From assembly GCF_000421185.1 (NCBI RefSeq), contig NZ_ATWJ01000012.1:124001-188000 (forward strand): a stretch of DNA of 64,000 nucleotides, given 5' to 3'. The stretch comes from Ornithinimicrobium pekingense DSM 21552. Its GTDB lineage: Bacteria; Actinomycetota; Actinomycetes; Actinomycetales; Dermatophilaceae. The notes under the pieces were generated by a model, which was not told where the DNA came from, made no database searches, and saw nothing but the letters and a program-made list of their open reading frames with translations. This document shows positions 1 through 64,000 of the stretch, piece after piece; positions within the stretch are counted from its first letter, which is position 1; the number at the start of each line of letters is the position of its first letter. A program made the position numbers and the translations under genes.

Positions 1-706
1 CGACCAGGTCCGCCCACCGCGTCAGGCCCCGCTCGAGCTGTGCGACCTGTTCGGGCCCGGCTCCTTTCTGCGGGGCGTAGACCGCAGCGGCGCCATCCGG
101 GCCGAGCAGGGGGTTGGTCACGTCTGTGGCGGCGACGAAGGTCGCGCGAGCCACGACCTCCTGCAGCAGCTCCAGGTTGACCTCCGCGAGGTCGGCGAGC
201 GCGCCACCACCGGGCGGCAGCCGAGCCCCGCTCGAGTCGAGCAGGCGTGCGCCGAGCGCAGACGCCATCCCTGCTCCGCCGTCCGTGGACGCCACGCCTC
301 CGAGGCCCACGACCACGCGGGTGGCCCCGGCGGCAAGGGCAGCCCTCACCAGCTCCCCCACGCCGACGGAATGGGCCGTCACAGCAGTCTGCGCGGTCGG
401 CGTGAGCAGCTGGAGGCCGCACGCCTGCGCCGCCTCCAGGACCGCCGTACCACGGGTGAGCGCGAATCGGGCACTCACGGGCCTGCCGTCAGGGCCGGGC
501 ACCCGCACGACCCGTTCCCGCCCACCCGAGGCGAGCACCGCGTCGACGGTCCCCTCGCCCCCGTCTGCCAGGGGCACGGTGGTGACCACCGCGTCGGGGA
601 CCACCCGTCGGACGCCGTCCGCGATCGCCGCAGCCGCCTCCGCCCCGGTCAGGGTGCCCTTGAACTTGTCCGGGGCCACCACCACCCGGAGCGGAGGGGT
701 GGGCAT
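1..706 (-). CDS. glxK: Glycerate kinase (type GarK/GlxK), 3' end cut off by window edge
   Basis: It phosphorylates D-glycerate to a phosphoglycerate that enters lower glycolysis. The ATG at 706 opens a frame that runs leftward off the window after about 235 residues; the family is usually 370-380 residues, so roughly the C-terminal third is missing. The N-terminus has the family signature VVAPDKFKGTLTG and then VPLADGGEGTVD, both part of the active-site region. Its ATG overlaps the stop of the TarD-like gene by one base (ATGA context), so it is the last visible gene of the tartrate operon. Glycerate is the expected product of tartrate dehydrogenase acting on meso-tartrate, which explains its place here. 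Family assignment is firm; the exact product (2- or 3-phosphoglycerate) is not visible. Confidence 0.9.
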   Translation of the reverse strand, partial: MPTPPLRVVVAPDKFKGTLTGAEAAAAIADGVRRVVPDAVVTTVPLADGGEGTVDAVLASGGRERVVRVPGPDGRPVSARFALTRGTAVLEAAQACGLQLLTPTAQTAVTAHSVGVGELVRAALAAGATRVVVGLGGVASTDGGAGMASALGARLLDSSGARLPPGGGALADLAEVNLELLQEVVARATFVAATDVTNPLLGPDGAAAVYAPQKGAGPEQVAQLERGLTRWADLV

Positions 707-1872
707 CAGTCGAGCAGGGAGGCGCAGACCGCGGCGAGGTCGGACTTGCCCTCGAAGCCGATGCCGGGCAGCTCGGGCATGGTGACGTGTCCGTCCTGCA
801 CCTGGACGCCGTCGGGGAAGCCGCCGAAGGGCTGGAACAGGTCGGGGTAGGACTCGTTGCCGCCCAGCCCCAGACCCGCGGCGATGTTGAGGGACATCTG
901 GTGGCCGCCGTGGGGGATGAACCTGCTCGGCTCCCAGCCCAGCGGTCGCAGCACCTCCAGGGTGCGCAGGTACTCCACGAGACCGTAGCTGAGCGCGCAG
1001 TCGAACTGCAGGTAGTCGCGCTGGGGGTCCAGCCCGCCGTAGCGGCCGAGGTTGAGGGCGTCCCAGTGGGAGAAGAGGTTCTCCCCCGTGGCCAGCGGAA
1101 CCCTGGTGCGCTGCCCAGCGACCGCGCGGGTGCCCTCGTAGTCGAGCGGGTCGACCGGCTCCTCGTACCAGTGCAGGTCGTAGGACTCCAGGGCCTTCAG
1201 GTAGGCGGTCGCCTCGTCCGCGTCGAAGCGCCCGTTGGCGTCGACCATGAGCCGCTGTCCCGGGCCGAGGACCGCCAGCGCGGACTCGATCCGGCGGCAG
1301 TCCTCGGCGAGGGAGGCGCCACCGATCTTCATCTTCACGTGCGTGTAGCCGCGGTCCAGGTAGCTCTTGAGCTCGTCCTGCAGGGCCTGGTCGCCCTTGC
1401 CGGGGTGGTAGTAACCGCCGGCGGCGTAGACGAAGACCCGCCGGTCAGCCTGCCCGTCGCCGTGCCGCTGGGCGATCACGTCGTAGAGCGGACGCTCCTC
1501 CAGCTTGGCCCGCAGGTCCCACAGGGCCATGTCGAGCACGCCGACCGCGACCGACCTCTCGCCGTGGCCGCCGGGCTTCTCGTTGGCCATCATCGTGGCC
1601 CAGGCAGCGTGCGGGTCGATGAGGCCGGAGTCGTCGAGCAGGCTGTCGGGGTCGGCGTCGGTCAGGCGGGGGACGAACCGCTCACGCATGAGCGAGCCCT
1701 GACCGTAGCGACCGTTGGAGTTGAAGCCGAAACCGACCACCGGCCGGCCGTCGCGGACCTCGTCGGTGATGACCGCGGCCAGGCTCAGCGTCATCTGGGA
1801 GAAGTCGACGACCGCGTTGCGGATCGGGCTGGCGATGGGGAAGGTGCGCTCGCGCACCTCGACGATCCTCAC
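706..1872 (-). CDS. tarD: TarD-like D-tartrate dehydratase, enolase superfamily (mandelate racemase subgroup)
   Basis: Predicted to dehydrate a tartrate isomer to oxaloacetate in the cytoplasm. The 388-residue length is normal. The N-terminal capping domain resembles the characterised Bradyrhizobium D-tartrate dehydratase (SPIRNAVVDFSQMTLSL, GFNSNGRYGQG, MMANEKPGGHGERSVAVG). The barrel carries the catalytic K-x-K (K180-M-K182), metal ligands near D211, E238/E239 and E264, and the catalytic histidine region IPHGGHQ (H321, H324). The start ATG at 1872 overlaps the stop of the upstream dehydrogenase by 4 bp, and its stop overlaps the glycerate kinase start. The tripartite transporter and tartrate dehydrogenases alongside support a tartrate substrate. 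Superfamily membership is certain; substrate stereochemistry is inferred from resemblance. Confidence 0.85.
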   Translation of the reverse strand: MRIVEVRERTFPIASPIRNAVVDFSQMTLSLAAVITDEVRDGRPVVGFGFNSNGRYGQGSLMRERFVPRLTDADPDSLLDDSGLIDPHAAWATMMANEKPGGHGERSVAVGVLDMALWDLRAKLEERPLYDVIAQRHGDGQADRRVFVYAAGGYYHPGKGDQALQDELKSYLDRGYTHVKMKIGGASLAEDCRRIESALAVLGPGQRLMVDANGRFDADEATAYLKALESYDLHWYEEPVDPLDYEGTRAVAGQRTRVPLATGENLFSHWDALNLGRYGGLDPQRDYLQFDCALSYGLVEYLRTLEVLRPLGWEPSRFIPHGGHQMSLNIAAGLGLGGNESYPDLFQPFGGFPDGVQVQDGHVTMPELPGIGFEGKSDLAAVCASLLD

Positions 1873-2999
1873 GGGGTCGGCTCCTCGGGGTCGGGGGTGG
1901 CGGCGGCGCCGGGGTCGACGCGGCCGGTGGTCAGGTGCGCCAGGACGGCGTCGGCCACCTCGGTGGTCGTGGCGGTGCCGCCCAGGTCCGGGGTCTTCAC
2001 CCCGGCGACCAGGGTGGCCTCGACCGCGGCGAGCACCTCGGCGCCCGCCCGCTCGTGGCCCAGGTGGTCGAGCATCATGGAGGCCGCCCAGATCTGGCCC
2101 AGCGGGTTCGCGATGCCCTGGCCCGCGATGTCGGGGGCGGAGCCGTGGACCGGCTCGAACATCGAGGGGAACTCGCCCTCGGGGTTGAGGTTGCCTGACG
2201 GCGCGATGCCGATGCTGCCGATGATCGCCGCGCCCAGGTCGGTGAGGATGTCGCCGAAGAGGTTGGAGGCCACCACGACGTCGAAGCGGCCGGGGTCCAG
2301 GACGAAGAGCGCCGAGAGGGCGTCGATGTGGTAGTCACGCACGTGCACGCCGGGGAAGTCCTTGGCCGTCTCGTGCACCACCTGGTCCCAGAACGGCATC
2401 GTGTGCACGATCCCGTTGGACTTGGTCGCGGAGGCCAGACCGCCGCCGCGCGAGTCCGCCAGCTCCAGGGCGTAGCGGGCGGCGCGCTCCACCCCGCGAC
2501 GGGTGAAGACCGACTCCTGCACCGCGAACTCCTCGGGGGTGCCGCGGTACATCCGGCCGCCGACCTCGGAGTACTCGCCCTCGTTGTTCTCCCGGACGAC
2601 GACGAAGTCGATGTCCTGCCCGTCACGCAGACGCAGTGGCGACTCGATCCCGGGCATGAGCTTGACGGGCCGCAGGTTGATGTACTGCCGGAAGGTCCGT
2701 CGGATCGGGATGAGCAGGCCCCAGAGGGACACGTGGTCCGGCACCCCCGGGTAGCCCACGGCGCCCAGCAGGATCTGGTCGGCCTGCGCCAGCTGGTCCA
2801 GCCCGTCCTCGGGCATCATCCGCCCGGTCCGGGTGTAGTGCTCGCAGCTCCAGTCGTGGTGCTGCCAGGCGAACTGCAGTCCGTGCCGCGAACCCACCTC
2901 CTCCAGGATCCGCAGCGTGGGGTCCATGACCTCCGTGCCGATCCCGTCTCCGGGGATCACCGCGACGGTGACCTTCCGGGACGCGTCCGGTGACTGCAT
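1869..2999 (-). CDS. ttuC: Tartrate dehydrogenase / D-malate dehydrogenase family (paralog A)
   Basis: An NAD-dependent beta-decarboxylating dehydrogenase of the isocitrate/isopropylmalate fold, 376 residues. Family members oxidise tartrate, decarboxylate meso-tartrate to D-glycerate or convert D-malate to pyruvate. Visible motifs: nucleotide-site entry IPGDGIGTEV, the TtuC-type run GRMMPEDGLDQL then GAVGYPGVPDHVSLWG, the substrate arginines in IPIRRTFRQYINLRP, VVRENNEGEYSEVGG, and C-terminal EPVHGSAPDIAGQGIANP. It begins one base after the tctB stop, and its stop overlaps the TarD-like start by 4 bp. A second, more divergent copy lies at the front of the operon. The family is clear; which of the related substrates it prefers is not decidable from sequence. 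Confidence 0.9.
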   Translation of the reverse strand: MQSPDASRKVTVAVIPGDGIGTEVMDPTLRILEEVGSRHGLQFAWQHHDWSCEHYTRTGRMMPEDGLDQLAQADQILLGAVGYPGVPDHVSLWGLLIPIRRTFRQYINLRPVKLMPGIESPLRLRDGQDIDFVVVRENNEGEYSEVGGRMYRGTPEEFAVQESVFTRRGVERAARYALELADSRGGGLASATKSNGIVHTMPFWDQVVHETAKDFPGVHVRDYHIDALSALFVLDPGRFDVVVASNLFGDILTDLGAAIIGSIGIAPSGNLNPEGEFPSMFEPVHGSAPDIAGQGIANPLGQIWAASMMLDHLGHERAGAEVLAAVEATLVAGVKTPDLGGTATTTEVADAVLAHLTTGRVDPGAAATPDPEEPTP

Positions 3000-3440
3000 C
3001 TACATACCTCCGAGCTGGGGAAGACGGACATAGAGCACCTGGGTGAAGGCCAGGTAGATCGCCAGCACGACACCGGCGTTGACCACCAGGTCCAGCGCCA
3101 CGCGCCGCACGGTGAGCGGCTCGGTGCGCATGGTGATCGCGATCAGGGCCGAGAAGACGATGCTGGAGAGCACGAAACCCAACCACGGCAGGGCGATGAT
3201 CCACGCCGCGAGGAGCGCCACCGCGCGGCCGAGGTCGACCCAGCGCAGCGCCTCCTCCTCGTGCTCCTCGTGGCGGTCTCGGGTCCGCCATCCCTCCACC
3301 ATGAGCCACAGGCTGAGTGCGCCCAGCACGACCATCGTCGCGTCGGGGAGCAGGTTGGTGTGGGGGAAGCGGTAGTCGCGCTGCACCCAGAAGCTGATGA
3401 CGAGGGCCACCAGGAGCCCACCCGTGAGCAGGTTCCTCAT
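3000..3440 (-). CDS. tctB: TctB, small membrane subunit of a tripartite tricarboxylate-type transporter
   Basis: About 146 residues with four predicted membrane helices: residues ~4-20, ~35-52, a pair near 78-112, and a final segment before LPQLGGM. This is the layout of TctB, the poorly conserved small subunit that pairs with TctA. I place the start at the ATG at 3440 (MRNLLTGGLL); the open frame extends further upstream but that part lies inside tctA and is not hydrophobic. The start overlaps the tctA stop by 4 bp and the stop abuts the tartrate dehydrogenase start. Cargo is inferred from neighbours to be tartrate or a similar dicarboxylate. Confidence 0.85.
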   Translation of the reverse strand: MRNLLTGGLLVALVISFWVQRDYRFPHTNLLPDATMVVLGALSLWLMVEGWRTRDRHEEHEEEALRWVDLGRAVALLAAWIIALPWLGFVLSSIVFSALIAITMRTEPLTVRRVALDLVVNAGVVLAIYLAFTQVLYVRLPQLGGM

Positions 3441-4972
3441 GCGCGGTCCTTCTCTGCCTCGGTGAGCATGTCGTCGACCTCGCCCTTCTTGCGGTTCTGC
3501 CACAGGGGCCAGAGGAAGCCGGCGACCGTCATGAGGATGAGCGCGATGCTCAACGGACGGGTGAAGAAGGAGGTCCAGGGCATGGCGAGCTCGGTCGAGG
3601 TGAGCAGACCCTGCACGAGTCCTCGCTCGGCGATGGGCCCGAGCACCAGTCCGAGCACGATCGGCGCCACGCCTACACCGACCCGCCCGAGGAAGTAGGC
3701 CAGGACGCCGAGGACGAGCATGATCACGACGTCGACGACCGAGCTACGGATGGCGTAGGCGCCCACGATGGACATCACCGCGATGGCGGGAGCGAGGTAG
3801 CGGGCCGGCAGCGCGACCACACCCCGCTGCAGCGCCCGCCCGCCGATGAGCCCGACGGGCGCCATCATCAGCGCCGAGAGCGCCAGGGCGAAGGCGAAGG
3901 TGTAGACCAGGTCGCCGGACTGGGTGAACAGGTCCGCACCGGGGCGCAGACCCTGCAGGAGCAGGACGCCCAGCACGATGGCGTCCGGTGGGGTGCCGGG
4001 CACGCCGAGGGTCAGGGTGGGGATGAACCCGCCGCCGACCGTGGCGTTGTTGGCCGACTCCGCGGCCACGACACCCTCCGCGCTGCCCTTGCCGTAGAGG
4101 TGGCGCTCCTTGGAGGTGCGCTTGGCCTCGTTGTAGGCGACCAGGTTGGCCACGCTGCCGCCCGCCCCGGGCAGGATGCCGATGAGCGAGCCGATGACTG
4201 AGGACCGCACCAGGTTGACCGGGCGCCTGAACAGGTCGACCACCATGTGCCACCAGGTACGGCCCTCCGGGGTGCTGTCCTTCTGGACGTCGTACTCCCG
4301 CGACCGTCTCCCCACGAGCTTGATGACCTCGGGGACGGTGAACAGCCCGATGAGGGCCGGCACCAGCGGGACGCCGCCCTGCAGCGTGGGCTCGCCGAAG
4401 GTGAACCGCACGTCGCCGCCGACGGGAGCGATCCCGACGGTGCCGAGCAGGATGCCGAGCGCACCGCCGATCAGGCCCTTCAGGATCGATCCGGTGCTCA
4501 TCCCGACGATGATCGTCAGCCCGAAGATCGCCACCCAGAAGTACTCCTGCGGGCCGAACCTCAGCGAGAACGTCGCCAGCGGAGGGGCGAGGAAGAGCAG
4601 GAAGAGGACACCCACGAGGCCGCCGACCACCGAGCCGACCGTGGCGGCGACGATCGCCTCCTCGCTGCGGCCCTGCTTGGTCAGCCGATAACCCTCGAAC
4701 GCCGTCGCGATCGAGCTGGGCGTGCCCGGAGCGTTCACGAGGATCGCCGTGAACGACCCTCCGTAGATCGCCCCCATGTAGAAGGCACCCAGCAGGACCA
4801 GGCCGGGGCCGGGGTCCATCGCGAAGGTGAAGGGCACCAGCAGCGCCAGGCCCATGGTGGCGCTCAGCCCGGGCATGGCACCGATGGCCATGCCCGAGAC
4901 CGTGCCCACGAGCACCAGCAGGAGGGTCATCGGGCTGATCAGCCCGACCAGGCCCGCGAGGGCGTCGTTCAT
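3437..4972 (-). CDS. tctA: TctA, large permease subunit of a tripartite tricarboxylate-type transporter
   Basis: 511 residues, very hydrophobic, about eleven to twelve membrane helices, typical length for TctA. Family motifs include GAMPGLSATMGLALLVPFTF near the N-terminus, the mid-protein GSLIGILPGAGGSVANLVAY and GFIPTLTLGVPGTPPDAIVLG, which line the two halves of the transport path. It works with a secreted binding protein (TctC) and TctB as a cation-coupled importer. Start and stop overlap tctC and tctB by 4 bp each, so the three subunits are translationally coupled. Neighbouring tartrate enzymes point to tartrate as cargo. Confidence 0.93.
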   Translation of the reverse strand: MNDALAGLVGLISPMTLLLVLVGTVSGMAIGAMPGLSATMGLALLVPFTFAMDPGPGLVLLGAFYMGAIYGGSFTAILVNAPGTPSSIATAFEGYRLTKQGRSEEAIVAATVGSVVGGLVGVLFLLFLAPPLATFSLRFGPQEYFWVAIFGLTIIVGMSTGSILKGLIGGALGILLGTVGIAPVGGDVRFTFGEPTLQGGVPLVPALIGLFTVPEVIKLVGRRSREYDVQKDSTPEGRTWWHMVVDLFRRPVNLVRSSVIGSLIGILPGAGGSVANLVAYNEAKRTSKERHLYGKGSAEGVVAAESANNATVGGGFIPTLTLGVPGTPPDAIVLGVLLLQGLRPGADLFTQSGDLVYTFAFALALSALMMAPVGLIGGRALQRGVVALPARYLAPAIAVMSIVGAYAIRSSVVDVVIMLVLGVLAYFLGRVGVGVAPIVLGLVLGPIAERGLVQGLLTSTELAMPWTSFFTRPLSIALILMTVAGFLWPLWQNRKKGEVDDMLTEAEKDRA

Positions 4973-5943
4973 CGGTCGAGCATCCCCAGCTTGCTCAGCA
5001 GCTCCTCGTACTGGTCGGTGCGGCTCTCGATGAGCTCCACCGACTCCTCGGGCCCGTAGTTCTCGAGGTTGAAGGCCTGGTCACGGAAGTCCTGGACCAG
5101 CTCCTCGTCCTCGTTGACCGCGGCGAAGACGTCTGCGAGCTTGTTCACGATCTCCTCCGGGGTGTCCTCCTGGACGCAGACGCCGCGGTAGGCGCCGTCG
5201 ACCACGTCGTAGCCCGCGTCCTTGAAGGTGGGGACGTCCAGCCCCTCCATCGGCTCCTCGGTGGCGATCGCCAGCGCCTTGACCTGGTCGCCGAGCTGCT
5301 CGATCTGGGGGGTGTAGCTCATCAGCGCGTCGACGTGCCCGCCCAGCAGGGCCGGCACGGCCGAGCCGGTGCCGTCGAAGGGGGTGTAGGACACCTCGAT
5401 GCCGGCCACGTCGGCGAACTGCAGCGTGCCGATGTGGTTGGCGCTGAAGTCGCCGCTGCCGCCCACGGACATCGCACCGGGGTTCTCCTTGGCCGCGGTC
5501 ACGAAGTCCTCGACGGTCTCCATCTCGCTGTCGGCCGGCACGAGCAGCGCGTTGGGCGTGCTCTGGAAGAAGTAGACCGGCTTGATCTCCTCGGTCTCGT
5601 AGCCCGCGTCGTCGCGCAGCATCGGCTGCAGGATGATGTGCGGGATGTTGCAGCCCATCACGGTGTAGCCGTCGGGGCGCGAGCGGGTCAGCTCGGACCA
5701 CCCGAGCGCGCCGCCGGCGCCGGGCTGGTAGGAGATCGTGACGCCCTGGCCGAGCTCCTCCTCCAGCGGCGCCTGCTGCAGGCGCGCGGTGATGTCGGAC
5801 TCGCCACCCGGGTCGAAGGGCAGCACGTAGTCGATGCGCTTGGTCGGGTAGTCGGCGGCGGCGTCTCCACCGTCGCCGCAGGCGGACAGGCCGAGCGCGA
5901 GGGCGGGCACGAGGGCGATGGCGAGGCTGCGGGGGCGAATCAT
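4969..5943 (-). CDS. tctC: TctC/BUG-family substrate-binding lipoprotein
   Basis: 324 residues. The N-terminus is a lipoprotein signal with lipobox LSAC (cysteine near residue 22) followed by a small acidic linker, so in this Gram-positive cell the binding protein would be tethered outside the membrane. The mature part shows the Bug/TctC layout: YPTKRIDYVLPFDPGGESD, the ligand loop PGAGGALGWSEL, VMGCNIPH, and GGSGDFSANHIGTLQF. A strong ribosome site (GGAGGAG) lies about 7 bases before the ATG at 5943. It follows paralog B after a 100-bp gap and overlaps tctA by 4 bp. It should capture the organic acid for TctAB. Confidence 0.9.
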   Translation of the reverse strand: MIRPRSLAIALVPALALGLSACGDGGDAAADYPTKRIDYVLPFDPGGESDITARLQQAPLEEELGQGVTISYQPGAGGALGWSELTRSRPDGYTVMGCNIPHIILQPMLRDDAGYETEEIKPVYFFQSTPNALLVPADSEMETVEDFVTAAKENPGAMSVGGSGDFSANHIGTLQFADVAGIEVSYTPFDGTGSAVPALLGGHVDALMSYTPQIEQLGDQVKALAIATEEPMEGLDVPTFKDAGYDVVDGAYRGVCVQEDTPEEIVNKLADVFAAVNEDEELVQDFRDQAFNLENYGPEESVELIESRTDQYEELLSKLGMLDR

Positions 5944-6043
5944 CGTTGACTCCTCCAGGGTGGCGTGGGTGCTGCAGGGGTAGGGGGTGGTGCTGGTGAG
6001 CGGTTCTGCGGACGGCTGCCCGGTGGGCGGCGCGCCGGGACGG

Positions 6044-7111
6044 TCAGAGCCCGGCGACGATGGCTTCGACGACCTCCTCCGTGGTGGCGGCGCCTCCGAC
6101 GTCGCGGGTGCGGACGCCCGCGCCGGTGGCCTTGTCGACGGCCTCGCGCAGGCGGGTGGCCTCCTCAGGATGGCCGAGGTGGTCGAGCATGAGCGCCGCG
6201 GACAGCACGGCCCCGATCGGGTTGGCGATCCCCTGGCCGGCGATGTCGGGCGCCGAGCCGTGCACCGGCTCGAACATCGAGGGGGTGCGGCGCTCGGGGT
6301 TGAGGTTCGCGCTGCTGGCCAGCCCGAGGCTGCCGGCCATGGCGCTGCCCAGGTCGGAGAGGATGTCGGCGTGCAGGTTGGTCGCGACGACCACCGACAG
6401 GTCTTCCGGGCGCAGCACGAACTTGGCCGCCATGGCGTCGACCAGCACCTTCTCGGTCTCCACGTCGGGGTAGTCCTGGGCGACCCGGGCGAAGACGTCG
6501 TCCCACAGGACCATGCCGTACTGCTGGGCGTTGCTCTTGGTGACGCACGAGACCTTCTTGCGGTCCCGGGTGCGGGCCAGGTCGAAGGCGAAGCGCATGA
6601 TGCGCTCGGTGCCGGCCTCGGTGAAGACCGCGCTCTGCACGGCGACCTCGCCGGAGCCCTCGCGCCCGCCGAAGTTGCGACCGCCGAAGCCGGAGTACTC
6701 CCCCTCGCTGTTCTCGCGGACGACGACCCAGTCCAGCTCGCGCTCGTGCGCGTCGACGATCGGCGAGGGCACGCCCGGGTGGAAGGTCACCGGACGCACG
6801 TTGGCCCACTGGTCGAAGCCCTGGCAGATCGCCAGCCGCAGGCCCCACAGCGTGACGTGGTCGGGGACGCCGGGCCACCCCACGGCACCGAAGTAGATGG
6901 CGTCCATGCCGCGCAGCTGCTCCAGGCCGTCCTCGGGCATCATCCGCCCGTGCTGCTCGTAGTAGCCCGTGCCCCAGTCGAAGTCGTGCCACTCCAGGGC
7001 GAAGGTCGGGTGGCGCTCCTGGAGTGCGGCGAGCACGCGCTTGCCCGCGTCGACGACCTCGGTGCCGACCCCGTCCGCCGGGATGGCGGCGATCTTGTAG
7101 GTGCTGGTCAT
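6044..7111 (-). CDS. Tartrate dehydrogenase / D-malate dehydrogenase family (paralog B)
   Basis: 355 residues, second member of the tartrate dehydrogenase family in the operon and its first enzyme. It shares GRMMPEDGLEQLRGMDAI, GAVGWPGVPDHVTLWG and EPVHGSAPDIAGQGIANP with paralog A. The usual substrate-binding segment (PIRR in paralog A) reads LRLAICQGFDQWANVRP, so one or two substrate-contacting arginines are replaced and the preferred acid may differ. I start at the ATG at 7111 (MTSTYKIAAIPADG); the longer frame upstream would read through the promoter. A -10 TAGCGT lies 8 bases before this ATG, so the transcript has little or no leader. The glycine loop reads IPADGVG rather than IPGDGIG. 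Confidence 0.88.
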   Translation of the reverse strand: MTSTYKIAAIPADGVGTEVVDAGKRVLAALQERHPTFALEWHDFDWGTGYYEQHGRMMPEDGLEQLRGMDAIYFGAVGWPGVPDHVTLWGLRLAICQGFDQWANVRPVTFHPGVPSPIVDAHERELDWVVVRENSEGEYSGFGGRNFGGREGSGEVAVQSAVFTEAGTERIMRFAFDLARTRDRKKVSCVTKSNAQQYGMVLWDDVFARVAQDYPDVETEKVLVDAMAAKFVLRPEDLSVVVATNLHADILSDLGSAMAGSLGLASSANLNPERRTPSMFEPVHGSAPDIAGQGIANPIGAVLSAALMLDHLGHPEEATRLREAVDKATGAGVRTRDVGGAATTEEVVEAIVAGL

Positions 7112-7150
7112 GGGTGGCGACGCTAGGCGCGCCGCTCGGCGCCTGTCCAA
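7112..7150 (-). promoter_or_regulatory. Promoter of the tartrate operon (LysR target candidate)
   Basis: Reading leftward, TTGGAC (7145-7150) and TAGCGT (7120-7125) are separated by 19 bases, with the ATG of the first operon gene 8 bases further on. The AT-richer stretch just upstream, at the end of the lysR gene (around TTCATAACTCGTC), is where a LysR-type T-N11-A site would be expected. The assignment rests on consensus likeness only. Confidence 0.5.
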
Positions 7151-7156
7151 GACGAG

Positions 7157-8071
7157 TTATGAATGCCGGTCATCCAGAACGCTTATGTCCGCAGGCAGGT
7201 CCTCCGCGCGGGCGATCTCGAGGAAGGCCGCCGCGGCCGGTGTCAGCGTCCCGGGCCGGTGGATCACGTCGACCTGCAGGTGCATCGTGTCCGCGAGCCG
7301 GAGCACGGCGGCACCGCTGCGGCGTGCCAGCGGCGCCCAGGCCGAGGACAGGACCGCCACGCCGACACCCGCCAGCACCAGGGGCAGGATCGCCGAGCGG
7401 TGCTCGGCCTCCACCACGACCGTCATCGTCGACGCGCTCATCAGCCGGTCGGCCATCTGCCGCATCACGCTGCCGGGCGGGGAGACGACGAGACGCCGAC
7501 CGTCGAGCTCGGCCGGACGCAGTGCGTGGTCGTCGGGGAGCCCGGCGTCCGGGTGGGCGATGAGGACCATCTCCTGCCTGCCGAGGGTGTGCACCTCGAT
7601 GCTCGAGGGGTAGGGCGCGGCGAGGGCGCCGACGAGTCCCAGCTCACACGTCCCGCTGCGGACCAGCGCGATGGCGTCGTCGCGGACGAAGGAGGCGTGC
7701 CCGTGGACGGACAACCCGGGATGCCGTCGGGTCAACCGCCGCATCAGCGTGGTGAACGGCTCGACACCCTGCGACGGCATCAGGGCCAGGTCGATCCGGC
7801 CCGTCAGCTCCTCCCCCACCGACCGGGTGGCCACCCGGGCCACGTCCAGGTCACGCAGTACCTGACGGGCCAGCGGCACGAGCACCTCACCGGCGTCGGT
7901 GAGCACGACCCCGCTGGGAACCCTGTGAAATAGCGGCACCCCCAGGTCGCGCTCGAGCGACGCGACCGACTGCGACAGCGCGGGCTGGCTGACGTGCAGC
8001 TGGGCGGCCGCGCGACCGAAGCCGCCATGGGTCACCACCCCGAGAAAGTAGGTCAGCTGCCGTGTGTCCAT
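7157..8071 (-). CDS. LysR-family transcriptional regulator of the tartrate operon
   Basis: 304 residues with the classic N-terminal winged helix-turn-helix (MDTRQLTYFLGVV, GGFGRAAAQLHVSQPALSQS, LERDLGVPLFHR) and a C-terminal co-inducer domain of the periplasmic-binding fold (from about residue 90). LysR proteins are usually transcribed away from their targets; this one points the same way as the operon and lies 45 bp upstream of it, so it may also be read through into it. The likely effector is tartrate or a breakdown product, inferred from position only. A TAGGCT -10-like hexamer lies upstream at 8117-8122. Confidence 0.92.
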   Translation of the reverse strand: MDTRQLTYFLGVVTHGGFGRAAAQLHVSQPALSQSVASLERDLGVPLFHRVPSGVVLTDAGEVLVPLARQVLRDLDVARVATRSVGEELTGRIDLALMPSQGVEPFTTLMRRLTRRHPGLSVHGHASFVRDDAIALVRSGTCELGLVGALAAPYPSSIEVHTLGRQEMVLIAHPDAGLPDDHALRPAELDGRRLVVSPPGSVMRQMADRLMSASTMTVVVEAEHRSAILPLVLAGVGVAVLSSAWAPLARRSGAAVLRLADTMHLQVDVIHRPGTLTPAAAAFLEIARAEDLPADISVLDDRHS

Positions 8072-8087
8072 CCCTCGTCCCGTCCGA

Positions 8088-8108
8088 CCGTCGCGGTCCT
8101 CGCGACGG
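8088..8108 (-). terminator. Hairpin between glxR and lysR
   Basis: A perfect 8-bp inverted repeat (CCGTCGCG / CGCGACGG) with a 5-base loop, just after the glxR stop and before lysR. There is no T-run, as is common in high-GC actinobacteria, so a terminating role is only probable. Confidence 0.4.
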
Positions 8109-8123
8109 GCCGGCCCAGCCTAG

Positions 8124-9002
8124 TCAGGCTCGGCCGCTGAGCCGCAGGACGCCGCGCAGCAGCGCCGAGTGGTCGAGCGCCCCGTCGCCGTTGGCCACGG
8201 CGGAGGCCATCAGCTGAGCGAGCAACGCCCCGACCGGCACCACCACGGACGCCTCCCGGGCGGCGTCCTCAAGGATGCCGAGGTCCTTGTGGTGCAGCTC
8301 GGTGCGAAAGCCTGGCTCGAAAGCGCGCTGCGCCATACCCTCTGCCTTGCTCTCCAGCACGCGTGAGCCGGCGAGCCCACCGGCGATGACCTCCAGCGCC
8401 GGTCCGAGCTCGACGCCGGAGGCCTCCAGGAAGACGACCGCCTCCGCCAGCACCTGCAGGTGACCGGCGACCATCAGCTGGTTGGCGGCCTTCACCGTCT
8501 GGCCCGCGCCGGCCGGGCCGACGTGGACCACGGTCCGGCCGACCGCACGGAGGACCTCCCCGGCGTCCTGGACGGCGTCCGCAGGACCGCCGACCATGAC
8601 GGACAGACTGCCGTCGCGGGCTCCCGCCTCCCCGCCGGAGACGGGGGCGTCGAGCATCCTCAGGCCACGCGTCTCCGCCTCTTGCGCCAGCTCCCTGGCG
8701 ACGTCGGGCCGGATGGTGGAGAAGTCGACGACGACCGCACCCTCAGCGGCATGCGCGAGCACGCCGTCCTCCCCGGTCATCACGGCCTGCACGTCAGGAC
8801 TGTCCGGCAGCATGAGGCAGACGACGGACGCGCCCCGAACGGCCTCGGCCACGGTGGGGCACTCGCTTCCTCCGGCCTCGACGAGCGGCCCTGCGCGCCC
8901 CGACGAGCGGTTGTGCGCCTGGACGTGATGGCCGGCCCGTTGCACATTGACTGCCATAGGGCTGCCCATGATGCCCAGGCCGATGAAGGCGACGATGCTC
9001 AT
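8124..9002 (-). CDS. glxR: 2-hydroxy-3-oxopropionate (tartronate semialdehyde) reductase-like dehydrogenase
   Basis: 292 residues, beta-hydroxyacid dehydrogenase family. It has the N-terminal dinucleotide site FIGLGIMGSPMA, the substrate-binding DAPVSGGEAGARDGSL, the catalytic-lysine region GAGQTVKAANQL and C-terminal FRTELHHKDLGI. GarR/GlxR reduces tartronate semialdehyde to D-glycerate; the glycerate kinase in the same island makes that role likely, though 3-hydroxyisobutyrate or other substrates are used by close relatives. The ATG at 9002 has GGAGAGGAC ahead of it. It lies 27 bp after the TauE/SafE gene, probably in the same transcript. Confidence 0.85.
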   Translation of the reverse strand: MSIVAFIGLGIMGSPMAVNVQRAGHHVQAHNRSSGRAGPLVEAGGSECPTVAEAVRGASVVCLMLPDSPDVQAVMTGEDGVLAHAAEGAVVVDFSTIRPDVARELAQEAETRGLRMLDAPVSGGEAGARDGSLSVMVGGPADAVQDAGEVLRAVGRTVVHVGPAGAGQTVKAANQLMVAGHLQVLAEAVVFLEASGVELGPALEVIAGGLAGSRVLESKAEGMAQRAFEPGFRTELHHKDLGILEDAAREASVVVPVGALLAQLMASAVANGDGALDHSALLRGVLRLSGRA

Positions 9003-9029
9003 GCGGGTGTCCTCTCCGAGGTGTCGGTG

Positions 9030-9794
9030 CTACTGGCCCAGGGCCAGCAGACCACGCACCACCGCGCTGAGCCCACCCAGGGTCGCCAGCACCGTCGCCG
9101 TCCGGCGCGCGGCGGTGGCGGACACCCGCGACGCCAGCGCACCGCCCAGGGCGATCCCGACCAGGACGGCGGCGACCGCCAGGGTGACCAGCCACCACGG
9201 CGGGGCCCAGGTCTGGACGGGGGTGATCACTGTCTTGGCCGTCACGGACAGCGCACCCATCGTCATGAAGACGGGTTGCATGGTCGCGGCGAACCCCGCC
9301 TGCGACCAGCGGACAAGGCGGGCGTGCACCACCATCACCGGCGCGGCCACCCCGGCCGTGGTGTTGAACGCCGCGCCCAGCACCCCGGCCACGGGCGTGA
9401 CCCACGGCTGGCGGACGTGGGGCAGCCGCCCCAGAGAGGAAGCCAGTCCGCTGACGGCGAGTGCGAGCAGCACGGTCGCGCCGACCAGCACCTGCAGGGC
9501 GGCAGCCGGCACGGCTCCCACCACGAGCGCACCGAGGACCGCACCGGGGACGGCGAAGACGCCGATCAGCAGCGCCCGCCGCCAGTCGACGGCACGCCGG
9601 ACCGCCAGGGTCAGCAGCAGCGCCGACACGGTGGTGGTGGCGTTGGCCAGCAGCACACCGGGGGCCGCACCGAGCAGGAGCGCGAGGAGCGGGGCGACCA
9701 CCAGCCCCATACCCGTGCCCGACACCCGCTGCAGAGAGGCCCCCACGACGACCGCCGTCACCATGACCAGGACGGTGACGCCGGTGAGAGCCAT
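9030..9794 (-). CDS. TauE/SafE-family membrane permease
   Basis: About 254 residues with seven to eight membrane helices and the two-repeat architecture of the TauE/SafE (DUF81) family. Glycine-rich helix starts VSGTGMGLVVAPLLALLLGA and GVLGAAFNTTAGVAAPVMV mark the two halves. These proteins move small anions such as sulfite, sulfoacetate or other organic acids. Lying just ahead of glxR, it may export or import a glycolate/tartronate-type acid, but that is inference. The start is ambiguous: the ATG at 9794 has AGGA about 9 bases upstream and is preferred; the ATG at 9803 is three codons longer. Confidence 0.82.
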   Translation of the reverse strand: MALTGVTVLVMVTAVVVGASLQRVSGTGMGLVVAPLLALLLGAAPGVLLANATTTVSALLLTLAVRRAVDWRRALLIGVFAVPGAVLGALVVGAVPAAALQVLVGATVLLALAVSGLASSLGRLPHVRQPWVTPVAGVLGAAFNTTAGVAAPVMVVHARLVRWSQAGFAATMQPVFMTMGALSVTAKTVITPVQTWAPPWWLVTLAVAAVLVGIALGGALASRVSATAARRTATVLATLGGLSAVVRGLLALGQ

Positions 9795-9889
9795 GCGGAC
9801 CATCCTGCACTCGCGCTTCCGCGGAGGGACGGGCGGCCCGCGGCGTTGGCGCGGCTCGAGCGCACCCACCGGCGTGCGCTTCGGCCAGA

Positions 9890-9913
9890 ACCCTCCAGTC
9901 GCCGCAGGAGGGT
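9890..9913 (-). terminator. Hairpin downstream of the DUF1918-DUF1876 gene
   Basis: ACCCTCC and GGAGGGT form a 7-bp stem with a 10-base loop in the 153-bp gap between the DUF1918 gene and the permease; a second 7-bp inverted repeat (AGCGCAC / GTGCGCT) follows at 9859-9880. Both are plausible leftward terminator elements; no T-run is present. Confidence 0.35.
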
Positions 9914-9947
9914 GCCGTCATGCACGCCGGTCGTCGCGTCGGAGGGC

Positions 9948-10451
9948 CTAGGTCCGACGGACGTGGGCGTCCTGGCCGGTCCGGGCCACGATGTCGTCCT
10001 CGGCGGACGCCATCAGGATGTCGGCCAGGTGACGCAGCGCGCGGGCGACCGCGACCTCGTCACCGATCTCCGGCACAGGCTCGTCCCCGGCGGCGCGGTG
10101 GCTCTCCCCCGAGGCCGACAGCTGCTCGGGAGCCCCGGCGAGGAGCACCGCGGTGGCGGCCGTGTCGTCGTCGGACTCGAAGATCGAGATGCGCACCGTC
10201 CACTCGCGGACCCGCGCGGCCCGTTCCGCCGGCACCCCCGCCAGCGGCTCGACGGGGATGTCGCTGCGCCCGGTGACCCGCAGCACCGCACCGGGACCGG
10301 GGTAGACCAGGCCCGTGTGCCCGTCGCTCCACTCGACCACGAAAGGCGGCCCGTCGTCGGGGCCACGCGCCTCGACCACGCGGCCGTCGCGTGCCGGATC
10401 GTCCGCGTGCCGTGCCGCGAGCACGATCCGGTCACCCGGCCGGGCCCTCAC
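9948..10451 (-). CDS. DUF1918-DUF1876 two-domain protein
   Basis: 167 residues. Residues ~1-60 (MRARPGDRIVLAARH, GRVVEARGPDDGPPFVVEW, THTGLVYPGPG-like segment) match the DUF1918 beta-barrel fold. Residues ~85-155 (WTVRISIFESDDDTAATAVL through ALRHLADILMASAEDDI) match DUF1876, a small alpha/beta domain likened to a double-stranded-RNA-binding fold. In actinobacteria these are usually separate short proteins; here they are one chain joined by a proline/arginine linker. The GTG at 10451 starts directly at the domain boundary. Function is unknown; both families are linked to stress conditions in the literature as I recall it, which I cannot verify from sequence. Confidence 0.8.
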   Translation of the reverse strand: MRARPGDRIVLAARHADDPARDGRVVEARGPDDGPPFVVEWSDGHTGLVYPGPGAVLRVTGRSDIPVEPLAGVPAERAARVREWTVRISIFESDDDTAATAVLLAGAPEQLSASGESHRAAGDEPVPEIGDEVAVARALRHLADILMASAEDDIVARTGQDAHVRRT

Positions 10452-10573
10452 GGCCGACCCTGCCCGTCCACCGCGCCTGCACCCATGACCCCGCTCCTGC
10501 TCCGGGACGGCATCGTCCCCTGGGCCCAGTGTGCTCCCTGTGAAGGGGGTGGCGGAAGACCCTGCGGGACCTG

Positions 10574-11491
10574 TCAGTCCGCCACGCGCAGCCGCCAGAT
10601 GGCGTCGAGCACGGTCCAGCGCCGGCCGCGCAGGCGCCCGTCGGCGACGTCGCCGTCGGCGTTGACCCTGAACGCGTCACGTGCGGACAGCGCCTCCACG
10701 ACGACCTCGCGCCCCCGGACGACCCGGACGTCGTCGCGACGGGTATGCCGTCCGCGCCGCAGGTCGCGGGCGAAGCCGATCCTGGCCCACGGCGAGGTGC
10801 CGGACGCGACGACGACGTCGGCGAGCCCGTCGTCATGCCGTGCCTCCGGCGCGATGGGGGTGCCCCCGCCGACCGACGACCCGAGGGCGACACTCACCAT
10901 GAGGACCGGGTCGGAACCGTCGACCACCGTGCGCCCGTCGACGACGACGCGCAGGTGCCAGCCACGCCGGGTGAGCCCGGCCCGCAGGGCACCCCAGACG
11001 TAGGAGAGCCGACCCAGCAGGCCCTTGACCTCCGCCGCGTGCGCGGTGGCCTCGGCGGCCACGCCGCAGTGGACGACGTTGACGACGACGTGCCCGTCCT
11101 CGTCGGCCAGCAGCCCGCGCCCGGACGGACGACCGTGGACGGCCACGTCGACCGCCTCCTGCCAGTCGAGCGGGATGCCGGCGTCCCGGGCCAGGTCGTT
11201 GCCGGTGCCCGTCGGCACCAGGCCCACCACCCCGAGGGCGTCCTCCAGCCCCTGGTCCACGACCTCCTGCAGCAGGCGGTGCACCGAGCCGTCGCCCCCG
11301 ACCACGACCACGTCCCGGCCGCCGGCGGTGGCGACCGCCCGGCTGTAGGCCTCGTCGGACCCGGGGTCCTGGACCTCCACCCCGGCCTCGCTGCGCTCCT
11401 CGAGCGCACGGCATACCTGGTCGACCCGCTCCTCCTCGGAGGAGCCGGCGGAGACGTTGACGAGCACCAGCACCGAGCGGTCGGTGGTCAA
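10574..11491 (-). CDS. Diacylglycerol-kinase-family lipid kinase
   Basis: About 305 residues with the DAGK catalytic fold: N-terminal VLVLVNVSAGSSEEERV, the nucleotide loop VVVGGDGSVHRLLQEVV (GGDGS, where most members have GGDGT) and VPTGTGNDLARDAGIP. Such enzymes phosphorylate diacylglycerol, sphingoid bases or polyprenol-type lipids at the membrane. I choose the TTG at 11491 because GGAGG lies 4 bases before it and homology begins there; the open frame runs about 70 codons further but that part is low-complexity arginine-rich. The gene stands alone, 122 bp from its neighbour. Confidence 0.85.
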   Translation of the reverse strand: MTTDRSVLVLVNVSAGSSEEERVDQVCRALEERSEAGVEVQDPGSDEAYSRAVATAGGRDVVVVGGDGSVHRLLQEVVDQGLEDALGVVGLVPTGTGNDLARDAGIPLDWQEAVDVAVHGRPSGRGLLADEDGHVVVNVVHCGVAAEATAHAAEVKGLLGRLSYVWGALRAGLTRRGWHLRVVVDGRTVVDGSDPVLMVSVALGSSVGGGTPIAPEARHDDGLADVVVASGTSPWARIGFARDLRRGRHTRRDDVRVVRGREVVVEALSARDAFRVNADGDVADGRLRGRRWTVLDAIWRLRVAD

Positions 11492-11646
11492 CGTGCCTCC
11501 ATCGGGGTCGCGAACTGCCTGCCCCGTGAGCCTACGCCCGCTGCGGCGGCCGACCGCCCAGGCCCGTTCCGAGGCTCCGCTCCGCGCTACACTCTTTCGG
11601 GCGGGGTGCGACATCCGTTCGGAGACAGGGCGGATGGCATGACACG
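11492..11646. promoter_or_regulatory. Divergent intergenic region, lipid kinase / B12-binding protein
   Basis: 155 bp between oppositely oriented genes. Rightward, TACACT at 11588-11593 is a possible -10 element about 54 bases before the B12-binding protein start; no good -35 is seen, hinting at an activator or an alternative sigma factor. Nothing else recognisable. Confidence 0.3.
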
Positions 11647-12282
11647 ATGGACAGGATGTCTTCACCCACAGCCGCCCGTGCCGGGCTCTTCGCAGCACTC
11701 GTCACCTTCGACGAGGCCGGGGCGGTGCGCCTTCTCGACCACCACCGCGAGCAGGAGGGTCTGGGCTCGCTCGTGGGTGAGCTGGTCCTGCCTGTGATGA
11801 GGCAGATCGGGGAGGGCTGGGAGCGCGGCGAGGTCTCCGTGGCCCAGGAGCACCTGTCCACCCAGCTGGTGCGGTCCTACCTCGACGCGCTGCGGCGTCC
11901 GCCGGTCACCGGCGGGCACCAGGTCTGGCTGGCCTGCCCGCCCCGCGAGCTGCACGACCTGCCGCTGCTCGCGCTGGCGCTGCTGCTGTGGGACCAGGGA
12001 TGGGAGATCCGCTTCTTCGGGGCGAACACCCCGCTGCACGACCTGCTGCGGGCCGTGCGCATCTCCCGCCCCGAGCTCGTCGTCATCTCCGCCGACGACC
12101 CTCGTCGGATGCGTGCCGCCGCCGTGCCGCTGGACCTCATCGCGGCCGAGACGACCCTCGTGCTCGGCGGCCGGGCCGCGGAGGCTGTCGGCCACGAGCT
12201 GGCCGGCAGGGTGCTGCCCCCCGACGTGGTCCTGGCCGCGGAGGAGCTGCGCGAGGCGCTGCCCGCGGCCCGCGCCAGCTGA
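11647..12282 (+). CDS. Stand-alone cobalamin-binding protein with CarH/LitR-type light-sensor signature
   Basis: 211 residues, two domains. Residues ~10-85 are the four-helix B12-cap domain with GEGWERGEVSVAQEH, that is W58, nine residues, then E68-H69: the W-x9-EH pattern of adenosylcobalamin photoreceptors such as CarH. Residues ~90-205 are a Rossmann-like B12 domain; the lower-ligand motif usually read as E/D-x-H-x-x-G is E101-L-H103-D-L-P106, keeping the histidine but with proline for glycine. Unlike CarH/LitR there is no N-terminal MerR DNA-binding domain, so any signal must pass to a partner, as with AerR-type proteins. No neighbour obviously supplies that partner. Confidence 0.8.
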   Translation: MDRMSSPTAARAGLFAALVTFDEAGAVRLLDHHREQEGLGSLVGELVLPVMRQIGEGWERGEVSVAQEHLSTQLVRSYLDALRRPPVTGGHQVWLACPPRELHDLPLLALALLLWDQGWEIRFFGANTPLHDLLRAVRISRPELVVISADDPRRMRAAAVPLDLIAAETTLVLGGRAAEAVGHELAGRVLPPDVVLAAEELREALPAARAS

Positions 12283-12317
12283 CCCGGGACCCCGGCCCAG
12301 GCGGGGTGCGCGACGGC

Positions 12318-12848
12318 TCAGGCGCGGTGCGCGACCCCGAGCGAGCGGGCCCACCCCGCCACGTCCTCGGGCAGCTCCGGTGCGGGCCGCCCGTCCCCGA
12401 GCAGGCCGATCACCTCGGGCGCCGGCACCCGGACACCGCTGCCGCGGGTCAGGAACCGTCCGGCCACCAGGCCGCGGGCGCACAGGTCGTCGCCGCGGGT
12501 GAAGACCTGCTCAAGATAGACCACCCGCTCGTCCCAGCCGACCACCCGGGTCGTGACGTCGAAGCGCTGGCCGAGCGTCAGCGAGCGCCGGTAGGTCACC
12601 GTCTGGGCCGCCACGACCGGGTACCACCCCTTCTGCCTCAGCAGCGGGAAGCCCCCGAGGTCGGCGATGTAGTTGGTCCGCGCGACGTCCATCATCTGCA
12701 GGTAGGTGCCGTTGTTGACGTGCAGGTAGATGTCGAGGTCGGCCGGTCGGACCCGCATCGTGGTCACCGACGGGTCGAGGATCCCCTGTCCGGGGATCGG
12801 CGGTCGCGGGCGGGCGAGGAGACGGACGAGCTGGAGCTGACGGGCCAC
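12318..12848 (-). CDS. Acyl-CoA thioesterase-like hotdog-fold protein
   Basis: About 176 residues with a single hotdog domain: RVRPADLDIYLHVNNGTYLQ contains the aspartate/asparagine active-site region of 4HBT-type thioesterases (D-x-D-x-x-x-H-V-N-N), followed by RTNYIADLGGF and VTYRRSLTLGQRFDVTTRVV. It probably hydrolyses an acyl-CoA. I place the start at the GTG at 12848 because TACGGT lies exactly six bases upstream, the pattern of a leaderless transcript; GTG at 12854 or a TTG at 12935 would be longer but are less convincing. The gene is divergent from the AhpD operon. Confidence 0.78.
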   Translation of the reverse strand: MARQLQLVRLLARPRPPIPGQGILDPSVTTMRVRPADLDIYLHVNNGTYLQMMDVARTNYIADLGGFPLLRQKGWYPVVAAQTVTYRRSLTLGQRFDVTTRVVGWDERVVYLEQVFTRGDDLCARGLVAGRFLTRGSGVRVPAPEVIGLLGDGRPAPELPEDVAGWARSLGVAHRA

Positions 12849-12854
12849 CGGCAC

Positions 12855-12860
12855 ACCGTA
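12855..12860 (-). promoter_or_regulatory. -10 element of a probable leaderless transcript (thioesterase)
   Basis: TACGGT on the minus strand, six bases ahead of the chosen GTG start, fits the TANNNT-N6/7-RTG leaderless arrangement seen at several genes in this window. Confidence 0.5.
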
Positions 12861-12934
12861 GCCGCGCACAGGCGCAGGCCAGCAGATGGGCTCGGTCCCG
12901 CGCCCTTCCCCGTGACCCAACTTGGACTTACCCA

Positions 12935-14131
12935 ATGCCCAATGGCACAGTATGTGACGTGTCCGCCACCTCCGTCGCCCCCGACCCGCTCCTCGACGCC
13001 CTCCTCACGGGCGTGCCCGCCGGTGCGCTCGCGGTCGTGGACCCCGAGGTGCTCGCCCAGACCCGGGCGGCCGCCGACGCCCTGTATGCCGCGCCCCAGC
13101 CGCTGCCGGCACGGGTGCTGCACGGGCTGGCCGCCGTCACCGCGGCGTGGCAGGGGCACGGCCCGCTGCACGCCTGGCACATCGCCGAGGGCGCGGACGA
13201 GCAGCTGCTGACCGACGACGAGCCGGCCGACGCGCAGCTCGCCGCGCTACGTCGGCACGTGGACCTGCTGGCGGTCTCCCCCGCGCTGTCCACCGTCGCC
13301 GACCAGGAGGCCCTGCACGCCGCCGGGCTCAGCCCCGACCAGGTCGTCCTCGTCAGCCAGCTCGTGGCCTTCGAGAGCTACCTGGGGCGGCTGACGGTCG
13401 CCCTCGCCGCGCTGCAGGGCACCGAGCTCGCGACCGTCGCGGCGCCCGGTCGCACCCCCGCGGGCCGAGGTCGCCGCAAGCTCGACTCGCCCACCACGGT
13501 CGCCGGCTCGGCACGGCCCACGCGCTTCACCCAGGAGGTGCTGGCCTGGGAGCCGTGGGTCCCCGCCCCCGCCGAGGACGAGCTCACCGAGGCCCAGGTC
13601 GAGTCGTTCGCCCGCAAGGCCACGACCAACAGCGTCTACTTCCGGCTCATCTCGCGCACCCCGGGCGTCACCCGCGCCCGCAGCGACCTGGACAACGCGA
13701 TCTTCCTGCGGCGCGACGGGCTGCCGAAGGCCGAGCGCGAGCTCGCCGCGGCCGTCGCGAGCAAGGTCAACGACTGCGTCTACTGCGCCTCGGTCCACGC
13801 CCGCAAGGCCACCGGCTTCAGCAGGCGCGGCGACGACGTCGAGACGCTGCTGGCCGTCGACCTGCCCCGCGACGCCGACTGGGTCCCCACCGACCTGACG
13901 CCGCTCCCGGCCGGGCAGCAGGGACGCTGGGCCACGCTCGTCGACGCCGCGGCCAGGCTCTCCGCCGTCCGGCCCTCCTTCGGCCCGACCGACGTCGCGC
14001 GAATGCGCGAGGCCGGGCTCGACGACCGCGAGGTCGTCGACCTGGCCACCGCCACGGCGTTCTTCGCCTGGGCCAACAGGCTGATGCTCAGCCTGGGCGA
14101 GGCGGCCTGTCCGGCCCCGCCGACCGCCTGA
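12935..14131 (+). CDS. Double AhpD/CMD-domain alkylhydroperoxidase-like protein
   Basis: 398 residues. The N-terminal half (to about residue 160) is a degenerate carboxymuconolactone-decarboxylase-like domain; the C-terminal half (~200-398) is an AhpD-type domain with the redox and proton-relay motif D280-C281-V-Y-C284-A-S-V-H288. It resembles fused versions of the paired Avi_7170/Avi_7169-type families (from memory). Role would be peroxide reduction or a related redox step. The ATG at 12935 gives the longest form; the GTG at 12959 (VSATSVAPDP) is an alternative. It heads the operon with the ABC importer 95 bp downstream, suggesting it deals with oxidants or with the imported ligand. Confidence 0.8.
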   Translation: MPNGTVCDVSATSVAPDPLLDALLTGVPAGALAVVDPEVLAQTRAAADALYAAPQPLPARVLHGLAAVTAAWQGHGPLHAWHIAEGADEQLLTDDEPADAQLAALRRHVDLLAVSPALSTVADQEALHAAGLSPDQVVLVSQLVAFESYLGRLTVALAALQGTELATVAAPGRTPAGRGRRKLDSPTTVAGSARPTRFTQEVLAWEPWVPAPAEDELTEAQVESFARKATTNSVYFRLISRTPGVTRARSDLDNAIFLRRDGLPKAERELAAAVASKVNDCVYCASVHARKATGFSRRGDDVETLLAVDLPRDADWVPTDLTPLPAGQQGRWATLVDAAARLSAVRPSFGPTDVARMREAGLDDREVVDLATATAFFAWANRLMLSLGEAACPAPPTA

Positions 14132-14226
14132 CCCTCGACGCCTCTGACCGCACCGCCTGACGCCCGACGCGCCCGACGGACGCGCCGGCACCCACCCCAT
14201 ACCCGCACGACCACGAAGGCATCCCC

Positions 14227-15282
14227 ATGACCGCTGCACGCCGCTCCGCCCTGCTCGCCGTCCCCGTCGCCGCGATGACCCTCGCCGCCTGCGGCGAGGT
14301 CACTCCCGAGGCCGGTGGCGCCGAGGCGCAGACCATCACCGTCACCGACGACCAGGACCGCGAGGTCACCATCGAGGGTCCCGTCGACCGGGCCGTCGTC
14401 ATCAACAGCTACGGCAACGAGTTCGTCCGGGCGATCGGGGCCGGTGACACCGTCGTCGGCGTCGACCGCACGTCGCTGGACCGCCTGCCGTACCTGCCCG
14501 TCGAGGACGACGCGATCGTCGCCGAGGGCCTGGACCAGCTCAACTACGAGGCGATCGCCGAGCTCGACCCCGACGTCGTGGTGCTGCCCCGCAACGCCGT
14601 CTGGCAGGAGGCCGAGCAGCAGCTCAGCGGCTTCGACATCCCGGTCGTCGTCGCCACCGCCTGGGACGCGCACGCCGTCGAGGAGACCGTCACCCTCCTG
14701 GGCGAGGTCTTCGGTGCGCAGGAGGGCGCCCAGGAGGTGCTCGACTTCGAGTCCGAGATCCGCAGCGTGCTCGACGAGCGGCTGGCCGACGTCGAGCCGC
14801 GGTCGGTCTACCTGGAGACCGTCGACCCCTACCTCACCGTCCTGCCCGGCTCCGGCTTCCACGACATGATCGAGGACGCGGGCGGCACCAACGTCTTCGC
14901 CGACGCCAGCGGCGGTGACGCCCAGGAGGAGCTGACCGTCGACCCGGCCGAGGTGGTGCTGCGCGAGCCCGAGCTGGTGCTGCACGAGTTCGAGCCGAGC
15001 GCCGAGCCCAACGACCGCTTCGCGGCGGTCCGCGACGACCTGGCCTCCCGCCCGGGCTGGGGCGGCCTCGACGCCGTCGCCGAGGACCGCGTGGCCGTCG
15101 CCAACGGCTGGGCCACCAGCGCGCTGGGCAAGTCGATCGGCGCCCTCTACCTCGCCACCTGGCTGCACCCCGAAGAGATGGCCGGCGTCGACCCCGACTC
15201 CTACCTGGAGCGGTGGGTCACCGAGTTCCAGGACACCGAGCTCACCTCCGCCGACGACTACGTCCAGGGCCCGGGCGCGTGA
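14227..15282 (+). CDS. FecB/FepB-like iron-chelate or corrinoid-binding lipoprotein
   Basis: 351 residues. Lipoprotein signal with lipobox LAAC (cysteine 22). The mature chain is a class III periplasmic-binding fold: DDQDREVTIEGPVDRAVVIN, GVDRTSLDRLPYLP, LNYEAIAELDPDVVVLPRNA, and a long connecting helix between lobes. It would deliver a siderophore, heme or cobalamin-like ligand to the permease encoded next, with which it overlaps by 4 bp (GTGA). An ACGAAGG ribosome site lies upstream of the ATG. The exact ligand cannot be read. Confidence 0.88.
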   Translation: MTAARRSALLAVPVAAMTLAACGEVTPEAGGAEAQTITVTDDQDREVTIEGPVDRAVVINSYGNEFVRAIGAGDTVVGVDRTSLDRLPYLPVEDDAIVAEGLDQLNYEAIAELDPDVVVLPRNAVWQEAEQQLSGFDIPVVVATAWDAHAVEETVTLLGEVFGAQEGAQEVLDFESEIRSVLDERLADVEPRSVYLETVDPYLTVLPGSGFHDMIEDAGGTNVFADASGGDAQEELTVDPAEVVLREPELVLHEFEPSAEPNDRFAAVRDDLASRPGWGGLDAVAEDRVAVANGWATSALGKSIGALYLATWLHPEEMAGVDPDSYLERWVTEFQDTELTSADDYVQGPGA

Positions 15283-16382
15283 CGGCCACCGCCACCCGCC
15301 GCACCCGGCCGTCGCCCCCGCCGGAGCCCGCGGCGGCCCCGGACCGGGCCCGGCGGCGCGACGCGGGCAAGCTGCTGCTGATCCTCGGCGGCACGGTCCT
15401 GTCGGCGCTCGCGCTCGTGGTGTCGGTCACCATCGGCACGGTCGGCATCGGCTTCCTCGACGTGGTCGAGGCGGTCCGCCTGCGCATCTTCGGCGGCACG
15501 CTCGAGGCGGACTTCGCCCAGGCGTATGCCGTCATCACCGAGCTGCGCCTGCCCCGCGTGCTGCTGGCCTTTATCGCCGGCGCCGCGCTGTCGGTCTCCG
15601 GCGTGCTGATGCAGGGGCTGCTGCGCAACCCGCTGGTCAGTCCCTTCACCCTGGGCGTCTCGCCCGCGGCCGCCTTCGGCGCGGCCCTGGTCATCACGCT
15701 GGCCGGCACCAACCAGCTCTCCCCGTGGGCCACCATCGGCGGCGCGCTGGTCACCTCCCTGGCCGTCTCGGCCTTCGTGCTCGTGCTGGCCTCGGTGCGC
15801 CGGATGGCGGTGGCCACGCTGCTGCTCCTGGGCATCGCGCTGACGCAGATCTTCGAGGCGCTGACCTCGGCGCTGCAGTTCACCGCCAGCGAGAACACCC
15901 TGCAGGCCATCGTGCGCTGGACCTTCGGGTCGGTCAACGACGCGACCTGGACCGACGTGCAGATCGTCGGCGCGGTCGTGCTGCTGGCGCTGCCGGTGAC
16001 GCTGTGGTTCTCCAAGGACCTCAACGCCGTCGCCTTCGCCGGGGACGACGCGGCCCGCAGCTTCGGCGTCAACGTCGGCGTGCTGCGGGTGGGGCTGATC
16101 GGGCTGGCCGTCGTCCTCGCCGCCGTGGTCGTGAGCTTCTGCGGGATCATCGGCTTCGTCGGGCTCGTCGGCCCGCACATCGCGCGCCTGGTCATCGGCG
16201 CCGACCACCGTCACCTGCTCCCGTTCGCCGCCCTCAGCGGCGGGCTGCTGCTGCTCGTGGCCGACGCCGTGGGCCGCACGGTCATCGCCCCCGCGGTCGT
16301 CCCCGTCGGGATCGTCGTCGCCTTCATCGGCGGCCCGATGTTCGTCTACCTCATCCTCACCAGGAAGAACGCGCTGAAGTGA
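15279..16382 (+). CDS. FecCD-family ABC importer permease
   Basis: 367 residues with about ten membrane helices. Motifs of the BtuC/FecCD family are clear: RLPRVLLAFIAGAALSVSGV, MQGLLRNPLVSPFTLGVSPA, and the ATPase-coupling region near GLVGPHIARLVIGADHRHLL. The start is the GTG at 15279 that overlaps the binding-protein stop; the frame upstream of it is a shadow of that gene. The arginine-rich first ~30 residues are cytoplasmic. It overlaps the ATPase gene by 4 bp. Confidence 0.92.
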   Translation: MTATATRRTRPSPPPEPAAAPDRARRRDAGKLLLILGGTVLSALALVVSVTIGTVGIGFLDVVEAVRLRIFGGTLEADFAQAYAVITELRLPRVLLAFIAGAALSVSGVLMQGLLRNPLVSPFTLGVSPAAAFGAALVITLAGTNQLSPWATIGGALVTSLAVSAFVLVLASVRRMAVATLLLLGIALTQIFEALTSALQFTASENTLQAIVRWTFGSVNDATWTDVQIVGAVVLLALPVTLWFSKDLNAVAFAGDDAARSFGVNVGVLRVGLIGLAVVLAAVVVSFCGIIGFVGLVGPHIARLVIGADHRHLLPFAALSGGLLLLVADAVGRTVIAPAVVPVGIVVAFIGGPMFVYLILTRKNALK

Positions 16383-17239
16383 GCCTCTCCGTCACCGACC
16401 TCACCTTCCGCTACGGCCGCCGGCAGATCCTCGACGAGGTCACCTTCGACGTGGCCTCGGGACAGTTCTGCGCGCTGCTCGGGCCCAACGGCTCCGGCAA
16501 GTCCACGCTCGTCAAGGCGATCGCCGGCGTCCACCGCCCCGCGTCGGGCACCGTGACCGTCGACGGCACCGACACCGCGACGCTCGGCCGCCGCGAGCAC
16601 GCCCGCGTCGTCGGCTACGTCCCCCAGCACGGGGACGCCCCCTTCGACCTGACCGTGCGCGAGGCGGTCGTCCTGGGCCGCACCCCCCACTTCGGGCTCG
16701 CCCCGACCACCCAGGACTGGGCCATGGTCGAGGACGCGATCGAGCGGATGGGCCTGGGCGACCTCGCCGAGCGCTCCATGTCCGAGCTCTCCGGCGGCCA
16801 GGCGCAGCGGGCGCTCATCGCCCGGGCGCTCGCCCAGGACACGCGCGTCCTGCTGCTCGACGAGCCGACCAGCGCCCTGGACCTGCGCTACCAGATCGAG
16901 ACCCTGCAGCTGGTGCGGCAGATCACCCGCGAGCAGGGGATCAGCGCCCTCATCGCCATCCACGACCTCAACCACGCCGCCCGCTACTGCGACCAGGTCG
17001 TGGTCCTGCACGGCGGGCACATCCTCACCGACGGCACGCCGCAGGAGGCGCTCGACGCCCCGACGCTGCGCGACGTCTACGAGGTGGACGTCGAGGTGCA
17101 CCTGCGCGAGGGCGTCGTCGAGGTCCGCCCCCGCATCGACGAGCACGGCTACACCCTGACCGGCAGCCAGATCGGCTCGCTCGCCGACGCCCACGTCGCC
17201 TTCGACCCGGCCGACGAGCCGGTGGGGGCGCGCCGGTGA
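16379..17239 (+). CDS. FepC/FecE-like ABC transporter ATPase
   Basis: 286 residues with a full ABC set: Walker A GPNGSGKST, Q-loop in GYVPQHGDAPFD, signature LSGGQAQRALIARAL, Walker B VLLLDEPTSALD and the switch histidine in IAIHDLNHAARY. It powers the FecCD-type permease. The GTG start overlaps the permease stop by 4 bp and its stop overlaps the FAD protein start by 4 bp, so the ATPase sits in the middle of a tightly coupled cassette. Confidence 0.94.
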   Translation: MSLSVTDLTFRYGRRQILDEVTFDVASGQFCALLGPNGSGKSTLVKAIAGVHRPASGTVTVDGTDTATLGRREHARVVGYVPQHGDAPFDLTVREAVVLGRTPHFGLAPTTQDWAMVEDAIERMGLGDLAERSMSELSGGQAQRALIARALAQDTRVLLLDEPTSALDLRYQIETLQLVRQITREQGISALIAIHDLNHAARYCDQVVVLHGGHILTDGTPQEALDAPTLRDVYEVDVEVHLREGVVEVRPRIDEHGYTLTGSQIGSLADAHVAFDPADEPVGARR

Positions 17240-19152
17240 CGGCCCGGTTCGACGCGGTCCTCGTCGGCGGGGGCCCGCGCGCCGTCGCCACGGTCCTGCG
17301 CACGGCCGCACGCACCGAGGGTATGCCGTTGCACCTGGCGGTGGTCGACGCCCTCGAGGTCGGGGCCGGGGCCACGTGGCTGACCAGCCAGCCCGCGGCA
17401 TACCTCAACAACACCCAGGCCCGGGCGACGACCATCCACCCCGACGCCTCGACGCCGATGAGCGGGCCGCCCGCGCCGGGACCCGACCTGCTGCAGTGGG
17501 CCGCCGACGTCACCGCGGCGGGCACCCACCCCTTCGCCGACTGGGTGGTGGAGGAGGCGCGCGGCCTGCGTCCGGAGGACTTCCCGACCCGGCGGCTGCA
17601 GGGGGTCTACTTCCGCGACCAGCTCGACGCGGCCGTGCGGAGCGGCCGGGTCCGGGTGACCGAGGTGCTCGGGACGGTCGTCGACCTGCAGCGGGACGCG
17701 GAGGACACCGTCGTGGTCCTGGCCGGTGGCGACCGGCTCGCCGCACCGACCGTGGTGCTGGCCCAGGGGATGGTCCAGGCCCGCCCCTCCGCCGAGGTGA
17801 CCGCCCTGAAGAGCTTCGCCGAGCGGCACGACCTGCGCTACGTCGAGCCCGGGATGCCCGCCGAGCGCGACTTCACGGGCCTGCCGGCCGGCGAGACCGT
17901 GCTGGTACGCGGGCTCGGCGCCACCTTCTTCGACGTCGTCGGCGAGCTGGTGGCCGAGTGGGGCGGCGGCTTCGAGCCCGTGCCGGGCGACCCGCACGGG
18001 CGGCTGCGCTACCTCCCCGGCGGGGCCGAGTCCCGGCTCGTCGCCGGCTCCCGTCGGGGTCTGCCCTACCGCTCCAAGCCGGACGGCGGCACGCCGCTGC
18101 GCCCGTTCGAGCCGCGCTGGGCGACCCCGGAGTGGTTCGACGCGCTGGTGCAGCGGGGCGGCCTCGACTTCGCCCTGGACGCCTGGCCGACCGTCGCGCG
18201 CGAGCTCGCCCGCGCCTACCTGGAGGCGCTCGAGGAGTATGCCGTCGGTGCCGTCCGGGGCGGGTGGCTGGCCCGCCTCGACGCGGCCGCGGACCTGGCC
18301 GACGTCGAGCAGGTGCTCGCCGATGCCGTCATGGACCCGCGCTGGGCGTGGCAGGTCGACCATCTGCGCCGGCCGACGGGCGGCCGCGCCGTCGACGGGG
18401 CGGGGTGGGAGCGCCTGGTCGGGCGGCTCGTCGAGGACGAGCTCGGCTCGATGAGCCGGGCGGACGTCCACCCGCGCGCCGCCGTCAACGGGGCCATGGG
18501 TGCCCTGCGCGACCGGGTAGCCAGCGCCGGGGTGGCGGGTGCCTTCACCGGCGTCTCGCTCGTGCGCGACGTGCACGGCTGGTTCGACGCCGACGGGCTC
18601 TTCCTCGCCTCCGGCCCGCCGGCCCATCGCGTGCGTGAGGTGCTCGCGCTGGTCGAGGCAGGTGTGGTGGAGCTGCTCGGCCCAGAGCTCACGGTCGCCG
18701 TGGACCCGGACCGGAAGGTCTTCCGCGCGTGGTCCCCGATCACCGGCCGGGTGGTCCGGTCGCGGGTACTGCTCGAGACACGCATGTCGAAGGGCAAGGT
18801 GCCGGACACCGACGACCCGCTGCTGCGCAGCCTGCTCGACAGCGGCCGGGCGCGCATCCACCGGGTGGACGGTGCGCCGACGGCGAGCCTGGAGGCCACC
18901 GCCGCGGTCGTGGACGAGGAGGTGGACACCGGTCACAACCTGGTCGCCGCCGACGGCACGGTCGACAGCTCGGTGGTCGTCGTCGGCATCCCCGTGCAGA
19001 GCACCCAGCCCGGCAGCGCGATCGGCGCCACCCCCGGGGTCCCGTCCCCGCTGCTCGCCGGGGCCGACGTGGCGGCCAAGCAGGTCGTGGCACGGGCCCG
19101 CGAGCGCCGAGGGGCACGGCTGCGCGACCTGGAGGCCGTGGCGGGCCGCTGA
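17236..19152 (+). CDS. Large FAD/NAD(P)-binding protein
   Basis: 638 residues. The N-terminus is a dinucleotide fold with VLVGGGPRAVATVLRTA (G-x-G-x-x-x-A-like) of the NAD_binding_9 type, followed by AYLNNTQARATTIHPDAST and a long region with several further FAD-contact segments (VVGIPVQSTQPGSAIGATPG near the C-terminus). No catalytic signature I can name. Being translationally coupled to the importer ATPase, it may reductively release iron from, or modify, the imported ligand; that is inference. No signal peptide, so it acts in the cytoplasm. Confidence 0.7.
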   Translation: MTARFDAVLVGGGPRAVATVLRTAARTEGMPLHLAVVDALEVGAGATWLTSQPAAYLNNTQARATTIHPDASTPMSGPPAPGPDLLQWAADVTAAGTHPFADWVVEEARGLRPEDFPTRRLQGVYFRDQLDAAVRSGRVRVTEVLGTVVDLQRDAEDTVVVLAGGDRLAAPTVVLAQGMVQARPSAEVTALKSFAERHDLRYVEPGMPAERDFTGLPAGETVLVRGLGATFFDVVGELVAEWGGGFEPVPGDPHGRLRYLPGGAESRLVAGSRRGLPYRSKPDGGTPLRPFEPRWATPEWFDALVQRGGLDFALDAWPTVARELARAYLEALEEYAVGAVRGGWLARLDAAADLADVEQVLADAVMDPRWAWQVDHLRRPTGGRAVDGAGWERLVGRLVEDELGSMSRADVHPRAAVNGAMGALRDRVASAGVAGAFTGVSLVRDVHGWFDADGLFLASGPPAHRVREVLALVEAGVVELLGPELTVAVDPDRKVFRAWSPITGRVVRSRVLLETRMSKGKVPDTDDPLLRSLLDSGRARIHRVDGAPTASLEATAAVVDEEVDTGHNLVAADGTVDSSVVVVGIPVQSTQPGSAIGATPGVPSPLLAGADVAAKQVVARARERRGARLRDLEAVAGR

Positions 19153-19180
19153 CCGGTGCGCCCGGAGGGGGTGGGCTGCC

Positions 19181-19822
19181 TCAGCGGACGGAGGCGGGGT
19201 CGCTCAGCGTGTGCCCGCCGACCGTGAGGGAGAAGCCCGTCCTCTCCCCCTCGTCCGGGCTCGCGTCGTCGAGCCAGGGCTGCAGCCCCGAGGCGTCGAC
19301 ACCCGCGAGGGCCTCGCGCGCCCGCTGCGGGTCACCCGCCTCCACCTCGCAGTGCAGCGCCGCGTCGGTGATGCGGCAGTGCAGGGCGGCCTGCGGGTCG
19401 CCCTGCGCCAGCTCGGCCACCGAGCGCGCCCACCACAGGACAGGGGCCTGGTCCATCGGCGCCCGGTAGCTGACCTCCGCCGTCGAGCCCAGCCCGGCGA
19501 CGCTCCAGTGCGAGCGGTCGTAGCCCCACGTCACCCCCGTCAGCTGCGCGGCCGCCCCGTCCGGGTCGTCGGTCAGCGCCGGCGACAGGGTCACCCACGA
19601 CTTCAGCGACCGGGCGCCGCCGCTGCCGGCGACCCGGCCGGTCTCGGTCTCCACCTCCTGCACGACCGGGAGGGCCTCGAGCTGCTCGACGAAGGAGCGC
19701 GGGGCCTCACGCCCGTCGCCCGAGAGCGCCTGGAAGGCCGTCGTCCCCAGGAAGGCCAGCAGACCGAGCAGCAGGACGGCGAAGAAGAGCAGGAAGGCGA
19801 CCGGTGGTCTGCCGCTCGTCAC
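19181..19822 (-). CDS. Single-pass membrane protein of unknown function
   Basis: 213 residues. The N-terminal segment AFLLFFAVLLLGLLAFLGTT is a membrane anchor or uncleaved signal; the rest is an exported soluble domain with acidic surface and no motif I recognise. The GTG at 19822 overlaps the stop of the DUF3592 gene by 4 bp; the much longer frame reaching past 21,000 is a read-through of antisense sequence. It is convergent with the FAD protein, 28 bp away. Function unknown. Confidence 0.7.
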   Translation of the reverse strand: MTSGRPPVAFLLFFAVLLLGLLAFLGTTAFQALSGDGREAPRSFVEQLEALPVVQEVETETGRVAGSGGARSLKSWVTLSPALTDDPDGAAAQLTGVTWGYDRSHWSVAGLGSTAEVSYRAPMDQAPVLWWARSVAELAQGDPQAALHCRITDAALHCEVEAGDPQRAREALAGVDASGLQPWLDDASPDEGERTGFSLTVGGHTLSDPASVR

Positions 19823-20244
19823 GTGAACGTCCGCAGCGCGAGGGGCAGGACGAGCGTGAGGAAGGTGAGGCCGGCCCCCGCGAGCACGACATACGCGTAG
19901 GGCCGGTCGAGCACGCCCTGCCGGACCACGAAGGAGGCCGGGTCGTCCCGGTCGTAGCGGACCTCGACCTGGTGCCCCGAACGGTAGATGCCGCGGTCCG
20001 CGGCCCACCGCGGGGTGCCCTCGACCGAGCGGCCCTGGGTGGTGCTGAACCGGACCACCGGCAGCGAGCCGAGCTCGCGGGGAGCCACGGTCGAGCCGAC
20101 CCGCCTGTGCTCCCAGCGCACCAGGGTGCCCTCGACGACCTCCTGCGTCGGGCGCGGGGCGTCGGAACGGCGCATCAGCACCACCCCGGCGACCAGGACC
20201 ACCGGCCCCAGGGCCATCAGCACGATCTGGATCAACAACGGCAC
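19819..20244 (-). CDS. DUF3592-type membrane protein
   Basis: 141 residues with a membrane helix at each end (VLMALGPVVLVAGVVLM and AYVVLAGAGLTFLTLVLPLA) enclosing a small extracellular beta domain (VVEGTLVRWEHRRVGS through HQVEVRYDRDDP), the standard DUF3592 layout. Function of the family is unknown. It is coupled to the following membrane protein and divergent from the first OmpA-family gene, with 79 bp between starts. Confidence 0.75.
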   Translation of the reverse strand: MPLLIQIVLMALGPVVLVAGVVLMRRSDAPRPTQEVVEGTLVRWEHRRVGSTVAPRELGSLPVVRFSTTQGRSVEGTPRWAADRGIYRSGHQVEVRYDRDDPASFVVRQGVLDRPYAYVVLAGAGLTFLTLVLPLALRTFT

Positions 20245-20310
20245 GGTGCGCCTCCTCCTCCTGATGTCCGGCGGCCGAGCCTACCTGCCGTGACCGGCCG
20301 GCCCCTCCCC

Positions 20311-20316
20311 TAGCAT
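20311..20316 (+). promoter_or_regulatory. -10 element of a probable leaderless transcript (OmpA protein 1)
   Basis: TAGCAT, seven bases before the GTG at 20324, with a weak TGAC-containing -35 about 17 bases further up. This decides the start in favour of the GTG over the ATG at 20315, which lies inside the -10 element. Confidence 0.55.
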
Positions 20317-20323
20317 GGGCCGG

Positions 20324-21385
20324 GTGACGGGGAGGACACGACAGGCTGCGCGGCTGCTCGCCGGGGGGACGCTCGGGCTCGCGGTCGTCGCGGGCGGCGC
20401 GCTGCACCCCGGTCGGGCGGCCGACCGCATCCCGGTCGCCGACGTCTTCGAGATCACCATCCCCACGGACGGCGGGGAGGGCGTGGCCCACTACGAGGGG
20501 GCGATCCACGGCGCCTACCGCACCCCGGACGCGACGGTCCTCTACTGGTCGATCCGGGCGGCGGAGGACTCCGGTGCCCCGCTGCGGACCGTCTTCGAGC
20601 ACGAGGACGTCGACCTCGTCGGCGGCGTCCTCGCCGACCCGCGCACCCTCGACGTCCTGCTGCCGCTGCGCGACGACGCCCGGTGCCTGTGCACCGAGGC
20701 CGGTGACCTCGACCCCTCCCAGGACCCCCACACCTTCCAGGTGATGTACACCTCCTTCCCCGCCGTCCCGGCCGGCACCACGGCGATCGACGTGGACGTC
20801 GACGGCCGCGGCACCATCGTGGCGGGCGTGCCCGTGTCCGACATCCTGCCCACGGGGCCCCAGGTCGAGCGCGCGAGCGTGGTCATGGGCCAGGGCTGGC
20901 CGGCCGCGCCCACCACCGAGCAGGTGGGCCAGGTCGGGGCGAGGGACCCGCTGGACCTCGTGGGCCGCAGCGGCGCCGGCGACGGCTCCGTCACGACCGA
21001 GGGCACCGGGGCGGACCGCCTGGTCCGCTTCGACGCCGACGTGCTCTTCGCCTTCGACCGCTCCGACCTGTCCGCCGAGGCGCAGGCCGTGCTGGACGAC
21101 GCCATCGCCGAGATCGAGGCGGCCGGGGAGCTGGGCCGGCTGGAGGTGGTGGGCCACACCGACGGCCAGGGCACCGCTGACTACAACCAGCGGCTGTCGG
21201 TGGCCCGGGCGCAGACCGTCGCCGACAGCCTGCGCGAGGCCCTGGGCGAGGACCTGGAGGTGACGGTCGAGGGACGCGGCTGGGACGAGCCCATCGCGAC
21301 CAACGACACGGAGGAGGGCCGGGCGCAGAACCGGCGCGTCACGATCAGCTACGAGACGGCGAGCGGCACGGAGGGCGACCGATGA
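20324..21385 (+). CDS. Exported OmpA-family protein with C-x-C domain (copy 1)
   Basis: About 353 residues. A signal sequence with an alanine/glycine-rich core ends near RAAD. The middle (~60-220) is an unnamed domain containing VLYWSIRAA and CLCTEAG (C-x-C). The C-terminus is an OmpA peptidoglycan-binding domain: VLFAFDRSDLSAEAQAVLDD, VVGHTDGQGTADYNQRLSVARA, GRGWDEPIATNDTEEGRAQN. The protein should grip peptidoglycan outside the membrane. It overlaps the lipoprotein gene by 4 bp. A paralogous pair lies at 37,074-38,914, at the other end of the Tad cluster, so both pairs probably serve the pilus or its passage through the wall. Confidence 0.85.
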   Translation: MTGRTRQAARLLAGGTLGLAVVAGGALHPGRAADRIPVADVFEITIPTDGGEGVAHYEGAIHGAYRTPDATVLYWSIRAAEDSGAPLRTVFEHEDVDLVGGVLADPRTLDVLLPLRDDARCLCTEAGDLDPSQDPHTFQVMYTSFPAVPAGTTAIDVDVDGRGTIVAGVPVSDILPTGPQVERASVVMGQGWPAAPTTEQVGQVGARDPLDLVGRSGAGDGSVTTEGTGADRLVRFDADVLFAFDRSDLSAEAQAVLDDAIAEIEAAGELGRLEVVGHTDGQGTADYNQRLSVARAQTVADSLREALGEDLEVTVEGRGWDEPIATNDTEEGRAQNRRVTISYETASGTEGDR

Positions 21386-22032
21386 GCACGCGCGGCACAG
21401 GAGCCGCCCGGACGTGCGTGGTGGTCGGGCTGGGCCTGGTCCTGACGGCCTGCACCCCGAGCGCCGACGTGCCCGTCGTGGCCCCGCAGGGCCCCACCGC
21501 GGAGGCGACGGCCGTCCCCGCACCGCAGGCAGACCTCGAGGCCGCGCTCTACGACGACGCCGCCCGGGAGATCGAGCGCATGCTGGCCGAGCCGCCACGC
21601 ACGCCGATCGAGGAGGTGTCGGGAGCTCTGCGCGACTCCGACGAGGAGGTGGTGGTGGCGATCCGCTCGATCAGCCAGACCGAGCACTCCTTCGTCCTGA
21701 CCCTGCAGCTGCGCCCGGCCGGGGACGAGCCGGTCGACCTGACCGGCCTCGACGGCGGGCTCAGCGGCGAGCTCGGCGAGGACACCCGCACGATCGCCGA
21801 CATCGCCCTCGTGGACGAGGCCACCGACCGCCGCATCCTGCCGACGGTCTACCGGGCGGACGTGTCCGAGGAGGACGCCACCCAGCGGTGCATGTGCTCA
21901 TCGCTGCCGGACCACCTGCCGGTCGACGGGGTGAGGCTCACGGCGCACTACGTCCGGCCGGAGGCCGGCTTCCGGTCGATGATCGTCGAGGTCCCCGGCA
22001 TGGAGCCGAGCCGGTCGATGTCGACCGGCTGA
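21382..22032 (+). CDS. Lipoprotein with C-x-C motif, partner of OmpA protein (copy 1)
   Basis: 216 residues. The lipobox LTAC (cysteine ~24) marks a membrane-anchored lipoprotein. The mature domain shares with copy 2 (38,195-38,914) a run ending in ILPTVYRAD, then RCMCSSLP (C-x-C) and a C-terminal EVPGMEP; the same C-x-C stretch appears in the OmpA partners. The ATG overlaps the OmpA-protein stop by 4 bp, so the two are made together. Function unknown; the paired cysteines could form a disulfide or bind metal. Confidence 0.75.
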   Translation: MSTRGTGAARTCVVVGLGLVLTACTPSADVPVVAPQGPTAEATAVPAPQADLEAALYDDAAREIERMLAEPPRTPIEEVSGALRDSDEEVVVAIRSISQTEHSFVLTLQLRPAGDEPVDLTGLDGGLSGELGEDTRTIADIALVDEATDRRILPTVYRADVSEEDATQRCMCSSLPDHLPVDGVRLTAHYVRPEAGFRSMIVEVPGMEPSRSMSTG

Positions 22033-22048
22033 CGCGCGGGCGGCAGCC

Positions 22049-22414
22049 TCAGCCCGCCGTGCGCACCGAGAGCCGGCTGCCCGGCGCGACCCCCCAGGCC
22101 ACGCAGGCGCCTGCCGGCGCCTCCACGACAGCGCGGCCGGAGCGCCGCGGGCGGGTCGCCCCCAGCCACGGGCGCAGGGTCGCGACGTGGAGCACCACGC
22201 CGTCCCGGTCGAGCACCGCCGCGTCGATCGCGTACCGCATACCCATCATGTGCACGCTCGAGGCACCGTCGAGCCACAGCGCGCCCTCGACGGCGTCGGT
22301 CCCGAGCAGTCCCCGGCCCTTCTCACGGTGGGTGGTCGCCACGTGCACGGCAGCGACGTCGCGACCGTCGACGAGCAGACGGTCGCGGCCCGGCCCGAAG
22401 GTCCGTCCGGTCAC
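22049..22414 (-). CDS. DUF192 family protein
   Basis: 121 residues forming the compact DUF192 beta-barrel: VHVATTHREKGRGLLGTDAV, the signature GALWLDGASSVHMMGMRYAIDAAVLD, and the closing WLGATRPRR, VVEAPAGAC. The GTG at 22414 overlaps the prepilin peptidase stop by 4 bp; DUF192 genes next to prepilin peptidases are common in actinobacterial Tad loci. Molecular role unknown. Confidence 0.85.
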   Translation of the reverse strand: MTGRTFGPGRDRLLVDGRDVAAVHVATTHREKGRGLLGTDAVEGALWLDGASSVHMMGMRYAIDAAVLDRDGVVLHVATLRPWLGATRPRRSGRAVVEAPAGACVAWGVAPGSRLSVRTAG

Positions 22415-23088
22415 GACAGCACCAGCACGCCGAGCGCACCCACGATGAGCGAGGGACCCAGGGGGATGAAGTCCTTGCGGGTCGCCCGGCCGCGCAGCAC
22501 CAGCTGCAGGCCCCACAGGGCGCCGACGAAGAAGCCGGCGACCAGCCCGAAGGCCAGCTCCCGCCAGCCGAACCACGCACAGAGCATCCCGAGGATGCCG
22601 GCCAGCTTGACGTCACCCAGTCCCAGCCCGCCCTGCCCGGCGAGGGCGAGGAGGAAGTAGACGACCAGGGCCACGAGGGCACCGACCACCGCCCGGCCGT
22701 AGGCGCTCCAGTCCTGCTCCACGACGGCCGGCACCAGCAGGCCGGCGGCGAGCAGGGGGTAGAAGGGCTTCTGCAGCCGGTCGGGCAGCCGGTGCACGTC
22801 CTGGTCGATCGCGGCCAGCACCAGCAGCGGCACGGTGGCGGCGAGCAGGACCACGAGCAGCACGGGCCTGGACAGGTGGGCCCACACCAGCCCCGCCCAG
22901 CACAGGGCGAGCGCGAGAGCCATCCACCCGTGCCGCGGCTCGGGCAGCTCGCGCTCGTGCGGGTAGCGGTAGCGACGGGCCGACAGGCGCCGGCGCAGGA
23001 CCTCACCGACCACGAGGGCGACGAGCGCAGCCGCGAGGGCCGCCCCGACCGTGACCGCCGTGGATGGTTCCCAGGTGCCGCGGGTCAC
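22411..23088 (-). CDS. tadV: Type IV prepilin peptidase (A24, TadV/CpaA-like)
   Basis: 225 residues with about seven membrane helices. The two catalytic aspartates of A24 peptidases are visible: D95 in VLAAIDQDVHRLPDRL and D159 in the G-x-G-D motif GLGLGDVKLAGIL. It should cut the short basic leaders of the Flp pilin and of the other class III signal proteins in this locus between glycine and the +1 residue. It overlaps both neighbours by 4 bp within the leftward operon 25,105-22,049. Confidence 0.92.
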   Translation of the reverse strand: MTRGTWEPSTAVTVGAALAAALVALVVGEVLRRRLSARRYRYPHERELPEPRHGWMALALALCWAGLVWAHLSRPVLLVVLLAATVPLLVLAAIDQDVHRLPDRLQKPFYPLLAAGLLVPAVVEQDWSAYGRAVVGALVALVVYFLLALAGQGGLGLGDVKLAGILGMLCAWFGWRELAFGLVAGFFVGALWGLQLVLRGRATRKDFIPLGPSLIVGALGVLVLS

Positions 23089-23738
23089 GAGGCAGGCAGC
23101 ATGCGCACGGACTCGGCGACCGCGTCGAGGTCCTCGTCCTCCACCCGGTCGTCCCCGCCGGAGTAGGCCACGGCGATCGTGTCACCGGTGCCGGAGTCGA
23201 CCGCGACCACCCACATCGCGTCGAAGACGCCGTCCTGCTCCTCCTCGGTCCCGAAGGAGAAGTCGACACGGACCGCCGAGCTGGCGCCCTCGACCTCGAT
23301 GTCTTCCTGGGAGTGGATGGTGAAACCGGGTGTGCCCACCTGGATCTGGGCGATCAGCGTGCTGGCCGCGGCGCGGGCGCCGTAGAAGCTGCCGTAGTCA
23401 CCGGCGATCGCCAGCATGGGGTCGCGGGCGCCCTCCCCCTCCAGGTAGCGCAGGGAGAAGGCGTCGTCGAACCGGCGCTCGGTCCAGCCCTCGGGCACCT
23501 CCACGGACGCCCGCCCGGTCACGCCCCGCTCCGTCGAGTCCGGCGCCTCGGTCGCGGCCGGCAGGTCCTGCACGCGGCTCTCCGTGGCCGTGGCAGGCGC
23601 CGGGTCGGCGCCCGCCTGCCCGGTGCTCTGGGACGGCGCGTCGGCATCGGTGATCTCCGACTCCGGCCCGCAGGCGCCGAGCGCGAGCGTCAGGACCAGC
23701 GCCGCCGGCACCAGGACGAAACGTGCTGTCGTGCTCAC
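23085..23738 (-). CDS. Tad-locus lipoprotein of unknown function
   Basis: 217 residues. Lipoprotein signal with lipobox LGAC, then a low-complexity Asp/Ala/Thr linker and a C-terminal domain (VEVPEGWTERRFDDAFSLRY onward) reminiscent of small extracellular domains found in actinobacterial lipoproteins. The GTG at 23738 overlaps the large prepilin gene stop by 4 bp. Possible roles are pilus anchoring or assembly at the outer face of the membrane; not shown by sequence. Confidence 0.7.
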   Translation of the reverse strand: MSTTARFVLVPAALVLTLALGACGPESEITDADAPSQSTGQAGADPAPATATESRVQDLPAATEAPDSTERGVTGRASVEVPEGWTERRFDDAFSLRYLEGEGARDPMLAIAGDYGSFYGARAAASTLIAQIQVGTPGFTIHSQEDIEVEGASSAVRVDFSFGTEEEQDGVFDAMWVVAVDSGTGDTIAVAYSGGDDRVEDEDLDAVAESVRMLPAS

Positions 23739-25105
23739 GGGAAGCACACCTCCATGTTGATCCAGGGACGGCTACCGCCGGCCGGCTCGCCAGCGTACTC
23801 GGCGGAGACCACCTCGCCCGTCGCGTCCGTGTAGTGGTAGGACGCGCCGAGCTTGATGCCCCACTTGACCTCACCGCCGACCTCGTAGCTGTTCTCGCCG
23901 GTCAGCATGCCGACCTGGGAGATCTGCGCCTCGGTGAAGACCAGGTTCTGCATCGGGTCGGAGTTGGCCTGGGTCGGGTTCCAGAACATCGTGCTCAGCG
24001 GCGTGAAGCCGGCGTAGTTGTCGGTGCTGCCCAGCCACTGCTCGACCACCGCCCGGTTGCCGTCGGTGACCGGCAGCGACGTCGTGGTGACCACGTCGAC
24101 GCCGGGCTTGCCCGCGACGGAGACGTCCTGGCCCCCGACCGTGAGCGTGGAGCCCGACTTGGTCTGGGTGACCAGCTCGATCCGGGTGATCTGGCCGTTC
24201 GCGTCACGGACGATCGCCATGCTGGTGGTGCCCGACCAGTCGCCCGCGTAGTTGAGGCCCTCGGCCGCGTCGGCGTTGCCCGCCAGGCTGCCGGTCCAGG
24301 ACGTCACGTAGGTCGTCTCACCGGTCTCGTAGTTGGTCGTGGTCGCATAGCTGTGCGAGCCGTCGAGGGAGAACCCGCCGCCGAGCTCCTCGCCGTCGGA
24401 CCCCTGGCCGGAGCCGGACCCCGAGCCGCCGCCCTGCTGCCCCCCGGTGCCCAGGCCCAGGTCGACCGAACCGTTGAACTCCCCTCCCCAGGTCACGGTC
24501 TCGCTGTGCGGGCTACCCACGTCGGCCCAGGGGTTGTCGATCAGCTGCTGCTGCAGCTCGCGCGCCTCGTCGAGGCTGTCCACCCGGTAGGTGTTGCCGT
24601 CGGTGTAGCTGCCCTTGATGCCCAGGTCGGCCTCCGCCGCCGCGCCCGGCGCGTCCTCACCGCCCTTGCCCTTGCCGCCGATCCCGACACCGACCCCGCC
24701 CTCGCCCTTGCGGTCGTTGGTGACGTGGTACTCGACGGTTCCGTCGGAGTGCCGGATCTCGGCGATCGAGACCCCGCTCTCCCCGCCCAGGTCGACGATC
24801 GCGATGCTCACCTCGACCTTGCGGGTGGTGCTGGCCGTGGAGACCGTGCAGGAGTCGGGCTCGTAGTCGGGGCCGTCCTCGCTGTCCTCGCCCTCCTCCC
24901 CGGGGCTGCCACCGGCGGTGCAGGCACCCCCGCCGCCGAACTCTGCGCCCTTGGTGGTGACCGCGCAGACGGCCTCGTCCATCGCGTCCTTGACGGCCGG
25001 ACCGGCCGGGGTCAGCATCAGGCCGAGGACGATGACGACCCCGGCGATGACGACGCCGAGGTACTCCAGCGTCGTCTGGCCTGCCTCCCGACTGCGTATG
25101 CTCAC
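23735..25105 (-). CDS. 456-residue prepilin-like protein with class III signal
   Basis: The N-terminus reads SREAG then QTTLEYLGVVIAGVVIVLG: a prepilin peptidase site at G9/Q10 with glutamate at +5 and a single hydrophobic helix, nearly the same as the Flp pilin in this locus (ESG/QGSLEYLGVIIVAVV). Flp proteins are usually 50-70 residues; this one carries about 420 further exported residues, including four cysteines before residue 90, a glycine/serine-rich stretch around 240-265 and a beta-rich C-terminal domain. It may be a tip or minor pilin. GTG start at 25105 with GGGGAGGAG upstream. First gene of the leftward operon with the prepilin peptidase. Confidence 0.8.
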   Translation of the reverse strand: MSIRSREAGQTTLEYLGVVIAGVVIVLGLMLTPAGPAVKDAMDEAVCAVTTKGAEFGGGGACTAGGSPGEEGEDSEDGPDYEPDSCTVSTASTTRKVEVSIAIVDLGGESGVSIAEIRHSDGTVEYHVTNDRKGEGGVGVGIGGKGKGGEDAPGAAAEADLGIKGSYTDGNTYRVDSLDEARELQQQLIDNPWADVGSPHSETVTWGGEFNGSVDLGLGTGGQQGGGSGSGSGQGSDGEELGGGFSLDGSHSYATTTNYETGETTYVTSWTGSLAGNADAAEGLNYAGDWSGTTSMAIVRDANGQITRIELVTQTKSGSTLTVGGQDVSVAGKPGVDVVTTTSLPVTDGNRAVVEQWLGSTDNYAGFTPLSTMFWNPTQANSDPMQNLVFTEAQISQVGMLTGENSYEVGGEVKWGIKLGASYHYTDATGEVVSAEYAGEPAGGSRPWINMEVCFP

Positions 25106-25296
25106 CGTCGGCTCCTCCCCGTGTCGCCCTGCCCGGACCGGCTCGTCCGCGCCGGCGGCGGGACACCCAGGACGACCCTAAGCCGCGCCAGGTTGGGCCC
25201 AGGGGCCCATTGCAGGCCCACGGGAGTGGGCTTGCGGCGCCCATAGGCTTGCCTGGGCAGAGGACCGAGACATCCGCACGACCAGGAGGGGGACCC
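25106..25296. promoter_or_regulatory. Divergent Tad-locus control region with GGTTGGGCCCAGG site
   Basis: 191 bp between two divergent genes. Rightward, TAGGCT (25244-25249) is a -10 about 48 bases before the ATG at 25297. Leftward, TAGGGT (25175-25180) is a -10 about 70 bases before the GTG at 25105. Between them lies GGTTGGGCCCAGG (25191-25203), followed by further GGGCCC and GGCCCA half-repeats to about 25230. The same 13-mer occurs upstream of flp at nearly identical distance from its -10 (40 versus 39 bases). No good -35 is present, consistent with activation by a bound regulator. Confidence 0.6.
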
Positions 25297-26511
25297 ATGA
25301 CGGTGCGCGACATCGACCGCGTGCGTCGTCGTCAGCGCTGGCGTGCCCGCTCCGACCGTGCCGTCACCGTCATGGCCGGGTCGCTCGCGGTCGTCGCCGG
25401 CCTCACCCTGCTGCCCCAGGCGTGGCAGCAGAGCGTCATCTCCGGCGGCTGCCGGGTCCTGAGCCTGGGGGTCACCGACTGCGTCGCCCGCCTCTACGAG
25501 CCGCCGGCGCCCGACCTGCGCGCGGTGCCGCTGTGCGAGGTGGACCAGGTCGTCGAGCAGATGGTGCCCACGGTGGAGCGCCAGCGCATCCGCTTCAGCA
25601 GCGGGGGCGAGCTCGAGCGGTGGGTCGGACGCGACGGCACCATCCGGGTCGTGGCGGTGCCCGAGGTGCCCGAGGAGGGTGCGACCGACGGGTGGGCCCC
25701 CGCGCCGTGGCCGACGACGACGCTGCTGCCGGGAGTCGACCTCCCGCAGCAGGCCCAGTGGACCTTCCCCGACGGTGAGGGTGAGCGCGAGTTCGTGGCC
25801 GCCCTGCAGCAGCAGCACGCGCTCCTGGACCAGCGCGTCTCCGCGGTGGCGGCGCTGCTGCCGGACGACGCCGCCGAGCGCGCCGAGGAGGTGCTCACCC
25901 CCTCGGCGTGGGCAGCCGTCGGTCACCTGGGCACCACCCCGACCGGCGCGGACCGCACGCGCAGCACCGCCGACGGGGCGGTCCACCTCGCCGGTCGCAC
26001 CGCGCGCCTGCTGGACGACACCCAGGCCTCGGTGACCTACACCACCGTCGACTCCGTCGGGACCGCCCCCGACGGGGCCGGGGCGGTCGGGGTGGTGCGC
26101 TGGGGCCGCAGCGAGGTGGGGCGCGCGACCGAGCTGATCGGCACCTGGGCCTGGCAGGACGGCGGTCAGGTGCGGGTCGTGCACCTGCTCCTGCCGCTGG
26201 CCGAGGGCGACCAGGACGAGTTCGAGGAGTGGCTCGGGGCGGAGGGCGGGCCCAGCCTGCACCTCGACTTCCTCACGGCCGGGGACCAGGACGGCGAGTC
26301 CGGTCTGGACCGGCTGGTGGCGGCCGCGGGCACCGTGGCCACCGAGGTGCGCACCGACACCGACCCGCAGTCCTACGTCGAGCACGTCCGGACCCAGATG
26401 TTCCTCGACCGCCGTCCCTTCGGCGAGCTGCCCGGCACGCGGGGCGCCACCTCGCTCGTGCGGCCGCAGCCCTCCGGTGGCGACCGTGTCGCCGTGGAGG
26501 TGCAGTGCTGA
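25297..26511 (+). CDS. Tad-locus membrane-anchored protein of unknown function
   Basis: 404 residues. An arginine-rich cytoplasmic N-terminus is followed by one membrane helix (VTVMAGSLAVVAGLTLLP, about 24-41) and a large extracellular region with a cysteine pair near residues 52 and 62, a helical stretch about residues 165-205 and a beta-rich remainder. The ATG at 25297 has AGGAGGGGG ahead of it. I recognise no family. It starts the rightward unit running towards the pilus machine and shares its control region with the large prepilin, so it is likely an envelope component of the same apparatus. Confidence 0.7.
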   Translation: MTVRDIDRVRRRQRWRARSDRAVTVMAGSLAVVAGLTLLPQAWQQSVISGGCRVLSLGVTDCVARLYEPPAPDLRAVPLCEVDQVVEQMVPTVERQRIRFSSGGELERWVGRDGTIRVVAVPEVPEEGATDGWAPAPWPTTTLLPGVDLPQQAQWTFPDGEGEREFVAALQQQHALLDQRVSAVAALLPDDAAERAEEVLTPSAWAAVGHLGTTPTGADRTRSTADGAVHLAGRTARLLDDTQASVTYTTVDSVGTAPDGAGAVGVVRWGRSEVGRATELIGTWAWQDGGQVRVVHLLLPLAEGDQDEFEEWLGAEGGPSLHLDFLTAGDQDGESGLDRLVAAAGTVATEVRTDTDPQSYVEHVRTQMFLDRRPFGELPGTRGATSLVRPQPSGGDRVAVEVQC

Positions 26512-26999
26512 TGCACGTCTCCCGCCGCTCCCTGCTGCTCACCGCGGCCGCCGCGCTGACCACGTCGACGTCCCTCACCCCGGACCAGCGCCTGCGTGTC
26601 GGCCTGCTGACCTTCGTGCTGCCCGCCGGGGCGTCCCCCGGCACGGTCCCGGCCGGCTGGGACTGGGCCGCCACCGGCGAGCAGGGTATGGAGATCGCCA
26701 TCCGCGGGCGCAGCGCCGCCCCCACCCCTGAGCTGGCGCTGGCGACCGCGCTGCGTCCCGACGCCGCGGGCACCGTCCGCTACTCGGTCACCGGGACGCC
26801 GCCGCAGGGAGTGTCCGGTGCCGACGCCTACCGCGTCTGGTCGGTGCGGAGCACGTCCGAGCCCGTCCGCACCGGCGTGCTCCTGGCGGCCACCCTGGAC
26901 CGCGAGACCGCGGTCTGCCTGGTCACCGGCTCGCAGGGCTGGAGCCCCTCCCTGCGCCGCTCGTTCCTCTCCTCGATCGAGGTGCGCCATGAGGCGTGA
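26511..26999 (+). CDS. Tad-locus secreted protein of unknown function
   Basis: 162 residues. The N-terminus (MHVSRRSLLLTAAAALTTST) is a signal sequence with a twin-arginine-free n-region; the remainder is a small soluble domain without recognisable motif. The ATG shares a base with the preceding stop (TGATG), so it is coupled to the 404-residue gene. Function unknown. Confidence 0.65.
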   Translation: MHVSRRSLLLTAAAALTTSTSLTPDQRLRVGLLTFVLPAGASPGTVPAGWDWAATGEQGMEIAIRGRSAAPTPELALATALRPDAAGTVRYSVTGTPPQGVSGADAYRVWSVRSTSEPVRTGVLLAATLDRETAVCLVTGSQGWSPSLRRSFLSSIEVRHEA

Positions 27000-27384
27000 C
27001 CTGCTCACCGCGGTGCTCCACGGCGCGGTCCTGTGGGCGCTGGGCCGGATGCTCGCGGTCACGATCCTGTCCAGCGGGGCGCAGGACGTGGCGGCCGTCG
27101 CCGCCGCGACCACCGTCACGACGGCCGCGGCGACCGGGGCGACCGCCTGGGTCAGCCGCAGCCTGGCGGCCACCCCCGTCCAGCTGCTGCGGCGCTTCCT
27201 CACCGTGCCCCTCCTGCTGGCGGGCCTCACCGCATACCTGCTCCTGAGCAGGGACGCCACCGCCCTGGAGCTGACGCTGGGCACCGTCCCGTGGATCCTC
27301 GGCCCCGCCCTCTCCCTCGCGCTCGTCGTCGCCCTGCGCCGCCGACGTCCCCGCTCGAGCTCGATGGTGGGTGAGTTTGCGTGA
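26989..27384 (+). CDS. Small Tad-locus membrane protein
   Basis: 131 residues with about four membrane helices (HGAVLWALGRMLAVTIL, a second Ala/Thr-rich span around residues 28-50, FLTVPLLLAGLTAYLLL, TVPWILGPALSLALVVAL) and a basic tail. It overlaps the preceding gene by 11 bp in a different frame; hydrophobicity pattern, overlap and GC usage support it being real. No family recognised. Confidence 0.6.
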   Translation: MRRDLLTAVLHGAVLWALGRMLAVTILSSGAQDVAAVAAATTVTTAAATGATAWVSRSLAATPVQLLRRFLTVPLLLAGLTAYLLLSRDATALELTLGTVPWILGPALSLALVVALRRRRPRSSSMVGEFA

Positions 27385-27405
27385 TGCACCGCAGAGCCGT
27401 ACCTT
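27377..27405 (+). promoter_or_regulatory. Candidate promoter for the core Tad operon
   Basis: TTGCGT (27377-27382) and TACCTT (27400-27405) are exactly 17 bases apart, overlapping the end of the small membrane protein gene and ending 25 bases before the next start. It could drive the zinc-ribbon gene and cpaB-tadC. Confidence 0.45.
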
Positions 27406-27430
27406 GCCGAACGACACTGGGAGGGAAACC

Positions 27431-28321
27431 GTGAGCTTCGTCGCAGTCGTGTGCGGCGCGGATCCGTTGTGGGACGTGCCGTCCGTCACCGACGACCCCG
27501 TCCAGATGCTGAACCGCCTGGTCGAGGCACCTCCGGCACCCGGGACCGACAGGCCCGCAGCCGACCCCGACCCGGGGGCGGAGCCTCCCGCGGACCCGAC
27601 CCCGCCGCCGGAGGCCACCCACACGCTGTTCGTGTGCCGGCCGTCGTGGCTGCCCGCGATGCGCCGTCTGGTGACCCTGCTGCGGGCCCACGACCCGTCG
27701 AGGCACTTCGCGGTCCTGGTCACCGACCGGCTCCCGCTGGCCACCTCCCTGGTGGTGGCGCACGTCAACGGGCTCGGCCTGGAGCCGGGCCGGGCCGCCC
27801 GCGAGGTGGACCGCCTCCTGCGCAGGACCGAGAGCGGTGCCTGGGTGCGCCGCCCCGGCCGGCTCAACGGCGCGAAGGTCTCCTGGTGGGACGTCATCCG
27901 CTCGTGGTGGGTCAAGGACGGCTACGTCGCGCACGGCGCCGAACCCGTCGTGGTCGAGCGCGCCTCGGCCGACCTGTGGTCCGCACGTCTCACCGGCGCC
28001 GAAGTGGTCTACCTCAGCGGCGAGGTGCCCGAGCTCCCCGCCGAGGCGCTGCGGGCGGCCGGGGTGCCCGAGAAGCTCCGCGGCCGCGACGTGCCGGCCG
28101 GCACCAAGGTCCTCGTGGGCCGGCAGCGCAGCTTCGAGTTCGCCGGCCCGCGCTGGTCGGCCGCGGAGCCGGCCCCCGAGCCCGAGCCCGGCCTGCGCAG
28201 CTGCGACAGCTGCGGGGTGTCCGTCGAGGACTGGTGCCCCTTCTGCCACGCGCAGTGGGGCGAAGCACCTGGAAGCCGAGGCCTCGCGCCCCAGACAACT
28301 GCACAAGGAGACCGTGGATGA
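27431..28321 (+). CDS. Tad-locus protein with C-terminal zinc ribbon, function unknown
   Basis: 296 residues, no signal peptide or membrane helix. After a proline/aspartate-rich linker (residues ~36-60) comes an alpha/beta region containing THTLFVCRPSWLPAMRRLVT. The C-terminus ends with a zinc-ribbon pair C-x2-C ... C-x2-C (CDSCGVSVEDWCPFC). The GTG at 27431 is chosen for the GGAGGG ten bases upstream; the longer frame lies over the promoter. The stop overlaps cpaB by 4 bp. A cytoplasmic adaptor or regulator of pilus assembly is possible, but nothing in the sequence shows it. Confidence 0.65.
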   Translation: MSFVAVVCGADPLWDVPSVTDDPVQMLNRLVEAPPAPGTDRPAADPDPGAEPPADPTPPPEATHTLFVCRPSWLPAMRRLVTLLRAHDPSRHFAVLVTDRLPLATSLVVAHVNGLGLEPGRAAREVDRLLRRTESGAWVRRPGRLNGAKVSWWDVIRSWWVKDGYVAHGAEPVVVERASADLWSARLTGAEVVYLSGEVPELPAEALRAAGVPEKLRGRDVPAGTKVLVGRQRSFEFAGPRWSAAEPAPEPEPGLRSCDSCGVSVEDWCPFCHAQWGEAPGSRGLAPQTTAQGDRG

Positions 28322-29046
28322 ACCCCCGCCAGCGCCGAGGCGTGCTCCTGATGGTCCTGTCGGTGGGCCTGGCGATCGCCGTCTTCCTGGGGGTCGCCAC
28401 CTACGTCGACAGCGTCAACCGCCGCGTCGGCCCGATGGTGACCGTCTACCAGGCCACCGCGGACCTCAACGCCTTCTCCCAGCTGACGGCCGACCGGGTC
28501 GAGGCGGTGGAGGTCCCGGCCCAGTGGACCGACGAGGCCTCCCGCCTGACGGTCCAGGACATCGAGGGCCGCACGATCGCGGTCCCGCTCTCGGCCGGGT
28601 CACGGGTGACCATGGACATCCTCGTCCCGCCCAGCGACCTCAACCCCAACGAGCGCGAGGTCGCCATCAACGTCGACGCCGTGACGGGCATCGCCGGACG
28701 GGTGCGCCCGGGCGACCGGGTGGACGTCTACGCCGTCTTCTCCGAGGTGCCGGGGCTGGCCAACCAGTCCAGGATCCTGGTCCGCAACGTCCGGGTGGTC
28801 AGCGTCGGCGGCACCCAGCAGGTGGAGCAGCGCGAGACCGGTGAGATCCAGGACGTCATCCCGGTCACCATGGCGCTGGTCCCGCAGGACGCGCTCGCGG
28901 TGACCTACGCGAGCACCTTCGCCGAGCAGGTACGCCTCATCGGCCTGCCGGCCGGCACCACCCAGGACCGCGAGGGCGAGATCAACCAGTTCGACGCCGA
29001 CCAGCTGGGCGGCGAGGCCATCATCGACGAAGGGTTCCAGCCGTGA
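28318..29046 (+). CDS. cpaB: CpaB/RcpC-like Flp pilus assembly protein
   Basis: 242 residues: one N-terminal membrane helix (VLLMVLSVGLAIAVFLGVAT) followed by an SAF domain (~40-110) and an RcpC/CpaB domain with NVDAVTGIAGRVRPGDRVDVY and ILVRNVRVVSVGG, the family core. In Gram-positives CpaB is thought to act on the outer face of the membrane, guiding the pilus. AAGGAG precedes the ATG at 28318, which overlaps the previous stop by 4 bp. Confidence 0.9.
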   Translation: MNPRQRRGVLLMVLSVGLAIAVFLGVATYVDSVNRRVGPMVTVYQATADLNAFSQLTADRVEAVEVPAQWTDEASRLTVQDIEGRTIAVPLSAGSRVTMDILVPPSDLNPNEREVAINVDAVTGIAGRVRPGDRVDVYAVFSEVPGLANQSRILVRNVRVVSVGGTQQVEQRETGEIQDVIPVTMALVPQDALAVTYASTFAEQVRLIGLPAGTTQDREGEINQFDADQLGGEAIIDEGFQP

Positions 29047-30632
29047 AGAAGCGCCTCGTCCTGGGGATCGCCGACCAGACCCTGACGACCGACCTGCTCA
29101 CGCGCATCGAGGCGCTGGAGGACTTCGAGGTCGTCCACGTCTCGGAGAGCACCCAGGAGCTGCTCCCCGCCGTCCTCAACCACGACCCGGACGTGCTCGT
29201 CCTCGACCGGCACCTGCCCCCGGGACCGATCTCCCGCGTCACCCACGACCTGTCCGTCCGCCGCCCGGCCCTCCCGATGCTGCTGGCCACCCGGGCAGGC
29301 GACGAGGACGCCCTGTCGCTGGCGCTGGAGGTCGGCGCCCGCGGCGTCCTGGCCTACCCCTTCGTCCTGGCCGAGGTCAACGACGCGCTGACCCGCGCCA
29401 CCGAGTGGGGCGAGCGCATGCGCGAGGTCCTCACCGGCGGGGTGCACCACGCCAACGTGCAGGGCGGGGTCGTCACCTTCGCGGGCAGCAAGGGCGGGGT
29501 CGGCACGACCATCCTGACGGTGCACACCGCCTGGCGGCTGGCACAGCAGCACCAGGACAAGCAGGTGTGCCTGGTCGACCTGGACCTGGAGAAGGGGGAC
29601 GTCCCCAGCTACGTCGACCTCAGCTACCGCGTCTCCATCGTCGACCTGGCCAAGATCGCCGACGACATGACCGACCGCGTGGTCCGCGACACCGTCGCGG
29701 TGCACGAGAGCGGGCTGCACATCCTGCCGGCACCCATCGACGTGCGCGACGCCGACGTCGTCTCGGCCTCGGCGATCCGCTCGATCCTCAGCCAGCTGCG
29801 GCAGATGTATGACGTGGTGCTCGTGGACGCGGGCAGCAACGTCACGCCCGCGCAGGCGGCGGCGGTCGAGATGTCCGACCACGTGATCCAGGTCGTCACC
29901 ACCGACGTCCCGTCGTTGCGCGCCGCCCGGCGGCAGTCGCAGTCCTGGATCGACCTCGGGGTGCGGGGCACGGGTGACCTCGCGGTGCTGGTCAACCGCT
30001 ACTCCCGCGACTCCGAGATCCAGCAGAGCACGATCGACCGGCTCGTCCTGGGCAGCCGGCTGGAGGTGCTGGTGCCCGAGCTGGGCCGGGGGCTGGAGGC
30101 CGCGGTCAACACCCGCACGCCCTCGCACAACGCCCCCAAGTCGTGGTGGAAGGCGCTGGACGCGGTGGTCGCCGAGACCGCCGTGGTGCCCGCCCCGCCG
30201 GCAGAGGCCGCGGCGTCCCGCCGGCTGGGCGTCCTCGGGCGCCGCCCCGGCAAGGAGCCACCCGCACCGGCCCCGGCGACCGCCCGCGCGGCCGCCGAGT
30301 CCGGCCAGGTCTCCCTGGAGACCGTCGGCGTGCTGCCGGTCACGGTGGCGATCATGGTGCTGCTGTGGCAGCTGGTCGGCATGGGGCTGAGCTTCGTCTG
30401 GGCCGGTCACGCCGCCAACGCCGCGGCGAGGGAGGCCAGTCTGGGCAGCTCGAGCAGCCAGGTGGTGCAGGCGGCCCGCGAGGCGGTGCCCGCCGGGGTG
30501 CACGGCAACATGCAGGTCGACCACGCGGGCGACCAGGTCCAGGTGCGGATCAAGGTCGCGCCGGTCGGGTCCGGCTCCTCCACCGTCCCGGTCGACGTGA
30601 GCCGGGGCGTCACGACGGAGCCGCGCGGATGA
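29043..30632 (+). CDS. tadZ: CpaE/TadZ ATPase fused in frame to a TadE-like pseudopilin
   Basis: 529 residues in one open frame. Residues 1-125 form a receiver-like domain (VLVLDRHLPPGP, GARGVLAYPF). Residues ~135-370 are a MinD/ParA-type ATPase with deviant Walker A GSKGGVGTT (K150, G154, T155-T156) and VCLVDLDLEKGD, the TadZ/CpaE localiser of Tad systems. After a proline/alanine linker the chain continues AAAESG then QVSLETVGVLPVTVAIMVL: a class III prepilin-peptidase site (G421/Q422, glutamate at +5) and membrane helix, then a TadE-like exported domain. Usually these are two genes. Internal GTG codons at V375, V381 and V382 could let the pilin part also start separately. GTG start overlaps cpaB by 4 bp. 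Confidence 0.85.
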   Translation: MKKRLVLGIADQTLTTDLLTRIEALEDFEVVHVSESTQELLPAVLNHDPDVLVLDRHLPPGPISRVTHDLSVRRPALPMLLATRAGDEDALSLALEVGARGVLAYPFVLAEVNDALTRATEWGERMREVLTGGVHHANVQGGVVTFAGSKGGVGTTILTVHTAWRLAQQHQDKQVCLVDLDLEKGDVPSYVDLSYRVSIVDLAKIADDMTDRVVRDTVAVHESGLHILPAPIDVRDADVVSASAIRSILSQLRQMYDVVLVDAGSNVTPAQAAAVEMSDHVIQVVTTDVPSLRAARRQSQSWIDLGVRGTGDLAVLVNRYSRDSEIQQSTIDRLVLGSRLEVLVPELGRGLEAAVNTRTPSHNAPKSWWKALDAVVAETAVVPAPPAEAAASRRLGVLGRRPGKEPPAPAPATARAAAESGQVSLETVGVLPVTVAIMVLLWQLVGMGLSFVWAGHAANAAAREASLGSSSSQVVQAAREAVPAGVHGNMQVDHAGDQVQVRIKVAPVGSGSSTVPVDVSRGVTTEPRG

Positions 30633-30961
30633 GCGCCCGGCGCGTGCGGCGCGAGGGTGGGCAGGCCTCCCTGGAGGTCGTCGCGGTGGCCGGCCTCGTC
30701 GTCGTCGTCATGGCCCTGGTCCTGCACCTCTTCAGCGCCATCTACGCCGGTCAGGCCGCCGGGCGGGTGGCCTGGGACGCCGCACGCGCCAGGTCCCTCG
30801 GGCAGAGCCCCACCACAGCGGCCGAGCGGTCCGCCCCGGGCGGCCTCGGCGTGTCCGTCGAAACCCTCGGCAGCGACGGGGTCCGCGTGACCGTGACCTC
30901 CCCCACGGTCATCCCCTGGCTTGACGCCCCCACCGCCTCGCGGACGGCCTACGTCCCGTGA
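30629..30961 (+). CDS. tadE: TadE-like minor pilin
   Basis: 110 residues. Basic leader MSARRVRREGG, cleavage expected at G11/Q12, then QASLEVVAVAGLVVVVMALV with glutamate at +5 and a hydrophobic helix, followed by a short exported domain. This is a stand-alone version of the pseudopilin found at the end of the preceding fused gene, which it overlaps by 4 bp. Likely a minor subunit or assembly initiator of the Flp pilus. Confidence 0.85.
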   Translation: MSARRVRREGGQASLEVVAVAGLVVVVMALVLHLFSAIYAGQAAGRVAWDAARARSLGQSPTTAAERSAPGGLGVSVETLGSDGVRVTVTSPTVIPWLDAPTASRTAYVP

Positions 30962-32301
30962 GCCGGCGCTTCGGGTCCAACTTCGGGCGCCAGATCGGGT
31001 CGGCCGCGGGGAGCGAGGGGACGGTCACCGCCGGGGAGGCCTCGCAGGTCAGGCGCTTCAAGCAGCTGCTGCTGGACGAGGTCGACCTGCAGGAGCTGGC
31101 CCTGCTCGACAACGACCAGCGCAAGCTGCGCCTCGAGCGCATCCTGACCCACCTGATCTCCCGCGAGGGCATCATCCTCGCCAACCGCGAGCGCACCGCG
31201 CTGGTCACCACCGTGATCAACGAGGCGGTCGGCCTGGGGGTGCTGGAGCCGCTGCTCGGCGACGACAGCGTGAGCGAGGTGATGATCAACGGTCACGACA
31301 CGGTCTACATCGAACGCTTCGGCAAGGTCGAGCAGATCAGCTCGGGCTTCACCTCCGAGGCCCAGCTGCTCCAGACCATCGACCGCATCGTCTCCACCGT
31401 CAACCGGCGCGTCGACGAGTCCAGCCCGATGGTGGACGCCCGCCTGCCCGCCGACGACCGTCTCCCCCGCGGCGCACGCGTCAACGTCATCCTGCCGCCG
31501 CTGGCGCTCAACGGCCCGACGGTGACGATCCGGCTCTTCCCCAAGGCCTACGGCATGGCCGAGCTGCTCAACCGCGGCACGCTGGACCGGCCCACCGCCG
31601 ACCTGCTCGCGGCGTGCGTGCGGGCCCGGCTCAACATCATCGTCTCGGGCGGGACCGCCTCGGGGAAGACCACGATGCTCAACGCGCTCAGCGCCTTCAT
31701 CCCCGAGCGTGAGCGCATCGTCACCATCGAGGACGCGGCCGAGCTGTCCCTGTCCCAGGAGCACGTCGTCCGTCTCGAGACCCGACCGCCCAACGTGGAC
31801 GGCAAGGGGCAGGTCACCATCCGCGACCTGGTCCGCAACTCGCTGCGCATGCGGCCGGACCGCATCATCGTCGGCGAGGTCCGCGGCGGCGAGGCGCTGG
31901 ACATGCTCCAGGCGATGAACACCGGTCACGAGGGCTCGCTGGCCACCGTGCACGCCAACACCGCCGACGACGCGCTGTCCCGGCTGGAGACGCTGGCGAC
32001 GATGAGCGACGTGGAGGTGCCCTTCGCGGCCCTGCGCGACCAGGTCAACTCCGCCGTCGACGTCATCGTCCAGCTGACCCGCTCGGCGGACGGGCAGCGC
32101 CGGATCACCGAGGTCGCGCAGGTGGTGTCCCGCCGGCGCGAGGACTTCATCCTCCGACCGATCATGGAGTGGGACGACGTCGGTGACACGCCCTCGTTCC
32201 AGCGGTTCCGGCTCTCCGAGGCGCTGCACACCCGGCTGCGCTCGCGCGGCGAGCAGGCGCCAGCCGAGTTCGCCGAGGCGCCCGAGCCGCGGGTGGGCTG
32301 A
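30958..32301 (+). CDS. tadA: TadA/CpaF secretion ATPase
   Basis: 447 residues, GspE/PilT superfamily. N-terminal domain with [21 protein letters not shown]; Walker [17 protein letters not shown] at about 229-244; the Asp box and Walker B in [20 protein letters not shown]; His box in [15 protein letters not shown]. It is the hexameric motor that drives pilus extension. The GTG at 30958 overlaps tadE by 4 bp and the stop shares a base with the tadB start. Confidence 0.95.
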
Positions 32302-33221
32302 TGGTCCTGGCGATCTTCGCCGGGGTGATCCTGGCGCTCGTGCTCGGGCTGCTGTCCGTGCACGCCTTCATCACCAACGCCCGGGCCCAGTCGCACGTCG
32401 GTCGTCAGGTGCTGGCGCAGCACGGCGTCACCGGCGCCGGGGTGTGGGCCGACCTGGAGCACTGGCTGCAGAAGTCCCAGGTCGGGCGCCGGCTCAAGCG
32501 CGAGCTGAGCACGGCCGGGCTCAACTACCCCGTCGGCACCGTGCTGATGGTCGGGATCGGTCTGAGCGTGCTGGTGCCCTGGCTGCTGTGGACCTACGTC
32601 GCGCCGGTCTTCGCCGTCCTCGGGCTGCTCACCGGCTGGGTGGCGATCCGGTGGTGGATCAAGCGGCAGCGGCTGCGTTACCGCGACCGGTTCGTCGAGC
32701 AGATCCCGGACCTGGCACGGGTCCTGTCCAACGCGACGAACGCCGGGCTGTCCATCCGCACGGCCTGGACCGTGGCCGAGCGGGAGATGGGTGAGCCCGC
32801 CCGCACCGAGATCGGCCGGATCAACACCGCGGTGCGCTTCGGCGCCTCCTTGGAGGAGGCGATGCTGCAGGTGGAGGAGCGGCTGCCCTCGCGCGAGGTC
32901 AAGGTGCTGATGAGCACGCTGGTGATCGCCTCCCGCTCCGGCGGCTCGCTGGTCGCCGCGCTGCGCGACATCTCCTACATGCTGGACGACCGCAAGGAGA
33001 CCAAGCGGGAGGTCCGCTCGATCATCACCCAGGCGGTCGCGACCGGCTACGCCATCATGGCGATGGGTGTCGGGCTGCTGCTCATCCTCAACCTGATCAT
33101 GCCGGGCACGATCGAGCGGATGACCCAGCACATCGTGGGCCAGGGCGCGCTCGTCGTCGGTGGCCTGCTGATGCTGCTGGGCTACTACCTCATCCGCAGG
33201 ATCACGAGGCTCGACCTGTGA
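32301..33221 (+). CDS. tadB: TadB inner-membrane platform protein
   Basis: 306 residues of the type II secretion F family. A hydrophobic start, a helix pair around 78-120, the cytoplasmic F domain (RFVEQIPDLARVLSNATNAG, TLVIASRSGGSLVAALRDIS) and two C-terminal helices. It forms the membrane platform with TadC above the TadA motor. ATG in TGATG overlap with tadA. Confidence 0.93.
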   Translation: MVLAIFAGVILALVLGLLSVHAFITNARAQSHVGRQVLAQHGVTGAGVWADLEHWLQKSQVGRRLKRELSTAGLNYPVGTVLMVGIGLSVLVPWLLWTYVAPVFAVLGLLTGWVAIRWWIKRQRLRYRDRFVEQIPDLARVLSNATNAGLSIRTAWTVAEREMGEPARTEIGRINTAVRFGASLEEAMLQVEERLPSREVKVLMSTLVIASRSGGSLVAALRDISYMLDDRKETKREVRSIITQAVATGYAIMAMGVGLLLILNLIMPGTIERMTQHIVGQGALVVGGLLMLLGYYLIRRITRLDL

Positions 33222-34135
33222 ACGACATGATCCCCGGCTTGCCGGCCCTCGGGGCGCTGCTGGCCTTCCTCATCTTCGTCGCCGGGCTGCGGATGGTGCG
33301 CAGCGACGTCGTCGACGGTCTCGACGCGGGCGACCTGCGCCTCCTGCAGGAGGAGCGTCAGCGCGAGGCGCGCGGCCAGCTCTCGCTGCTGGAGCGGCTC
33401 GGCGGCCGGCTCGTGCCGGTCCTGCGCCGCCTGCTGGACGGCCCGGCCCTGCGCTGGCTCAGCCGCCTCATCCACTACGCCGGCCGCCCCCGGGGCATCA
33501 CGGTCGACTCCGTGCTGCGCCGCGTCGGCGGCTGGCTGGTGCTGATGATCCCGCTGTCGGTCCTGCTGGTGGTCAACGGGCTGTGGTTCCTCGCCCCGCT
33601 GGTTCTGGTCCTGGCGTTCGTGATGCCGGTGTCCGGCCTGGCGGGCACCGCCAACCGGCGGCGCGAGGAGATCGACGCGGACCTGCCCGACTTCCTCGAC
33701 ATCCTCGCCGTCACCGTGACGGCCGGCATCGCCTTCCGACCGGCCCTGCGCCGGGTCGCCTCCCGCTTCGGCGGGGCGCTCGCCGAGGACGTCAACCTTG
33801 CGCTGGACCAGCTGCTCCACGGCGCGAGCGTGCGGGACGCCTTCGAGCAGATGCGCGACCGGTCGACGTCGGTGATGATGGACCGCTTCGTCCGCGCCTT
33901 CCTCCAGGCCGAGGAGCTCGGCGCCCCGCTCGCCGAGACGCTCAACCAGATCGCCCTGGACATGCGACGCGACAACGCCCAGCGGCTGCGCCAGAAGGCC
34001 GGCCAGGCCGCGCCCCGGGTGACCCTCGTCGGCTCGACGGTGCTGGTGCCCGCGGCCCTGATCCTCATCCTCGTCGGCGCGTTCTTCGGCATGGACTTCG
34101 ACATCGACCTGGGGGCGATCCTCGGTGGCTTCTGA
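33218..34135 (+). CDS. tadC: TadC inner-membrane platform protein
   Basis: 305 residues, second F-family platform protein. Membrane helix at the N-terminus, a helix pair around 105-140 (VLMIPLSVLLVVNGLWFLAP), the cytoplasmic domain DADLPDFLDILAVTVTAGIA and RFVRAFLQAEELGAPLAETL, and a C-terminal helix. GTG start overlaps tadB by 4 bp; its 3' end overlaps the histidine kinase by 11 bp, linking machine and regulator genes in one transcript. Confidence 0.93.
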   Translation: MNDMIPGLPALGALLAFLIFVAGLRMVRSDVVDGLDAGDLRLLQEERQREARGQLSLLERLGGRLVPVLRRLLDGPALRWLSRLIHYAGRPRGITVDSVLRRVGGWLVLMIPLSVLLVVNGLWFLAPLVLVLAFVMPVSGLAGTANRRREEIDADLPDFLDILAVTVTAGIAFRPALRRVASRFGGALAEDVNLALDQLLHGASVRDAFEQMRDRSTSVMMDRFVRAFLQAEELGAPLAETLNQIALDMRRDNAQRLRQKAGQAAPRVTLVGSTVLVPAALILILVGAFFGMDFDIDLGAILGGF

Positions 34136-35303
34136 CTCGCGGGCCCAGGACCCGCACGTGCTGAGCGACACGAGCTACCTCAAGGTATGCCGTTCGCTCT
34201 TCGCCTTCCGCCTGCTCGCGTGCTCGCTGACCGCCGCGCTGTCCCCCTCGGCGAGCACGCTCGCCGCAGCGTTGCTGCTGCTCTCCGCGGTGATCAGCGC
34301 CTGGGCGATGCTCGACAACCGGTTCGTGCGCGGTTACTTCCGCCACCCGCTGCTGGTGGGCCTGGACCTTCTCGTCATCGTCCTGTACCTGTCCGTGGAC
34401 TGGCCGGCCGACCTGGGGCTGCTCGTGCTCGCCGTGTCGGCCATCGTCATCGGCCTGACCCTGACCCCGTGGCTCAGCCTGCCCGGCCTGATCATGCTCC
34501 TCGGCTCGGTGATCGTCCTGGGCTCCGGCAGCACGGAGCCCTGGCCGGTGAGCAGCACGCTGGGCCTGGCCTGCGCCCTCGTCGGCTCGACCGCCCTCGG
34601 CTGGACGATCCGCCACGCCTTCGTCGAGCTGCAGCTCTCCCGCGACCTGATCCTGGCCGAGCGGGTCCGACTCTCCGAGGAGGCCGAGCGGGCGCGGCTC
34701 GCCCGAGCCATGCACGACTCGCTGGGCAAGACCGTCAACGGCATCAGCCTGGCGGCCAGCGCCCTGCAGTCGGCGGCGACGAGGCGGCCGGAGCAGGTGG
34801 CCACGATCGCCCGGGACCTCGAGGCGGCCAGCCGCGTCGCGGCCGACGAGTCCCGCACGCTCCTGCGGGCGCTGCGACGCCACCAGGTCGACCGGCCCCT
34901 CGCCGAGCAGCTGGGCGAGCTCGCCCGTTCCTACGCCACCCCCGGCCGGCAGGTGCGCACCACCGTGGCGGGCATCGCCGACCTCCCGCCCGACCAGGCC
35001 GAGGAGGTGGTCTGCATCGTCGCGGAGGCGCTGGAGAACGTCGAGCGGCACGCGTCGGCGACGACGGTGGACGTCCGCCTCCGGCACGAGGACGGCGTGC
35101 TCGTGCTCACCGTCACCGACGACGGCAAGGGCTTCGACCTGCGCTCCGTGCCCGCTCGCGAGCGCCAGGGCCACTTCGGCCTGCGCGGGATGCGCGAGCG
35201 GGCCGAGCGGACCGGGGGCCGGGTCCGGATCGACAGCGCCCGAGGCCGGGGGACCACCGTCGAGGCACGGTGGCAGATGGCCCAGACGGAGGTTTCGCCA
35301 TGA
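34125..35303 (+). CDS. NarL-type sensor histidine kinase of the Tad locus
   Basis: 392 residues. About five membrane helices occupy residues 25-165 with only short loops outside, so the signal is probably sensed in the membrane. Then a HisKA_3 dimerisation domain with H197 in ARAMHDSLGKTVNGI and an HATPase domain (EALENVERHASATTVDVRL, DDGKGFDL, GLRGMRERAERTGG). The GTG start lies 11 bp inside tadC. It is coupled to the response regulator that follows; the pair sits directly upstream of the flp promoter and is the obvious candidate to control it. Confidence 0.9.
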   Translation: MASDSRAQDPHVLSDTSYLKVCRSLFAFRLLACSLTAALSPSASTLAAALLLLSAVISAWAMLDNRFVRGYFRHPLLVGLDLLVIVLYLSVDWPADLGLLVLAVSAIVIGLTLTPWLSLPGLIMLLGSVIVLGSGSTEPWPVSSTLGLACALVGSTALGWTIRHAFVELQLSRDLILAERVRLSEEAERARLARAMHDSLGKTVNGISLAASALQSAATRRPEQVATIARDLEAASRVAADESRTLLRALRRHQVDRPLAEQLGELARSYATPGRQVRTTVAGIADLPPDQAEEVVCIVAEALENVERHASATTVDVRLRHEDGVLVLTVTDDGKGFDLRSVPARERQGHFGLRGMRERAERTGGRVRIDSARGRGTTVEARWQMAQTEVSP

Positions 35304-35935
35304 CCGACAGACCCATCAGCGTCCTCGTCGCCGACGACAACGCCATCGTGCGGATGGGGATCAAGGCGCTGCTGGGTCAGTTCGACGGCATCCACGTCGT
35401 GGGCGAGGCCTGGGACGGCGACCACGCGGTCGAGATGGTGCGCCGCCTGCAGCCGACCGTCACGCTGCTGGACGTGCGCATGCCGCGGCGCGACGGCGTC
35501 GCCGCGGCCGAGGTCATCAGCCAGACCTCCAAGGTGGTCATGCTGACCTACAGCGACAGCCCCGACGTGGTCCGCTCGGCGATCCGCGCCGGCGCCTGCG
35601 GCTACCTGGTCCACGGGGCGTTCGAGCCCGCAGACGTGGAGGCGGCGGTGCGCGGTGCCGCACGGGGGGTCGGGACGCTCTCCCCGGCGGCCGTCGTGGC
35701 CCTCGCCCAGGAGGAGCAGCGCAGCCAGGTGCGCACCGACCACGACCTGTCGGCGCGGGAGGTCGAGGTGATGGCGCTCATCGCCCAGGGCCGCTCCAAC
35801 CGGCAGATCGCCACCGAGCTCTTCCTGTCGGAGAAGACGGTCAAGAACCACATCAACCGCATCTTCGCCAAGCTCGGTGTCGTGGGCCGCGCCCAGGCGG
35901 TCAGCTGGTGGCTGGGAGCCTCCGAGACCCCCTGA
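35300..35935 (+). CDS. NarL/LuxR-type response regulator of the Tad locus
   Basis: 211 residues. Receiver domain with acidic pair D12-D13, phospho-acceptor D58 in TLLDVRMP, and the conserved switch threonine in VVMLTYSDS. The usual lysine of the GYL-x-K motif is histidine here (GYLVHGAF), a variation seen in some actinobacterial NarL proteins. C-terminal LuxR helix-turn-helix: LSAREVEVMALIAQGRSNRQ, LSEKTVKNHINRIFAKL. ATG overlaps the kinase stop by 4 bp. The next gene is flp, whose upstream region holds GGGCCC-rich inverted repeats that may be its binding sites. Confidence 0.92.
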   Translation: MTDRPISVLVADDNAIVRMGIKALLGQFDGIHVVGEAWDGDHAVEMVRRLQPTVTLLDVRMPRRDGVAAAEVISQTSKVVMLTYSDSPDVVRSAIRAGACGYLVHGAFEPADVEAAVRGAARGVGTLSPAAVVALAQEEQRSQVRTDHDLSAREVEVMALIAQGRSNRQIATELFLSEKTVKNHINRIFAKLGVVGRAQAVSWWLGASETP

Positions 35936-36082
35936 CCCGACCCTGGGCCCACGCGGGTGGGCCGCCCGGGTTGGGCCCAGGATGGGCCCCAGGACCCTGC
36001 CCGCGGGCGCTGGACGCGCATAGCGTGAGACATGTCAGCACGACAGCACCGGGGGGACCCGGACCGACCGAGAGGCAGAACC
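35936..36082 (+). promoter_or_regulatory. flp promoter region with TGGGCCCA repeats
   Basis: 147 bp between the response regulator and flp. Two copies of the palindrome TGGGCCCA (35944-35951 and 35972-35979) and further GGGCC blocks precede the -10 TAGCGT (36021-36026). GGTTGGGCCCAGG (35969-35981) ends 39 bases before this -10, matching the arrangement at 25,191. The predicted leader is about 50 bases with GAGAGG before the ATG. No recognisable -35, again suggesting activator dependence. Confidence 0.6.
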
Positions 36083-36277
36083 ATGAAGAGCTCCACCTTC
36101 CTCAAGCGCTTCGACCGTGAGTCCGGTCAGGGCTCCCTGGAGTACCTGGGCGTCATCATCGTCGCCGTCGTCATCGTGTCCCTGCTCGCGGCCACCGCCC
36201 CGACCTGGAGCAGCTCGATCAAGGGTGTCTTCGACAGCGCCGTGACCGCGGTCACCGGCAAGGGTACGTTCAGCTGA
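36083..36277 (+). CDS. flp: Flp major pilin
   Basis: 64 residues. Basic leader of 15 residues ending ESG, prepilin peptidase cut at G15/Q16, then QGSLEYLGVIIVAVVIVSLL with glutamate at +5 and the E-Y pair typical of Flp pilins. The mature protein of about 49 residues would be the main shaft subunit. It has its own promoter region upstream and a strong hairpin 18 bases after its stop, as expected for a highly expressed structural subunit within a longer operon. Confidence 0.93.
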   Translation: MKSSTFLKRFDRESGQGSLEYLGVIIVAVVIVSLLAATAPTWSSSIKGVFDSAVTAVTGKGTFS

Positions 36278-36295
36278 GCTGCGACCGTGCGCAGA

Positions 36296-36332
36296 CGGAG
36301 GGGTCGGACGGGTCCGTCGTCCGGCCCCTCCG
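36296..36332 (+). terminator. Strong hairpin after flp (terminator or transcript stabiliser)
   Basis: Two 15-base arms (36296-36310 and 36318-36332) pair completely apart from one T-G wobble, with a 7-base loop. No T-run follows. Placed between flp and tadG, it would keep most transcription, or most stable RNA, to the pilin. Confidence 0.65.
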
Positions 36333-36406
36333 CCGCGTCCCACCGAGAGGCAGGGCCGTCAGTCTTCCACGGAGGTCGACGGCGTGACAACGGGGAGGAG
36401 CAGGCC

Positions 36407-37018
36407 ATGGACCAGCAGGTCCGCCCGGGACAGCAGGAGTCCGGCCACGTCAACCTGGGGCTGATCTTCGTCTCGATGATCTTCACCATCTCGGTGGTCC
36501 TGGGGATCGCCGGGCTGGCGGTCGCGACGACGAGCGCGCAGGGCAACCAGAACGCCGCCGACGCGGCCGCCCTCGCCGGGGCCGAGGCCTACGACGCCGC
36601 CGGCCTGCTCTACTTCGCGCCCGGGTTCTCCGACGCCGGCGAGCTGCGCGGGATGGTCCGCACCAGCGGCGGCTGCCCGGGCCCGGTGCGGGCTGCCGCG
36701 GCCGACTACGCCGGCAAGAACGACGCGACCCTGGAGAGCTGCCGGATGCTCGAGTGGGGCGAGGTGGAGGTGACCACCCGGGCCGACGTCCCGCTCGACG
36801 GCGCCGCGGACAGCCGCAAGGCCGCCCGGGCGCACTGGGACCTCGACCTGGCCTCGTGCACCATCGACCCGGCCTTCGTGGCCCCGGCGACGGGCGCGGG
36901 CTACACCTGGATGCAGTGCGGTGCAGACCGCTTCGACCTCAAGTTCGCCGCCGAGCGATTCTTCCTGCACCCGTGGGGCCAGGTCAAGGACGCGATCGAG
37001 CCCAAGTTGACTCAGTAG
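36407..37018 (+). CDS. tadG: TadG-like pilus assembly protein
   Basis: 203 residues. The N-terminus QQESGHVNLGLIFVSMIFTI resembles a class III signal (G13/H14) but lacks glutamate at +5; a membrane helix follows and then NQNAADAAALAGAEAYDAA, the helical stretch typical of TadG/Rv3660c-neighbour proteins. The exported remainder contains four cysteines in two spaced pairs. GGGGAGGAG lies upstream of the ATG at 36407. Shorter than proteobacterial TadG, as is usual in actinobacteria. Confidence 0.8.
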   Translation: MDQQVRPGQQESGHVNLGLIFVSMIFTISVVLGIAGLAVATTSAQGNQNAADAAALAGAEAYDAAGLLYFAPGFSDAGELRGMVRTSGGCPGPVRAAAADYAGKNDATLESCRMLEWGEVEVTTRADVPLDGAADSRKAARAHWDLDLASCTIDPAFVAPATGAGYTWMQCGADRFDLKFAAERFFLHPWGQVKDAIEPKLTQ

Positions 37019-37073
37019 CGACCGTCGGCGAAGGTTGACGACGGTTTCCGACTCGGGAGGGACAGACAACTAC

Positions 37074-38198
37074 ATGGCCAGGGTCTCGACGATCGGCGCT
37101 GCCTTTGCGGCGCTCCTGCTCACCGGTCCCCTCGTGGCCCAGGCGACCCCGGAGGAGGGTGCCTCGGCGCGGACCGACACCCCGCTGCCGGTCGTCGGTG
37201 CCGTGGCGGCGCAGTCGGCCTCCGGCGGCTCGCTCAGCCGGTTCGACGAGGTGCTCCACGGCGTGTGGCGCATCGACGGCGGCACGGTCGCCTACTGGTC
37301 CGTCCGCCACCGCCCCACCGACGAGGACCCGCGGTCCCTGACCAGCGAGGCCCACAAGCTGCGCGGCGGCTCCGCCAACCTCACGCGGCCGCCCGGGTTC
37401 ACCGAGACCTCGCTGGCGGCACGCGAGACCGGCGAGCTCTACCCGGTGCTCCTGGACGAGACGACCGAGACGTGCCTGTGCACCAACGTCACGGAGATGG
37501 GCCTCAACGACGCCCGGGCCCAGGACGTCTCCGACGGCTGGCAGCTGGTCTACGCCGTCTTCCCCGAGCTGCCCGACGAGGTCACCACCGTGGACATGCA
37601 CGTGGACGGCTTCGGCGCGATCCTGCCTGACGTCCCGGTCCAGGACGGCCCGCTGCCCGAGCCGCAGGTCTCCGCAGACCAGTGGGTCGCCTCCGGCCAG
37701 GGCTGGCCCACCCCGCCCCCTGCGGAGGAGATCTCCCGCGCCGCCGACGCCCGCACCCTCGGAGCGGTGTGGACGCTGGCCGAGCGCTCCGGCACCACCG
37801 ACGGCTCCGTCGCCCAGCGCGACTCCGGCGACGTGCGCCAGATCGACGTCGCGGCCGACGTCCTGTTCGAGTTCGACAAGTACGACATCACCCCCAGGGC
37901 CGACCAGGCGCTCGACCACGTGGCCGAGCAGATCGGCGACGCCCAGGTCAGCTCGGCCACGATCGTCGGCCACACCGACGGGCAGGGCACCGAGGCCTAC
38001 AACCAGACCCTGTCCGAGCAGCGCGCGCAGTCGGTCGAGGCGGAGCTGTCCCGGCGCCTGCCCGACGTCGACTTCACGGTCGAGGGCCGCGGCTGGCACG
38101 AGCCGATCGCGTCCAACGACACCGAGCAGGGCCGCGCCCTCAACCGGCGCGTCACCATCACGCTTGAGGGCGTGGCCAACCAGGAGGGCGGTCGATGA
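37074..38198 (+). CDS. Exported OmpA-family protein with C-x-C domain (copy 2)
   Basis: 374 residues. Signal peptide MARVSTIGAAFAALLLTGPL with a cut after VAQA. The central domain has VAYWSVRH and CLCTNVTEM (C-x-C), matching copy 1 at 20,324. The C-terminus is an OmpA peptidoglycan-binding domain: VLFEFDKYDITPRADQALDH, IVGHTDGQGTEAYNQTLSEQRA, GRGWHEPIASNDTEQGRALN. The ATG at 37074 places the signal peptide at the N-terminus; a TTG at 37035 would only add polar residues. It overlaps its lipoprotein partner by 4 bp and follows tadG, tying it to the pilus. Confidence 0.85.
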   Translation: MARVSTIGAAFAALLLTGPLVAQATPEEGASARTDTPLPVVGAVAAQSASGGSLSRFDEVLHGVWRIDGGTVAYWSVRHRPTDEDPRSLTSEAHKLRGGSANLTRPPGFTETSLAARETGELYPVLLDETTETCLCTNVTEMGLNDARAQDVSDGWQLVYAVFPELPDEVTTVDMHVDGFGAILPDVPVQDGPLPEPQVSADQWVASGQGWPTPPPAEEISRAADARTLGAVWTLAERSGTTDGSVAQRDSGDVRQIDVAADVLFEFDKYDITPRADQALDHVAEQIGDAQVSSATIVGHTDGQGTEAYNQTLSEQRAQSVEAELSRRLPDVDFTVEGRGWHEPIASNDTEQGRALNRRVTITLEGVANQEGGR

Positions 38199-38914
38199 GC
38201 CACCGCAGCACCGCACGCTCGACCGCCCGCTCCGTGGCCCTGGCCGCGGCGCTCACGCTGCTTCTCGGTGCCTGCGACGGCGGCGGGTCTGACCCCCAGC
38301 CCACCAGCTCGACGCCGGACACGACGCAGACGTCACCGCCCTCGACCTCCTCCCCCGACGCCTCCACCACCGACGACACCGCGGTGACGACCGAGCCCGT
38401 CGCGGCACCGCTCATCCCGGACGACGTGGTGGCCCAGCTGGACGAGGCCGTGGAGGCCGAGGCCGCCCCGGTCGCGTCGGCCTCCGCGCAGACGGAGGGG
38501 CTGCCGGACGGCGCAGCCCTCGACGTGCTGCAGCTGGACCGGACCGACTCCGGCGGCTACCTGCTGCGGGTGCGGCTCAGCTGGCCGCAGGCCACGTCGC
38601 TGTCCCCCGACCAGCACCGCTCCCTCTCGCTCGACGGCGAGTCCGTGTTCGTCGACGGCATCCGTCTCGTGGACCCCGCGGCCGACCGGTTCGCCCTGCC
38701 CACCGTCTACGCACCCAAGGACGACGAGCAGATCGACGACACCGAGCGGTTCCGGTGCCTGTGCTCCGACCTCGTCTCCCAGGTGCCCCCGCAGGGACAG
38801 ATCCTGGGCGCCCTCTACGGGCCGATCGGCGAAGGCTCCACGCCCGACACGCTGACCGTCGAGGTGCCCGGCTTCGAGCCGATCCCCGACGTGCCGGTGG
38901 GTCAGCCGGGCTGA
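38195..38914 (+). CDS. Lipoprotein with C-x-C motif, partner of OmpA protein (copy 2)
   Basis: 239 residues. Lipobox LGAC (cysteine ~27), a long Ser/Thr/Pro/Asp linker (~30-70) that could span part of the wall, and a C-terminal domain with ALPTVYAPK, FRCLCSDLV (C-x-C) and VEVPGFEP, clearly paralogous to the lipoprotein at 21,382. The ATG overlaps the OmpA-protein stop by 4 bp. Convergent with the next gene; the Tad region ends here. Function unknown. Confidence 0.77.
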   Translation: MSHRSTARSTARSVALAAALTLLLGACDGGGSDPQPTSSTPDTTQTSPPSTSSPDASTTDDTAVTTEPVAAPLIPDDVVAQLDEAVEAEAAPVASASAQTEGLPDGAALDVLQLDRTDSGGYLLRVRLSWPQATSLSPDQHRSLSLDGESVFVDGIRLVDPAADRFALPTVYAPKDDEQIDDTERFRCLCSDLVSQVPPQGQILGALYGPIGEGSTPDTLTVEVPGFEPIPDVPVGQPG

Positions 38915-38953
38915 CCCTCGACCCGGGGCAGATGGGTCTGTCGGGCCGACGGG

Positions 38954-39589
38954 TCAGGACCCCAGGTCGTGGCGCCACCGCGCCGCCGCGGTGGGCACCC
39001 CGTCAGCCGCGACCCGGCCCAGGACGACCTCGGCCGCCTCGTCCGGGGTGAGCACCGAGGTGTCCACCTGCACGTCATACCCGCCGTGGGAGTGCACGGC
39101 CGGCAGCTGGGCCAGGGCCTGGCCGAGCGTGCGGTCGGCGCGCTCGCGCTCCCGCCGGGCCAGCACCTCCGCGGGCAGGCGCACGCCGACCAGCACGGTC
39201 GGCACCCCCTCGAGCACCTGCACCAGGTCCAGGGCCCAGCGTCGCTCGAGCAGGACGTGGTCGACCACGACGTCGCACCCGGAGCCGGCGAGCGCCGCCA
39301 CCGCGCGGTGCATGCCGCGGTGCAGACGCTCGCCCGCGGGGCCGACGGAGATGGCGCGGATCGTCCCGTCGGGGCCGTAGGCGTAGCGGTAGACGTGCGA
39401 CCACGACGGCCCGAGGTAGGCGCGCGGCAGCATGCCGAGGTGGCGGTCCAGCCCGCCGTCGAGCAGCAGCCCCGGCCACCGGTCCTGCAGCGCACGGGCC
39501 AGGCTGCTCTTGCCCGAGCTGGACGGGCCGTTGAGGACGACGACCGTCCCCACCCCGCCGGAGCTGTGCTGCGACATCATGCAGGTCAT
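38954..39589 (-). CDS. Chloramphenicol-phosphotransferase-like P-loop kinase
   Basis: About 211 residues. TVVVLNGPSSSGKSSLARAL is a Walker A of the CPT-like family; RYLGPSW-like residues, VVVDHVLLERRWALDLVQVL and LRVRLPAEVLARRERERADR-type arginine-rich lid segments follow the same order as chloramphenicol 3-O-phosphotransferase. Many chromosomal members have unknown substrates, so resistance cannot be assumed. Three nearby ATGs (39589, 39580, 39577) are possible; none has a clear ribosome site. Confidence 0.75.
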   Translation of the reverse strand: MTCMMSQHSSGGVGTVVVLNGPSSSGKSSLARALQDRWPGLLLDGGLDRHLGMLPRAYLGPSWSHVYRYAYGPDGTIRAISVGPAGERLHRGMHRAVAALAGSGCDVVVDHVLLERRWALDLVQVLEGVPTVLVGVRLPAEVLARRERERADRTLGQALAQLPAVHSHGGYDVQVDTSVLTPDEAAEVVLGRVAADGVPTAAARWRHDLGS

Positions 39590-39668
39590 CGTCGCCGATC
39601 GGGGCCGGGCGTGGGGCCGTGAGGTGGGCTCCACCCGCCCATCCCCCCGTCGCGGCCCGGGGACGTGC

Positions 39669-40958
39669 TCATGCTCGTTCCTTCCTGGGCGGGGTGGTGA
39701 CGCGGCGCTCGGCCGGCTGTCCGGCGACCTGCTGCTCCCGCTCCACCTCCAGCGTGAACCCCTGCTCCCGGAGCGCCTCGACCAGCTCGTCGCCGATCGC
39801 GACGGCGGGCGTCAGGACACCGCCCTGCCCGGCGCTGCCGGCGCGGCGGGTCGCGAGCAGCACCAGCGCCGCCTGGCCGAGCATGACCGAGGTGGCCGCA
39901 TACCCGGGGTCGCCCTGGGCGGCGACGGTGGCGGCATACCCCGTGCCGTCCTCGGTGGTGGTCCGCGTCTCCATCCGGAACCAGCCCTGCTCGCGTCGCT
40001 CCCGGCTCGGGCCGTCGCCCGGCGCCGGCAGCACACGGTCGACGAGCCGTCGCAGGCCCGGCGTGGCCAGGCCCGCGCCCAGCGCACCCAGGCCGGCCAT
40101 GACGGCGGCGGCCCGGACCGCGCCACGGACGCCGCGCCCGGTCGTCATGAGCTCGCGGTAGCGGAAGCGCGGCCCGTAGCCGAGGCCGGTGAGGGCGTGC
40201 GAGCGGCGCACGACGCGCGTGTTGTAGGGCCCCATGAAGAAGGGCACGACCCAGCGGCCGGTGCCCTCCTCGACGAACGGCCGCCACGGGTCCTCCTGCC
40301 CCGGCGCGCCGCTGACCCCGCCCGAGAGCGCCTCGGGGTCGCGCATCACGCGCCCGGCCGAGGGGTCCTCCCGCAGCTGCTGGACCATCACGCGCATCGA
40401 GTCGACCGTCCCCCCGCTGACGCCGCCCCGGGCCCGGGCGAGGAGCGTGGTGTCGGTCAGTCCCCCGGCCCCGTCGGCCTCCGCCGCCCGGTGCAGCAGA
40501 TGGACGGCGAGGTCGGAGGGGACCGAGTCGAAGCCGCACGAGACGACCAGCCGTGCCCCGCTCGCCCGGGCGGTCTCGTGGGCCCGCTCGATCGCCTCGC
40601 GCACGAAGAGGGTCTCCCCGGTCAGGTCGGCATAGTCGGTGCCCCCCTCCGCGCACGCCTCGACCAGGGGTATGCCGTGGCGCTGGTAGGGCCCGACCGT
40701 GCTCACCACCACCCGGGCGCGGTCCACCATCCGGCGCAGGCTCTCCGCGTCGGAGGAGTCGGCCACCACGACGGGCCAGTCGGCCGCGCGCCCGCCCAGC
40801 CCGGCACGCAGCTGCCGCAGCCGCTCCTCCGAGCGCCCGGCGAGCGCGACCACCACGTCGGGCGGAGCCACCCGCGCGAGGTGCTCGGCGACGAGGCGGC
40901 CGACGAACCCGGTCGCTCCGAACAGGCATACGTCCACGTCTCGGTCCATGCCTGCCAT
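39669..40958 (-). CDS. Saccharopine-dehydrogenase-like / trans-acting enoyl reductase family protein
   Basis: About 429 residues. N-terminal NAD(P) site VCLFGATGFVGRLVAEHLA, then VSTVGPYQRHGIPLVEACAE, GTDYADLTGETLFVREAIE and VVSCGFDSVPSDLAVHLL, the conserved order of this family, which includes mycobacterial trans-acting enoyl reductases for wall lipids. A helical membrane-associating stretch lies around 290-320. The ATG at 40958 is chosen; another at 40949 is close. Divergent from whiB3. Substrate unknown. Confidence 0.8.
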   Translation of the reverse strand: MAGMDRDVDVCLFGATGFVGRLVAEHLARVAPPDVVVALAGRSEERLRQLRAGLGGRAADWPVVVADSSDAESLRRMVDRARVVVSTVGPYQRHGIPLVEACAEGGTDYADLTGETLFVREAIERAHETARASGARLVVSCGFDSVPSDLAVHLLHRAAEADGAGGLTDTTLLARARGGVSGGTVDSMRVMVQQLREDPSAGRVMRDPEALSGGVSGAPGQEDPWRPFVEEGTGRWVVPFFMGPYNTRVVRRSHALTGLGYGPRFRYRELMTTGRGVRGAVRAAAVMAGLGALGAGLATPGLRRLVDRVLPAPGDGPSRERREQGWFRMETRTTTEDGTGYAATVAAQGDPGYAATSVMLGQAALVLLATRRAGSAGQGGVLTPAVAIGDELVEALREQGFTLEVEREQQVAGQPAERRVTTPPRKERA

Positions 40959-41090
40959 CGTCCCCCGTGCGACACGCCGCGTCACCTGGGACGACGCCCT
41001 CACGCCCTGGGGTCCTTTCGGATTGCCGGTCGCGCGATCCTCTGTTTCTGTTCTTCCGAAGAGAGTTTCCCGGACCCTGGAGTGTGTGTC
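40959..41090. promoter_or_regulatory. Divergent region upstream of whiB3
   Basis: 132 bp, locally AT-richer around 41,035-41,070 (pyrimidine-rich TCTGTTTCTGTTCTTCCGAA). The whiB3 leader is probably long, as is common for whiB genes. I see no clear -10/-35 pair and no small upstream reading frame with a strong ribosome site. Confidence 0.3.
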
Positions 41091-41375
41091 ATGACAGCTG
41101 AGCCAGTGCCCGTCGCCGATCTGTGGGAGTGGCAGTTCCGCGGCCTGTGCCGCACCACCAACCCCGAGACGTTCTTCCACCCCGAGGGTGAGCGGGGACC
41201 CTCGCGCCGGTGGCGCGACCAGCGCGCCGTCGCCATCTGCGAGGCGTGCCCGGTCATCCGGGAGTGCCGGGAGCACGCGCTGCGGGTGCGGGAGCCCTAC
41301 GGCGTCTGGGGCGGCATGACCGAGGAGGAGCGTGAGCAGTACTACGCCGCGGAGGCACGCAGGCCGAGTGCCTGA
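41091..41375 (+). CDS. whiB3: WhiB3/WhiD-type iron-sulfur transcription factor
   Basis: 94 residues. Four cluster-binding cysteines at C20, C50, C53 and C59 (C-x29-C-x2-C-x5-C), flanked by DLWEWQFRGLC and FFHPEGERGPSR, which match WhiB3/WhiD rather than WhiB1 or WhiB2, followed by the sigma-factor-contacting turn EPYGVWGGMTEEER. In relatives it senses redox state or nitric oxide and adjusts lipid, reductant or sporulation genes through the main sigma factor. The ATG at 41091 is preceded by GTG codons that are less likely starts. Confidence 0.9.
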   Translation: MTAEPVPVADLWEWQFRGLCRTTNPETFFHPEGERGPSRRWRDQRAVAICEACPVIRECREHALRVREPYGVWGGMTEEEREQYYAAEARRPSA

Positions 41376-41393
41376 GCCGGCACGTGCCGGCCG

Positions 41394-42104
41394 TCAGCCC
41401 GTCCTGAGCAGCAACCAGCCGCCGGCGAGCAGGCACGCCACGCACACCAGCCAGAACAGCCCGACCCACAGCACGGCCGGCACACCGGTCAGCCGCGCGA
41501 GCTGGTCGGCGTCGCTGTCGCTCCGACGGCGCAGCACCTGGCGCCGCCCCCGCTGCAGACCTACGACGGCCCGCGGCGCGGCGAGCAGCAGCGACCAGAC
41601 CACGAGGTAGGCGGCGGCCGAGAGCACCGGCGGCGAGGCGCTCCACGACAGCGCGGCCACCGCTGCCCCGGTGGCGAGCACGACCCACAGCCCGTAGAGG
41701 TTGCGCACGAGCAGGAGCAGCACCGCGCAGGTGAGCACCAGCGCCCAGAGCCAGCCGGCGGCATACCCCTGCCCCACCAGCGCGGCACCGCCCAGCCCGA
41801 CGAGGGCGGGCGCGGGGTAGCCGGCGGCGAGCATCGTGACCATCCCCGGTCCCCGGGTCCGTCCGTGGGAGACCGTGAGGCCGGAGGTGTCGGAGTGCAG
41901 GCGGATGCCGCTGAGCCGGCGCCCGCCGAGGGCGGCGACGAGCGCGTGGCCGGCCTCGTGCAGGAGCGTCACGAGGTGCCGCACGAGGCGGTGGCCGAGC
42001 GGGCTCCAGGTGACGACCAGCGCGGCGACGGCCAGGGCGAGGGCCCACGTCCACGGCAGCGGCGGCTGGGTGGTCGTGGCGCGCTGCCACAGGTCGACGA
42101 TCAC
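41394..42104 (-). CDS. M50-type (site-2 protease-like) integral membrane metallopeptidase
   Basis: About 236 residues with six or so membrane helices. The zinc motif H49-E-A-G-H53 sits in the second helix (LVTLLHEAGHALVAALGG), as in the M50B-like family; LSGIRLHSDTSGLTVSHG follows. These proteins may cleave within the membrane, but the usual downstream N-x-x-P-G/D-G motif is not seen, so activity is uncertain. I start at GTG 42104 (MIVDLWQ); TATCCC lies six bases upstream, a weak leaderless-type -10. Divergent from the GNAT gene. Confidence 0.75.
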   Translation of the reverse strand: MIVDLWQRATTTQPPLPWTWALALAVAALVVTWSPLGHRLVRHLVTLLHEAGHALVAALGGRRLSGIRLHSDTSGLTVSHGRTRGPGMVTMLAAGYPAPALVGLGGAALVGQGYAAGWLWALVLTCAVLLLLVRNLYGLWVVLATGAAVAALSWSASPPVLSAAAYLVVWSLLLAAPRAVVGLQRGRRQVLRRRSDSDADQLARLTGVPAVLWVGLFWLVCVACLLAGGWLLLRTG

Positions 42105-42169
42105 GGGACAGGGATAGCAGGTCGGGCTGGGCGCACGCCCGGCGCCCAGGGTTTGGAACAATGGCCCTC

Positions 42170-43225
42170 ATGACCGACAGCGCTGCCGGACCGCCCCTGC
42201 CCCCCGGTTGCTCCGCGCACGAGCCCGGCGTGGACGACCTCGACGACCTGGTGCGCCTGCTGCGGCGCCACGAGCGCGAGGCTCGGGGGTGGCCGGGCGC
42301 CGACAGCGAGGCCGTGGCCGCCGAGGTCACCGGCCGCGGCGCCAGCACCCACCTGCACGAGGTCGTCCGCGCCGACGACGGCCGCCTGCTCGCCTGGATC
42401 AACTGCCACGACCGCGCCGCCGGCCGGGTGCTCGTCGGCGTCACCATCGACCCGGACCTGCCCGACGAGGAGGCCGACCGGCTCGCCACCTACGCCTTCG
42501 GGCGGGTCGAGGACCTCGGCCGGGAGGTCATGCGCCGCCGGGGCACCGACGCCACCCAGCTGGACTCCGGCGCCTTCGCCGACGACCCCCGCCAGCAGCG
42601 GTGGCTGACCGCCGCCGGCTACGGGCACGTGCGCGACTGGTGGCAGATGACGCGCAAGGTCGACCGCGACAGCGACGCGACGCAGCCGCCGCCTCGGGAG
42701 GGCGTGGAGATCCGGCGGGTCCGGCGCGACGACGGCGTGGGCATGCCCGAGGAGGAGGACCTGCGCGCCGTCCACCTCATGCTGGAGCAGTCCTTCGCCG
42801 ACCACTTCAACTCCTACCGCGAGACCTTCGACGAGTTCGTGAACCGGCTCCGTGAGGACCCGGGCCACCGCTGGGACCACTGGTGGCTGGCCACCGTCGA
42901 CGGTGAGCCCGCGGGCGCGCTCGTCGCGACCACCGTCACCGGGCGGGTCGACGACTTGGGCGTGGCCACCCCCGACTCCTCCTACGTGGAGTACATCGGC
43001 GTCCACCGCAGGGCCCGGGGCCGCGGCGTCGCCAAGGCGCTGCTGCGCACGGTCATCGCCGACGCCGCCCTGCGCGGCCGCGGCGCGGTCGGCCTCGAGG
43101 TCGACGCCGACTCCCCCACACGGGCCGACGGCCTCTACCTGTCCATGGGGTGGCGCACGTCATACACGACGCAGTCCTGGCACCGCGCCCTGTCGCTGGC
43201 CGGATCGGACGACCTGGCGGGATAG
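42170..43225 (+). CDS. Tandem GNAT acetyltransferase, mycothiol-synthase (MshD)-like
   Basis: About 351 residues with two GNAT repeats. The first (~20-160) is degenerate; the second has the acetyl-CoA pyrophosphate loop VHRRARGRGVAKALLRTVI after YVEYIGV, and GLEVDADSPTRADGLYLSMG. Architecture and HFNSYRETFDEFVNRL are as in actinobacterial MshD and related acetyltransferases, although acceptor specificity is not visible. The start is the ATG at 42170; one at 42161 is three codons longer. Confidence 0.78.
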   Translation: MTDSAAGPPLPPGCSAHEPGVDDLDDLVRLLRRHEREARGWPGADSEAVAAEVTGRGASTHLHEVVRADDGRLLAWINCHDRAAGRVLVGVTIDPDLPDEEADRLATYAFGRVEDLGREVMRRRGTDATQLDSGAFADDPRQQRWLTAAGYGHVRDWWQMTRKVDRDSDATQPPPREGVEIRRVRRDDGVGMPEEEDLRAVHLMLEQSFADHFNSYRETFDEFVNRLREDPGHRWDHWWLATVDGEPAGALVATTVTGRVDDLGVATPDSSYVEYIGVHRRARGRGVAKALLRTVIADAALRGRGAVGLEVDADSPTRADGLYLSMGWRTSYTTQSWHRALSLAGSDDLAG

Positions 43226-43228
43226 CCT
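43223..43228 (+). promoter_or_regulatory. -10 element of a probable leaderless transcript (DUF6104)
   Basis: TAGCCT overlapping the end of the GNAT gene, six bases before the GTG of the microprotein, which decides that start. Confidence 0.55.
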
Positions 43229-43234
43229 GCGGAC

Positions 43235-43405
43235 GTGTACTTCACCGACCGTGGGATCGAGGAGCTGGCCGCGCGCCGCGGCGAGGAGGAAGTGACCCTC
43301 GACTGGCTCGCCGAGCAGCTGCGCACGTTCGTGGACCTGCACCCCGAGTTCGAGGTCCCGGTCGACCGCCTGGCCACCTGGCTGGCGCGCGAGGACGACG
43401 AGTGA
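43235..43405 (+). CDS. DUF6104 family microprotein
   Basis: 56 residues, starting at GTG 43235: (M)YFTDRGIEELAARRGEEEV, then TLDWLAEQLRTFVDLHPEFE, VPVDRLATWLARED. This matches the short, highly conserved actinobacterial DUF6104 family. It is acidic, soluble and probably all-helical, with no known function. A TAGCCT -10 six bases upstream suggests a leaderless transcript. The SGNH-fold gene follows 13 bp after its stop, so the two are probably cotranscribed. Confidence 0.8.
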   Translation: MYFTDRGIEELAARRGEEEVTLDWLAEQLRTFVDLHPEFEVPVDRLATWLAREDDE

Positions 43406-43418
43406 TGAGAGGTATGAC

Positions 43419-44093
43419 GTGAGCCAGGGGCCCGCTGGACCCACCGACATCGAGTACACCCCGAGCGCGGACTTCACGGTCTCCGACGGGCCACGCGACA
43501 TCGGGCTGTGCTTTGTCGGCGACGGCTTCGTCGCCGGCTACGGCGACCCCAAGGCCCTGGGCTGGGTCAGCCGCGTCGTCGGCCGCACGCCGCTGGAGGA
43601 CGACGCCGACCTGTCCTCCTACAACCTGGGGGTGCGCGGCGCCAGCTCCGCCGACGCGATGGCCCGCTGGCGCGCGGAGTGCCCGTCCCGCTGGGCCGGG
43701 CGCAGCGAGCGCCGCCTCGTCGTCGGCGTGGGCGCCGAGGACGTCGAGCAGGGCATCACCACCGCCCGCTCCCGGCTCAACCTGGCCAACATCCTCGACG
43801 AGGCCAGCTCCACCGGGGTCGGCACGTTCGTCGTGGGCCCGACCCCGACGCTGGACGCCGAGGTCAACGCCCGGCTGCAGGTGCTCGCCGAGGCCCAGGC
43901 CGACGTGTGCGCCCGCCGCGGCGTGCCCTACGTCGACTGCTTCACCCCGCTGCAGGGCCACGAGCAGTGGCAGTCCGACCTGGCCGCCGGGGACAACGTC
44001 CACCCCGGGCAGGCCGGCTACGGGCTCATCGCCTGGCTGGTGCTCAACGGAGGCTGGGCCGAGTGGCTCGGCCTCGGCGAGCGCGCCGGCTGA
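43419..44093 (+). CDS. SGNH/GDSL-fold protein lacking its catalytic serine
   Basis: 224 residues. The fold is recognisable: block I LCFVGDGFVAGYGD, block II NLGVRGASSADAM, block III VVGVGAEDVEQG and block V DNVHPGQAGYGLIA (D192, H195). In active members block I is G-D-S and block III ends N-D; here position 36 is glycine (GDG) and block III reads A-E-D, so both the nucleophile and the oxyanion asparagine are lost while the Asp-His end of the triad is kept. It may be a pseudoenzyme or a binding protein. GTG start with GAGAGG upstream. Confidence 0.78.
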   Translation: MSQGPAGPTDIEYTPSADFTVSDGPRDIGLCFVGDGFVAGYGDPKALGWVSRVVGRTPLEDDADLSSYNLGVRGASSADAMARWRAECPSRWAGRSERRLVVGVGAEDVEQGITTARSRLNLANILDEASSTGVGTFVVGPTPTLDAEVNARLQVLAEAQADVCARRGVPYVDCFTPLQGHEQWQSDLAAGDNVHPGQAGYGLIAWLVLNGGWAEWLGLGERAG

Positions 44094-44140
44094 GCGAGGC
44101 CGCGCCGCCCTCCGTCCAACCCCGCCCGTCCCGCCACCGC

Positions 44141-44203
44141 GCCGAGTGACCCACTTCGGTCGCCTTCCGGCCCTTCCGCACGCGCCGAGGTGGGGCACTC
44201 GGC
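44141..44203. repeat. Palindromic intergenic repeat, copy 1
   Basis: Left arm 44141-44157 and right arm 44187-44203 are inverted repeats of 17 bases with two imperfect positions; the outer 8 bases (GCCGAGTG / CACTCGGC) are perfect. It lies between convergent genes and shares its arm sequence with the element at 59,662-59,724, which makes it a repeat family that probably doubles as a two-way terminator. Confidence 0.7.
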
Positions 44204-44241
44204 GACTCCTTGCAAGCTGCGCCCGGCCGTGACGTCGTGGC

Positions 44242-45165
44242 TCACCCGCCGGTGAGCGTCTCCACCCACCGCTGCGCCTCGGCATACGCCTCGTCGTCGG
44301 CGTGCGCGGGGACCGCTGCCGGCCGGCCGTCCGCGCGCGGGTAGGAGCCGAGGAAGCGCACGCCGCGGCAGGTCCGCCGCAGCCCGGTCAGCGCCTCACG
44401 CATCCGCGCCTCCGCCAGGTGGGCGTCGGCGTCGATCCAGAAGCAGTACTCCCCCAGCCCGCCCCCGGTGGGCCGTGACTCGAGCCGGCTCAGGTCGATG
44501 CCGCGGGTCGCGAACTGCTCGAGCAGCTCCAGCAGGGCGCCCGGCTTGTTCTGCCAGATGAGCGCGACCAGGGTGGTGCGGTCGCTGCCCGTGGGGGCCG
44601 GCACCTCGTGCGCGGCGCGCAGGACGACGAAGCGTGTCACCGCGCCCTCGCGGTCGGCGACGTGCTCCACCGCGGGGACCAGCCCGTAGGCGTCGGCCGC
44701 GCCCGGCGCGGCGACGGCGGCGTCGTAGAGACCCTCACCGACCGCCTGGGCCGCCCGCGCGGTCGAGGCCTCCGGCACCTGCTGGGCCGTGGGCAGGTGG
44801 GTGGTCAGCCAGTCCCGTGTCTGGGCGAAGGCGTGCGGGTGGGAGGCGACCGTGGACACGTCCTCGAGCTGCGTGCCGGGGCGGACCAGCAGGGAGAACT
44901 GCACCTCGACGTGCACCTCGGCGGTGATCCGCACGCCGTCGTCGTCACCGCCCTCCAGCAGCGCCTGCAGGGTGGCGGGCACCGAGCCCTCGACGGAGTT
45001 CTCGAAGGGCACGACCGCCGCGTCGACGCGGCCCTCGCGCAGCGCCGCGATGGCGGCCGGCACGCTGGGCGCCGGCCAGGCGTCGGCGGCATGCTCCGGC
45101 GCCCACTGCTGGGTGGCCTGCTCGGTGAAGGTGCCGGCGGGGCCGAGGTAGGCGATACGGGTCAC
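44242..45165 (-). CDS. pheA: Prephenate dehydratase
   Basis: 307 residues. Catalyses prephenate to phenylpyruvate in phenylalanine synthesis. Catalytic domain (~1-185) with RIAYLGPAGTFTEQA, VVPFENSVEGSVPATLQALL and the T-R-F motif in EGAVTRFVVL; C-terminal ACT domain (~200-285) with LSRLESRPTGGGLGEYCFWI, the phenylalanine-sensing site. The GTG at 45165 is chosen: homology starts there and TATCGT lies exactly six bases upstream, the leaderless pattern. The long frame beyond is a shadow. Confidence 0.95.
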   Translation of the reverse strand: MTRIAYLGPAGTFTEQATQQWAPEHAADAWPAPSVPAAIAALREGRVDAAVVPFENSVEGSVPATLQALLEGGDDDGVRITAEVHVEVQFSLLVRPGTQLEDVSTVASHPHAFAQTRDWLTTHLPTAQQVPEASTARAAQAVGEGLYDAAVAAPGAADAYGLVPAVEHVADREGAVTRFVVLRAAHEVPAPTGSDRTTLVALIWQNKPGALLELLEQFATRGIDLSRLESRPTGGGLGEYCFWIDADAHLAEARMREALTGLRRTCRGVRFLGSYPRADGRPAAVPAHADDEAYAEAQRWVETLTGG

Positions 45166-45171
45166 GTGCGC

Positions 45172-45177
45172 ACGATA
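45172..45177 (-). promoter_or_regulatory. -10 element of a probable leaderless transcript (pheA)
   Basis: TATCGT on the minus strand, six bases ahead of the GTG start of pheA and within the 23-bp gap to the glycosyltransferase gene. Confidence 0.55.
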
Positions 45178-45188
45178 GCCCTCCGCCG

Positions 45189-46754
45189 TCAGTAGGCGCC
45201 GTTGTGCTCCGGCCGCAGCACGACCTGCGCGGTGCGCCACAGGATCATCACGTCGAGCACCGGCGTCCAGTTCTCGACGTAGTAGAGGTCGAGCCGGACC
45301 GCCTCGTCCCAGGAGAGGTCGCTGCGGCCGCTGATCTGCCACAGGCCCGTCATGCCGGGCTTGACCAGCAGGCGGCGCCGGGTGGACGCCTCGTACTCGG
45401 CCACCTCGCGGGGCAGCGGGGGCCGGGGCCCGACCAGGCTCATCTCCCCGCGCAGCACGTTGAGCAGCTGCGGCAGCTCGTCGAGGGAGAACTTGCGGAT
45501 GAACGCCCCGGTGCGGGTGACGCGCGGGTCGGCGCGCAGCTTGAACAGCGGGCCGGTCGCGTCGTTGAGGCTCATCAGCCGGGGCAGCTGGCTCTCGGCG
45601 TCGCAGACCATGCTGCGGAACTTCCACATACCGAAGGCCCGGCCCTCCCGCCCCACGCGCTGCTGGCGGAACAGCACCGGCCCCCCGTCCTCGAGCCTGA
45701 TGGCCACCGCGACGGCGAGCAGGACCGGCGAGAGGACCAGCAGCATGAGCACCGCCATCACCCGGTCCAGGACGTTCTTGGCGACCAGGTGGGGACCGGC
45801 GAAGTCGGGCGCCTCGACGTGGATGAGCGGCAGCCCCTGGACCGGGCGGGTGAGCACCCGCGGCCCGGCGACGTCCATGATGCCGGGCGCGACGACCAGG
45901 TCGACGTCGCTGCCCTCCAGGGCCCAGCCGAGCCGCCGCAGGCCGGTCTGGCCCAGGCCCGCCGAGGAGGACACCGCGACGACATCCACCTCGAGCTCCA
46001 TCGCCCTGACGAGGACGTCCGACTCGGGCCCGAGGACCGGGACCCCGGCAACCTGTCCGCTGCCGGCGTTGTCGACGCAGGCGCCCAGGACGTTGTACCC
46101 CGCGTCGGGCGTGCGCCCCAGCGCCACCACGAGACTGGCGACATGGTCACGGTCGCCGACGAGCAGCACGCGGTCGGACAGCCGCCCGCGTCGCCGCTGC
46201 GTGACCAGCCAGCGGCGAGCGCCATACCTGCCGAGCAGGAGCAGGACGGTGCCGAGGGGGAAGGCCACGAGCACGTAACCCCGGGCGAAGTCGAGCTTGA
46301 GGGCGAGGGCCGCGATGGCGACCACCGCGAAGAGCCAGGTCGTGGCGCGGAGGGTCTGCCGGTACTCCTGCACCCCGTGCCCCACGAGCCGGCCGTCGTA
46401 GGCGTCGAGGACCTGGAGCGACACCATCCACGCCAGCACGAGCACGACCGACACGCTGAGGTAGTTGACGGCGCCGAACTGGCTCTGCAGCGCCCGCTCC
46501 TCGAAGCCGAAGCGCAGCAGCTGGGCGACGGTGACCGCCAGGCTCACGGCCAGCAGGTCGACCAGGCGCACCGTGCGCAGGTAGCCGTCGAGATAGCGGC
46601 GCGCGCGCGGCTGAGCACGCCTGCGGCTCGTGGCCCAGGCGTCGGGCACGACGAACAGAGCTGCCGGTCCGGCTACCCCTGCCCCGTCTCTGCCCCCGAG
46701 AACCCCCCGTGGTTCCCGGACGACCTCTGCTGAAGCGGTCAAGAAAGGTCCCAT
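45189..46754 (-). CDS. Polyprenyl glycosylphosphotransferase (exopolysaccharide initiation)
   Basis: 521 residues. Four membrane helices (~65-175), a nucleotide-binding-like middle domain (VLLVGDRDHVASLVVAL), then a further helix and the catalytic bacterial sugar-transferase domain from about residue 320: LEDGGPVLFRQQRVGREGRA, MWKFRSMVCDAE, KFSLDELPQLLNVLRGEMSL, VGPRPPLPREV and KPGMTGLWQISGRS. It transfers a sugar-1-phosphate to undecaprenyl phosphate, the first step of an exopolysaccharide. Next to it is a low-molecular-weight tyrosine phosphatase, a usual regulator of such pathways; the matching kinase and polymerase are not in the window. Confidence 0.92.
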   Translation of the reverse strand: MGPFLTASAEVVREPRGVLGGRDGAGVAGPAALFVVPDAWATSRRRAQPRARRYLDGYLRTVRLVDLLAVSLAVTVAQLLRFGFEERALQSQFGAVNYLSVSVVLVLAWMVSLQVLDAYDGRLVGHGVQEYRQTLRATTWLFAVVAIAALALKLDFARGYVLVAFPLGTVLLLLGRYGARRWLVTQRRRGRLSDRVLLVGDRDHVASLVVALGRTPDAGYNVLGACVDNAGSGQVAGVPVLGPESDVLVRAMELEVDVVAVSSSAGLGQTGLRRLGWALEGSDVDLVVAPGIMDVAGPRVLTRPVQGLPLIHVEAPDFAGPHLVAKNVLDRVMAVLMLLVLSPVLLAVAVAIRLEDGGPVLFRQQRVGREGRAFGMWKFRSMVCDAESQLPRLMSLNDATGPLFKLRADPRVTRTGAFIRKFSLDELPQLLNVLRGEMSLVGPRPPLPREVAEYEASTRRRLLVKPGMTGLWQISGRSDLSWDEAVRLDLYYVENWTPVLDVMILWRTAQVVLRPEHNGAY

Positions 46755-46799
46755 CTGCCAGACCCCCCACCAGCAGTGTCACGGCCGCTACCGGAGGGT

Positions 46800-46820
46800 C
46801 TTTACCTTTTCTTTACCTTT
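46800..46820 (-). promoter_or_regulatory. Tandem AAAGGTAAAG direct repeat upstream of the glycosylphosphotransferase
   Basis: Two identical decamers, CTTTACCTTT on the plus strand (46800-46809 and 46811-46820), with an 11-bp period, in a markedly AT-rich patch 46 bp before the start at 46754. One-helical-turn spacing of GTAAAG half-sites is the layout used by OmpR-family regulators such as MtrA and PhoP. Probably an operator for polysaccharide control. Confidence 0.45.
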
Positions 46821-46890
46821 CTCACACTAGGCCAGGGGTCGGGCGCCGTCCACCCTTTGGGGTGGATTGTGACCAATGAGTCTGCTGAGA

Positions 46891-46913
46891 ATCCTGGTGC
46901 GAGGACCCAGGAT
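46891..46913 (-). terminator. Hairpin after the tyrosine phosphatase gene
   Basis: ATCCTGG and CCAGGAT form a 7-bp stem with a 9-base loop, four bases after the stop of the leftward gene and followed by TTCT in that direction. A second inverted repeat, CCACC / GGTGG, lies at about 46850-46865. Candidate terminator. Confidence 0.4.
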
Positions 46914-46916
46914 GTG

Positions 46917-47507
46917 TCAGGATGCTCGGTTCGGGCCGGTCAGGCCGCGCAGCACGCCGGGGTATGCGGCCTCCACCTGCCGGCCCATGGCGGCGTAGAC
47001 CTCGTCCTCGCGGCGGAACGGGTCGACGATGTCCAGGTCGTCCATCGACGCGGGCCGGTGGCGACCGCGGTGCGTGGTGGCCAGGCGCGCCAGCTCGGCC
47101 AGCCGCTCGTGCGGGTCGGTCGTCGTGGGCAGCTCCTCGTCCGGCACACGCGAGAGGATGTGGGCCAGCTCGGGGAAGGTGAAGGTGCGCTTCATCGCGC
47201 GGGGGTGCATGCGCGACACCTGCGCGCGGTGGTCGCGGGTGGCCGTGAGCACCAGCGAGGCGGAGGCGATCATCGGCTCGGTGAGACGGCGGGCGACGAA
47301 CCCGTCCGGGTCGCCGCCCAGCCCCTGCAGCACCCCGGCCGCGCGCTCGTCCATCGGGTTGCCCACCAGGGCCAGCGTGCCGGCGGAGCGGACCGGCACG
47401 GCACCGGACCCGTAGCGCTCGTCGAGCGCCCGCTGCACCAGGCGCTCGAGCAGCGGGGAGCGGCACACGTTGCCCGTGCACACCATCAGGATCGCGCCCT
47501 CGTCCAC
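46917..47507 (-). CDS. Low-molecular-weight protein tyrosine phosphatase
   Basis: About 196 residues. The P-loop C-x5-R is C10-T-G-N-V-C-R16 directly after the N-terminal strand (ILMVCTGNVCRSPLLERL), and the general acid is in DDLDIVDPFRREDEVY near residue 165. Such phosphatases switch off tyrosine kinases of polysaccharide export, consistent with the glycosylphosphotransferase downstream. Start at GTG 47507: TAGGGT lies seven bases upstream; the longer frame overlaps tsaE. Confidence 0.9.
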   Translation of the reverse strand: MDEGAILMVCTGNVCRSPLLERLVQRALDERYGSGAVPVRSAGTLALVGNPMDERAAGVLQGLGGDPDGFVARRLTEPMIASASLVLTATRDHRAQVSRMHPRAMKRTFTFPELAHILSRVPDEELPTTTDPHERLAELARLATTHRGRHRPASMDDLDIVDPFRREDEVYAAMGRQVEAAYPGVLRGLTGPNRAS

Positions 47508-47514
47508 GCCGCCC

Positions 47515-47520
47515 ACCCTA
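47515..47520 (-). promoter_or_regulatory. -10 element of a probable leaderless transcript, overlapping the tsaE stop codon
   Basis: TAGGGT on the minus strand; its first three bases are the TAG stop codon of tsaE, and the GTG of the phosphatase gene lies seven bases on. Confidence 0.5.
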
Positions 47521-48090
47521 GTCCGCCGCCCCCGTGGGCTCCCCGCGCCCCGGGGCCGACGTGGCGAGCTGGTCGGGCAGCCCGCTCCAGCGCCCGCCCG
47601 TGCCACGGAGCGTGACGCGCCGCTCCTGCTCGTCCCCCGCGTCGCTGCCCGAGCGCTCCAGCACGACGTCCAGCCGGTCCTCGGCCAGGTGCTCGGCGAG
47701 GCCGTGGCCCCACTCCACGACCGTCACCGACTCCTCCAGCGAGGCGTCCAGGTCGAGGTCGTCCAGCTCGGCCGTGCCGCCCAGCCGGTAGGCGTCCACG
47801 TGCACCAGGCCGGGACCGCCGACCAGCGAGGGGTGGACGCGGGCGATGACGAAGGTCGGCGAGGTGATCGGGCCGCGCACCCCCAGGCCCTCGGCCAGCC
47901 CCTGGGTCAGCGTGGTCTTGCCCGCGCCCAGGTCGCCGGTCAGCACGACGAGGTCGCCGCCACGCAGCACGCGCCCGAGGGCTCGGCCGAGGGCCTGGGT
48001 GTCCCGCGCCGTCGGCAGCACGCGGTCCACCTCCACGGCGGCGCCCCTGCCCCCCGTGCCGTCTGCGGTCCCGGACCCGTCGACGCTCAT
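47518..48090 (-). CDS. tsaE: TsaE, tRNA threonylcarbamoyladenosine pathway ATPase
   Basis: 190 residues. P-loop LVVLTGDLGAGKTTLTQGLA, then GPITSPTFVIARVH, LVHVDAYRLGG and VTVVEWGHGLAEHL, the standard TsaE order. It helps TsaB and TsaD make t6A37 on tRNAs that read ANN codons. In many actinobacteria alr-tsaE is followed by tsaB-rimI-tsaD; here the next gene is a tyrosine phosphatase, so the partners must lie elsewhere. Start overlaps the alr stop by 4 bp. Confidence 0.92.
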   Translation of the reverse strand: MSVDGSGTADGTGGRGAAVEVDRVLPTARDTQALGRALGRVLRGGDLVVLTGDLGAGKTTLTQGLAEGLGVRGPITSPTFVIARVHPSLVGGPGLVHVDAYRLGGTAELDDLDLDASLEESVTVVEWGHGLAEHLAEDRLDVVLERSGSDAGDEQERRVTLRGTGGRWSGLPDQLATSAPGRGEPTGAAD

Positions 48091-49262
48091 GCGGCCCCTC
48101 CGACGTGCACCCGCGGCACCCGGGGGCCGAAGCGGGTCACGATCTCGTAGCTGATGGTCCCGGCGGCCTCGGCCCAGTCCTGCGCCGTCGGCTCGCCGTC
48201 GTCGCCGGCCCCGAAGAGCACGACCTCGTCACCGGCCTCGACCGGCAGGTCACCCACGTCCACGACGAACTGGTCCATGCACACCCGCCCGGCGATCGTG
48301 CACCGCCGCCCGTGCACCTGGACGGGCGCCGCGCCGGAGGCGTGCCGGGGTATGCCGTCCGCGTAGCCGAGGGGCACGTCGGCCACCGTGGTCTCGCGGG
48401 GGGCGACGTAGGTGTGGCCGTAGGAGATGCCCTGACCCGCCGGCACCCGCTTGGCGACCGCCACCCGGGCGGTCACCCGCATCGCGGGCCGCAGCCCCAG
48501 CTCGGCGGCGGAGGCGATGTCCGGCACCGGCGAGAGCCCGTAGACGGCCAGGCCGGGACGCACCATGTCCCACGCGGCCTCCGGGGTGGTCAGCGTGGCC
48601 GCCGAGTTGGCCATGTGCCGCACCTCGGGACGCAGGCCCGCACGCTCGGCGACCGCCACCGCGTCCGCGAAGGCCTCCTGCTGGGCACGCACCGTCGGGT
48701 GCTCGGGGGCGTCGGCGTAGGCGAAGTGGGTGAACAGGCCGCGGACGCGTAAGGCGCCCTCGGCCTCGAGCGACGCGGCCCGCCCGACGAGGTCGACCCA
48801 GTCGGTGCGCGGGTCACCGTCCCGGACGGGCAGGCTGAGGGCGCCGTTGCGCCCCAGGCCGGTGTCCGCCTTGAGCTGCACCGTCGCGGTGCGCCCGGTG
48901 GCGCGCGCCGCGGCCACGACCGCGTCGAGCAGCCAGGGTGCGGAGACCGCCAGCTCCACGTCGGCGTCGACCAACGGGGTGACGTCGGTGCCGGGCGCGA
49001 CCAGCCAGGTGAGCAGGGGTGCCTCGACCCCGGCGGACCGCAGCGCCAGCGCCTCGGTCGGCTGGGCGACACCCAGGGCGCAGGCGCCGCCCGCGAGCGC
49101 CGCCCGGGCGGAGGGGACGAGCCCGTGGCCGTAGGCGTCCGCCTTGACCACGGCCATCAGCTCGGTCCCACCGACCCGTTCCCGCAGGGTCCGGACGTTG
49201 GCCGAGATCGCGTCGAGGTCGACCGTGACCCGGGCCGGCCACAGGTCGAGGGCGCCCGTCAT
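48087..49262 (-). CDS. alr: Alanine racemase
   Basis: 391 residues. The PLP lysine is K40 in MAVVKADAYGHG; LKADTGLGRNG, HMANSAATL, RPGLAVYGLSP, the catalytic-tyrosine region GQGISYGHTY, and the C-terminal beta domain GRVCMDQFVVDVG are all present. Makes D-alanine for peptidoglycan. The ATG overlaps the leuB stop by 4 bp and its stop overlaps tsaE by 4 bp, so leuB-alr-tsaE is one coupled unit. Confidence 0.95.
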   Translation of the reverse strand: MTGALDLWPARVTVDLDAISANVRTLRERVGGTELMAVVKADAYGHGLVPSARAALAGGACALGVAQPTEALALRSAGVEAPLLTWLVAPGTDVTPLVDADVELAVSAPWLLDAVVAAARATGRTATVQLKADTGLGRNGALSLPVRDGDPRTDWVDLVGRAASLEAEGALRVRGLFTHFAYADAPEHPTVRAQQEAFADAVAVAERAGLRPEVRHMANSAATLTTPEAAWDMVRPGLAVYGLSPVPDIASAAELGLRPAMRVTARVAVAKRVPAGQGISYGHTYVAPRETTVADVPLGYADGIPRHASGAAPVQVHGRRCTIAGRVCMDQFVVDVGDLPVEAGDEVVLFGAGDDGEPTAQDWAEAAGTISYEIVTRFGPRVPRVHVGGAA

Positions 49263-50479
49263 GACAGGACGCCGGGAGCCGACGCCGCGTCGCGGTCGTC
49301 CAGCCGCGAGCTCAGCCGGTGCTCGTCGGTGGCCCCGGTGGGTCCCATGACCCTCGCCAGCTGGCTCATCAGGCTGTTGTCCACAGCCGTGGCCGTGCCG
49401 TCGGCGACCAGGACCGCGATGCGCTCGCCCAGCTCCTGGGTCGAGGCCCCCATCTGCTCACCGGCCAGCGCCGGCAGTCCGGCCAGCACCGCGCCCGTGG
49501 CGGCCTCGACCGCGGCGGCGGCCTCGCCCTCGCCGAGGTGGCCGAGCATCATGGCCAGCGACAGGCAGGCCCCGGCCGGGTTGGCCCAGCCCTTGCCCGC
49601 GATGTCCGGCGCCGAGCCGTGGATCGGCTCGAACATGCTCGGGGCGCTGCCGTCGAGGTTGAGGTTGCCGCTGGCCGCCACCCCCAGGCCGCCCTGCAGG
49701 ACCGCGCCGAGGTCGGTGACGATGTCGCCGAAGAGGTTGTCGGTCACCACGACGTCGAAGCGCTCGGGGCTCACCGGCAGGTGCATGCACATCGCGTCGA
49801 CGTGGACGTAGTCGGTCTCCACCTCCGGGTAGCGCTGTCCCACGCTGTCCATCACGGCGGTCCACAGCTTGCCGGCCTCGACGAGCACGTTGGTCTTGTG
49901 GCACAGCGTCAGCCTCCGGCGCCGCACCGACGCCAGCCGGTAGGCGAAGTCGACGGCGCGCTCCACCGCATACCAGGTGTTGACCGACTCCTGGACCGCC
50001 ACCTGCGCAGGGGTGCCCGCGTGCACGGTGCTGCCCTGCGCGACGTAGGCGCCCTCGGTGTTCTCGCGCACGATGACCAGGTCGCAGCGCTCGGGGGTCA
50101 GCCCCGCGATCGGGGTGGGCACCCCCGGGTAGAGGCGGACTGGGCGCAGGTTGATCGCCTGCCGCATCTCGCGGCGCAGCGCCAGGATGACGCCGCGCTC
50201 GAGGATCCCCGGCGTGACGCTCGGGCTGCCGATCGCCCCGAAGAGGATGGCGTCGTGCTCGCGCAGCCGCCCGACCATCTCCTCGGTGAGCAGCTCGCCG
50301 GTCTCTGCGTAGTGGTCGGCTCCCAGCGGCACGTCGGTCCGGTCGGTGCCGAAGCCGAACCGCCGCTGCGCCGCGTCGAGCACCGTGAGCGCGGCCTGCG
50401 TCACCTCCGGACCGACGCCGTCCCCGGGCAGGACGGCGATGCTGTGGCTGCGGGACGGCGTGGCCTGCGGCGTCGACAT
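49259..50479 (-). CDS. leuB: 3-isopropylmalate dehydrogenase
   Basis: 406 residues; the last ~45 residues (after LADGTATAV) are an extra low-complexity tail. Catalyses the NAD-dependent step of leucine synthesis. Motifs: IAVLPGDGVGPEVTQAAL, GAIGSPSVTPGILERGVIL, the substrate arginines in LALRREMRQAINLRPVRLYP, VIVRENTEGAYV, VTDNLFGDIVTDLGAVLQGG and EPIHGSAPDIAGKG. Its GVILALRR helix and divergence from leuCD distinguish it from the tartrate dehydrogenase paralogs at 1,869 and 6,044. First gene of the leftward unit. Confidence 0.9.
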   Translation of the reverse strand: MSTPQATPSRSHSIAVLPGDGVGPEVTQAALTVLDAAQRRFGFGTDRTDVPLGADHYAETGELLTEEMVGRLREHDAILFGAIGSPSVTPGILERGVILALRREMRQAINLRPVRLYPGVPTPIAGLTPERCDLVIVRENTEGAYVAQGSTVHAGTPAQVAVQESVNTWYAVERAVDFAYRLASVRRRRLTLCHKTNVLVEAGKLWTAVMDSVGQRYPEVETDYVHVDAMCMHLPVSPERFDVVVTDNLFGDIVTDLGAVLQGGLGVAASGNLNLDGSAPSMFEPIHGSAPDIAGKGWANPAGACLSLAMMLGHLGEGEAAAAVEAATGAVLAGLPALAGEQMGASTQELGERIAVLVADGTATAVDNSLMSQLARVMGPTGATDEHRLSSRLDDRDAASAPGVLS

Positions 50480-50570
50480 GTGATGAACCTCATTTACGTG
50501 GCGTCAAAGGGCGACCCTAGTATGGGTCCTTCAACCTATCCCGCACACATGGTGAGAAGGGGGCCCGCCC
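50480..50570. promoter_or_regulatory. Divergent leuB / leuCD promoter region
   Basis: 91 bp. Rightward, TAGTAT (50518-50523) is a -10 with TTACGT 18 bases upstream; GAGAAGGGGG precedes the leuC ATG. Leftward, TTGACG (plus-strand CGTCAA, 50502-50507) is a good -35 but its -10 is unclear. There is no leucine-rich leader peptide or attenuator hairpin, so control is probably by a repressor at the overlapping promoters. Confidence 0.5.
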
Positions 50571-51983
50571 ATGCCCGGACTGACCCTGGCCGAGAAGCTC
50601 TGGACGCAGCACGTCGTGCGTTCTGCCGAAGGTGAGCCCGACCTTCTCTACATCGACCTTCACCTGATCCACGAGGTGACCAGCCCGCAGGCCTTCGACG
50701 GGCTGCGGGCCGCGGGGCGCCCGGTGCGGCGCCCGGACCTGACGCTGGCGACCGAGGACCACAACACGCCCACGACGCTGGGCCCGGTGACCGACCCGGT
50801 CTCGCGCACCCAGCTGGAGGCGCTGAAGGCCAACTGCGAGCAGTTCGGGATCGTGCACCACGAGCGGGGGCGGCGCGGGCAGGGCATCGTGCACGTCATC
50901 GGCCCGGAGCTGGGTCTGACGCAGCCGGGTATGACGATCGTGTGCGGCGACTCCCACACCTCCACCCACGGTGCGTTTGGCGCGCTGGCCTTCGGGATCG
51001 GCACCTCCGAGGTCGAGCACGTGCTGGCCACCCAGACGCTGCCGCTGAAGCCGTTCCGGACGATGGCCGTCACCGTCGACGGGGACCTGCCGGCGGGGGT
51101 GAGCGCCAAGGACATCATCCTGGCGGTCATCAACCGGATCGGCACCGGCGGCGGGCAGGGTTACGTGCTGGAGTACCGCGGCAGCGCGATCGAGGCGTTG
51201 TCGATGGAGGGGCGGATGACGATCTGCAACATGTCGATCGAGGCCGGCGCGCGGGCCGGGATGGTCGCTCCCGACGAGAAGACCTTCGCCTACCTGCAGG
51301 GCCGCCCGCACGCGCCGCAGGGAGCGGACTGGGACGCGGCGGTGGCGGCGTGGCGCGAGCTGCGCACCGACGACGACGCCGTCTTCGACGCCGAGGTCCG
51401 TCTCGACGCCTCCGAGCTGACCCCCTACGTCACCTGGGGCACCAACCCGGGCCAGTCCGTGCAGCTGGGCCAGGCCGTGCCCGACCCGGAGTCCTTCGGC
51501 GACGACGACGCCAAGGACACCGCGCGCCGCGCGCTGGAGTACATGGACCTGGCCCCCGGCACGCCGATGCGCGAGGTCGGCGTCGATGTCGTCTTCCTCG
51601 GCTCGTGCACGAACGGGCGCATCGAGGACCTGCGCGTCGCCGCCGAGGTGCTGCGCGGCCGCCGGGTCGCCGAGGGTGTCCAGCTGCTGGTGGTGCCCGG
51701 GTCCCACGCGGTGCGGCTGCAGGCCGAGGCCGAGGGCCTGGACGAGGTGTTCACCGCCGCCGGTGGTGACTGGCGCCTGGCGGGGTGCTCGATGTGCCTG
51801 GGCATGAACCCCGACCAGCTCGCCCCCGAGCAGCGCTGCGCCTCCACGTCCAACCGCAACTTCGAGGGCCGTCAGGGCGCCCGTGGCCGCACCCACCTGG
51901 TCTCCCCGGCCGTGGCCGCCGCGACCGCGGTCCGCGGCACCCTGTCCTCCCCGGCCGACCTGACCCAGGAGGCACTGGTCTGA
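50571..51983 (+). CDS. leuC: 3-isopropylmalate dehydratase large subunit
   Basis: 470 residues. Isomerises 2- to 3-isopropylmalate with LeuD. Aconitase-fold motifs are complete: [52 protein letters not shown] and [13 protein letters not shown]; the three cluster cysteines are in SCTNG and the C-S-M-C pair. The stop shares a base with the leuD start (TGATG). Confidence 0.97.
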
Positions 51984-52582
51984 TGGAGAAGTTCACCACC
52001 CACACCGGCATCGGCGTCCCGCTGCGCCGCTCCGACGTCGACACCGACCAGATCATCCCGGCCCACTACCTCAAGCGCGTCTCCCGCACCGGCTTCGAGG
52101 ACGGCCTGTTCGCGCGGTGGCGCGAGGACCCCGCCTTCGTGCTCAACCAGCCGGCCTACGCCGGCGGGTCCGTGCTCGTGGCCGGTCCTGACTTCGGCAC
52201 CGGTTCCTCCCGCGAGCACGCGGTCTGGGCGCTGCAGCAGTACGGCTTCCGCGCGGTGCTCTCCTCCCGTTTCGCCGACATCTTCCGCGGCAACTCCGGC
52301 AAGGGCGGCCTGCTCACCGCCCAGCTCGACCAGGGTGACATCGAGCTGATCTGGAAGCAGCTGGAGGCCGAGCCCGGCACGACCATCACCGTCGACCTGC
52401 CCGCCCGCCAGGTCACCTGCGCCGACATCGTGGCCCCCTTCACCATCGACGACTACGTCGCCTGGCGCCTCGAGAACGGTCTGGACGACATCTCCCTCAC
52501 CCTGCGCCACGAGGACGACATCGCCACCTACGAGGCCACCCGCCCCTCGTTCAGACCCGTCGTCACCGACGCCGTCGAGTAG
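51983..52582 (+). CDS. leuD: 3-isopropylmalate dehydratase small subunit
   Basis: 199 residues. Swivel domain with [40 protein letters not shown] and [16 protein letters not shown], all characteristic of LeuD. Partner of LeuC and coupled to it. Followed by an unusually long inverted repeat that ends the unit. Confidence 0.97.
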
Positions 52583-52611
52583 CCACCCGCCGCGGGCCTC
52601 GCGCAGCCTCC

Positions 52612-52693
52612 CGCCGCAGCCCCGTGCCGGTCTCTCGTGACACGGTGGTCGTCGGAACGACCACCGTGTCACGAGAGGGGCGGGGCTGCGGCG
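52612..52693. terminator. Very long two-tier hairpin between convergent leuD and M14 peptidase genes
   Basis: Inner stem: 21 perfect base pairs (52632-52652 with 52657-52677) closed by a 4-base loop CGGA. Outer stem: 13 perfect pairs (52612-52624 with 52681-52693), separated from the inner one by 7 and 3 unpaired bases. In all, 34 paired positions in 82 bp. It can act as a terminator in both directions; no T-run is present. Confidence 0.8.
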
Positions 52694-52711
52694 AGGGCCG
52701 GCTGCTGCTGA

Positions 52712-55306
52712 CTACTCCTCGGGGGTGGCCCAGAAGATCGCCTGACCGATCTGGCTCTGACCGCCCTTGGGGTGCGTGCGGAAGGTCGGCGACGTGCCGA
52801 ACACCACCGCCCGGCCGCCGTCGGCCGACTCGCCGGAGATGACCGAGGCGTTGCCGCCGGCCGCCGTGGGGCCGTCGCCGGCGCCGGTGTCCACCCAGTG
52901 GCCTGCCAGCAGCGGGTTGCCCTCGGCGTAGGTCTGCTCGGCGCGCGTGCCCTCTCCCAGGCCGGTGTACCACTGCGCCGGGTAGATGAAGGCGTGGTCC
53001 TGGGCGTGGTCGGCCAGGATCGACCCCTCCGGGGTGTCGACCGCGACGATGCCGTTGCCGCTGCGGTTGCCGTCGACGGCCGTCGCCGACACCAGGCCGA
53101 AGGCGGTGGCGGCGTCGAAGGCCCCCGTGCCCTCGCCGACCAGCGCGTGCCCGTCGGCGAGCCAGGCCTCGGTGACCGCGCGACCGTTGACCTGCGCCTC
53201 GTCGAAGTTGAGGCTCGCCCCGAGCCAGAGGACGTCCAGGTCGTCCAGCGACGTCGTGCCGTCCTCGATCGTCGACGTCGACACCTGGACCGGGTCGAAG
53301 CCGAGCTGGAGCAGCGTGTGCAGGTCGTCCTGGTCGCCGGTGTAGCCGATCTCGACCTCGTCCAGCTCCTTGGCGTCGCCGGAGCGCACCTCGCGCACCT
53401 CCGACCGCCTGGCCTCGCGGAAGGCGATGTCGTGCTCCTCGGCCACCCTGGCCGCGAGCCGGCGCGAGTCCCGGCCGACCAGGGCGCGGCCCGAGTCGAG
53501 CAGCCAGACGTCGGCGTCCTCCTCGAGCAGGGCGTTGAGCGCGACGTAGTCGCCCACGCCCGCCACCTCGAAGGTCACGTGGTCGGCCCGCCTGGGGAAG
53601 TCCGCCTGACGGGTCGGGCGGTCGACGCGCTTGGTGCCGCGGACCGGGCCGTCGGTGACGTCCCCGACCTTGTGCACGGTGGCGCCCCACAGGTAGGAGT
53701 AGCTCCAGGCCGAGATGTCGTACATCGTCGGGACCTTGTCCGAGATGTCGCTGCCGAGATCGAGCAGGGCGTTGGCCAGGGCGCGCTTGGACTGGGCCAT
53801 GTCGACCACGTAGGAGCCGCGCTCGTAGCGCGTGCCGTCGATCCGCGCCGGGCCGCCCAGCCGGCGCACCTCGATGTCGTGCAGCAGCAGCTGCTCGACC
53901 AGCGCCGTCGCGTCGCTGACCGAGCGCTGGTCCTCGCCCATCGGGATGACGTAGGCCCGCGGCAGCTCGACCGGGTCCTGGTCGTCGGTGACGTCCCACA
54001 GCGGCTTCCACTGGTCCGGGCCGGGGACCTCGTCGATGTTCTCCAGCGTCAGCGGGGTCTTGGGCTCCCCGGACAGCGCACGGCGGAAGAACTCGATCTG
54101 GTTGTCCAGGATCTCCTCGTCGTGCTCGTGCAGGTAGTCCACGGTCGTGCGGATGACCTGCTCGGCGACGGCGACGTTGGTCGCTGCCCGCTCCGGGGTC
54201 TGCCGGCCGTCGGTGCGCCCCAGGGGAAGCTCGACCGTGCTGGTGAGCGCCCCGTAGAACGCGGCGTACTGCGCCGTGAAGATCGGCGGGTAGTCGTCCC
54301 AGCCCGAGGGGGTGTCGCGGTAGGGGATCTTGATGCCGTCAGCGTCGGTCAGCGGGTTGCCCGGGATGTCCGCGGCGACGACGTCCTCCTCGATCTGCAG
54401 GGCCAGGGCGTAGTTGTGCGGGATGAACAGGTCGTACTCGTAGTTCTCCCCGTGCGGCGGGCCGGTCGGCTCGACCTGCAGCTGCCCGGTGTAGCCGTGG
54501 ATGTCCGAGGCGTAGAGCGCCAGCAGCGACTGCGCGGTGCGCACGAAGGACTCCGACTCCGGCGTCACGTTCGTGATCATGTCGCGGTTCTCGTCGAAGT
54601 TCAGGGCGGTGCGCCGCTGCCCCAGGTAACGACCGTCCGGGTTGAGCGTCAGGGAGAAGTAGAGCCGGTGCCCGGTCAGCAGGTCCTCGACCTCCTCCCA
54701 GGGTGCCGTCGCCAGCTCCTCGATGTAGCGCAGCGAGGCGTCGGTGCCCTCCCACTCGTTGCCGTGGATGTTGGCGGAGAACCAGACCGGCGTCTTGTAG
54801 TCCCGCTGCAGCTTCGTGTCGCGGGCCGCCTTGCGGGGCTCGTGCTGGATCATCTCCCGGTATGCCGTCTGCCGGCGCGTCTCGTGGCGCCGCTCCGGCG
54901 CGGTGACGGTCACCAGGTACAGGTCCCGGCCGTTCGTCGACTGACCGACCACCTGCACCGAGACCCGGTCGCTGCTGGCCATCAGCTCGTTGAGGCGCGG
55001 GGCCAGGTCGGCGTAGCCGACGAGGTCGCCGGCGTAGGAGGCGTCGGCCGGGTCGGGGTCGAAGACGCGCAGCTCGGGCTGGTAGGGGTAGGAGCTCGGC
55101 ATGTCCAGCCCTGCCGGGTCCTGCTTCGGGGCGCGGGGGCCACGCTCGCCCTTGTGGTGCGCCGGGCCGGCGCTCTCCGAGCCACCCTTGCCGTTGCCGT
55201 TGCCGCGCACGGGGTCGGAGGTGGCGGTGGGCGCGACGGCGAGCGTCAGCGCCAGCGACGAGGCCAGCGCACCGACCACGGTGCGCCGCTGCGGGGTGAG
55301 TGGCAT
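52712..55306 (-). CDS. Secreted M14 zinc carboxypeptidase
   Basis: 864 residues. Signal peptide MPLTPQRRTVVGALASSLAL with a twin-arginine (RR-T-V-V) look, cut near residue 30. Catalytic domain ~85-400: zinc ligands H181 and E184 (SANIHGNEWEGTDAS) and H270 (DIHGYTGQL), LNPDGRYLGQRR and NFDENRDM for substrate binding, catalytic glutamate in TSTVELPLGR. About 450 further residues form two or more C-terminal domains of unknown role. A clean ribosome site AGGAG precedes the ATG. Probably digests peptides or peptidoglycan fragments outside the cell. The gene is alone. Confidence 0.88.
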   Translation of the reverse strand: MPLTPQRRTVVGALASSLALTLAVAPTATSDPVRGNGNGKGGSESAGPAHHKGERGPRAPKQDPAGLDMPSSYPYQPELRVFDPDPADASYAGDLVGYADLAPRLNELMASSDRVSVQVVGQSTNGRDLYLVTVTAPERRHETRRQTAYREMIQHEPRKAARDTKLQRDYKTPVWFSANIHGNEWEGTDASLRYIEELATAPWEEVEDLLTGHRLYFSLTLNPDGRYLGQRRTALNFDENRDMITNVTPESESFVRTAQSLLALYASDIHGYTGQLQVEPTGPPHGENYEYDLFIPHNYALALQIEEDVVAADIPGNPLTDADGIKIPYRDTPSGWDDYPPIFTAQYAAFYGALTSTVELPLGRTDGRQTPERAATNVAVAEQVIRTTVDYLHEHDEEILDNQIEFFRRALSGEPKTPLTLENIDEVPGPDQWKPLWDVTDDQDPVELPRAYVIPMGEDQRSVSDATALVEQLLLHDIEVRRLGGPARIDGTRYERGSYVVDMAQSKRALANALLDLGSDISDKVPTMYDISAWSYSYLWGATVHKVGDVTDGPVRGTKRVDRPTRQADFPRRADHVTFEVAGVGDYVALNALLEEDADVWLLDSGRALVGRDSRRLAARVAEEHDIAFREARRSEVREVRSGDAKELDEVEIGYTGDQDDLHTLLQLGFDPVQVSTSTIEDGTTSLDDLDVLWLGASLNFDEAQVNGRAVTEAWLADGHALVGEGTGAFDAATAFGLVSATAVDGNRSGNGIVAVDTPEGSILADHAQDHAFIYPAQWYTGLGEGTRAEQTYAEGNPLLAGHWVDTGAGDGPTAAGGNASVISGESADGGRAVVFGTSPTFRTHPKGGQSQIGQAIFWATPEE

Positions 55307-55433
55307 GGGGATCTCCTGGGTTCGCCGATGAACGCGGTCGGCAGGTGTGCCGTCCGTCCACTGTGCGCCTCTGGGAGAGGCAGGAGAAGGGGTCCGGGCC
55401 AGAATTGACCGAACCCTTACCGTTACCGGCCGG

Positions 55434-56918
55434 TCACCCCATGGAGCGGTAGCGCTCGTGCCGCGCGCGCAGCCGCTCCTCCCGCGGCATGGCCAGCAGC
55501 TCGGCCAGGTGGGCCCCGGTCGAGGCCACGACGCGTCGGCAGAACTCGGCGGGCTCGCGGGAGGCGTCGGGATGCTCGGGCACGATCTCGTCGACGACCC
55601 CGCTGGCGCGCAGGTCCACGGAGCGTATGCGGTGCAGCTGCGCCATCTGCGGCGCGCGCTCCCCCGTGCGGTGGACGATCGCGCTGGCCCCCTCCGGCGG
55701 CAGCGGCGCCACCCAGCCGTGCTCGGCGCAGACGGTGCGGTCGGCGGGCATGAGAGCCAGGGCCCCGCCGCCGGTGCCCTCGCCCAGGATCACCGAGACG
55801 ACCGGCACGGGGACGGTGGCGAGGGCGGCCAGGCAGCGGGCGATCTCCCCGCCCATCCCGCCGTGCTCGGCCTCGGTGGACAGCTCGGCGCCGGGGGTGT
55901 CGACGACGGTGACCACCGGCAGGTCGAGCTCCTCGGCGAGGGCGAAGCCGCGCTGGGCGACCCGCAGGGCGCCCGGGCCGAGGTAGGCGTGCTGCTGGGC
56001 CTTGCGGTCCTGGCCGACGAGCACGCAGGAGAAGCCGGGAAAGCGGGCCATACCCATGATGACGGTGAGGTCGGACTCCCCCGACCCGGTGCCGCGCAGG
56101 GGGATGAAGGTCTCGGCGCCCAGGCGCAGCAGCTCGCGCAGCCCGGGGCGGTCCGGACGGCGCGTGGCCTCCACCGAGGACCAGGCGTCCCGGGCCTGCA
56201 GGACCGCGGTGTCCGGCTCGGTGCCGTGCCGTCCGTGCGGCTCCTGCGGCGAGAGCAGCACCCGCAGCGCGTCGATCGCCACGGGGCGCAGCTGCTCCAG
56301 CGGGACGACGCCGTCGATGACGCCGCGGTGGGCGAGGTTCTCGGCGACCTGGACACCCTCGGGGAAGGGCTCGCCGCGGATGACCTCGCGCACGCGCGGG
56401 CCGAGGAAGCCGATGAGGGCTCCGGGCTCGGCGATCGAGAGGTGCCCCAGGGAGCCCCACGAGGCCAGGACGCCGCCGGTCGTGGGGTCGCGCAGGTAGA
56501 CGAGGTAGGGCAGCCCGGCGCGGCGGTGGGCCGCGACGGCCTGGCCGATCTTGACCATCTGCACGAAGGCGGGGGTGCCCTCCTGCATCCGGGTGCCGCC
56601 CGAGGACGGCGAGGCCAGCATCGGCAGCCCTTCGGCGGTGGCGCGCTCGAAGGCCCGCGTCACCCGCTCGCTGGCCGCGGAGCCGACCGACCCGGCGAGG
56701 AAGGCGAACTCCCCGGCGACCACCGCCACGCGGCGGCCGTCGAGCCGGCCCTCGCCGGTGAGCACGGCCTCGTCGACCCCGCTGCGCTCGCGCGCCCGGG
56801 CCAGCTGCTCGGTATACTCCGCCCCGAGGTCGGGCTGCTGCGGCTCGGTGTCCCAGGAGGTGAAGGACCCCTCGTCGAGGACGGCCTCGAGCACCTGCCG
56901 GGCGCGCAGCCGGGTCAC
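55434..56918 (-). CDS. AccD-AccA-like acetyl-CoA carboxyltransferase fusion protein
   Basis: 494 residues. The N-terminal half is an AccD (beta) carboxyltransferase domain ([58 protein letters not shown]); the C-terminal half is an AccA (alpha) domain ([56 protein letters not shown]). The AccD zinc finger is absent. No biotin carboxylase or biotin carrier is encoded nearby. Sitting one base after a class III CoA-transferase, it may act on malonyl-CoA; malonate decarboxylase subunits have the same ancestry. GTG at 56918. Confidence 0.82.
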
Positions 56919-56919
56919 C

Positions 56920-58134
56920 TCAGCCCTCCTGCAGCCAGGCGCGGACGGCCGGCCCGTGCTCGTCGAGCAGCGGCGGGCTGGTGTGCGTGGTCGGCGTCGT
57001 CTCGGTGCCGTCCGGGGCGAAGAAGCGCAGCGGCGGCCCGGGCAGCTGGACGGTGCCCAGCGTCGGGTGCTCGACGTCGACGAGCAGGCCCTGGGAGCGG
57101 GTCTGGTCCCAGTCGTAGACCTCGTCCAGCGTGCGCACCTTGCCGGCAGGGACGCCCGCGGCCGAGAGCCGGCCCAGCAGCGTCTCGCCGTCGAGGTCGG
57201 CGAAGGTCTCCTCCAGCAGGGCGATGACCTGCGGGCGGTTCGCCACCCGCTCGGCGTTGGTGGCCATCCCCTCGGCGTCGGGGTCGAGCCCGAGCTCGGC
57301 GCACAGCCGTCGCCACAGGCTCTCGTTGCCGCAGGCGATCTGGACCGCGCCGCCGCGGCAGCGGAACAAGCCGTAGGGCGCGATCGAGGGGTGATGGTTG
57401 CCCTGCGCGCGCGGCACCTGTCCGGCGACCGTCCACCGGGTGCCCTGGAAGGCGTGCACCCCCACGATCGAGGCCAGCAGCGAGGTGCGCACGACCTGGC
57501 CCCGGCCGGTGCGCTCACGCTCCAGCAGCGCCGCGAGCACGCCGTAGGCGCCGTACATGCCCGAGAGCAGGTCACCGATCGGCACCCCGACCCGCTGCGG
57601 GTCCTCCGGACCCGAGCCGGTCAGCGACATCAGCCCCGCCTCCCCCTGGGCGATCTGGTCGTAGCCGGCGCGCCCGCCCTCGGGCCCGTCGTGGCCGAAA
57701 CCGGAGATCGACAGCACCACCAGGCGCGGGTTGAGCTCGGCCAGGTGCTCCGGCGGGAAGCCGAGCCGGTCCAGCGTGCCGGGCCGGAAGTTCTCCATGA
57801 GCACGTCCGCGCGCCGCAGCAGCGCGGTGAGCACGTCCCGGCCGTCCTGGGACTTCAGGTCCAGGGCCACCGACTCCTTGTTGCGGTTGCACGACAGGAA
57901 GTAGGTCGCCACGTCGTGCCCGTCGGAGCCCTCCACGAACGGTGGCCCCCACGAGCGCGTGTCGTCACCGGTGCCCGGCGTCTCCACCTTGACCACCCGC
58001 GCTCCCAGGTCGGCCATCATCATCCCGGCGTGCGGACCCGCCAGCGCGCGGGTCAGGTCGACCACGAGCGTCCCGGACAGCGGTCCGCCGCGGCCCTCCT
58101 GGTCCTCGGTCGGGTCGGCGGTCGGGTCGGTCAT
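56920..58134 (-). CDS. Class III (CaiB/BaiF) CoA-transferase
   Basis: 404 residues. Motifs: [71 protein letters not shown], and the catalytic aspartate in [20 protein letters not shown]. It moves CoA between two carboxylic acids. Start at the ATG at 58134, with AAGGAG seven bases upstream; the longer frame is not supported. It is divergent from the ring-opening amidohydrolase. Malonate released from a ring-opened ureide would be a sensible acceptor, but no sequence feature proves it. Confidence 0.9.
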
Positions 58135-58371
58135 CGACGCTCCTTGAGGCTGTGGGCGAGAGGCGGGCGGGTTCCCCATACCCAATCAGGTGCGCCTCCG
58201 GGCCGCGCACGCAAGGTCTCATCGCGATCCGCCCGCTTTTCTGGCAACTTCTGCCGAGAGCGCACCGTGGTCCCGGGCCTAGCCTTGGCAGGACGGTGCT
58301 CTCGCCCCTGCCGCGGTCCCGCGGCGGCCGGGCCGGCGCCGACCAGCAGTCGAGACGAAAGGTATGAGGGC
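58135..58371. promoter_or_regulatory. Divergent control region of the ring-opening cluster
   Basis: 237 bp without a gene. Rightward, TAGCCT (58280-58285) is a possible -10 about 85 bases before the ATG. Leftward, TTGCCA (plus-strand TGGCAA near 58242-58247) is a possible -35. An imperfect dyad GGCA-N5-TGCC around 58242-58255, inside a TTTTCTGGCAACTTC patch, is a candidate operator. No regulator gene lies in the cluster part that is visible. Confidence 0.35.
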
Positions 58372-59508
58372 ATGCCCGACCCCATCGAGGTACGCAAGGT
58401 CCCGATCCACTCCGTGAGCGACGCCAGCGAGTTCACCCGGCTGCTCGACGAGGGCGTCCTCGAGGCCGACCGCGTCCTGGCGATCATCGGCAAGACGGAG
58501 GGCAACGGCGGGGTCAACGACTACACCCGCATCATCGCCGACCGCGCCTTCCGCGAGGCGCTGATGGCCAAGGGCGTCGACCAGGACAAGGTCAGGCAGA
58601 TCCCGATCGTCTGGTCCGGCGGCACCGACGGCGTCATCAGCCCGCACGCGACGATCTTCGCCACCGTCGACCCGGCCTCCGTCGAGGCCACCGACGAGCC
58701 GCGGCTGACCGTCGGCATGGCGATGAGCGAGCCGATCCTGCCCGAGGAGATCGGGCGGATGGGCATGGTCGACAAGGTCGCCGACGCCGTGAAGGTCGCC
58801 ATGGAGCGCGCCGGCATCACCGACACCGCCGACGTGCACTACGTGCAGACCAAGACCCCGCTGCTGACGATCGACACGATCCGCGACGCGCACAGCCGGG
58901 GCGAGGACGTCTTCACCGACGACACGCTGACCTCCATGGACGTGTCCAACGGCACGACCGGCCTGGGCATCGCCAAGGCGCTGGGCGAGGTCGACGACCT
59001 GTCCGACGCCGACATCATGAAGGACCGCAGCAAGTACTCCGCCGTCGCGTCCTGCTCCTCCGGCGTCGAGCTCGACCGGGCCCAGGTGGTCGTGGTCGGC
59101 AACGCCACCGGTGTCGGCGGCCGCTACCGCATCGGCCACTCGGTGATGGAGCACGCGCTCGACCAGGACGGCATCTGGAACGCCATCAAGGACGCCGGGC
59201 TCGAGCTGCCCGACCGCCCGCACCGCGACGACCTCCAGGGCCGCCTCGTCAACGTCTTCCTCAAGTGCGAGGCCAGCGGTGACGGCAACGTCCTCGGCCG
59301 TCGCAACGCCATGCTGGACGACTCCGACGTGCACTGGCACCGCCAGATCAAGGCGGCCGTGGGTGGCGTCACCGCGGCCGTGACCGGCGACCCGGCCGTG
59401 TTCGTCTCCGTGTCGGCCGCCCACCAGGGCCCCGACGGTGGTGGCCCCGTGGCCGCGATCGTCGACCTGGGCGAGCAGCCGACGGGCTACGTGCCCCCCG
59501 CCTCCTGA
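58372..59508 (+). CDS. Ring-opening amidohydrolase (barbiturase / cyanuric acid hydrolase family)
   Basis: 378 residues of the small family that opens cyclic ureides (barbiturate, cyanurate and relatives). The three-fold repeat with three Lys-Ser dyads is intact: K41/S82 ([18 protein letters not shown]), K161/S230 ([16 protein letters not shown]) and K298/S348 ([17 protein letters not shown]). The C-terminal [14 protein letters not shown] loop is the metal-site region. Ring identity cannot be read with confidence; absence of biuret or allophanate hydrolases and presence of CoA-linked enzymes make a barbiturate-like substrate more likely than cyanurate. ATG at 58372 with GAGGG just upstream. 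Confidence 0.88.
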
Positions 59509-59536
59509 CCCGACGCCCGTCGGCCCGCGGCTGACG

Positions 59537-59590
59537 GACGCACAGCACGCGCCAGGTGTGGCCTCCCGCCACGCCTGGCGCGTCTGCGTC
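59537..59590. terminator. Hairpin after the ring-opening amidohydrolase
   Basis: Inner stem of 16 pairs with one T-G wobble (59547-59562 with 59568-59583), loop CTCCC; outer stem of 6 pairs (59537-59542 with 59585-59590). Lies between convergent genes. Strong terminator candidate for the rightward gene. Confidence 0.65.
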
Positions 59591-59598
59591 GGAGGCGA

Positions 59599-59608
59599 GG
59601 TATGCCGT
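59599..59608 (+). repeat. Intergenic copy of the dispersed decamer GGTATGCCGT
   Basis: The only non-coding copy among the eight plus-strand occurrences I found in this window (others begin at 10742, 17320, 34184, 40669, 48349, 54859 and 60996; one minus-strand copy at 11408-11417). Confidence 0.6.
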
Positions 59609-59661
59609 CAGGCGCGGGGCGCACCTGAGCGCGCCGGGCCGGCCCCCTCGCCACCACATCC

Positions 59662-59724
59662 GCCGAGTGCCCCACTTCCGTCGGCCGGGGACGTCTCCGG
59701 CCCGACGGAAGTGGGGCACTCGGC
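59662..59724. repeat. Palindromic intergenic repeat, copy 2
   Basis: Perfect 23-bp inverted repeat (59662-59684 with 59702-59724) around a 17-base centre that can itself pair CCGG with CCGG. The arms begin GCCGAGTGCCCCACTTC, shared with copy 1 at 44,141 apart from one base. Between convergent genes, so it probably ends the leftward amidase operon as well. Confidence 0.75.
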
Positions 59725-59797
59725 ACGCTTGGTCGTGGGCGGGACCGGGTCGTGGGCGTGAACCGGGTCGTGGGTGGAGCGGGTCGGCGGGCGCGGC

Positions 59798-61228
59798 CTA
59801 CAGCTGCGGCGCACGCTCCGCATACCGCGTGGCGCGCTCGTAGACCCGGGCCAGGCGCAGCAGGCGGTCGTCGGACCAGGGGGCGCCGACGAGCTGCAGG
59901 CCGACGGGCAGGCCGTCGACGAAGCCGCCGGGCACCGACACGGCGGGGCAGCGGGTCGCCGAGACGAGCGAGCAGGAGCGCATCCACTCCACGTAGGTCT
60001 CCAGCTGCACGCCGTCGATCTCGCGCGGCCACGTCTCCTCGGTGGGGAAGGGCATGACCTGCACCGTGGGCGTCAGGAGCAGGTCGTGCTCCCCGAACCA
60101 CCCACGGACCGCGGCGTCGAGCCGGCCACGCGCCTCGGCGGCCGACATCAGCTGCTCGGCGCGCAGCTCCAGCCCGCGGCGGACGTTCCAGACGACGTCC
60201 TCCTTCACCAGCCCGTCCTCGGTGTGCTCGCGCACCAGCCGGCGCAGGTTGGTGGCCATCTCGAACGCGCGGTAGACGTCGAAGACCTCGTCGGCGTCGG
60301 TCAGCCGCGGCGCCGACTCCTCCACGGTGGCGCCGAGAGAGGCCAGGACCTCGGCCTGCTCGAGCACCGCGCGACGCACCTCGGGCGCCACCGGCACGCC
60401 GACACCGAGGTCGACGCTCACGCCCACCCGGACCCCGCGCAGGTCGTCGGGGCCCTCGTCGTCCAGCAGGGCCAGGAAGGACCCCGGCGCGACCGGGCTG
60501 GGCAGGGGGCCGTCCGGGTGCGGCCCGGCGACGACCGACATGCCGAGGGCGAGGTCGTCGACGCTGCGGGCCATGAGGCCGTTGCGGCTCAGCCACGCCT
60601 CGGGGTTGGCGGCCGGCACCGTGGGCACGACGCCCGGGCTCGGGCGCAGCCCGACGACGTTGCACCACGCCGCGGGGTTGCGCAGCGAACCGCCCATGTC
60701 GGAGCCGTCGGCGAGCGTCTGCATGCGCGCGGCGAGCGTGGCTGCGGCACCGCCGGAGGAGCCGCCGACCGAGCGGTCGGTGTCGTAGGGGTTGCCGGTC
60801 GCGCCGAAGACCGGGTTGAAGGTGTGCGAGCCGGCGGCGAACTCGGGCACGTTGTTCTTGCCGGTGCAGATGACGCCGGCGTCCCAGAGCCGCTGGACCA
60901 CCAGGTCGCTGTGGCCCGGGACCTGCTCGGACAGCAGCGGGGAGCCCATGGTGGTGCGCACGCCCGCCGTGGCGTGCGTGTCCTTGTGGGTCATGGGTAT
61001 GCCGTGCAGCGGGGGCAGCGCGCTCCCGCCGGCGGCCCGGCGGTCGGCCTCGTCGGCCGCGGCCAGCGCCTGCTCGGCGACCACGGTCACGACGGCGTTG
61101 AGCGCCGGGTTGACCCGCTCGACCCGGGCGAGGTGGTCCTCGACCACCTCGCGGGCGCTGACCTCACGGGCGTGCAGCCGGTCGCGCAGCTCGACGAGAC
61201 CGAGCTCGTGCAGGGCGGTGGCGGTCAC
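59798..61228 (-). CDS. Amidase-signature family hydrolase
   Basis: 476 residues with the Ser-cisSer-Lys triad: K82 in GIPMTHKDTHATAG, the GGSSGG loop (S157/S158) in DRSVGGSSGGAAATLAARMQ, and S181 in DGSDMGGSLRNPAAWC. Family members hydrolyse amides, ureido acids or allophanate. In this cluster it could cleave the ring-opened ureido acid (as N-malonylurea hydrolase does after barbiturase) or a carbamoyl product. The GTG at 61228 overlaps the DUF1116 stop by 4 bp, so it belongs to the fdrA-DUF1116 operon. Confidence 0.85.
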   Translation of the reverse strand: MTATALHELGLVELRDRLHAREVSAREVVEDHLARVERVNPALNAVVTVVAEQALAAADEADRRAAGGSALPPLHGIPMTHKDTHATAGVRTTMGSPLLSEQVPGHSDLVVQRLWDAGVICTGKNNVPEFAAGSHTFNPVFGATGNPYDTDRSVGGSSGGAAATLAARMQTLADGSDMGGSLRNPAAWCNVVGLRPSPGVVPTVPAANPEAWLSRNGLMARSVDDLALGMSVVAGPHPDGPLPSPVAPGSFLALLDDEGPDDLRGVRVGVSVDLGVGVPVAPEVRRAVLEQAEVLASLGATVEESAPRLTDADEVFDVYRAFEMATNLRRLVREHTEDGLVKEDVVWNVRRGLELRAEQLMSAAEARGRLDAAVRGWFGEHDLLLTPTVQVMPFPTEETWPREIDGVQLETYVEWMRSCSLVSATRCPAVSVPGGFVDGLPVGLQLVGAPWSDDRLLRLARVYERATRYAERAPQL

Positions 61229-62670
61229 GGCGTCCTCCCGTCCGTCGCGGACACCCGGTCGGCGAGCGCGCGCAGCGCCTGGACAAAGACCTCGGCCGGC
61301 GGGGTGACCAGGCCGGCACCGACCTGACCGGTGCCGGCCACGCGGCCGGCCATGCCGGTGTTGATCTGCGGCAGCACCCCGGTGCGGGCGACCGCGACGG
61401 CGTCGATGCCGACCGGCGCCCCGCGGAACTCCAGGATCGGCACCTGCAGCGCGGGGTGCTCGCCGAGGGTGATCTCGTACATGGTGCGGGTGGTGGTGAG
61501 GGCGAAGTCGACGTCGCCGCCGACCAGCCGCACGATCGCCGGGGCCGCGGCCATGACGAAGCCGCCCATGCCGGCGGTCTCGGTGATGGCCGAGTCGCCG
61601 ATGTCGGGGTTGGCGTCCTCCGGGCCGTAGGAGCCGAGGAAGAGGCCCTCGGGGGTGTTGGCCGGCGCGGTGAACCACTGGTCGCCGGTGCCCGAGAGCT
61701 GGATGCCGAAGTCGGTGCCGTTGCGGGCCATCGTCACCACGACGGAGGAGCCGGGGATGTCCTTGGCCGCGGCCATGGCCAGCTTGCACGCCGGCATGAC
61801 GAGGTTGAGGGCGAAGTGGTCGTTGGCGCCGACGAAGCGGCATACCTCGGCGATGTCGTCGGTGTTCCTCCCGCCCTCACCGACCTGGGCCACGATGTGG
61901 GGCAGCAGGTCGCGCAGGAACATCAGCGTGGCGCTGCGGTTGCGGTTGTGCCCCTCGTCGCCCATCTGCAGCATCTGCGAGAGGTAGGCCTTGATGTCCA
62001 CCGGGCCGTGCCGCTCGACCGCCTCGGCCAGCACCGGCCCGAGGACGTCACGCATCCAGCCCAGCCGGGTGATGACCTCCTCGGAGTAGGCGCCGTAGCG
62101 CAGCACCTTGCCCAGGCCCTCGTTGAGCGAGCAGTGCGAGACCGTGCCGTGCACCGGGTCGCGCAGCTCGAAGACCCACATCGAGGGGGAGATGACCCCG
62201 GCCATCGGGCCGACCGCGCCGCGGCTGTGGCAGGGGGCCAGGGAGATGTCCGGGCCGGAGAGCCTCTCGACCGCCTCCTCCTCGGTGGCGGCCAGGCCCT
62301 CGAAGAGCATGGCGCCGATGAGCGCCCCGCGCATCGGGCCGGAGGCCCGGTCCCAGGTCAGCGGCGGGCCGCTGTGCAGGAACTCCCCCCGCTGCAGGCC
62401 GAGCGCCTCGCTGGCCGGGGCGACGCGGACGAGCTCGGCCTCCGCGGAGGTGATGCGCTCCAGGGCGAGGGCGTTGGCCTCGGTGAGCCGCGGGTCGGCC
62501 AGGACCGTCGCGAGCGCCTCCCCGGTGCCGTCCATCGGGGGGCGCCACTCGACGTCGGCGACGGGCACGGCCTGGTCGCGCAGGGCGTCGGCGAACAGCT
62601 CGGCGCCCGCGGCGACGACGGCGGGGTCGCGGGTCAGCAGTCCGTGCAGCGGCTGCTCGGTGGTGCTCAT
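61225..62670 (-). CDS. DUF1116 protein, YlbE/AllG-like carbamoyltransferase subunit
   Basis: 481 residues. Conserved segments VEWRPPMDGTGEALATVLAD, SGPPLTWDRASGPMRGALIG, CHSRGAVGPMAGVISPSMWV, MGDEGHNRNRSATLMFLRDL and GGFVMAAAPAIVRLVGGDVD fit DUF1116. In Escherichia coli the homologue YlbE works with FdrA and YlbF as oxamate transcarbamylase, phosphorolysing a carbamoylated acid to carbamoyl phosphate (AllFGH, as I recall). The ATG overlaps the FdrA stop by 4 bp. A YlbF/DUF2877-like third subunit is not in the visible part. Confidence 0.85.
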   Translation of the reverse strand: MSTTEQPLHGLLTRDPAVVAAGAELFADALRDQAVPVADVEWRPPMDGTGEALATVLADPRLTEANALALERITSAEAELVRVAPASEALGLQRGEFLHSGPPLTWDRASGPMRGALIGAMLFEGLAATEEEAVERLSGPDISLAPCHSRGAVGPMAGVISPSMWVFELRDPVHGTVSHCSLNEGLGKVLRYGAYSEEVITRLGWMRDVLGPVLAEAVERHGPVDIKAYLSQMLQMGDEGHNRNRSATLMFLRDLLPHIVAQVGEGGRNTDDIAEVCRFVGANDHFALNLVMPACKLAMAAAKDIPGSSVVVTMARNGTDFGIQLSGTGDQWFTAPANTPEGLFLGSYGPEDANPDIGDSAITETAGMGGFVMAAAPAIVRLVGGDVDFALTTTRTMYEITLGEHPALQVPILEFRGAPVGIDAVAVARTGVLPQINTGMAGRVAGTGQVGAGLVTPPAEVFVQALRALADRVSATDGRTP

Positions 62671-64000
62671 CGGGCGGTCCTCTCGGTCGCGGGGGTGGTG
62701 GCGGGAGCCGCGCCCAGGAGCGAGAGCGCGGCGCGGACCGCCTGGGCGTTGGAGGTGAAGACGCTCGCGCCGGCCGCGGCCAGCGCCTCGGCGCAGGAGA
62801 CCAGGCCCTGGGGGTCGGACTCCGTCCCCACGAGGGTGACGACGACGGGCAGGTCGCGGCCCTGGCCGGTAGCGGTGGCGCGGGCCTGCCGGACCGCGTC
62901 GGCGAGCTCGCCGGCGGGGTCGGGGTGGGCGCCGTGGCCGAGGACGAGGTCGAGCAGCAGGACGCCGCAGGTGGGGTCGGCGCCCTCGGTTCGGATCCGC
63001 TCCAGGCGCAGGGACGGGTCGATCATCGGGTGCGCCCGGCCCTGGGTCAGCTCGTCGTCGCCGAAGTCGAGCACGGCGTGCCCCTGCGCCCGCTCCGATC
63101 CGGAGACCCGCGGGCTGCCGGCGAGCGGGATGTTGGAGACGACCGGGCCCAGCACCTCCTCGGCGATGACCATGGCCTCGTCGGCGAGGGTGCCGCCGCA
63201 GAACAGGCCGCGCAGGGACGCCCCGGCCGGTGCCTGCCCGCTGCTTCCCTCGGCGGGCCAGGTCGGCCAGGCGGGCACGTCGGCACCGACGGCGGCGAGG
63301 GTCTGCTCGACCGCGGCGGTCAGGTCGGGCAGCCCCCGGCCGAGCGTGGCCCAGGACACCGGGACCCCCAGCTCGGCGGCGAGCCGCTCCAGGTCGGCGA
63401 CGACCTCCTCGGCCGCGGGCTTGGAGACGATCACGACGTGCTCGGTCGCCTCGTCGGCGGCGAGCGCGCGCAGCGCCTGCCGGGCCGAGCGTCCGCCCAC
63501 CTCGGCGGACAGGTCGCGCCCGCCCAGCCCGAGGCAGTGGCTGACGCCCTCGCCGGCCAGGTCGAGCAGGCACATGACCTGCTGGGCCCCGGTGCCGGAG
63601 GCCGCGACCACGCCGATGCGGCCGGGGCGCACGACGTTGGCGAAGCCGAGCGCGGCCCCGCCCACCACCGCGGTGCCGCAGTCGGGACCCATCACCAGCA
63701 CGTCGCGCGCGGCGGCGGCGTCCTTGAGCGCGATCTCGTCGGCGACCGGCACGTTGTCGCTGAAGAGCATGACCGACAGCCCCGCGTTGACGGCGTCGAG
63801 GGCATCGAGCACGGCGTGCTGGCCGGGGGTGCTGACCAGCGCCAGGCCTGCCCCCGTGCGCCGGGCCGCGGAGCCGACGGTGCGGGGGGCCACCTCGGTG
63901 GTCGCCCCGCCGGCGCGCGAGCGCTCGTGCAGCTCCTGCAGGACGGCGGTGAGCATCTCGCGCCCGGCGGCCAGCGCGTCGTCGTCCTGCGCGCGCAGGG
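62667..64000 (-). CDS. fdrA: FdrA-family protein, N-terminus beyond the window edge
   Basis: 444 residues visible, open to the right-hand edge; E. coli FdrA is about 555, so roughly 100 N-terminal residues are missing. The succinyl-CoA-synthetase-like fold shows GLSVMLFSDNVPVADEIALK, VLVMGPDCGTAVVGGAALGF, ANVVRPGRIGVVAASGTGAQ and GLGGRDLSAEVGGRSA in FdrA order; C-terminal region with RGLFCGGTLADEAM and VLLLDLVLGHGAHPDPA. It is AllF in the oxamate transcarbamylase. Here it is coupled to DUF1116 and an amidase next to a ring-opening enzyme, suggesting energy-conserving carbamoyl transfer from a ureido acid. Confidence 0.88.
   Translation of the reverse strand, partial: LRAQDDDALAAGREMLTAVLQELHERSRAGGATTEVAPRTVGSAARRTGAGLALVSTPGQHAVLDALDAVNAGLSVMLFSDNVPVADEIALKDAAAARDVLVMGPDCGTAVVGGAALGFANVVRPGRIGVVAASGTGAQQVMCLLDLAGEGVSHCLGLGGRDLSAEVGGRSARQALRALAADEATEHVVIVSKPAAEEVVADLERLAAELGVPVSWATLGRGLPDLTAAVEQTLAAVGADVPAWPTWPAEGSSGQAPAGASLRGLFCGGTLADEAMVIAEEVLGPVVSNIPLAGSPRVSGSERAQGHAVLDFGDDELTQGRAHPMIDPSLRLERIRTEGADPTCGVLLLDLVLGHGAHPDPAGELADAVRQARATATGQGRDLPVVVTLVGTESDPQGLVSCAEALAAAGASVFTSNAQAVRAALSLLGAAPATTPATERTAR

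Follow-up and report, generated by a model that had tools for sequence, protein, structure and literature searches.

A dispersed decamer confined, in sampled genomes, to one actinobacterial family has features of a DNA uptake sequence

We examined a window of 64,000 nt from Ornithinimicrobium pekingense DSM 21552 in which a ten-base word, GGTATGCCGT, recurs, and asked what kind of signal such a word might be. The first-pass annotation had listed eight plus-strand copies and one minus-strand copy, together with four minus-strand copies of a related word, GGTATGCCGC, and all of these were recovered:

10742..10751, plus strand: GGTATGCCGT, inside a diacylglycerol-kinase-family gene (10574-11698, minus strand)
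11408..11417, minus strand: GGTATGCCGT, on the sense strand of the same diacylglycerol-kinase-family gene (10574-11698, minus strand), imposing a GTA valine codon
17320..17329, plus strand: GGTATGCCGT, in an FAD-NAD(P)-binding protein gene (17236-19152, plus strand)
34184..34193, plus strand: GGTATGCCGT, close to the start of an ORF (34125-35303, plus strand)
40669..40678, plus strand: GGTATGCCGT, gene model ambiguous at the site
48349..48358, plus strand: GGTATGCCGT, in an alanine racemase gene (48087-49262, minus strand), within a conserved YADGIPR motif whose isoleucine is a rare ATA codon
54859..54868, plus strand: GGTATGCCGT, in a zinc carboxypeptidase gene (52712-55306, minus strand)
59599..59608, plus strand: GGTATGCCGT, outside the genes called by a simple gene caller
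60996..61005, plus strand: GGTATGCCGT, in an amidase ORF with a Pfam amidase domain (59798-61843, minus strand), imposing an ATA isoleucine codon
17395..17404, minus strand: GGTATGCCGC variant
39931..39940, minus strand: GGTATGCCGC variant
41758..41767, minus strand: GGTATGCCGC variant
61837..61846, minus strand: GGTATGCCGC variant

The nine copies compare with 0.02 on average, and never more than 1, in 100 dinucleotide shuffles of the window, and among window 10-mers with at least six copies GGTATGCCGT has the highest observed/expected ratio (9 vs. 0.57 under an order-4 Markov model). The excess extends to the whole source genome. In its 3.85 Mb, GGTATGCCGT occurs 467 times (241 forward and 226 reverse), a density of about 120 copies per Mb, whereas the reversed pattern, used as a control, does not occur at all. 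Expectation was computed on 452 kb of this genome (76 copies vs. 0.49 expected) and scales to about 4 copies per genome, so that the genome-wide count, proposed in the first-pass annotation as a check, lies far above chance. The word is non-palindromic, as it differs from its own reverse complement, and its positions 7, 8 and 10 accept substitutions. It is short and isolated, with flanks that are not conserved among the copies in the source genome, and is therefore not a transposon or REP element.

The decamer is imposed on the DNA and not on the protein. Synonymous shuffling yields 3.75 copies where 65 are observed, and within sampled trusted ORFs 21 of 42 ATA codons and 42 of 106 TAT codons lie inside the word core. 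Codons at the window copies were read by hand in the ORFs. The simple gene caller was rough, assigning 68% of bases to coding sequence, and had missed the amidase ORF. The rare codons reported earlier were confirmed in Pfam-supported genes for ATA at 48349 and 60996, GCA at 54859 and GTA at 11408; GTA at 34184 holds for ORF 34125-35303, while ATA at 40669 depends on the ambiguous gene model. The genome-wide excess, the synonymous shuffles and the rare codons strongly support the original proposal of a DNA-level signal rather than a protein constraint.

A chromosome-polarity or segregation motif, or an oriented recombination hot spot, had been suggested as the nature of this signal. KOPS and Chi, too, are short words that occur in excess at scattered sites and overlap genes; they are strand-polarised relative to replication, whereas GGTATGCCGT shows no strand skew. 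The 8:1 strand split in the window (two-sided binomial p = 0.039) speaks for polarity, as do uneven strand totals in 4 of 56 enriched genomes (p < 0.05, contig orientation being arbitrary), the strongest imbalance being 286/213 in genome G199 (p 0.0012). The bias of the window is local and misleading. Counts in the source genome are balanced, and strand runs look random on its contigs C1, C2 and C7 and on a 2.88-Mb contig of genome G035, so that both KOPS-like and oriented Chi-like motifs were rejected. Genome G197 is a single contig of 3.92 Mb whose first 1.9 Mb contain 100 of the 193 forward copies, with reverse copies interspersed among them; in 60 kb of this contig, taken from stretches picked for their density of forward copies, 5 of 16 copies are reverse. 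No strand switch at origin or terminus was seen on these contigs, and the word is almost absent from many sister genera. A polarity or recombination motif is thus highly improbable. The first-pass annotation had named a lack of orientation bias, together with a lack of conservation at synonymous positions, as speaking against its signal; no orientation bias was found, yet the genome-wide excess stands.

At least 50 copies are present in 29 of 59 genomes of the family to which Ornithinimicrobium belongs. Of the 111 genomes sampled elsewhere in the order, which represent 19 families, none has more than 11; in the sampled genomes the word is limited to one family. Sister genera carry related words, GTATGCCGCTG, CGGATGCCG and GTATGACG, and these dialects have an ATG-N-CG core in common. 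The GTATGCCGCTG dialect, which has an extended motif, reaches 882, 561, 545 and 198 copies in four of the 59 genomes (no more than 81 in any of the remaining 55); CGGATGCCG is found in G026, GGATGCCG in G001 and GTATGACG in G027 (Flexivirga locus). Motif presence follows the ComEC tree, with 6 changes compared to 12.6 in 200 shuffles (minimum 8), for 58 rows with motif labels assigned by hand and G053 excluded; the 14 rows labelled 'none' include G024, G028 and G040, with 0 or 1 GTATGCCG copies in the sample. Root-to-tip length in this tree was 1.22 for motif-less rows and 1.02 for the others. G019 showed a weak GTATGCCG excess (6 vs. 1.2 expected). A further word, GTACGCCG, was considered as a dialect in G019, G023, G024, G040 and G048 and was treated as background, because Nocardioidaceae loci show a roughly twofold excess of it as well. 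Conservation of sites in relatives, another check proposed earlier, was run on one congener (G047) and gave a negative outcome: none of eight aligned sites of the source genome was kept, a number too small to fall below the 14% control. The genome-wide excess, the restriction to one family and the dialects together point to a system with site turnover, such as uptake sequences, and not to chance. The decamer probably acts as a DUS/USS-like uptake sequence that has spread through biased natural transformation, uptake itself being putative.

Under this explanation, cells of the lineage would be naturally transformable, perhaps by means of a Tad/Flp-type pilus together with ComEA and ComEC; a putative surface DNA-binding component would favour double-stranded DNA with words of the GTATG-N-CG type. 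Copies would build up by molecular drive wherever the cost is small, because word-bearing fragments would be taken up and recombined more often. From species to species the sites would change, a shift in receptor preference would give rise to dialects, DNA of recent arrival would hold few copies, and loss of competence would be followed by decay of the word. What we infer from genome data is that the cells are competent, that uptake is preferential, that the pilus serves as the machine and that there is a receptor.

The word is scarce in acquired DNA, as seen in one prophage and one island. A prophage inserted inside comEC of genome G172 has no exact copy in 40 kb (4.6 expected, P 0.0097), and an accessory island on contig C7 of the source genome, picked for its motif poverty, has 5 cores in 100 kb where 28 are expected. 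Depletion was not clear in a low-GC stretch (L028; 3 cores in 20 kb). Such scarcity would fit any slowly accumulated chromosomal word.

comEC and genes for Tad pilins are present in nearly all sampled genomes of the family (ComEC in 56 of 59, TadE in 58 of 59), and a simple pattern detected a ComEA-like ORF in 24 of 36 comEC loci. The type IVa minor pilin signature (N_methyl, PF07963) was found in 2 of 59 genomes and not in the source genome. Among 30 congeneric genomes counted, G193 is the only motif-less one, with 4 copies and no GTATGCCG in 81.8 kb. Its ComEC match covers only residues 13-373 of 786, and a family search did not find the second half in the assembly; this single case comes from a 230-contig assembly in which ComEC breaks 155 bases from a contig end. 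Most motif-less genomes of the family retain a full-length ComEC match, so that the gene fails to separate motif-bearing from motif-less genomes at family level; presence of type IV pilin, ComEC or TadE was rejected as a family-wide discriminator. G185, with 127 copies despite an in-frame deletion in ComEC, was dropped as a second case of competence loss, since its clade has the same motif density (range 117-199). Inserts interrupt comEC in three genomes; inserts of about 40 kb split it in G172 and G188, which still have 483 and 496 copies. A loss of the motif together with competence would fit G193; G185, G172, G188 and the motif-less genera with intact comEC lend it no support. Mobile elements that disrupt competence genes have been described in transformable species (PMC4774983, excerpt).

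Other explanations place the word in different processes. An orphan methyltransferase site or host-mark system, retained for the role of its methylated copies in repair, regulation or self-marking, would follow the proposal made for HIP1 of cyanobacteria, a word of higher density. HIP1, too, is a short word repeated many times throughout a clade; its function is debated, and orphan methyltransferases are a clue to it (PMC4390886, excerpt). The dialects could track changes in methyltransferase specificity. HIP1 is palindromic, however, whereas a non-palindromic word with variable positions 7 and 8, such as GGTATGCCGT, would be unusual for a single methyltransferase site, and this explanation does not predict the truncated comEC of G193; we regard it as unlikely. 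Alternatively, a sequence-specific nucleoid protein, or one that organises the chromosome, could bind the word and require many dispersed sites; this agrees with the dispersed, orientation-free occurrence of the word and its scarcity in acquired DNA. Sites of such proteins are usually fewer or palindromic. Neither the loss and respelling among close genera nor a congener without the word (G193) would be expected of them, and the comparison of congeners, in which none of eight sites was kept, also makes a binding site improbable. High-GC genomes are rich in over-represented words, and GTACGCCG behaves like background, but an observed/expected ratio above 100, the outcome of the synonymous shuffles, the empty reversed-pattern control and, for a mobile repeat, the unconserved flanks leave next to no room for an artefact of composition or codon usage or for a mobile repeat.

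An uptake sequence, the explanation we prefer, was compared with known systems. The DUS of Neisseriaceae are short, non-palindromic and highly over-represented, with clade dialects and restriction to a family (PMC3630211, excerpt), all traits in common with the word described here. Part of the AT-DUS ATGCCGTCTGAA, ATGCCGT, also occurs in the decamer, and ATGCCG(T)CTG closely resembles the GTATGCCGCTG dialect; both likenesses are probably coincidence. The hosts of the present word belong to another phylum, have a different cell envelope and probably another type of pilus; 57 of 59 genomes are without the signature of type IVa pilins, the class of the known DUS receptor (ComP-type). Its density is also below that of N. 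meningitidis, which has roughly 1900 DUS per genome (PMC3630211, excerpt). Close inverted (terminator-like) pairs, a frequent feature of DUS, scarcely exceed expectation here (24 within 60 bp vs. 19.6 expected in nine genomes, 12 of them convergent).

The USS of Pasteurellaceae have an extended motif, and in this the GTATGCCGCTG dialect resembles them. A nine-base USS core is repeated genome-wide and scarce in newly acquired segments, which has been explained by molecular drive (PMC7811141, excerpt), and the same pattern of a repeated core that is rarer in acquired DNA applies here. The USS core (AAGTGCGGT) is unrelated, its hosts are Gram-negative, and uptake has been demonstrated experimentally for USS, whereas the present word is known from sequence. 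The USS receptor was still to be identified in 2016 (PMC5031613, excerpt) and only predicted in 2025 (PMC12616744, excerpt); ComP is thus not required of every uptake-tag system.

Two families, the Pasteurellaceae and the Neisseriaceae, are those to which sequence-specific uptake has been assigned (PMC5031613 and PMC7811141, excerpts). In the open-licence PMC literature we found nothing that joins DNA uptake sequences with over-representation in Actinobacteria or with Actinomycetota, and no genome-wide over-represented motif for Intrasporangiaceae; the 12 papers there that contain the decamer probably do so by chance (primers and the like), judging by their titles and the beginnings of their abstracts. 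If true, this would be, as far as we found, the first reported uptake tag outside Neisseriaceae and Pasteurellaceae. A wider proposal, the chances of which we consider evenly balanced, is that this is the first sequence-tagged uptake system of Actinomycetota, old and family-wide, independent of those in Neisseria and Haemophilus, in which a machine that is not type IVa (Tad/Flp-type) reads a GTATG-N-CG self word, at least four spellings would serve as barriers to mating from one genus to another, and there would be conflict between this system and prophages inserting into comEC.

If the word does not serve uptake, a family-wide word behind half of the ATA codons in sampled trusted ORFs still needs explaining. 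If it does, it would suggest that a Tad/Flp-type pilus is able to read sequence, and a tag added to DNA would be a simple genetic tool for actinobacteria of the family. A third, Gram-positive case with dialects would then provide an independent replicate for the question why uptake tags evolve, by molecular drive or by selection for self-DNA.

The nine copies of the decamer GGTATGCCGT that the first-pass annotation placed in the window are at the positions claimed, against an expectation of 0.02 in dinucleotide shuffles of the window, and the copies of the variant GGTATGCCGC are likewise present. The decamer is also far above expectation beyond the window, with 76 copies in 452 kb (the window and further stretches) vs 0.49 expected. 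The genome of O. pekingense DSM 21552 (3,852,644 bases, 15 contigs; the window is C12:124001-188000) contains 241 forward and 226 reverse copies, and a reversed control pattern has 0 copies in the same sequence. Within the 452 kb the word is isolated, its flanks being biased only weakly, towards a preceding G and a following G or C. Any base is tolerated at position 7 (9 to 11 copies each vs 0.2 to 0.4 expected), and forms with G (16 vs 0.52) or A (4 vs 0.1) at position 8 or C at position 10 (17 vs 0.95) occur as well.

The proposal that a DNA-level signal is imposed on coding sequence was borne out. For the 372 genes predicted with a crude gene caller, synonymous-codon shuffles gave a mean of 3.75 decamers and a maximum of 6 in 20 shuffles, compared to 65 observed. 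Across the 119,402 codons of 259 trusted ORFs from the same genome, the 8-base core GTATGCCG contains 21 of the 42 ATA and 42 of the 106 TAT codons. The rare ATA noticed at position 48349 is indeed spelled by the decamer, within the conserved motif YADGIPR of alanine racemase; at this isoleucine site, 13 other loci have ATC (7), ATT (2), a valine codon (3) or ATA (1, Cellulomonas).

A strand bias had been described and a chromosome-polarity motif suggested. The 8:1 excess in the window exists (p 0.039), but the genome as a whole is balanced (241/226), and the excess is a local fluctuation. Strand runs look random on three O. pekingense contigs (C1, C2 and C7) and on the 2.88-Mb contig of family genome G035. 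Strand totals depart from 1:1 at p < 0.05 in 4 of 56 enriched genomes, approximately chance level; the totals of G199 (286/213, p 0.0012) exceed chance expectation, with contig orientation being arbitrary. The random strand runs and near-balanced totals therefore remove a polarity motif, both KOPS-like and oriented Chi-like readings included.

By alanine racemase, the closest named loci belong to Ornithinimicrobium (78%), Flexivirga, Knoellia and Phycicoccus. We take the GTDB family to be Dermatophilaceae; NCBI taxonomy assigns Ornithinimicrobium to Ornithinimicrobiaceae. Among 59 family genomes, 29 contain at least 50 decamers (up to 555), 28 contain at most 18 and two are intermediate (33 and 35). 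In the genus, 29 of the 30 genomes counted (a 31st, G200, was left out) have 57 to 659 copies, and G193 only 4. No genome among 111 from 19 other families of the order exceeds 11 decamers. An excess of GTATGCCG is absent in pooled loci of Streptomyces, Arthrobacter and relatives, Mycobacterium and relatives, and four other groups; Cellulomonas loci have 2 vs 0.4 expected. Motif presence is inherited, as it requires 6 changes when mapped onto a 59-row ComEC tree (58 rows labelled by us for the trait) vs 12.6 in shuffles (minimum 8), and 5 vs 9.9 (minimum 6) in the 30 rows outside the genus.

Counting words de novo in 40 or 80 kb of each of 25 further family genomes identified related words in several that have few or no decamers. 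G015 has GTATGCCGCT, part of GTATGCCGCTG, 24 times in 80 kb (0.06 expected); four genomes have 882, 561, 545 and 198 copies of GTATGCCGCTG, and none of the remaining 55 has more than 81. The extended consensus of this dialect in G015 (L079-L082, L114) is about 16-18 bases, roughly GCCGTATGCCGCTGGGCTC, and exceeds the decamer in length. G026 has 48 copies of CGGATGCCG in 80 kb (2.95 expected), G001 has 20 of GGATGCCG in 40 kb (3.5 expected), and G027 has GTATGACG with GTATGCCG, as does a Flexivirga locus. In the ComEC tree, G001 falls into the same clade as G044, a genome with 175 decamers, and this suggests re-spelling of the word. No such word was found in 40 or 80 kb each of G002, G008, G009, G010, G013, G014, G037, G041, G045, G049, G057 and G058. 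Other over-represented words, which may be repeats or other signals, are CGTGCCACTC in G003 (L206-L207; 15 in 40 kb vs 0.16 expected), TCCCCCTTCG in G037 (L089-L090; 10 vs 0.16), CCATCGGCGCCA in G049 (L202-L203; 9 vs 0.02) and the palindrome GACGTACGTC in G024 (L095-L096; 12 vs 0.17). Arthrobacter, Pseudarthrobacter and Sinomonas loci (L176, L180, L182-L184, L191, L192, L195) have CGCCGTCG (217 vs 52) and CGACGGCGGC (66 vs 8.4), counts inflated by orthologous loci.

Conservation of sites between two congeners was not observed. In ~37 kb aligned with congener G047 (13,524 + 23,545 bases), none of 8 decamer sites was identical, nor was any of 3 when the comparison was made the other way round, compared to 14% of control 10-mers; with so few sites, we conclude only that decamer sites are not specially kept. 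Inserts in comEC and a motif-poor region are as follows.

G172, C1:1161102-1202035: comEC insert, ~40 kb, prophage (L311, L312, L301, L306)
G188, C46:68443-109701: comEC insert, ~40.5 kb
G049, C1:2175993-2204556: comEC insert, ~28.5 kb
O. pekingense DSM 21552, C7, ~240-380 kb: motif-poor region (L019, L271, L272, L020, L273)

The G172 prophage encodes a tail tape measure, tail proteins and an exonuclease, and the 40 kb covering it contain 0 decamers vs 4.6 expected from host density, and 3 cores. An IMG/VR record with an identical tape-measure protein has 0 decamers in the 21.8 kb examined, as have three more distant records. Five stretches (100 kb) of the C7 region, chosen for motif scarcity, contain 5 cores vs 28 expected; four of them have a lowered GC content, 0.65-0.70. 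By its content the region looks like an accessory island. It carries a cluster for an extracellular contractile injection system (eCIS) and genes for caspase-domain proteins, an Mrr nuclease, a NACHT protein that matches Avs weakly, a primase-polymerase and a protein of the DNA gyrase A family.

ComEC is found in 56 and TadE-type pilins in 58 of the 59 family genomes, and type IVa pilin N-termini in only 2. A ComEA-like ORF is present at 24 of 36 comEC loci, whether or not the genome bears the motif. Micrococcus luteus machinery consists of Flp pili, ComEA and ComEC (PMC6370729), and since ComEC, TadE pilins and ComEA-like ORFs are widespread, machinery of this type appears available in the family. 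The presence of these genes does not tell genera with the motif from genera without it. One contrast within the genus stands out, the lack of the motif in G193 (0 GTATGCCG in 81.8 kb) together with its partial ComEC, which matches only residues 13-373 of the 786 compared; the 155 bases from there to the contig end do not match, and the second half was not found in the family search. In G185, an in-frame deletion removes about residues 347-485 of ComEC, and the decamer count is not below that of its clade. Split by ~40 kb in comEC, G172 and G188 retain 483 and 496 decamers; these insertions are probably recent or reversible. The break in both lies at about residues 256-270 of 786 compared, and the G049 insert falls into the corresponding part of the Pfam domain. 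With three inserts at the same region, comEC, a competence gene, is a recurrent integration target.

Because most of the evidence, the single comEC case apart, shows no more than that drive or selection acts on a word at the DNA level, a possible alternative is an intracellular reader of the decamer, either a methyltransferase or a nucleoid protein. Uptake tags have been placed in Pasteurellaceae and Neisseriaceae (PMC3630211, PMC5031613, PMC7811141), and we found no report of one in Actinobacteria in the open-licence literature. The decamer shares ATGCCGT with the Neisseria AT-DUS ATGCCGTCTGAA, a curiosity expected to be coincidence. The likeness to uptake sequences lies in a word that is short, unoriented, isolated and family-restricted, with dialects, turnover, scarcity in acquired DNA and transformation genes in the clade. 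Judged by these features, the decamer looks like an uptake sequence, uptake itself being putative. Molecular drive through biased uptake can account for words of this kind even if the site itself has no function (PMC7811141). As an uptake sequence, the decamer would have accumulated by such drive, through biased uptake by a putative receptor.
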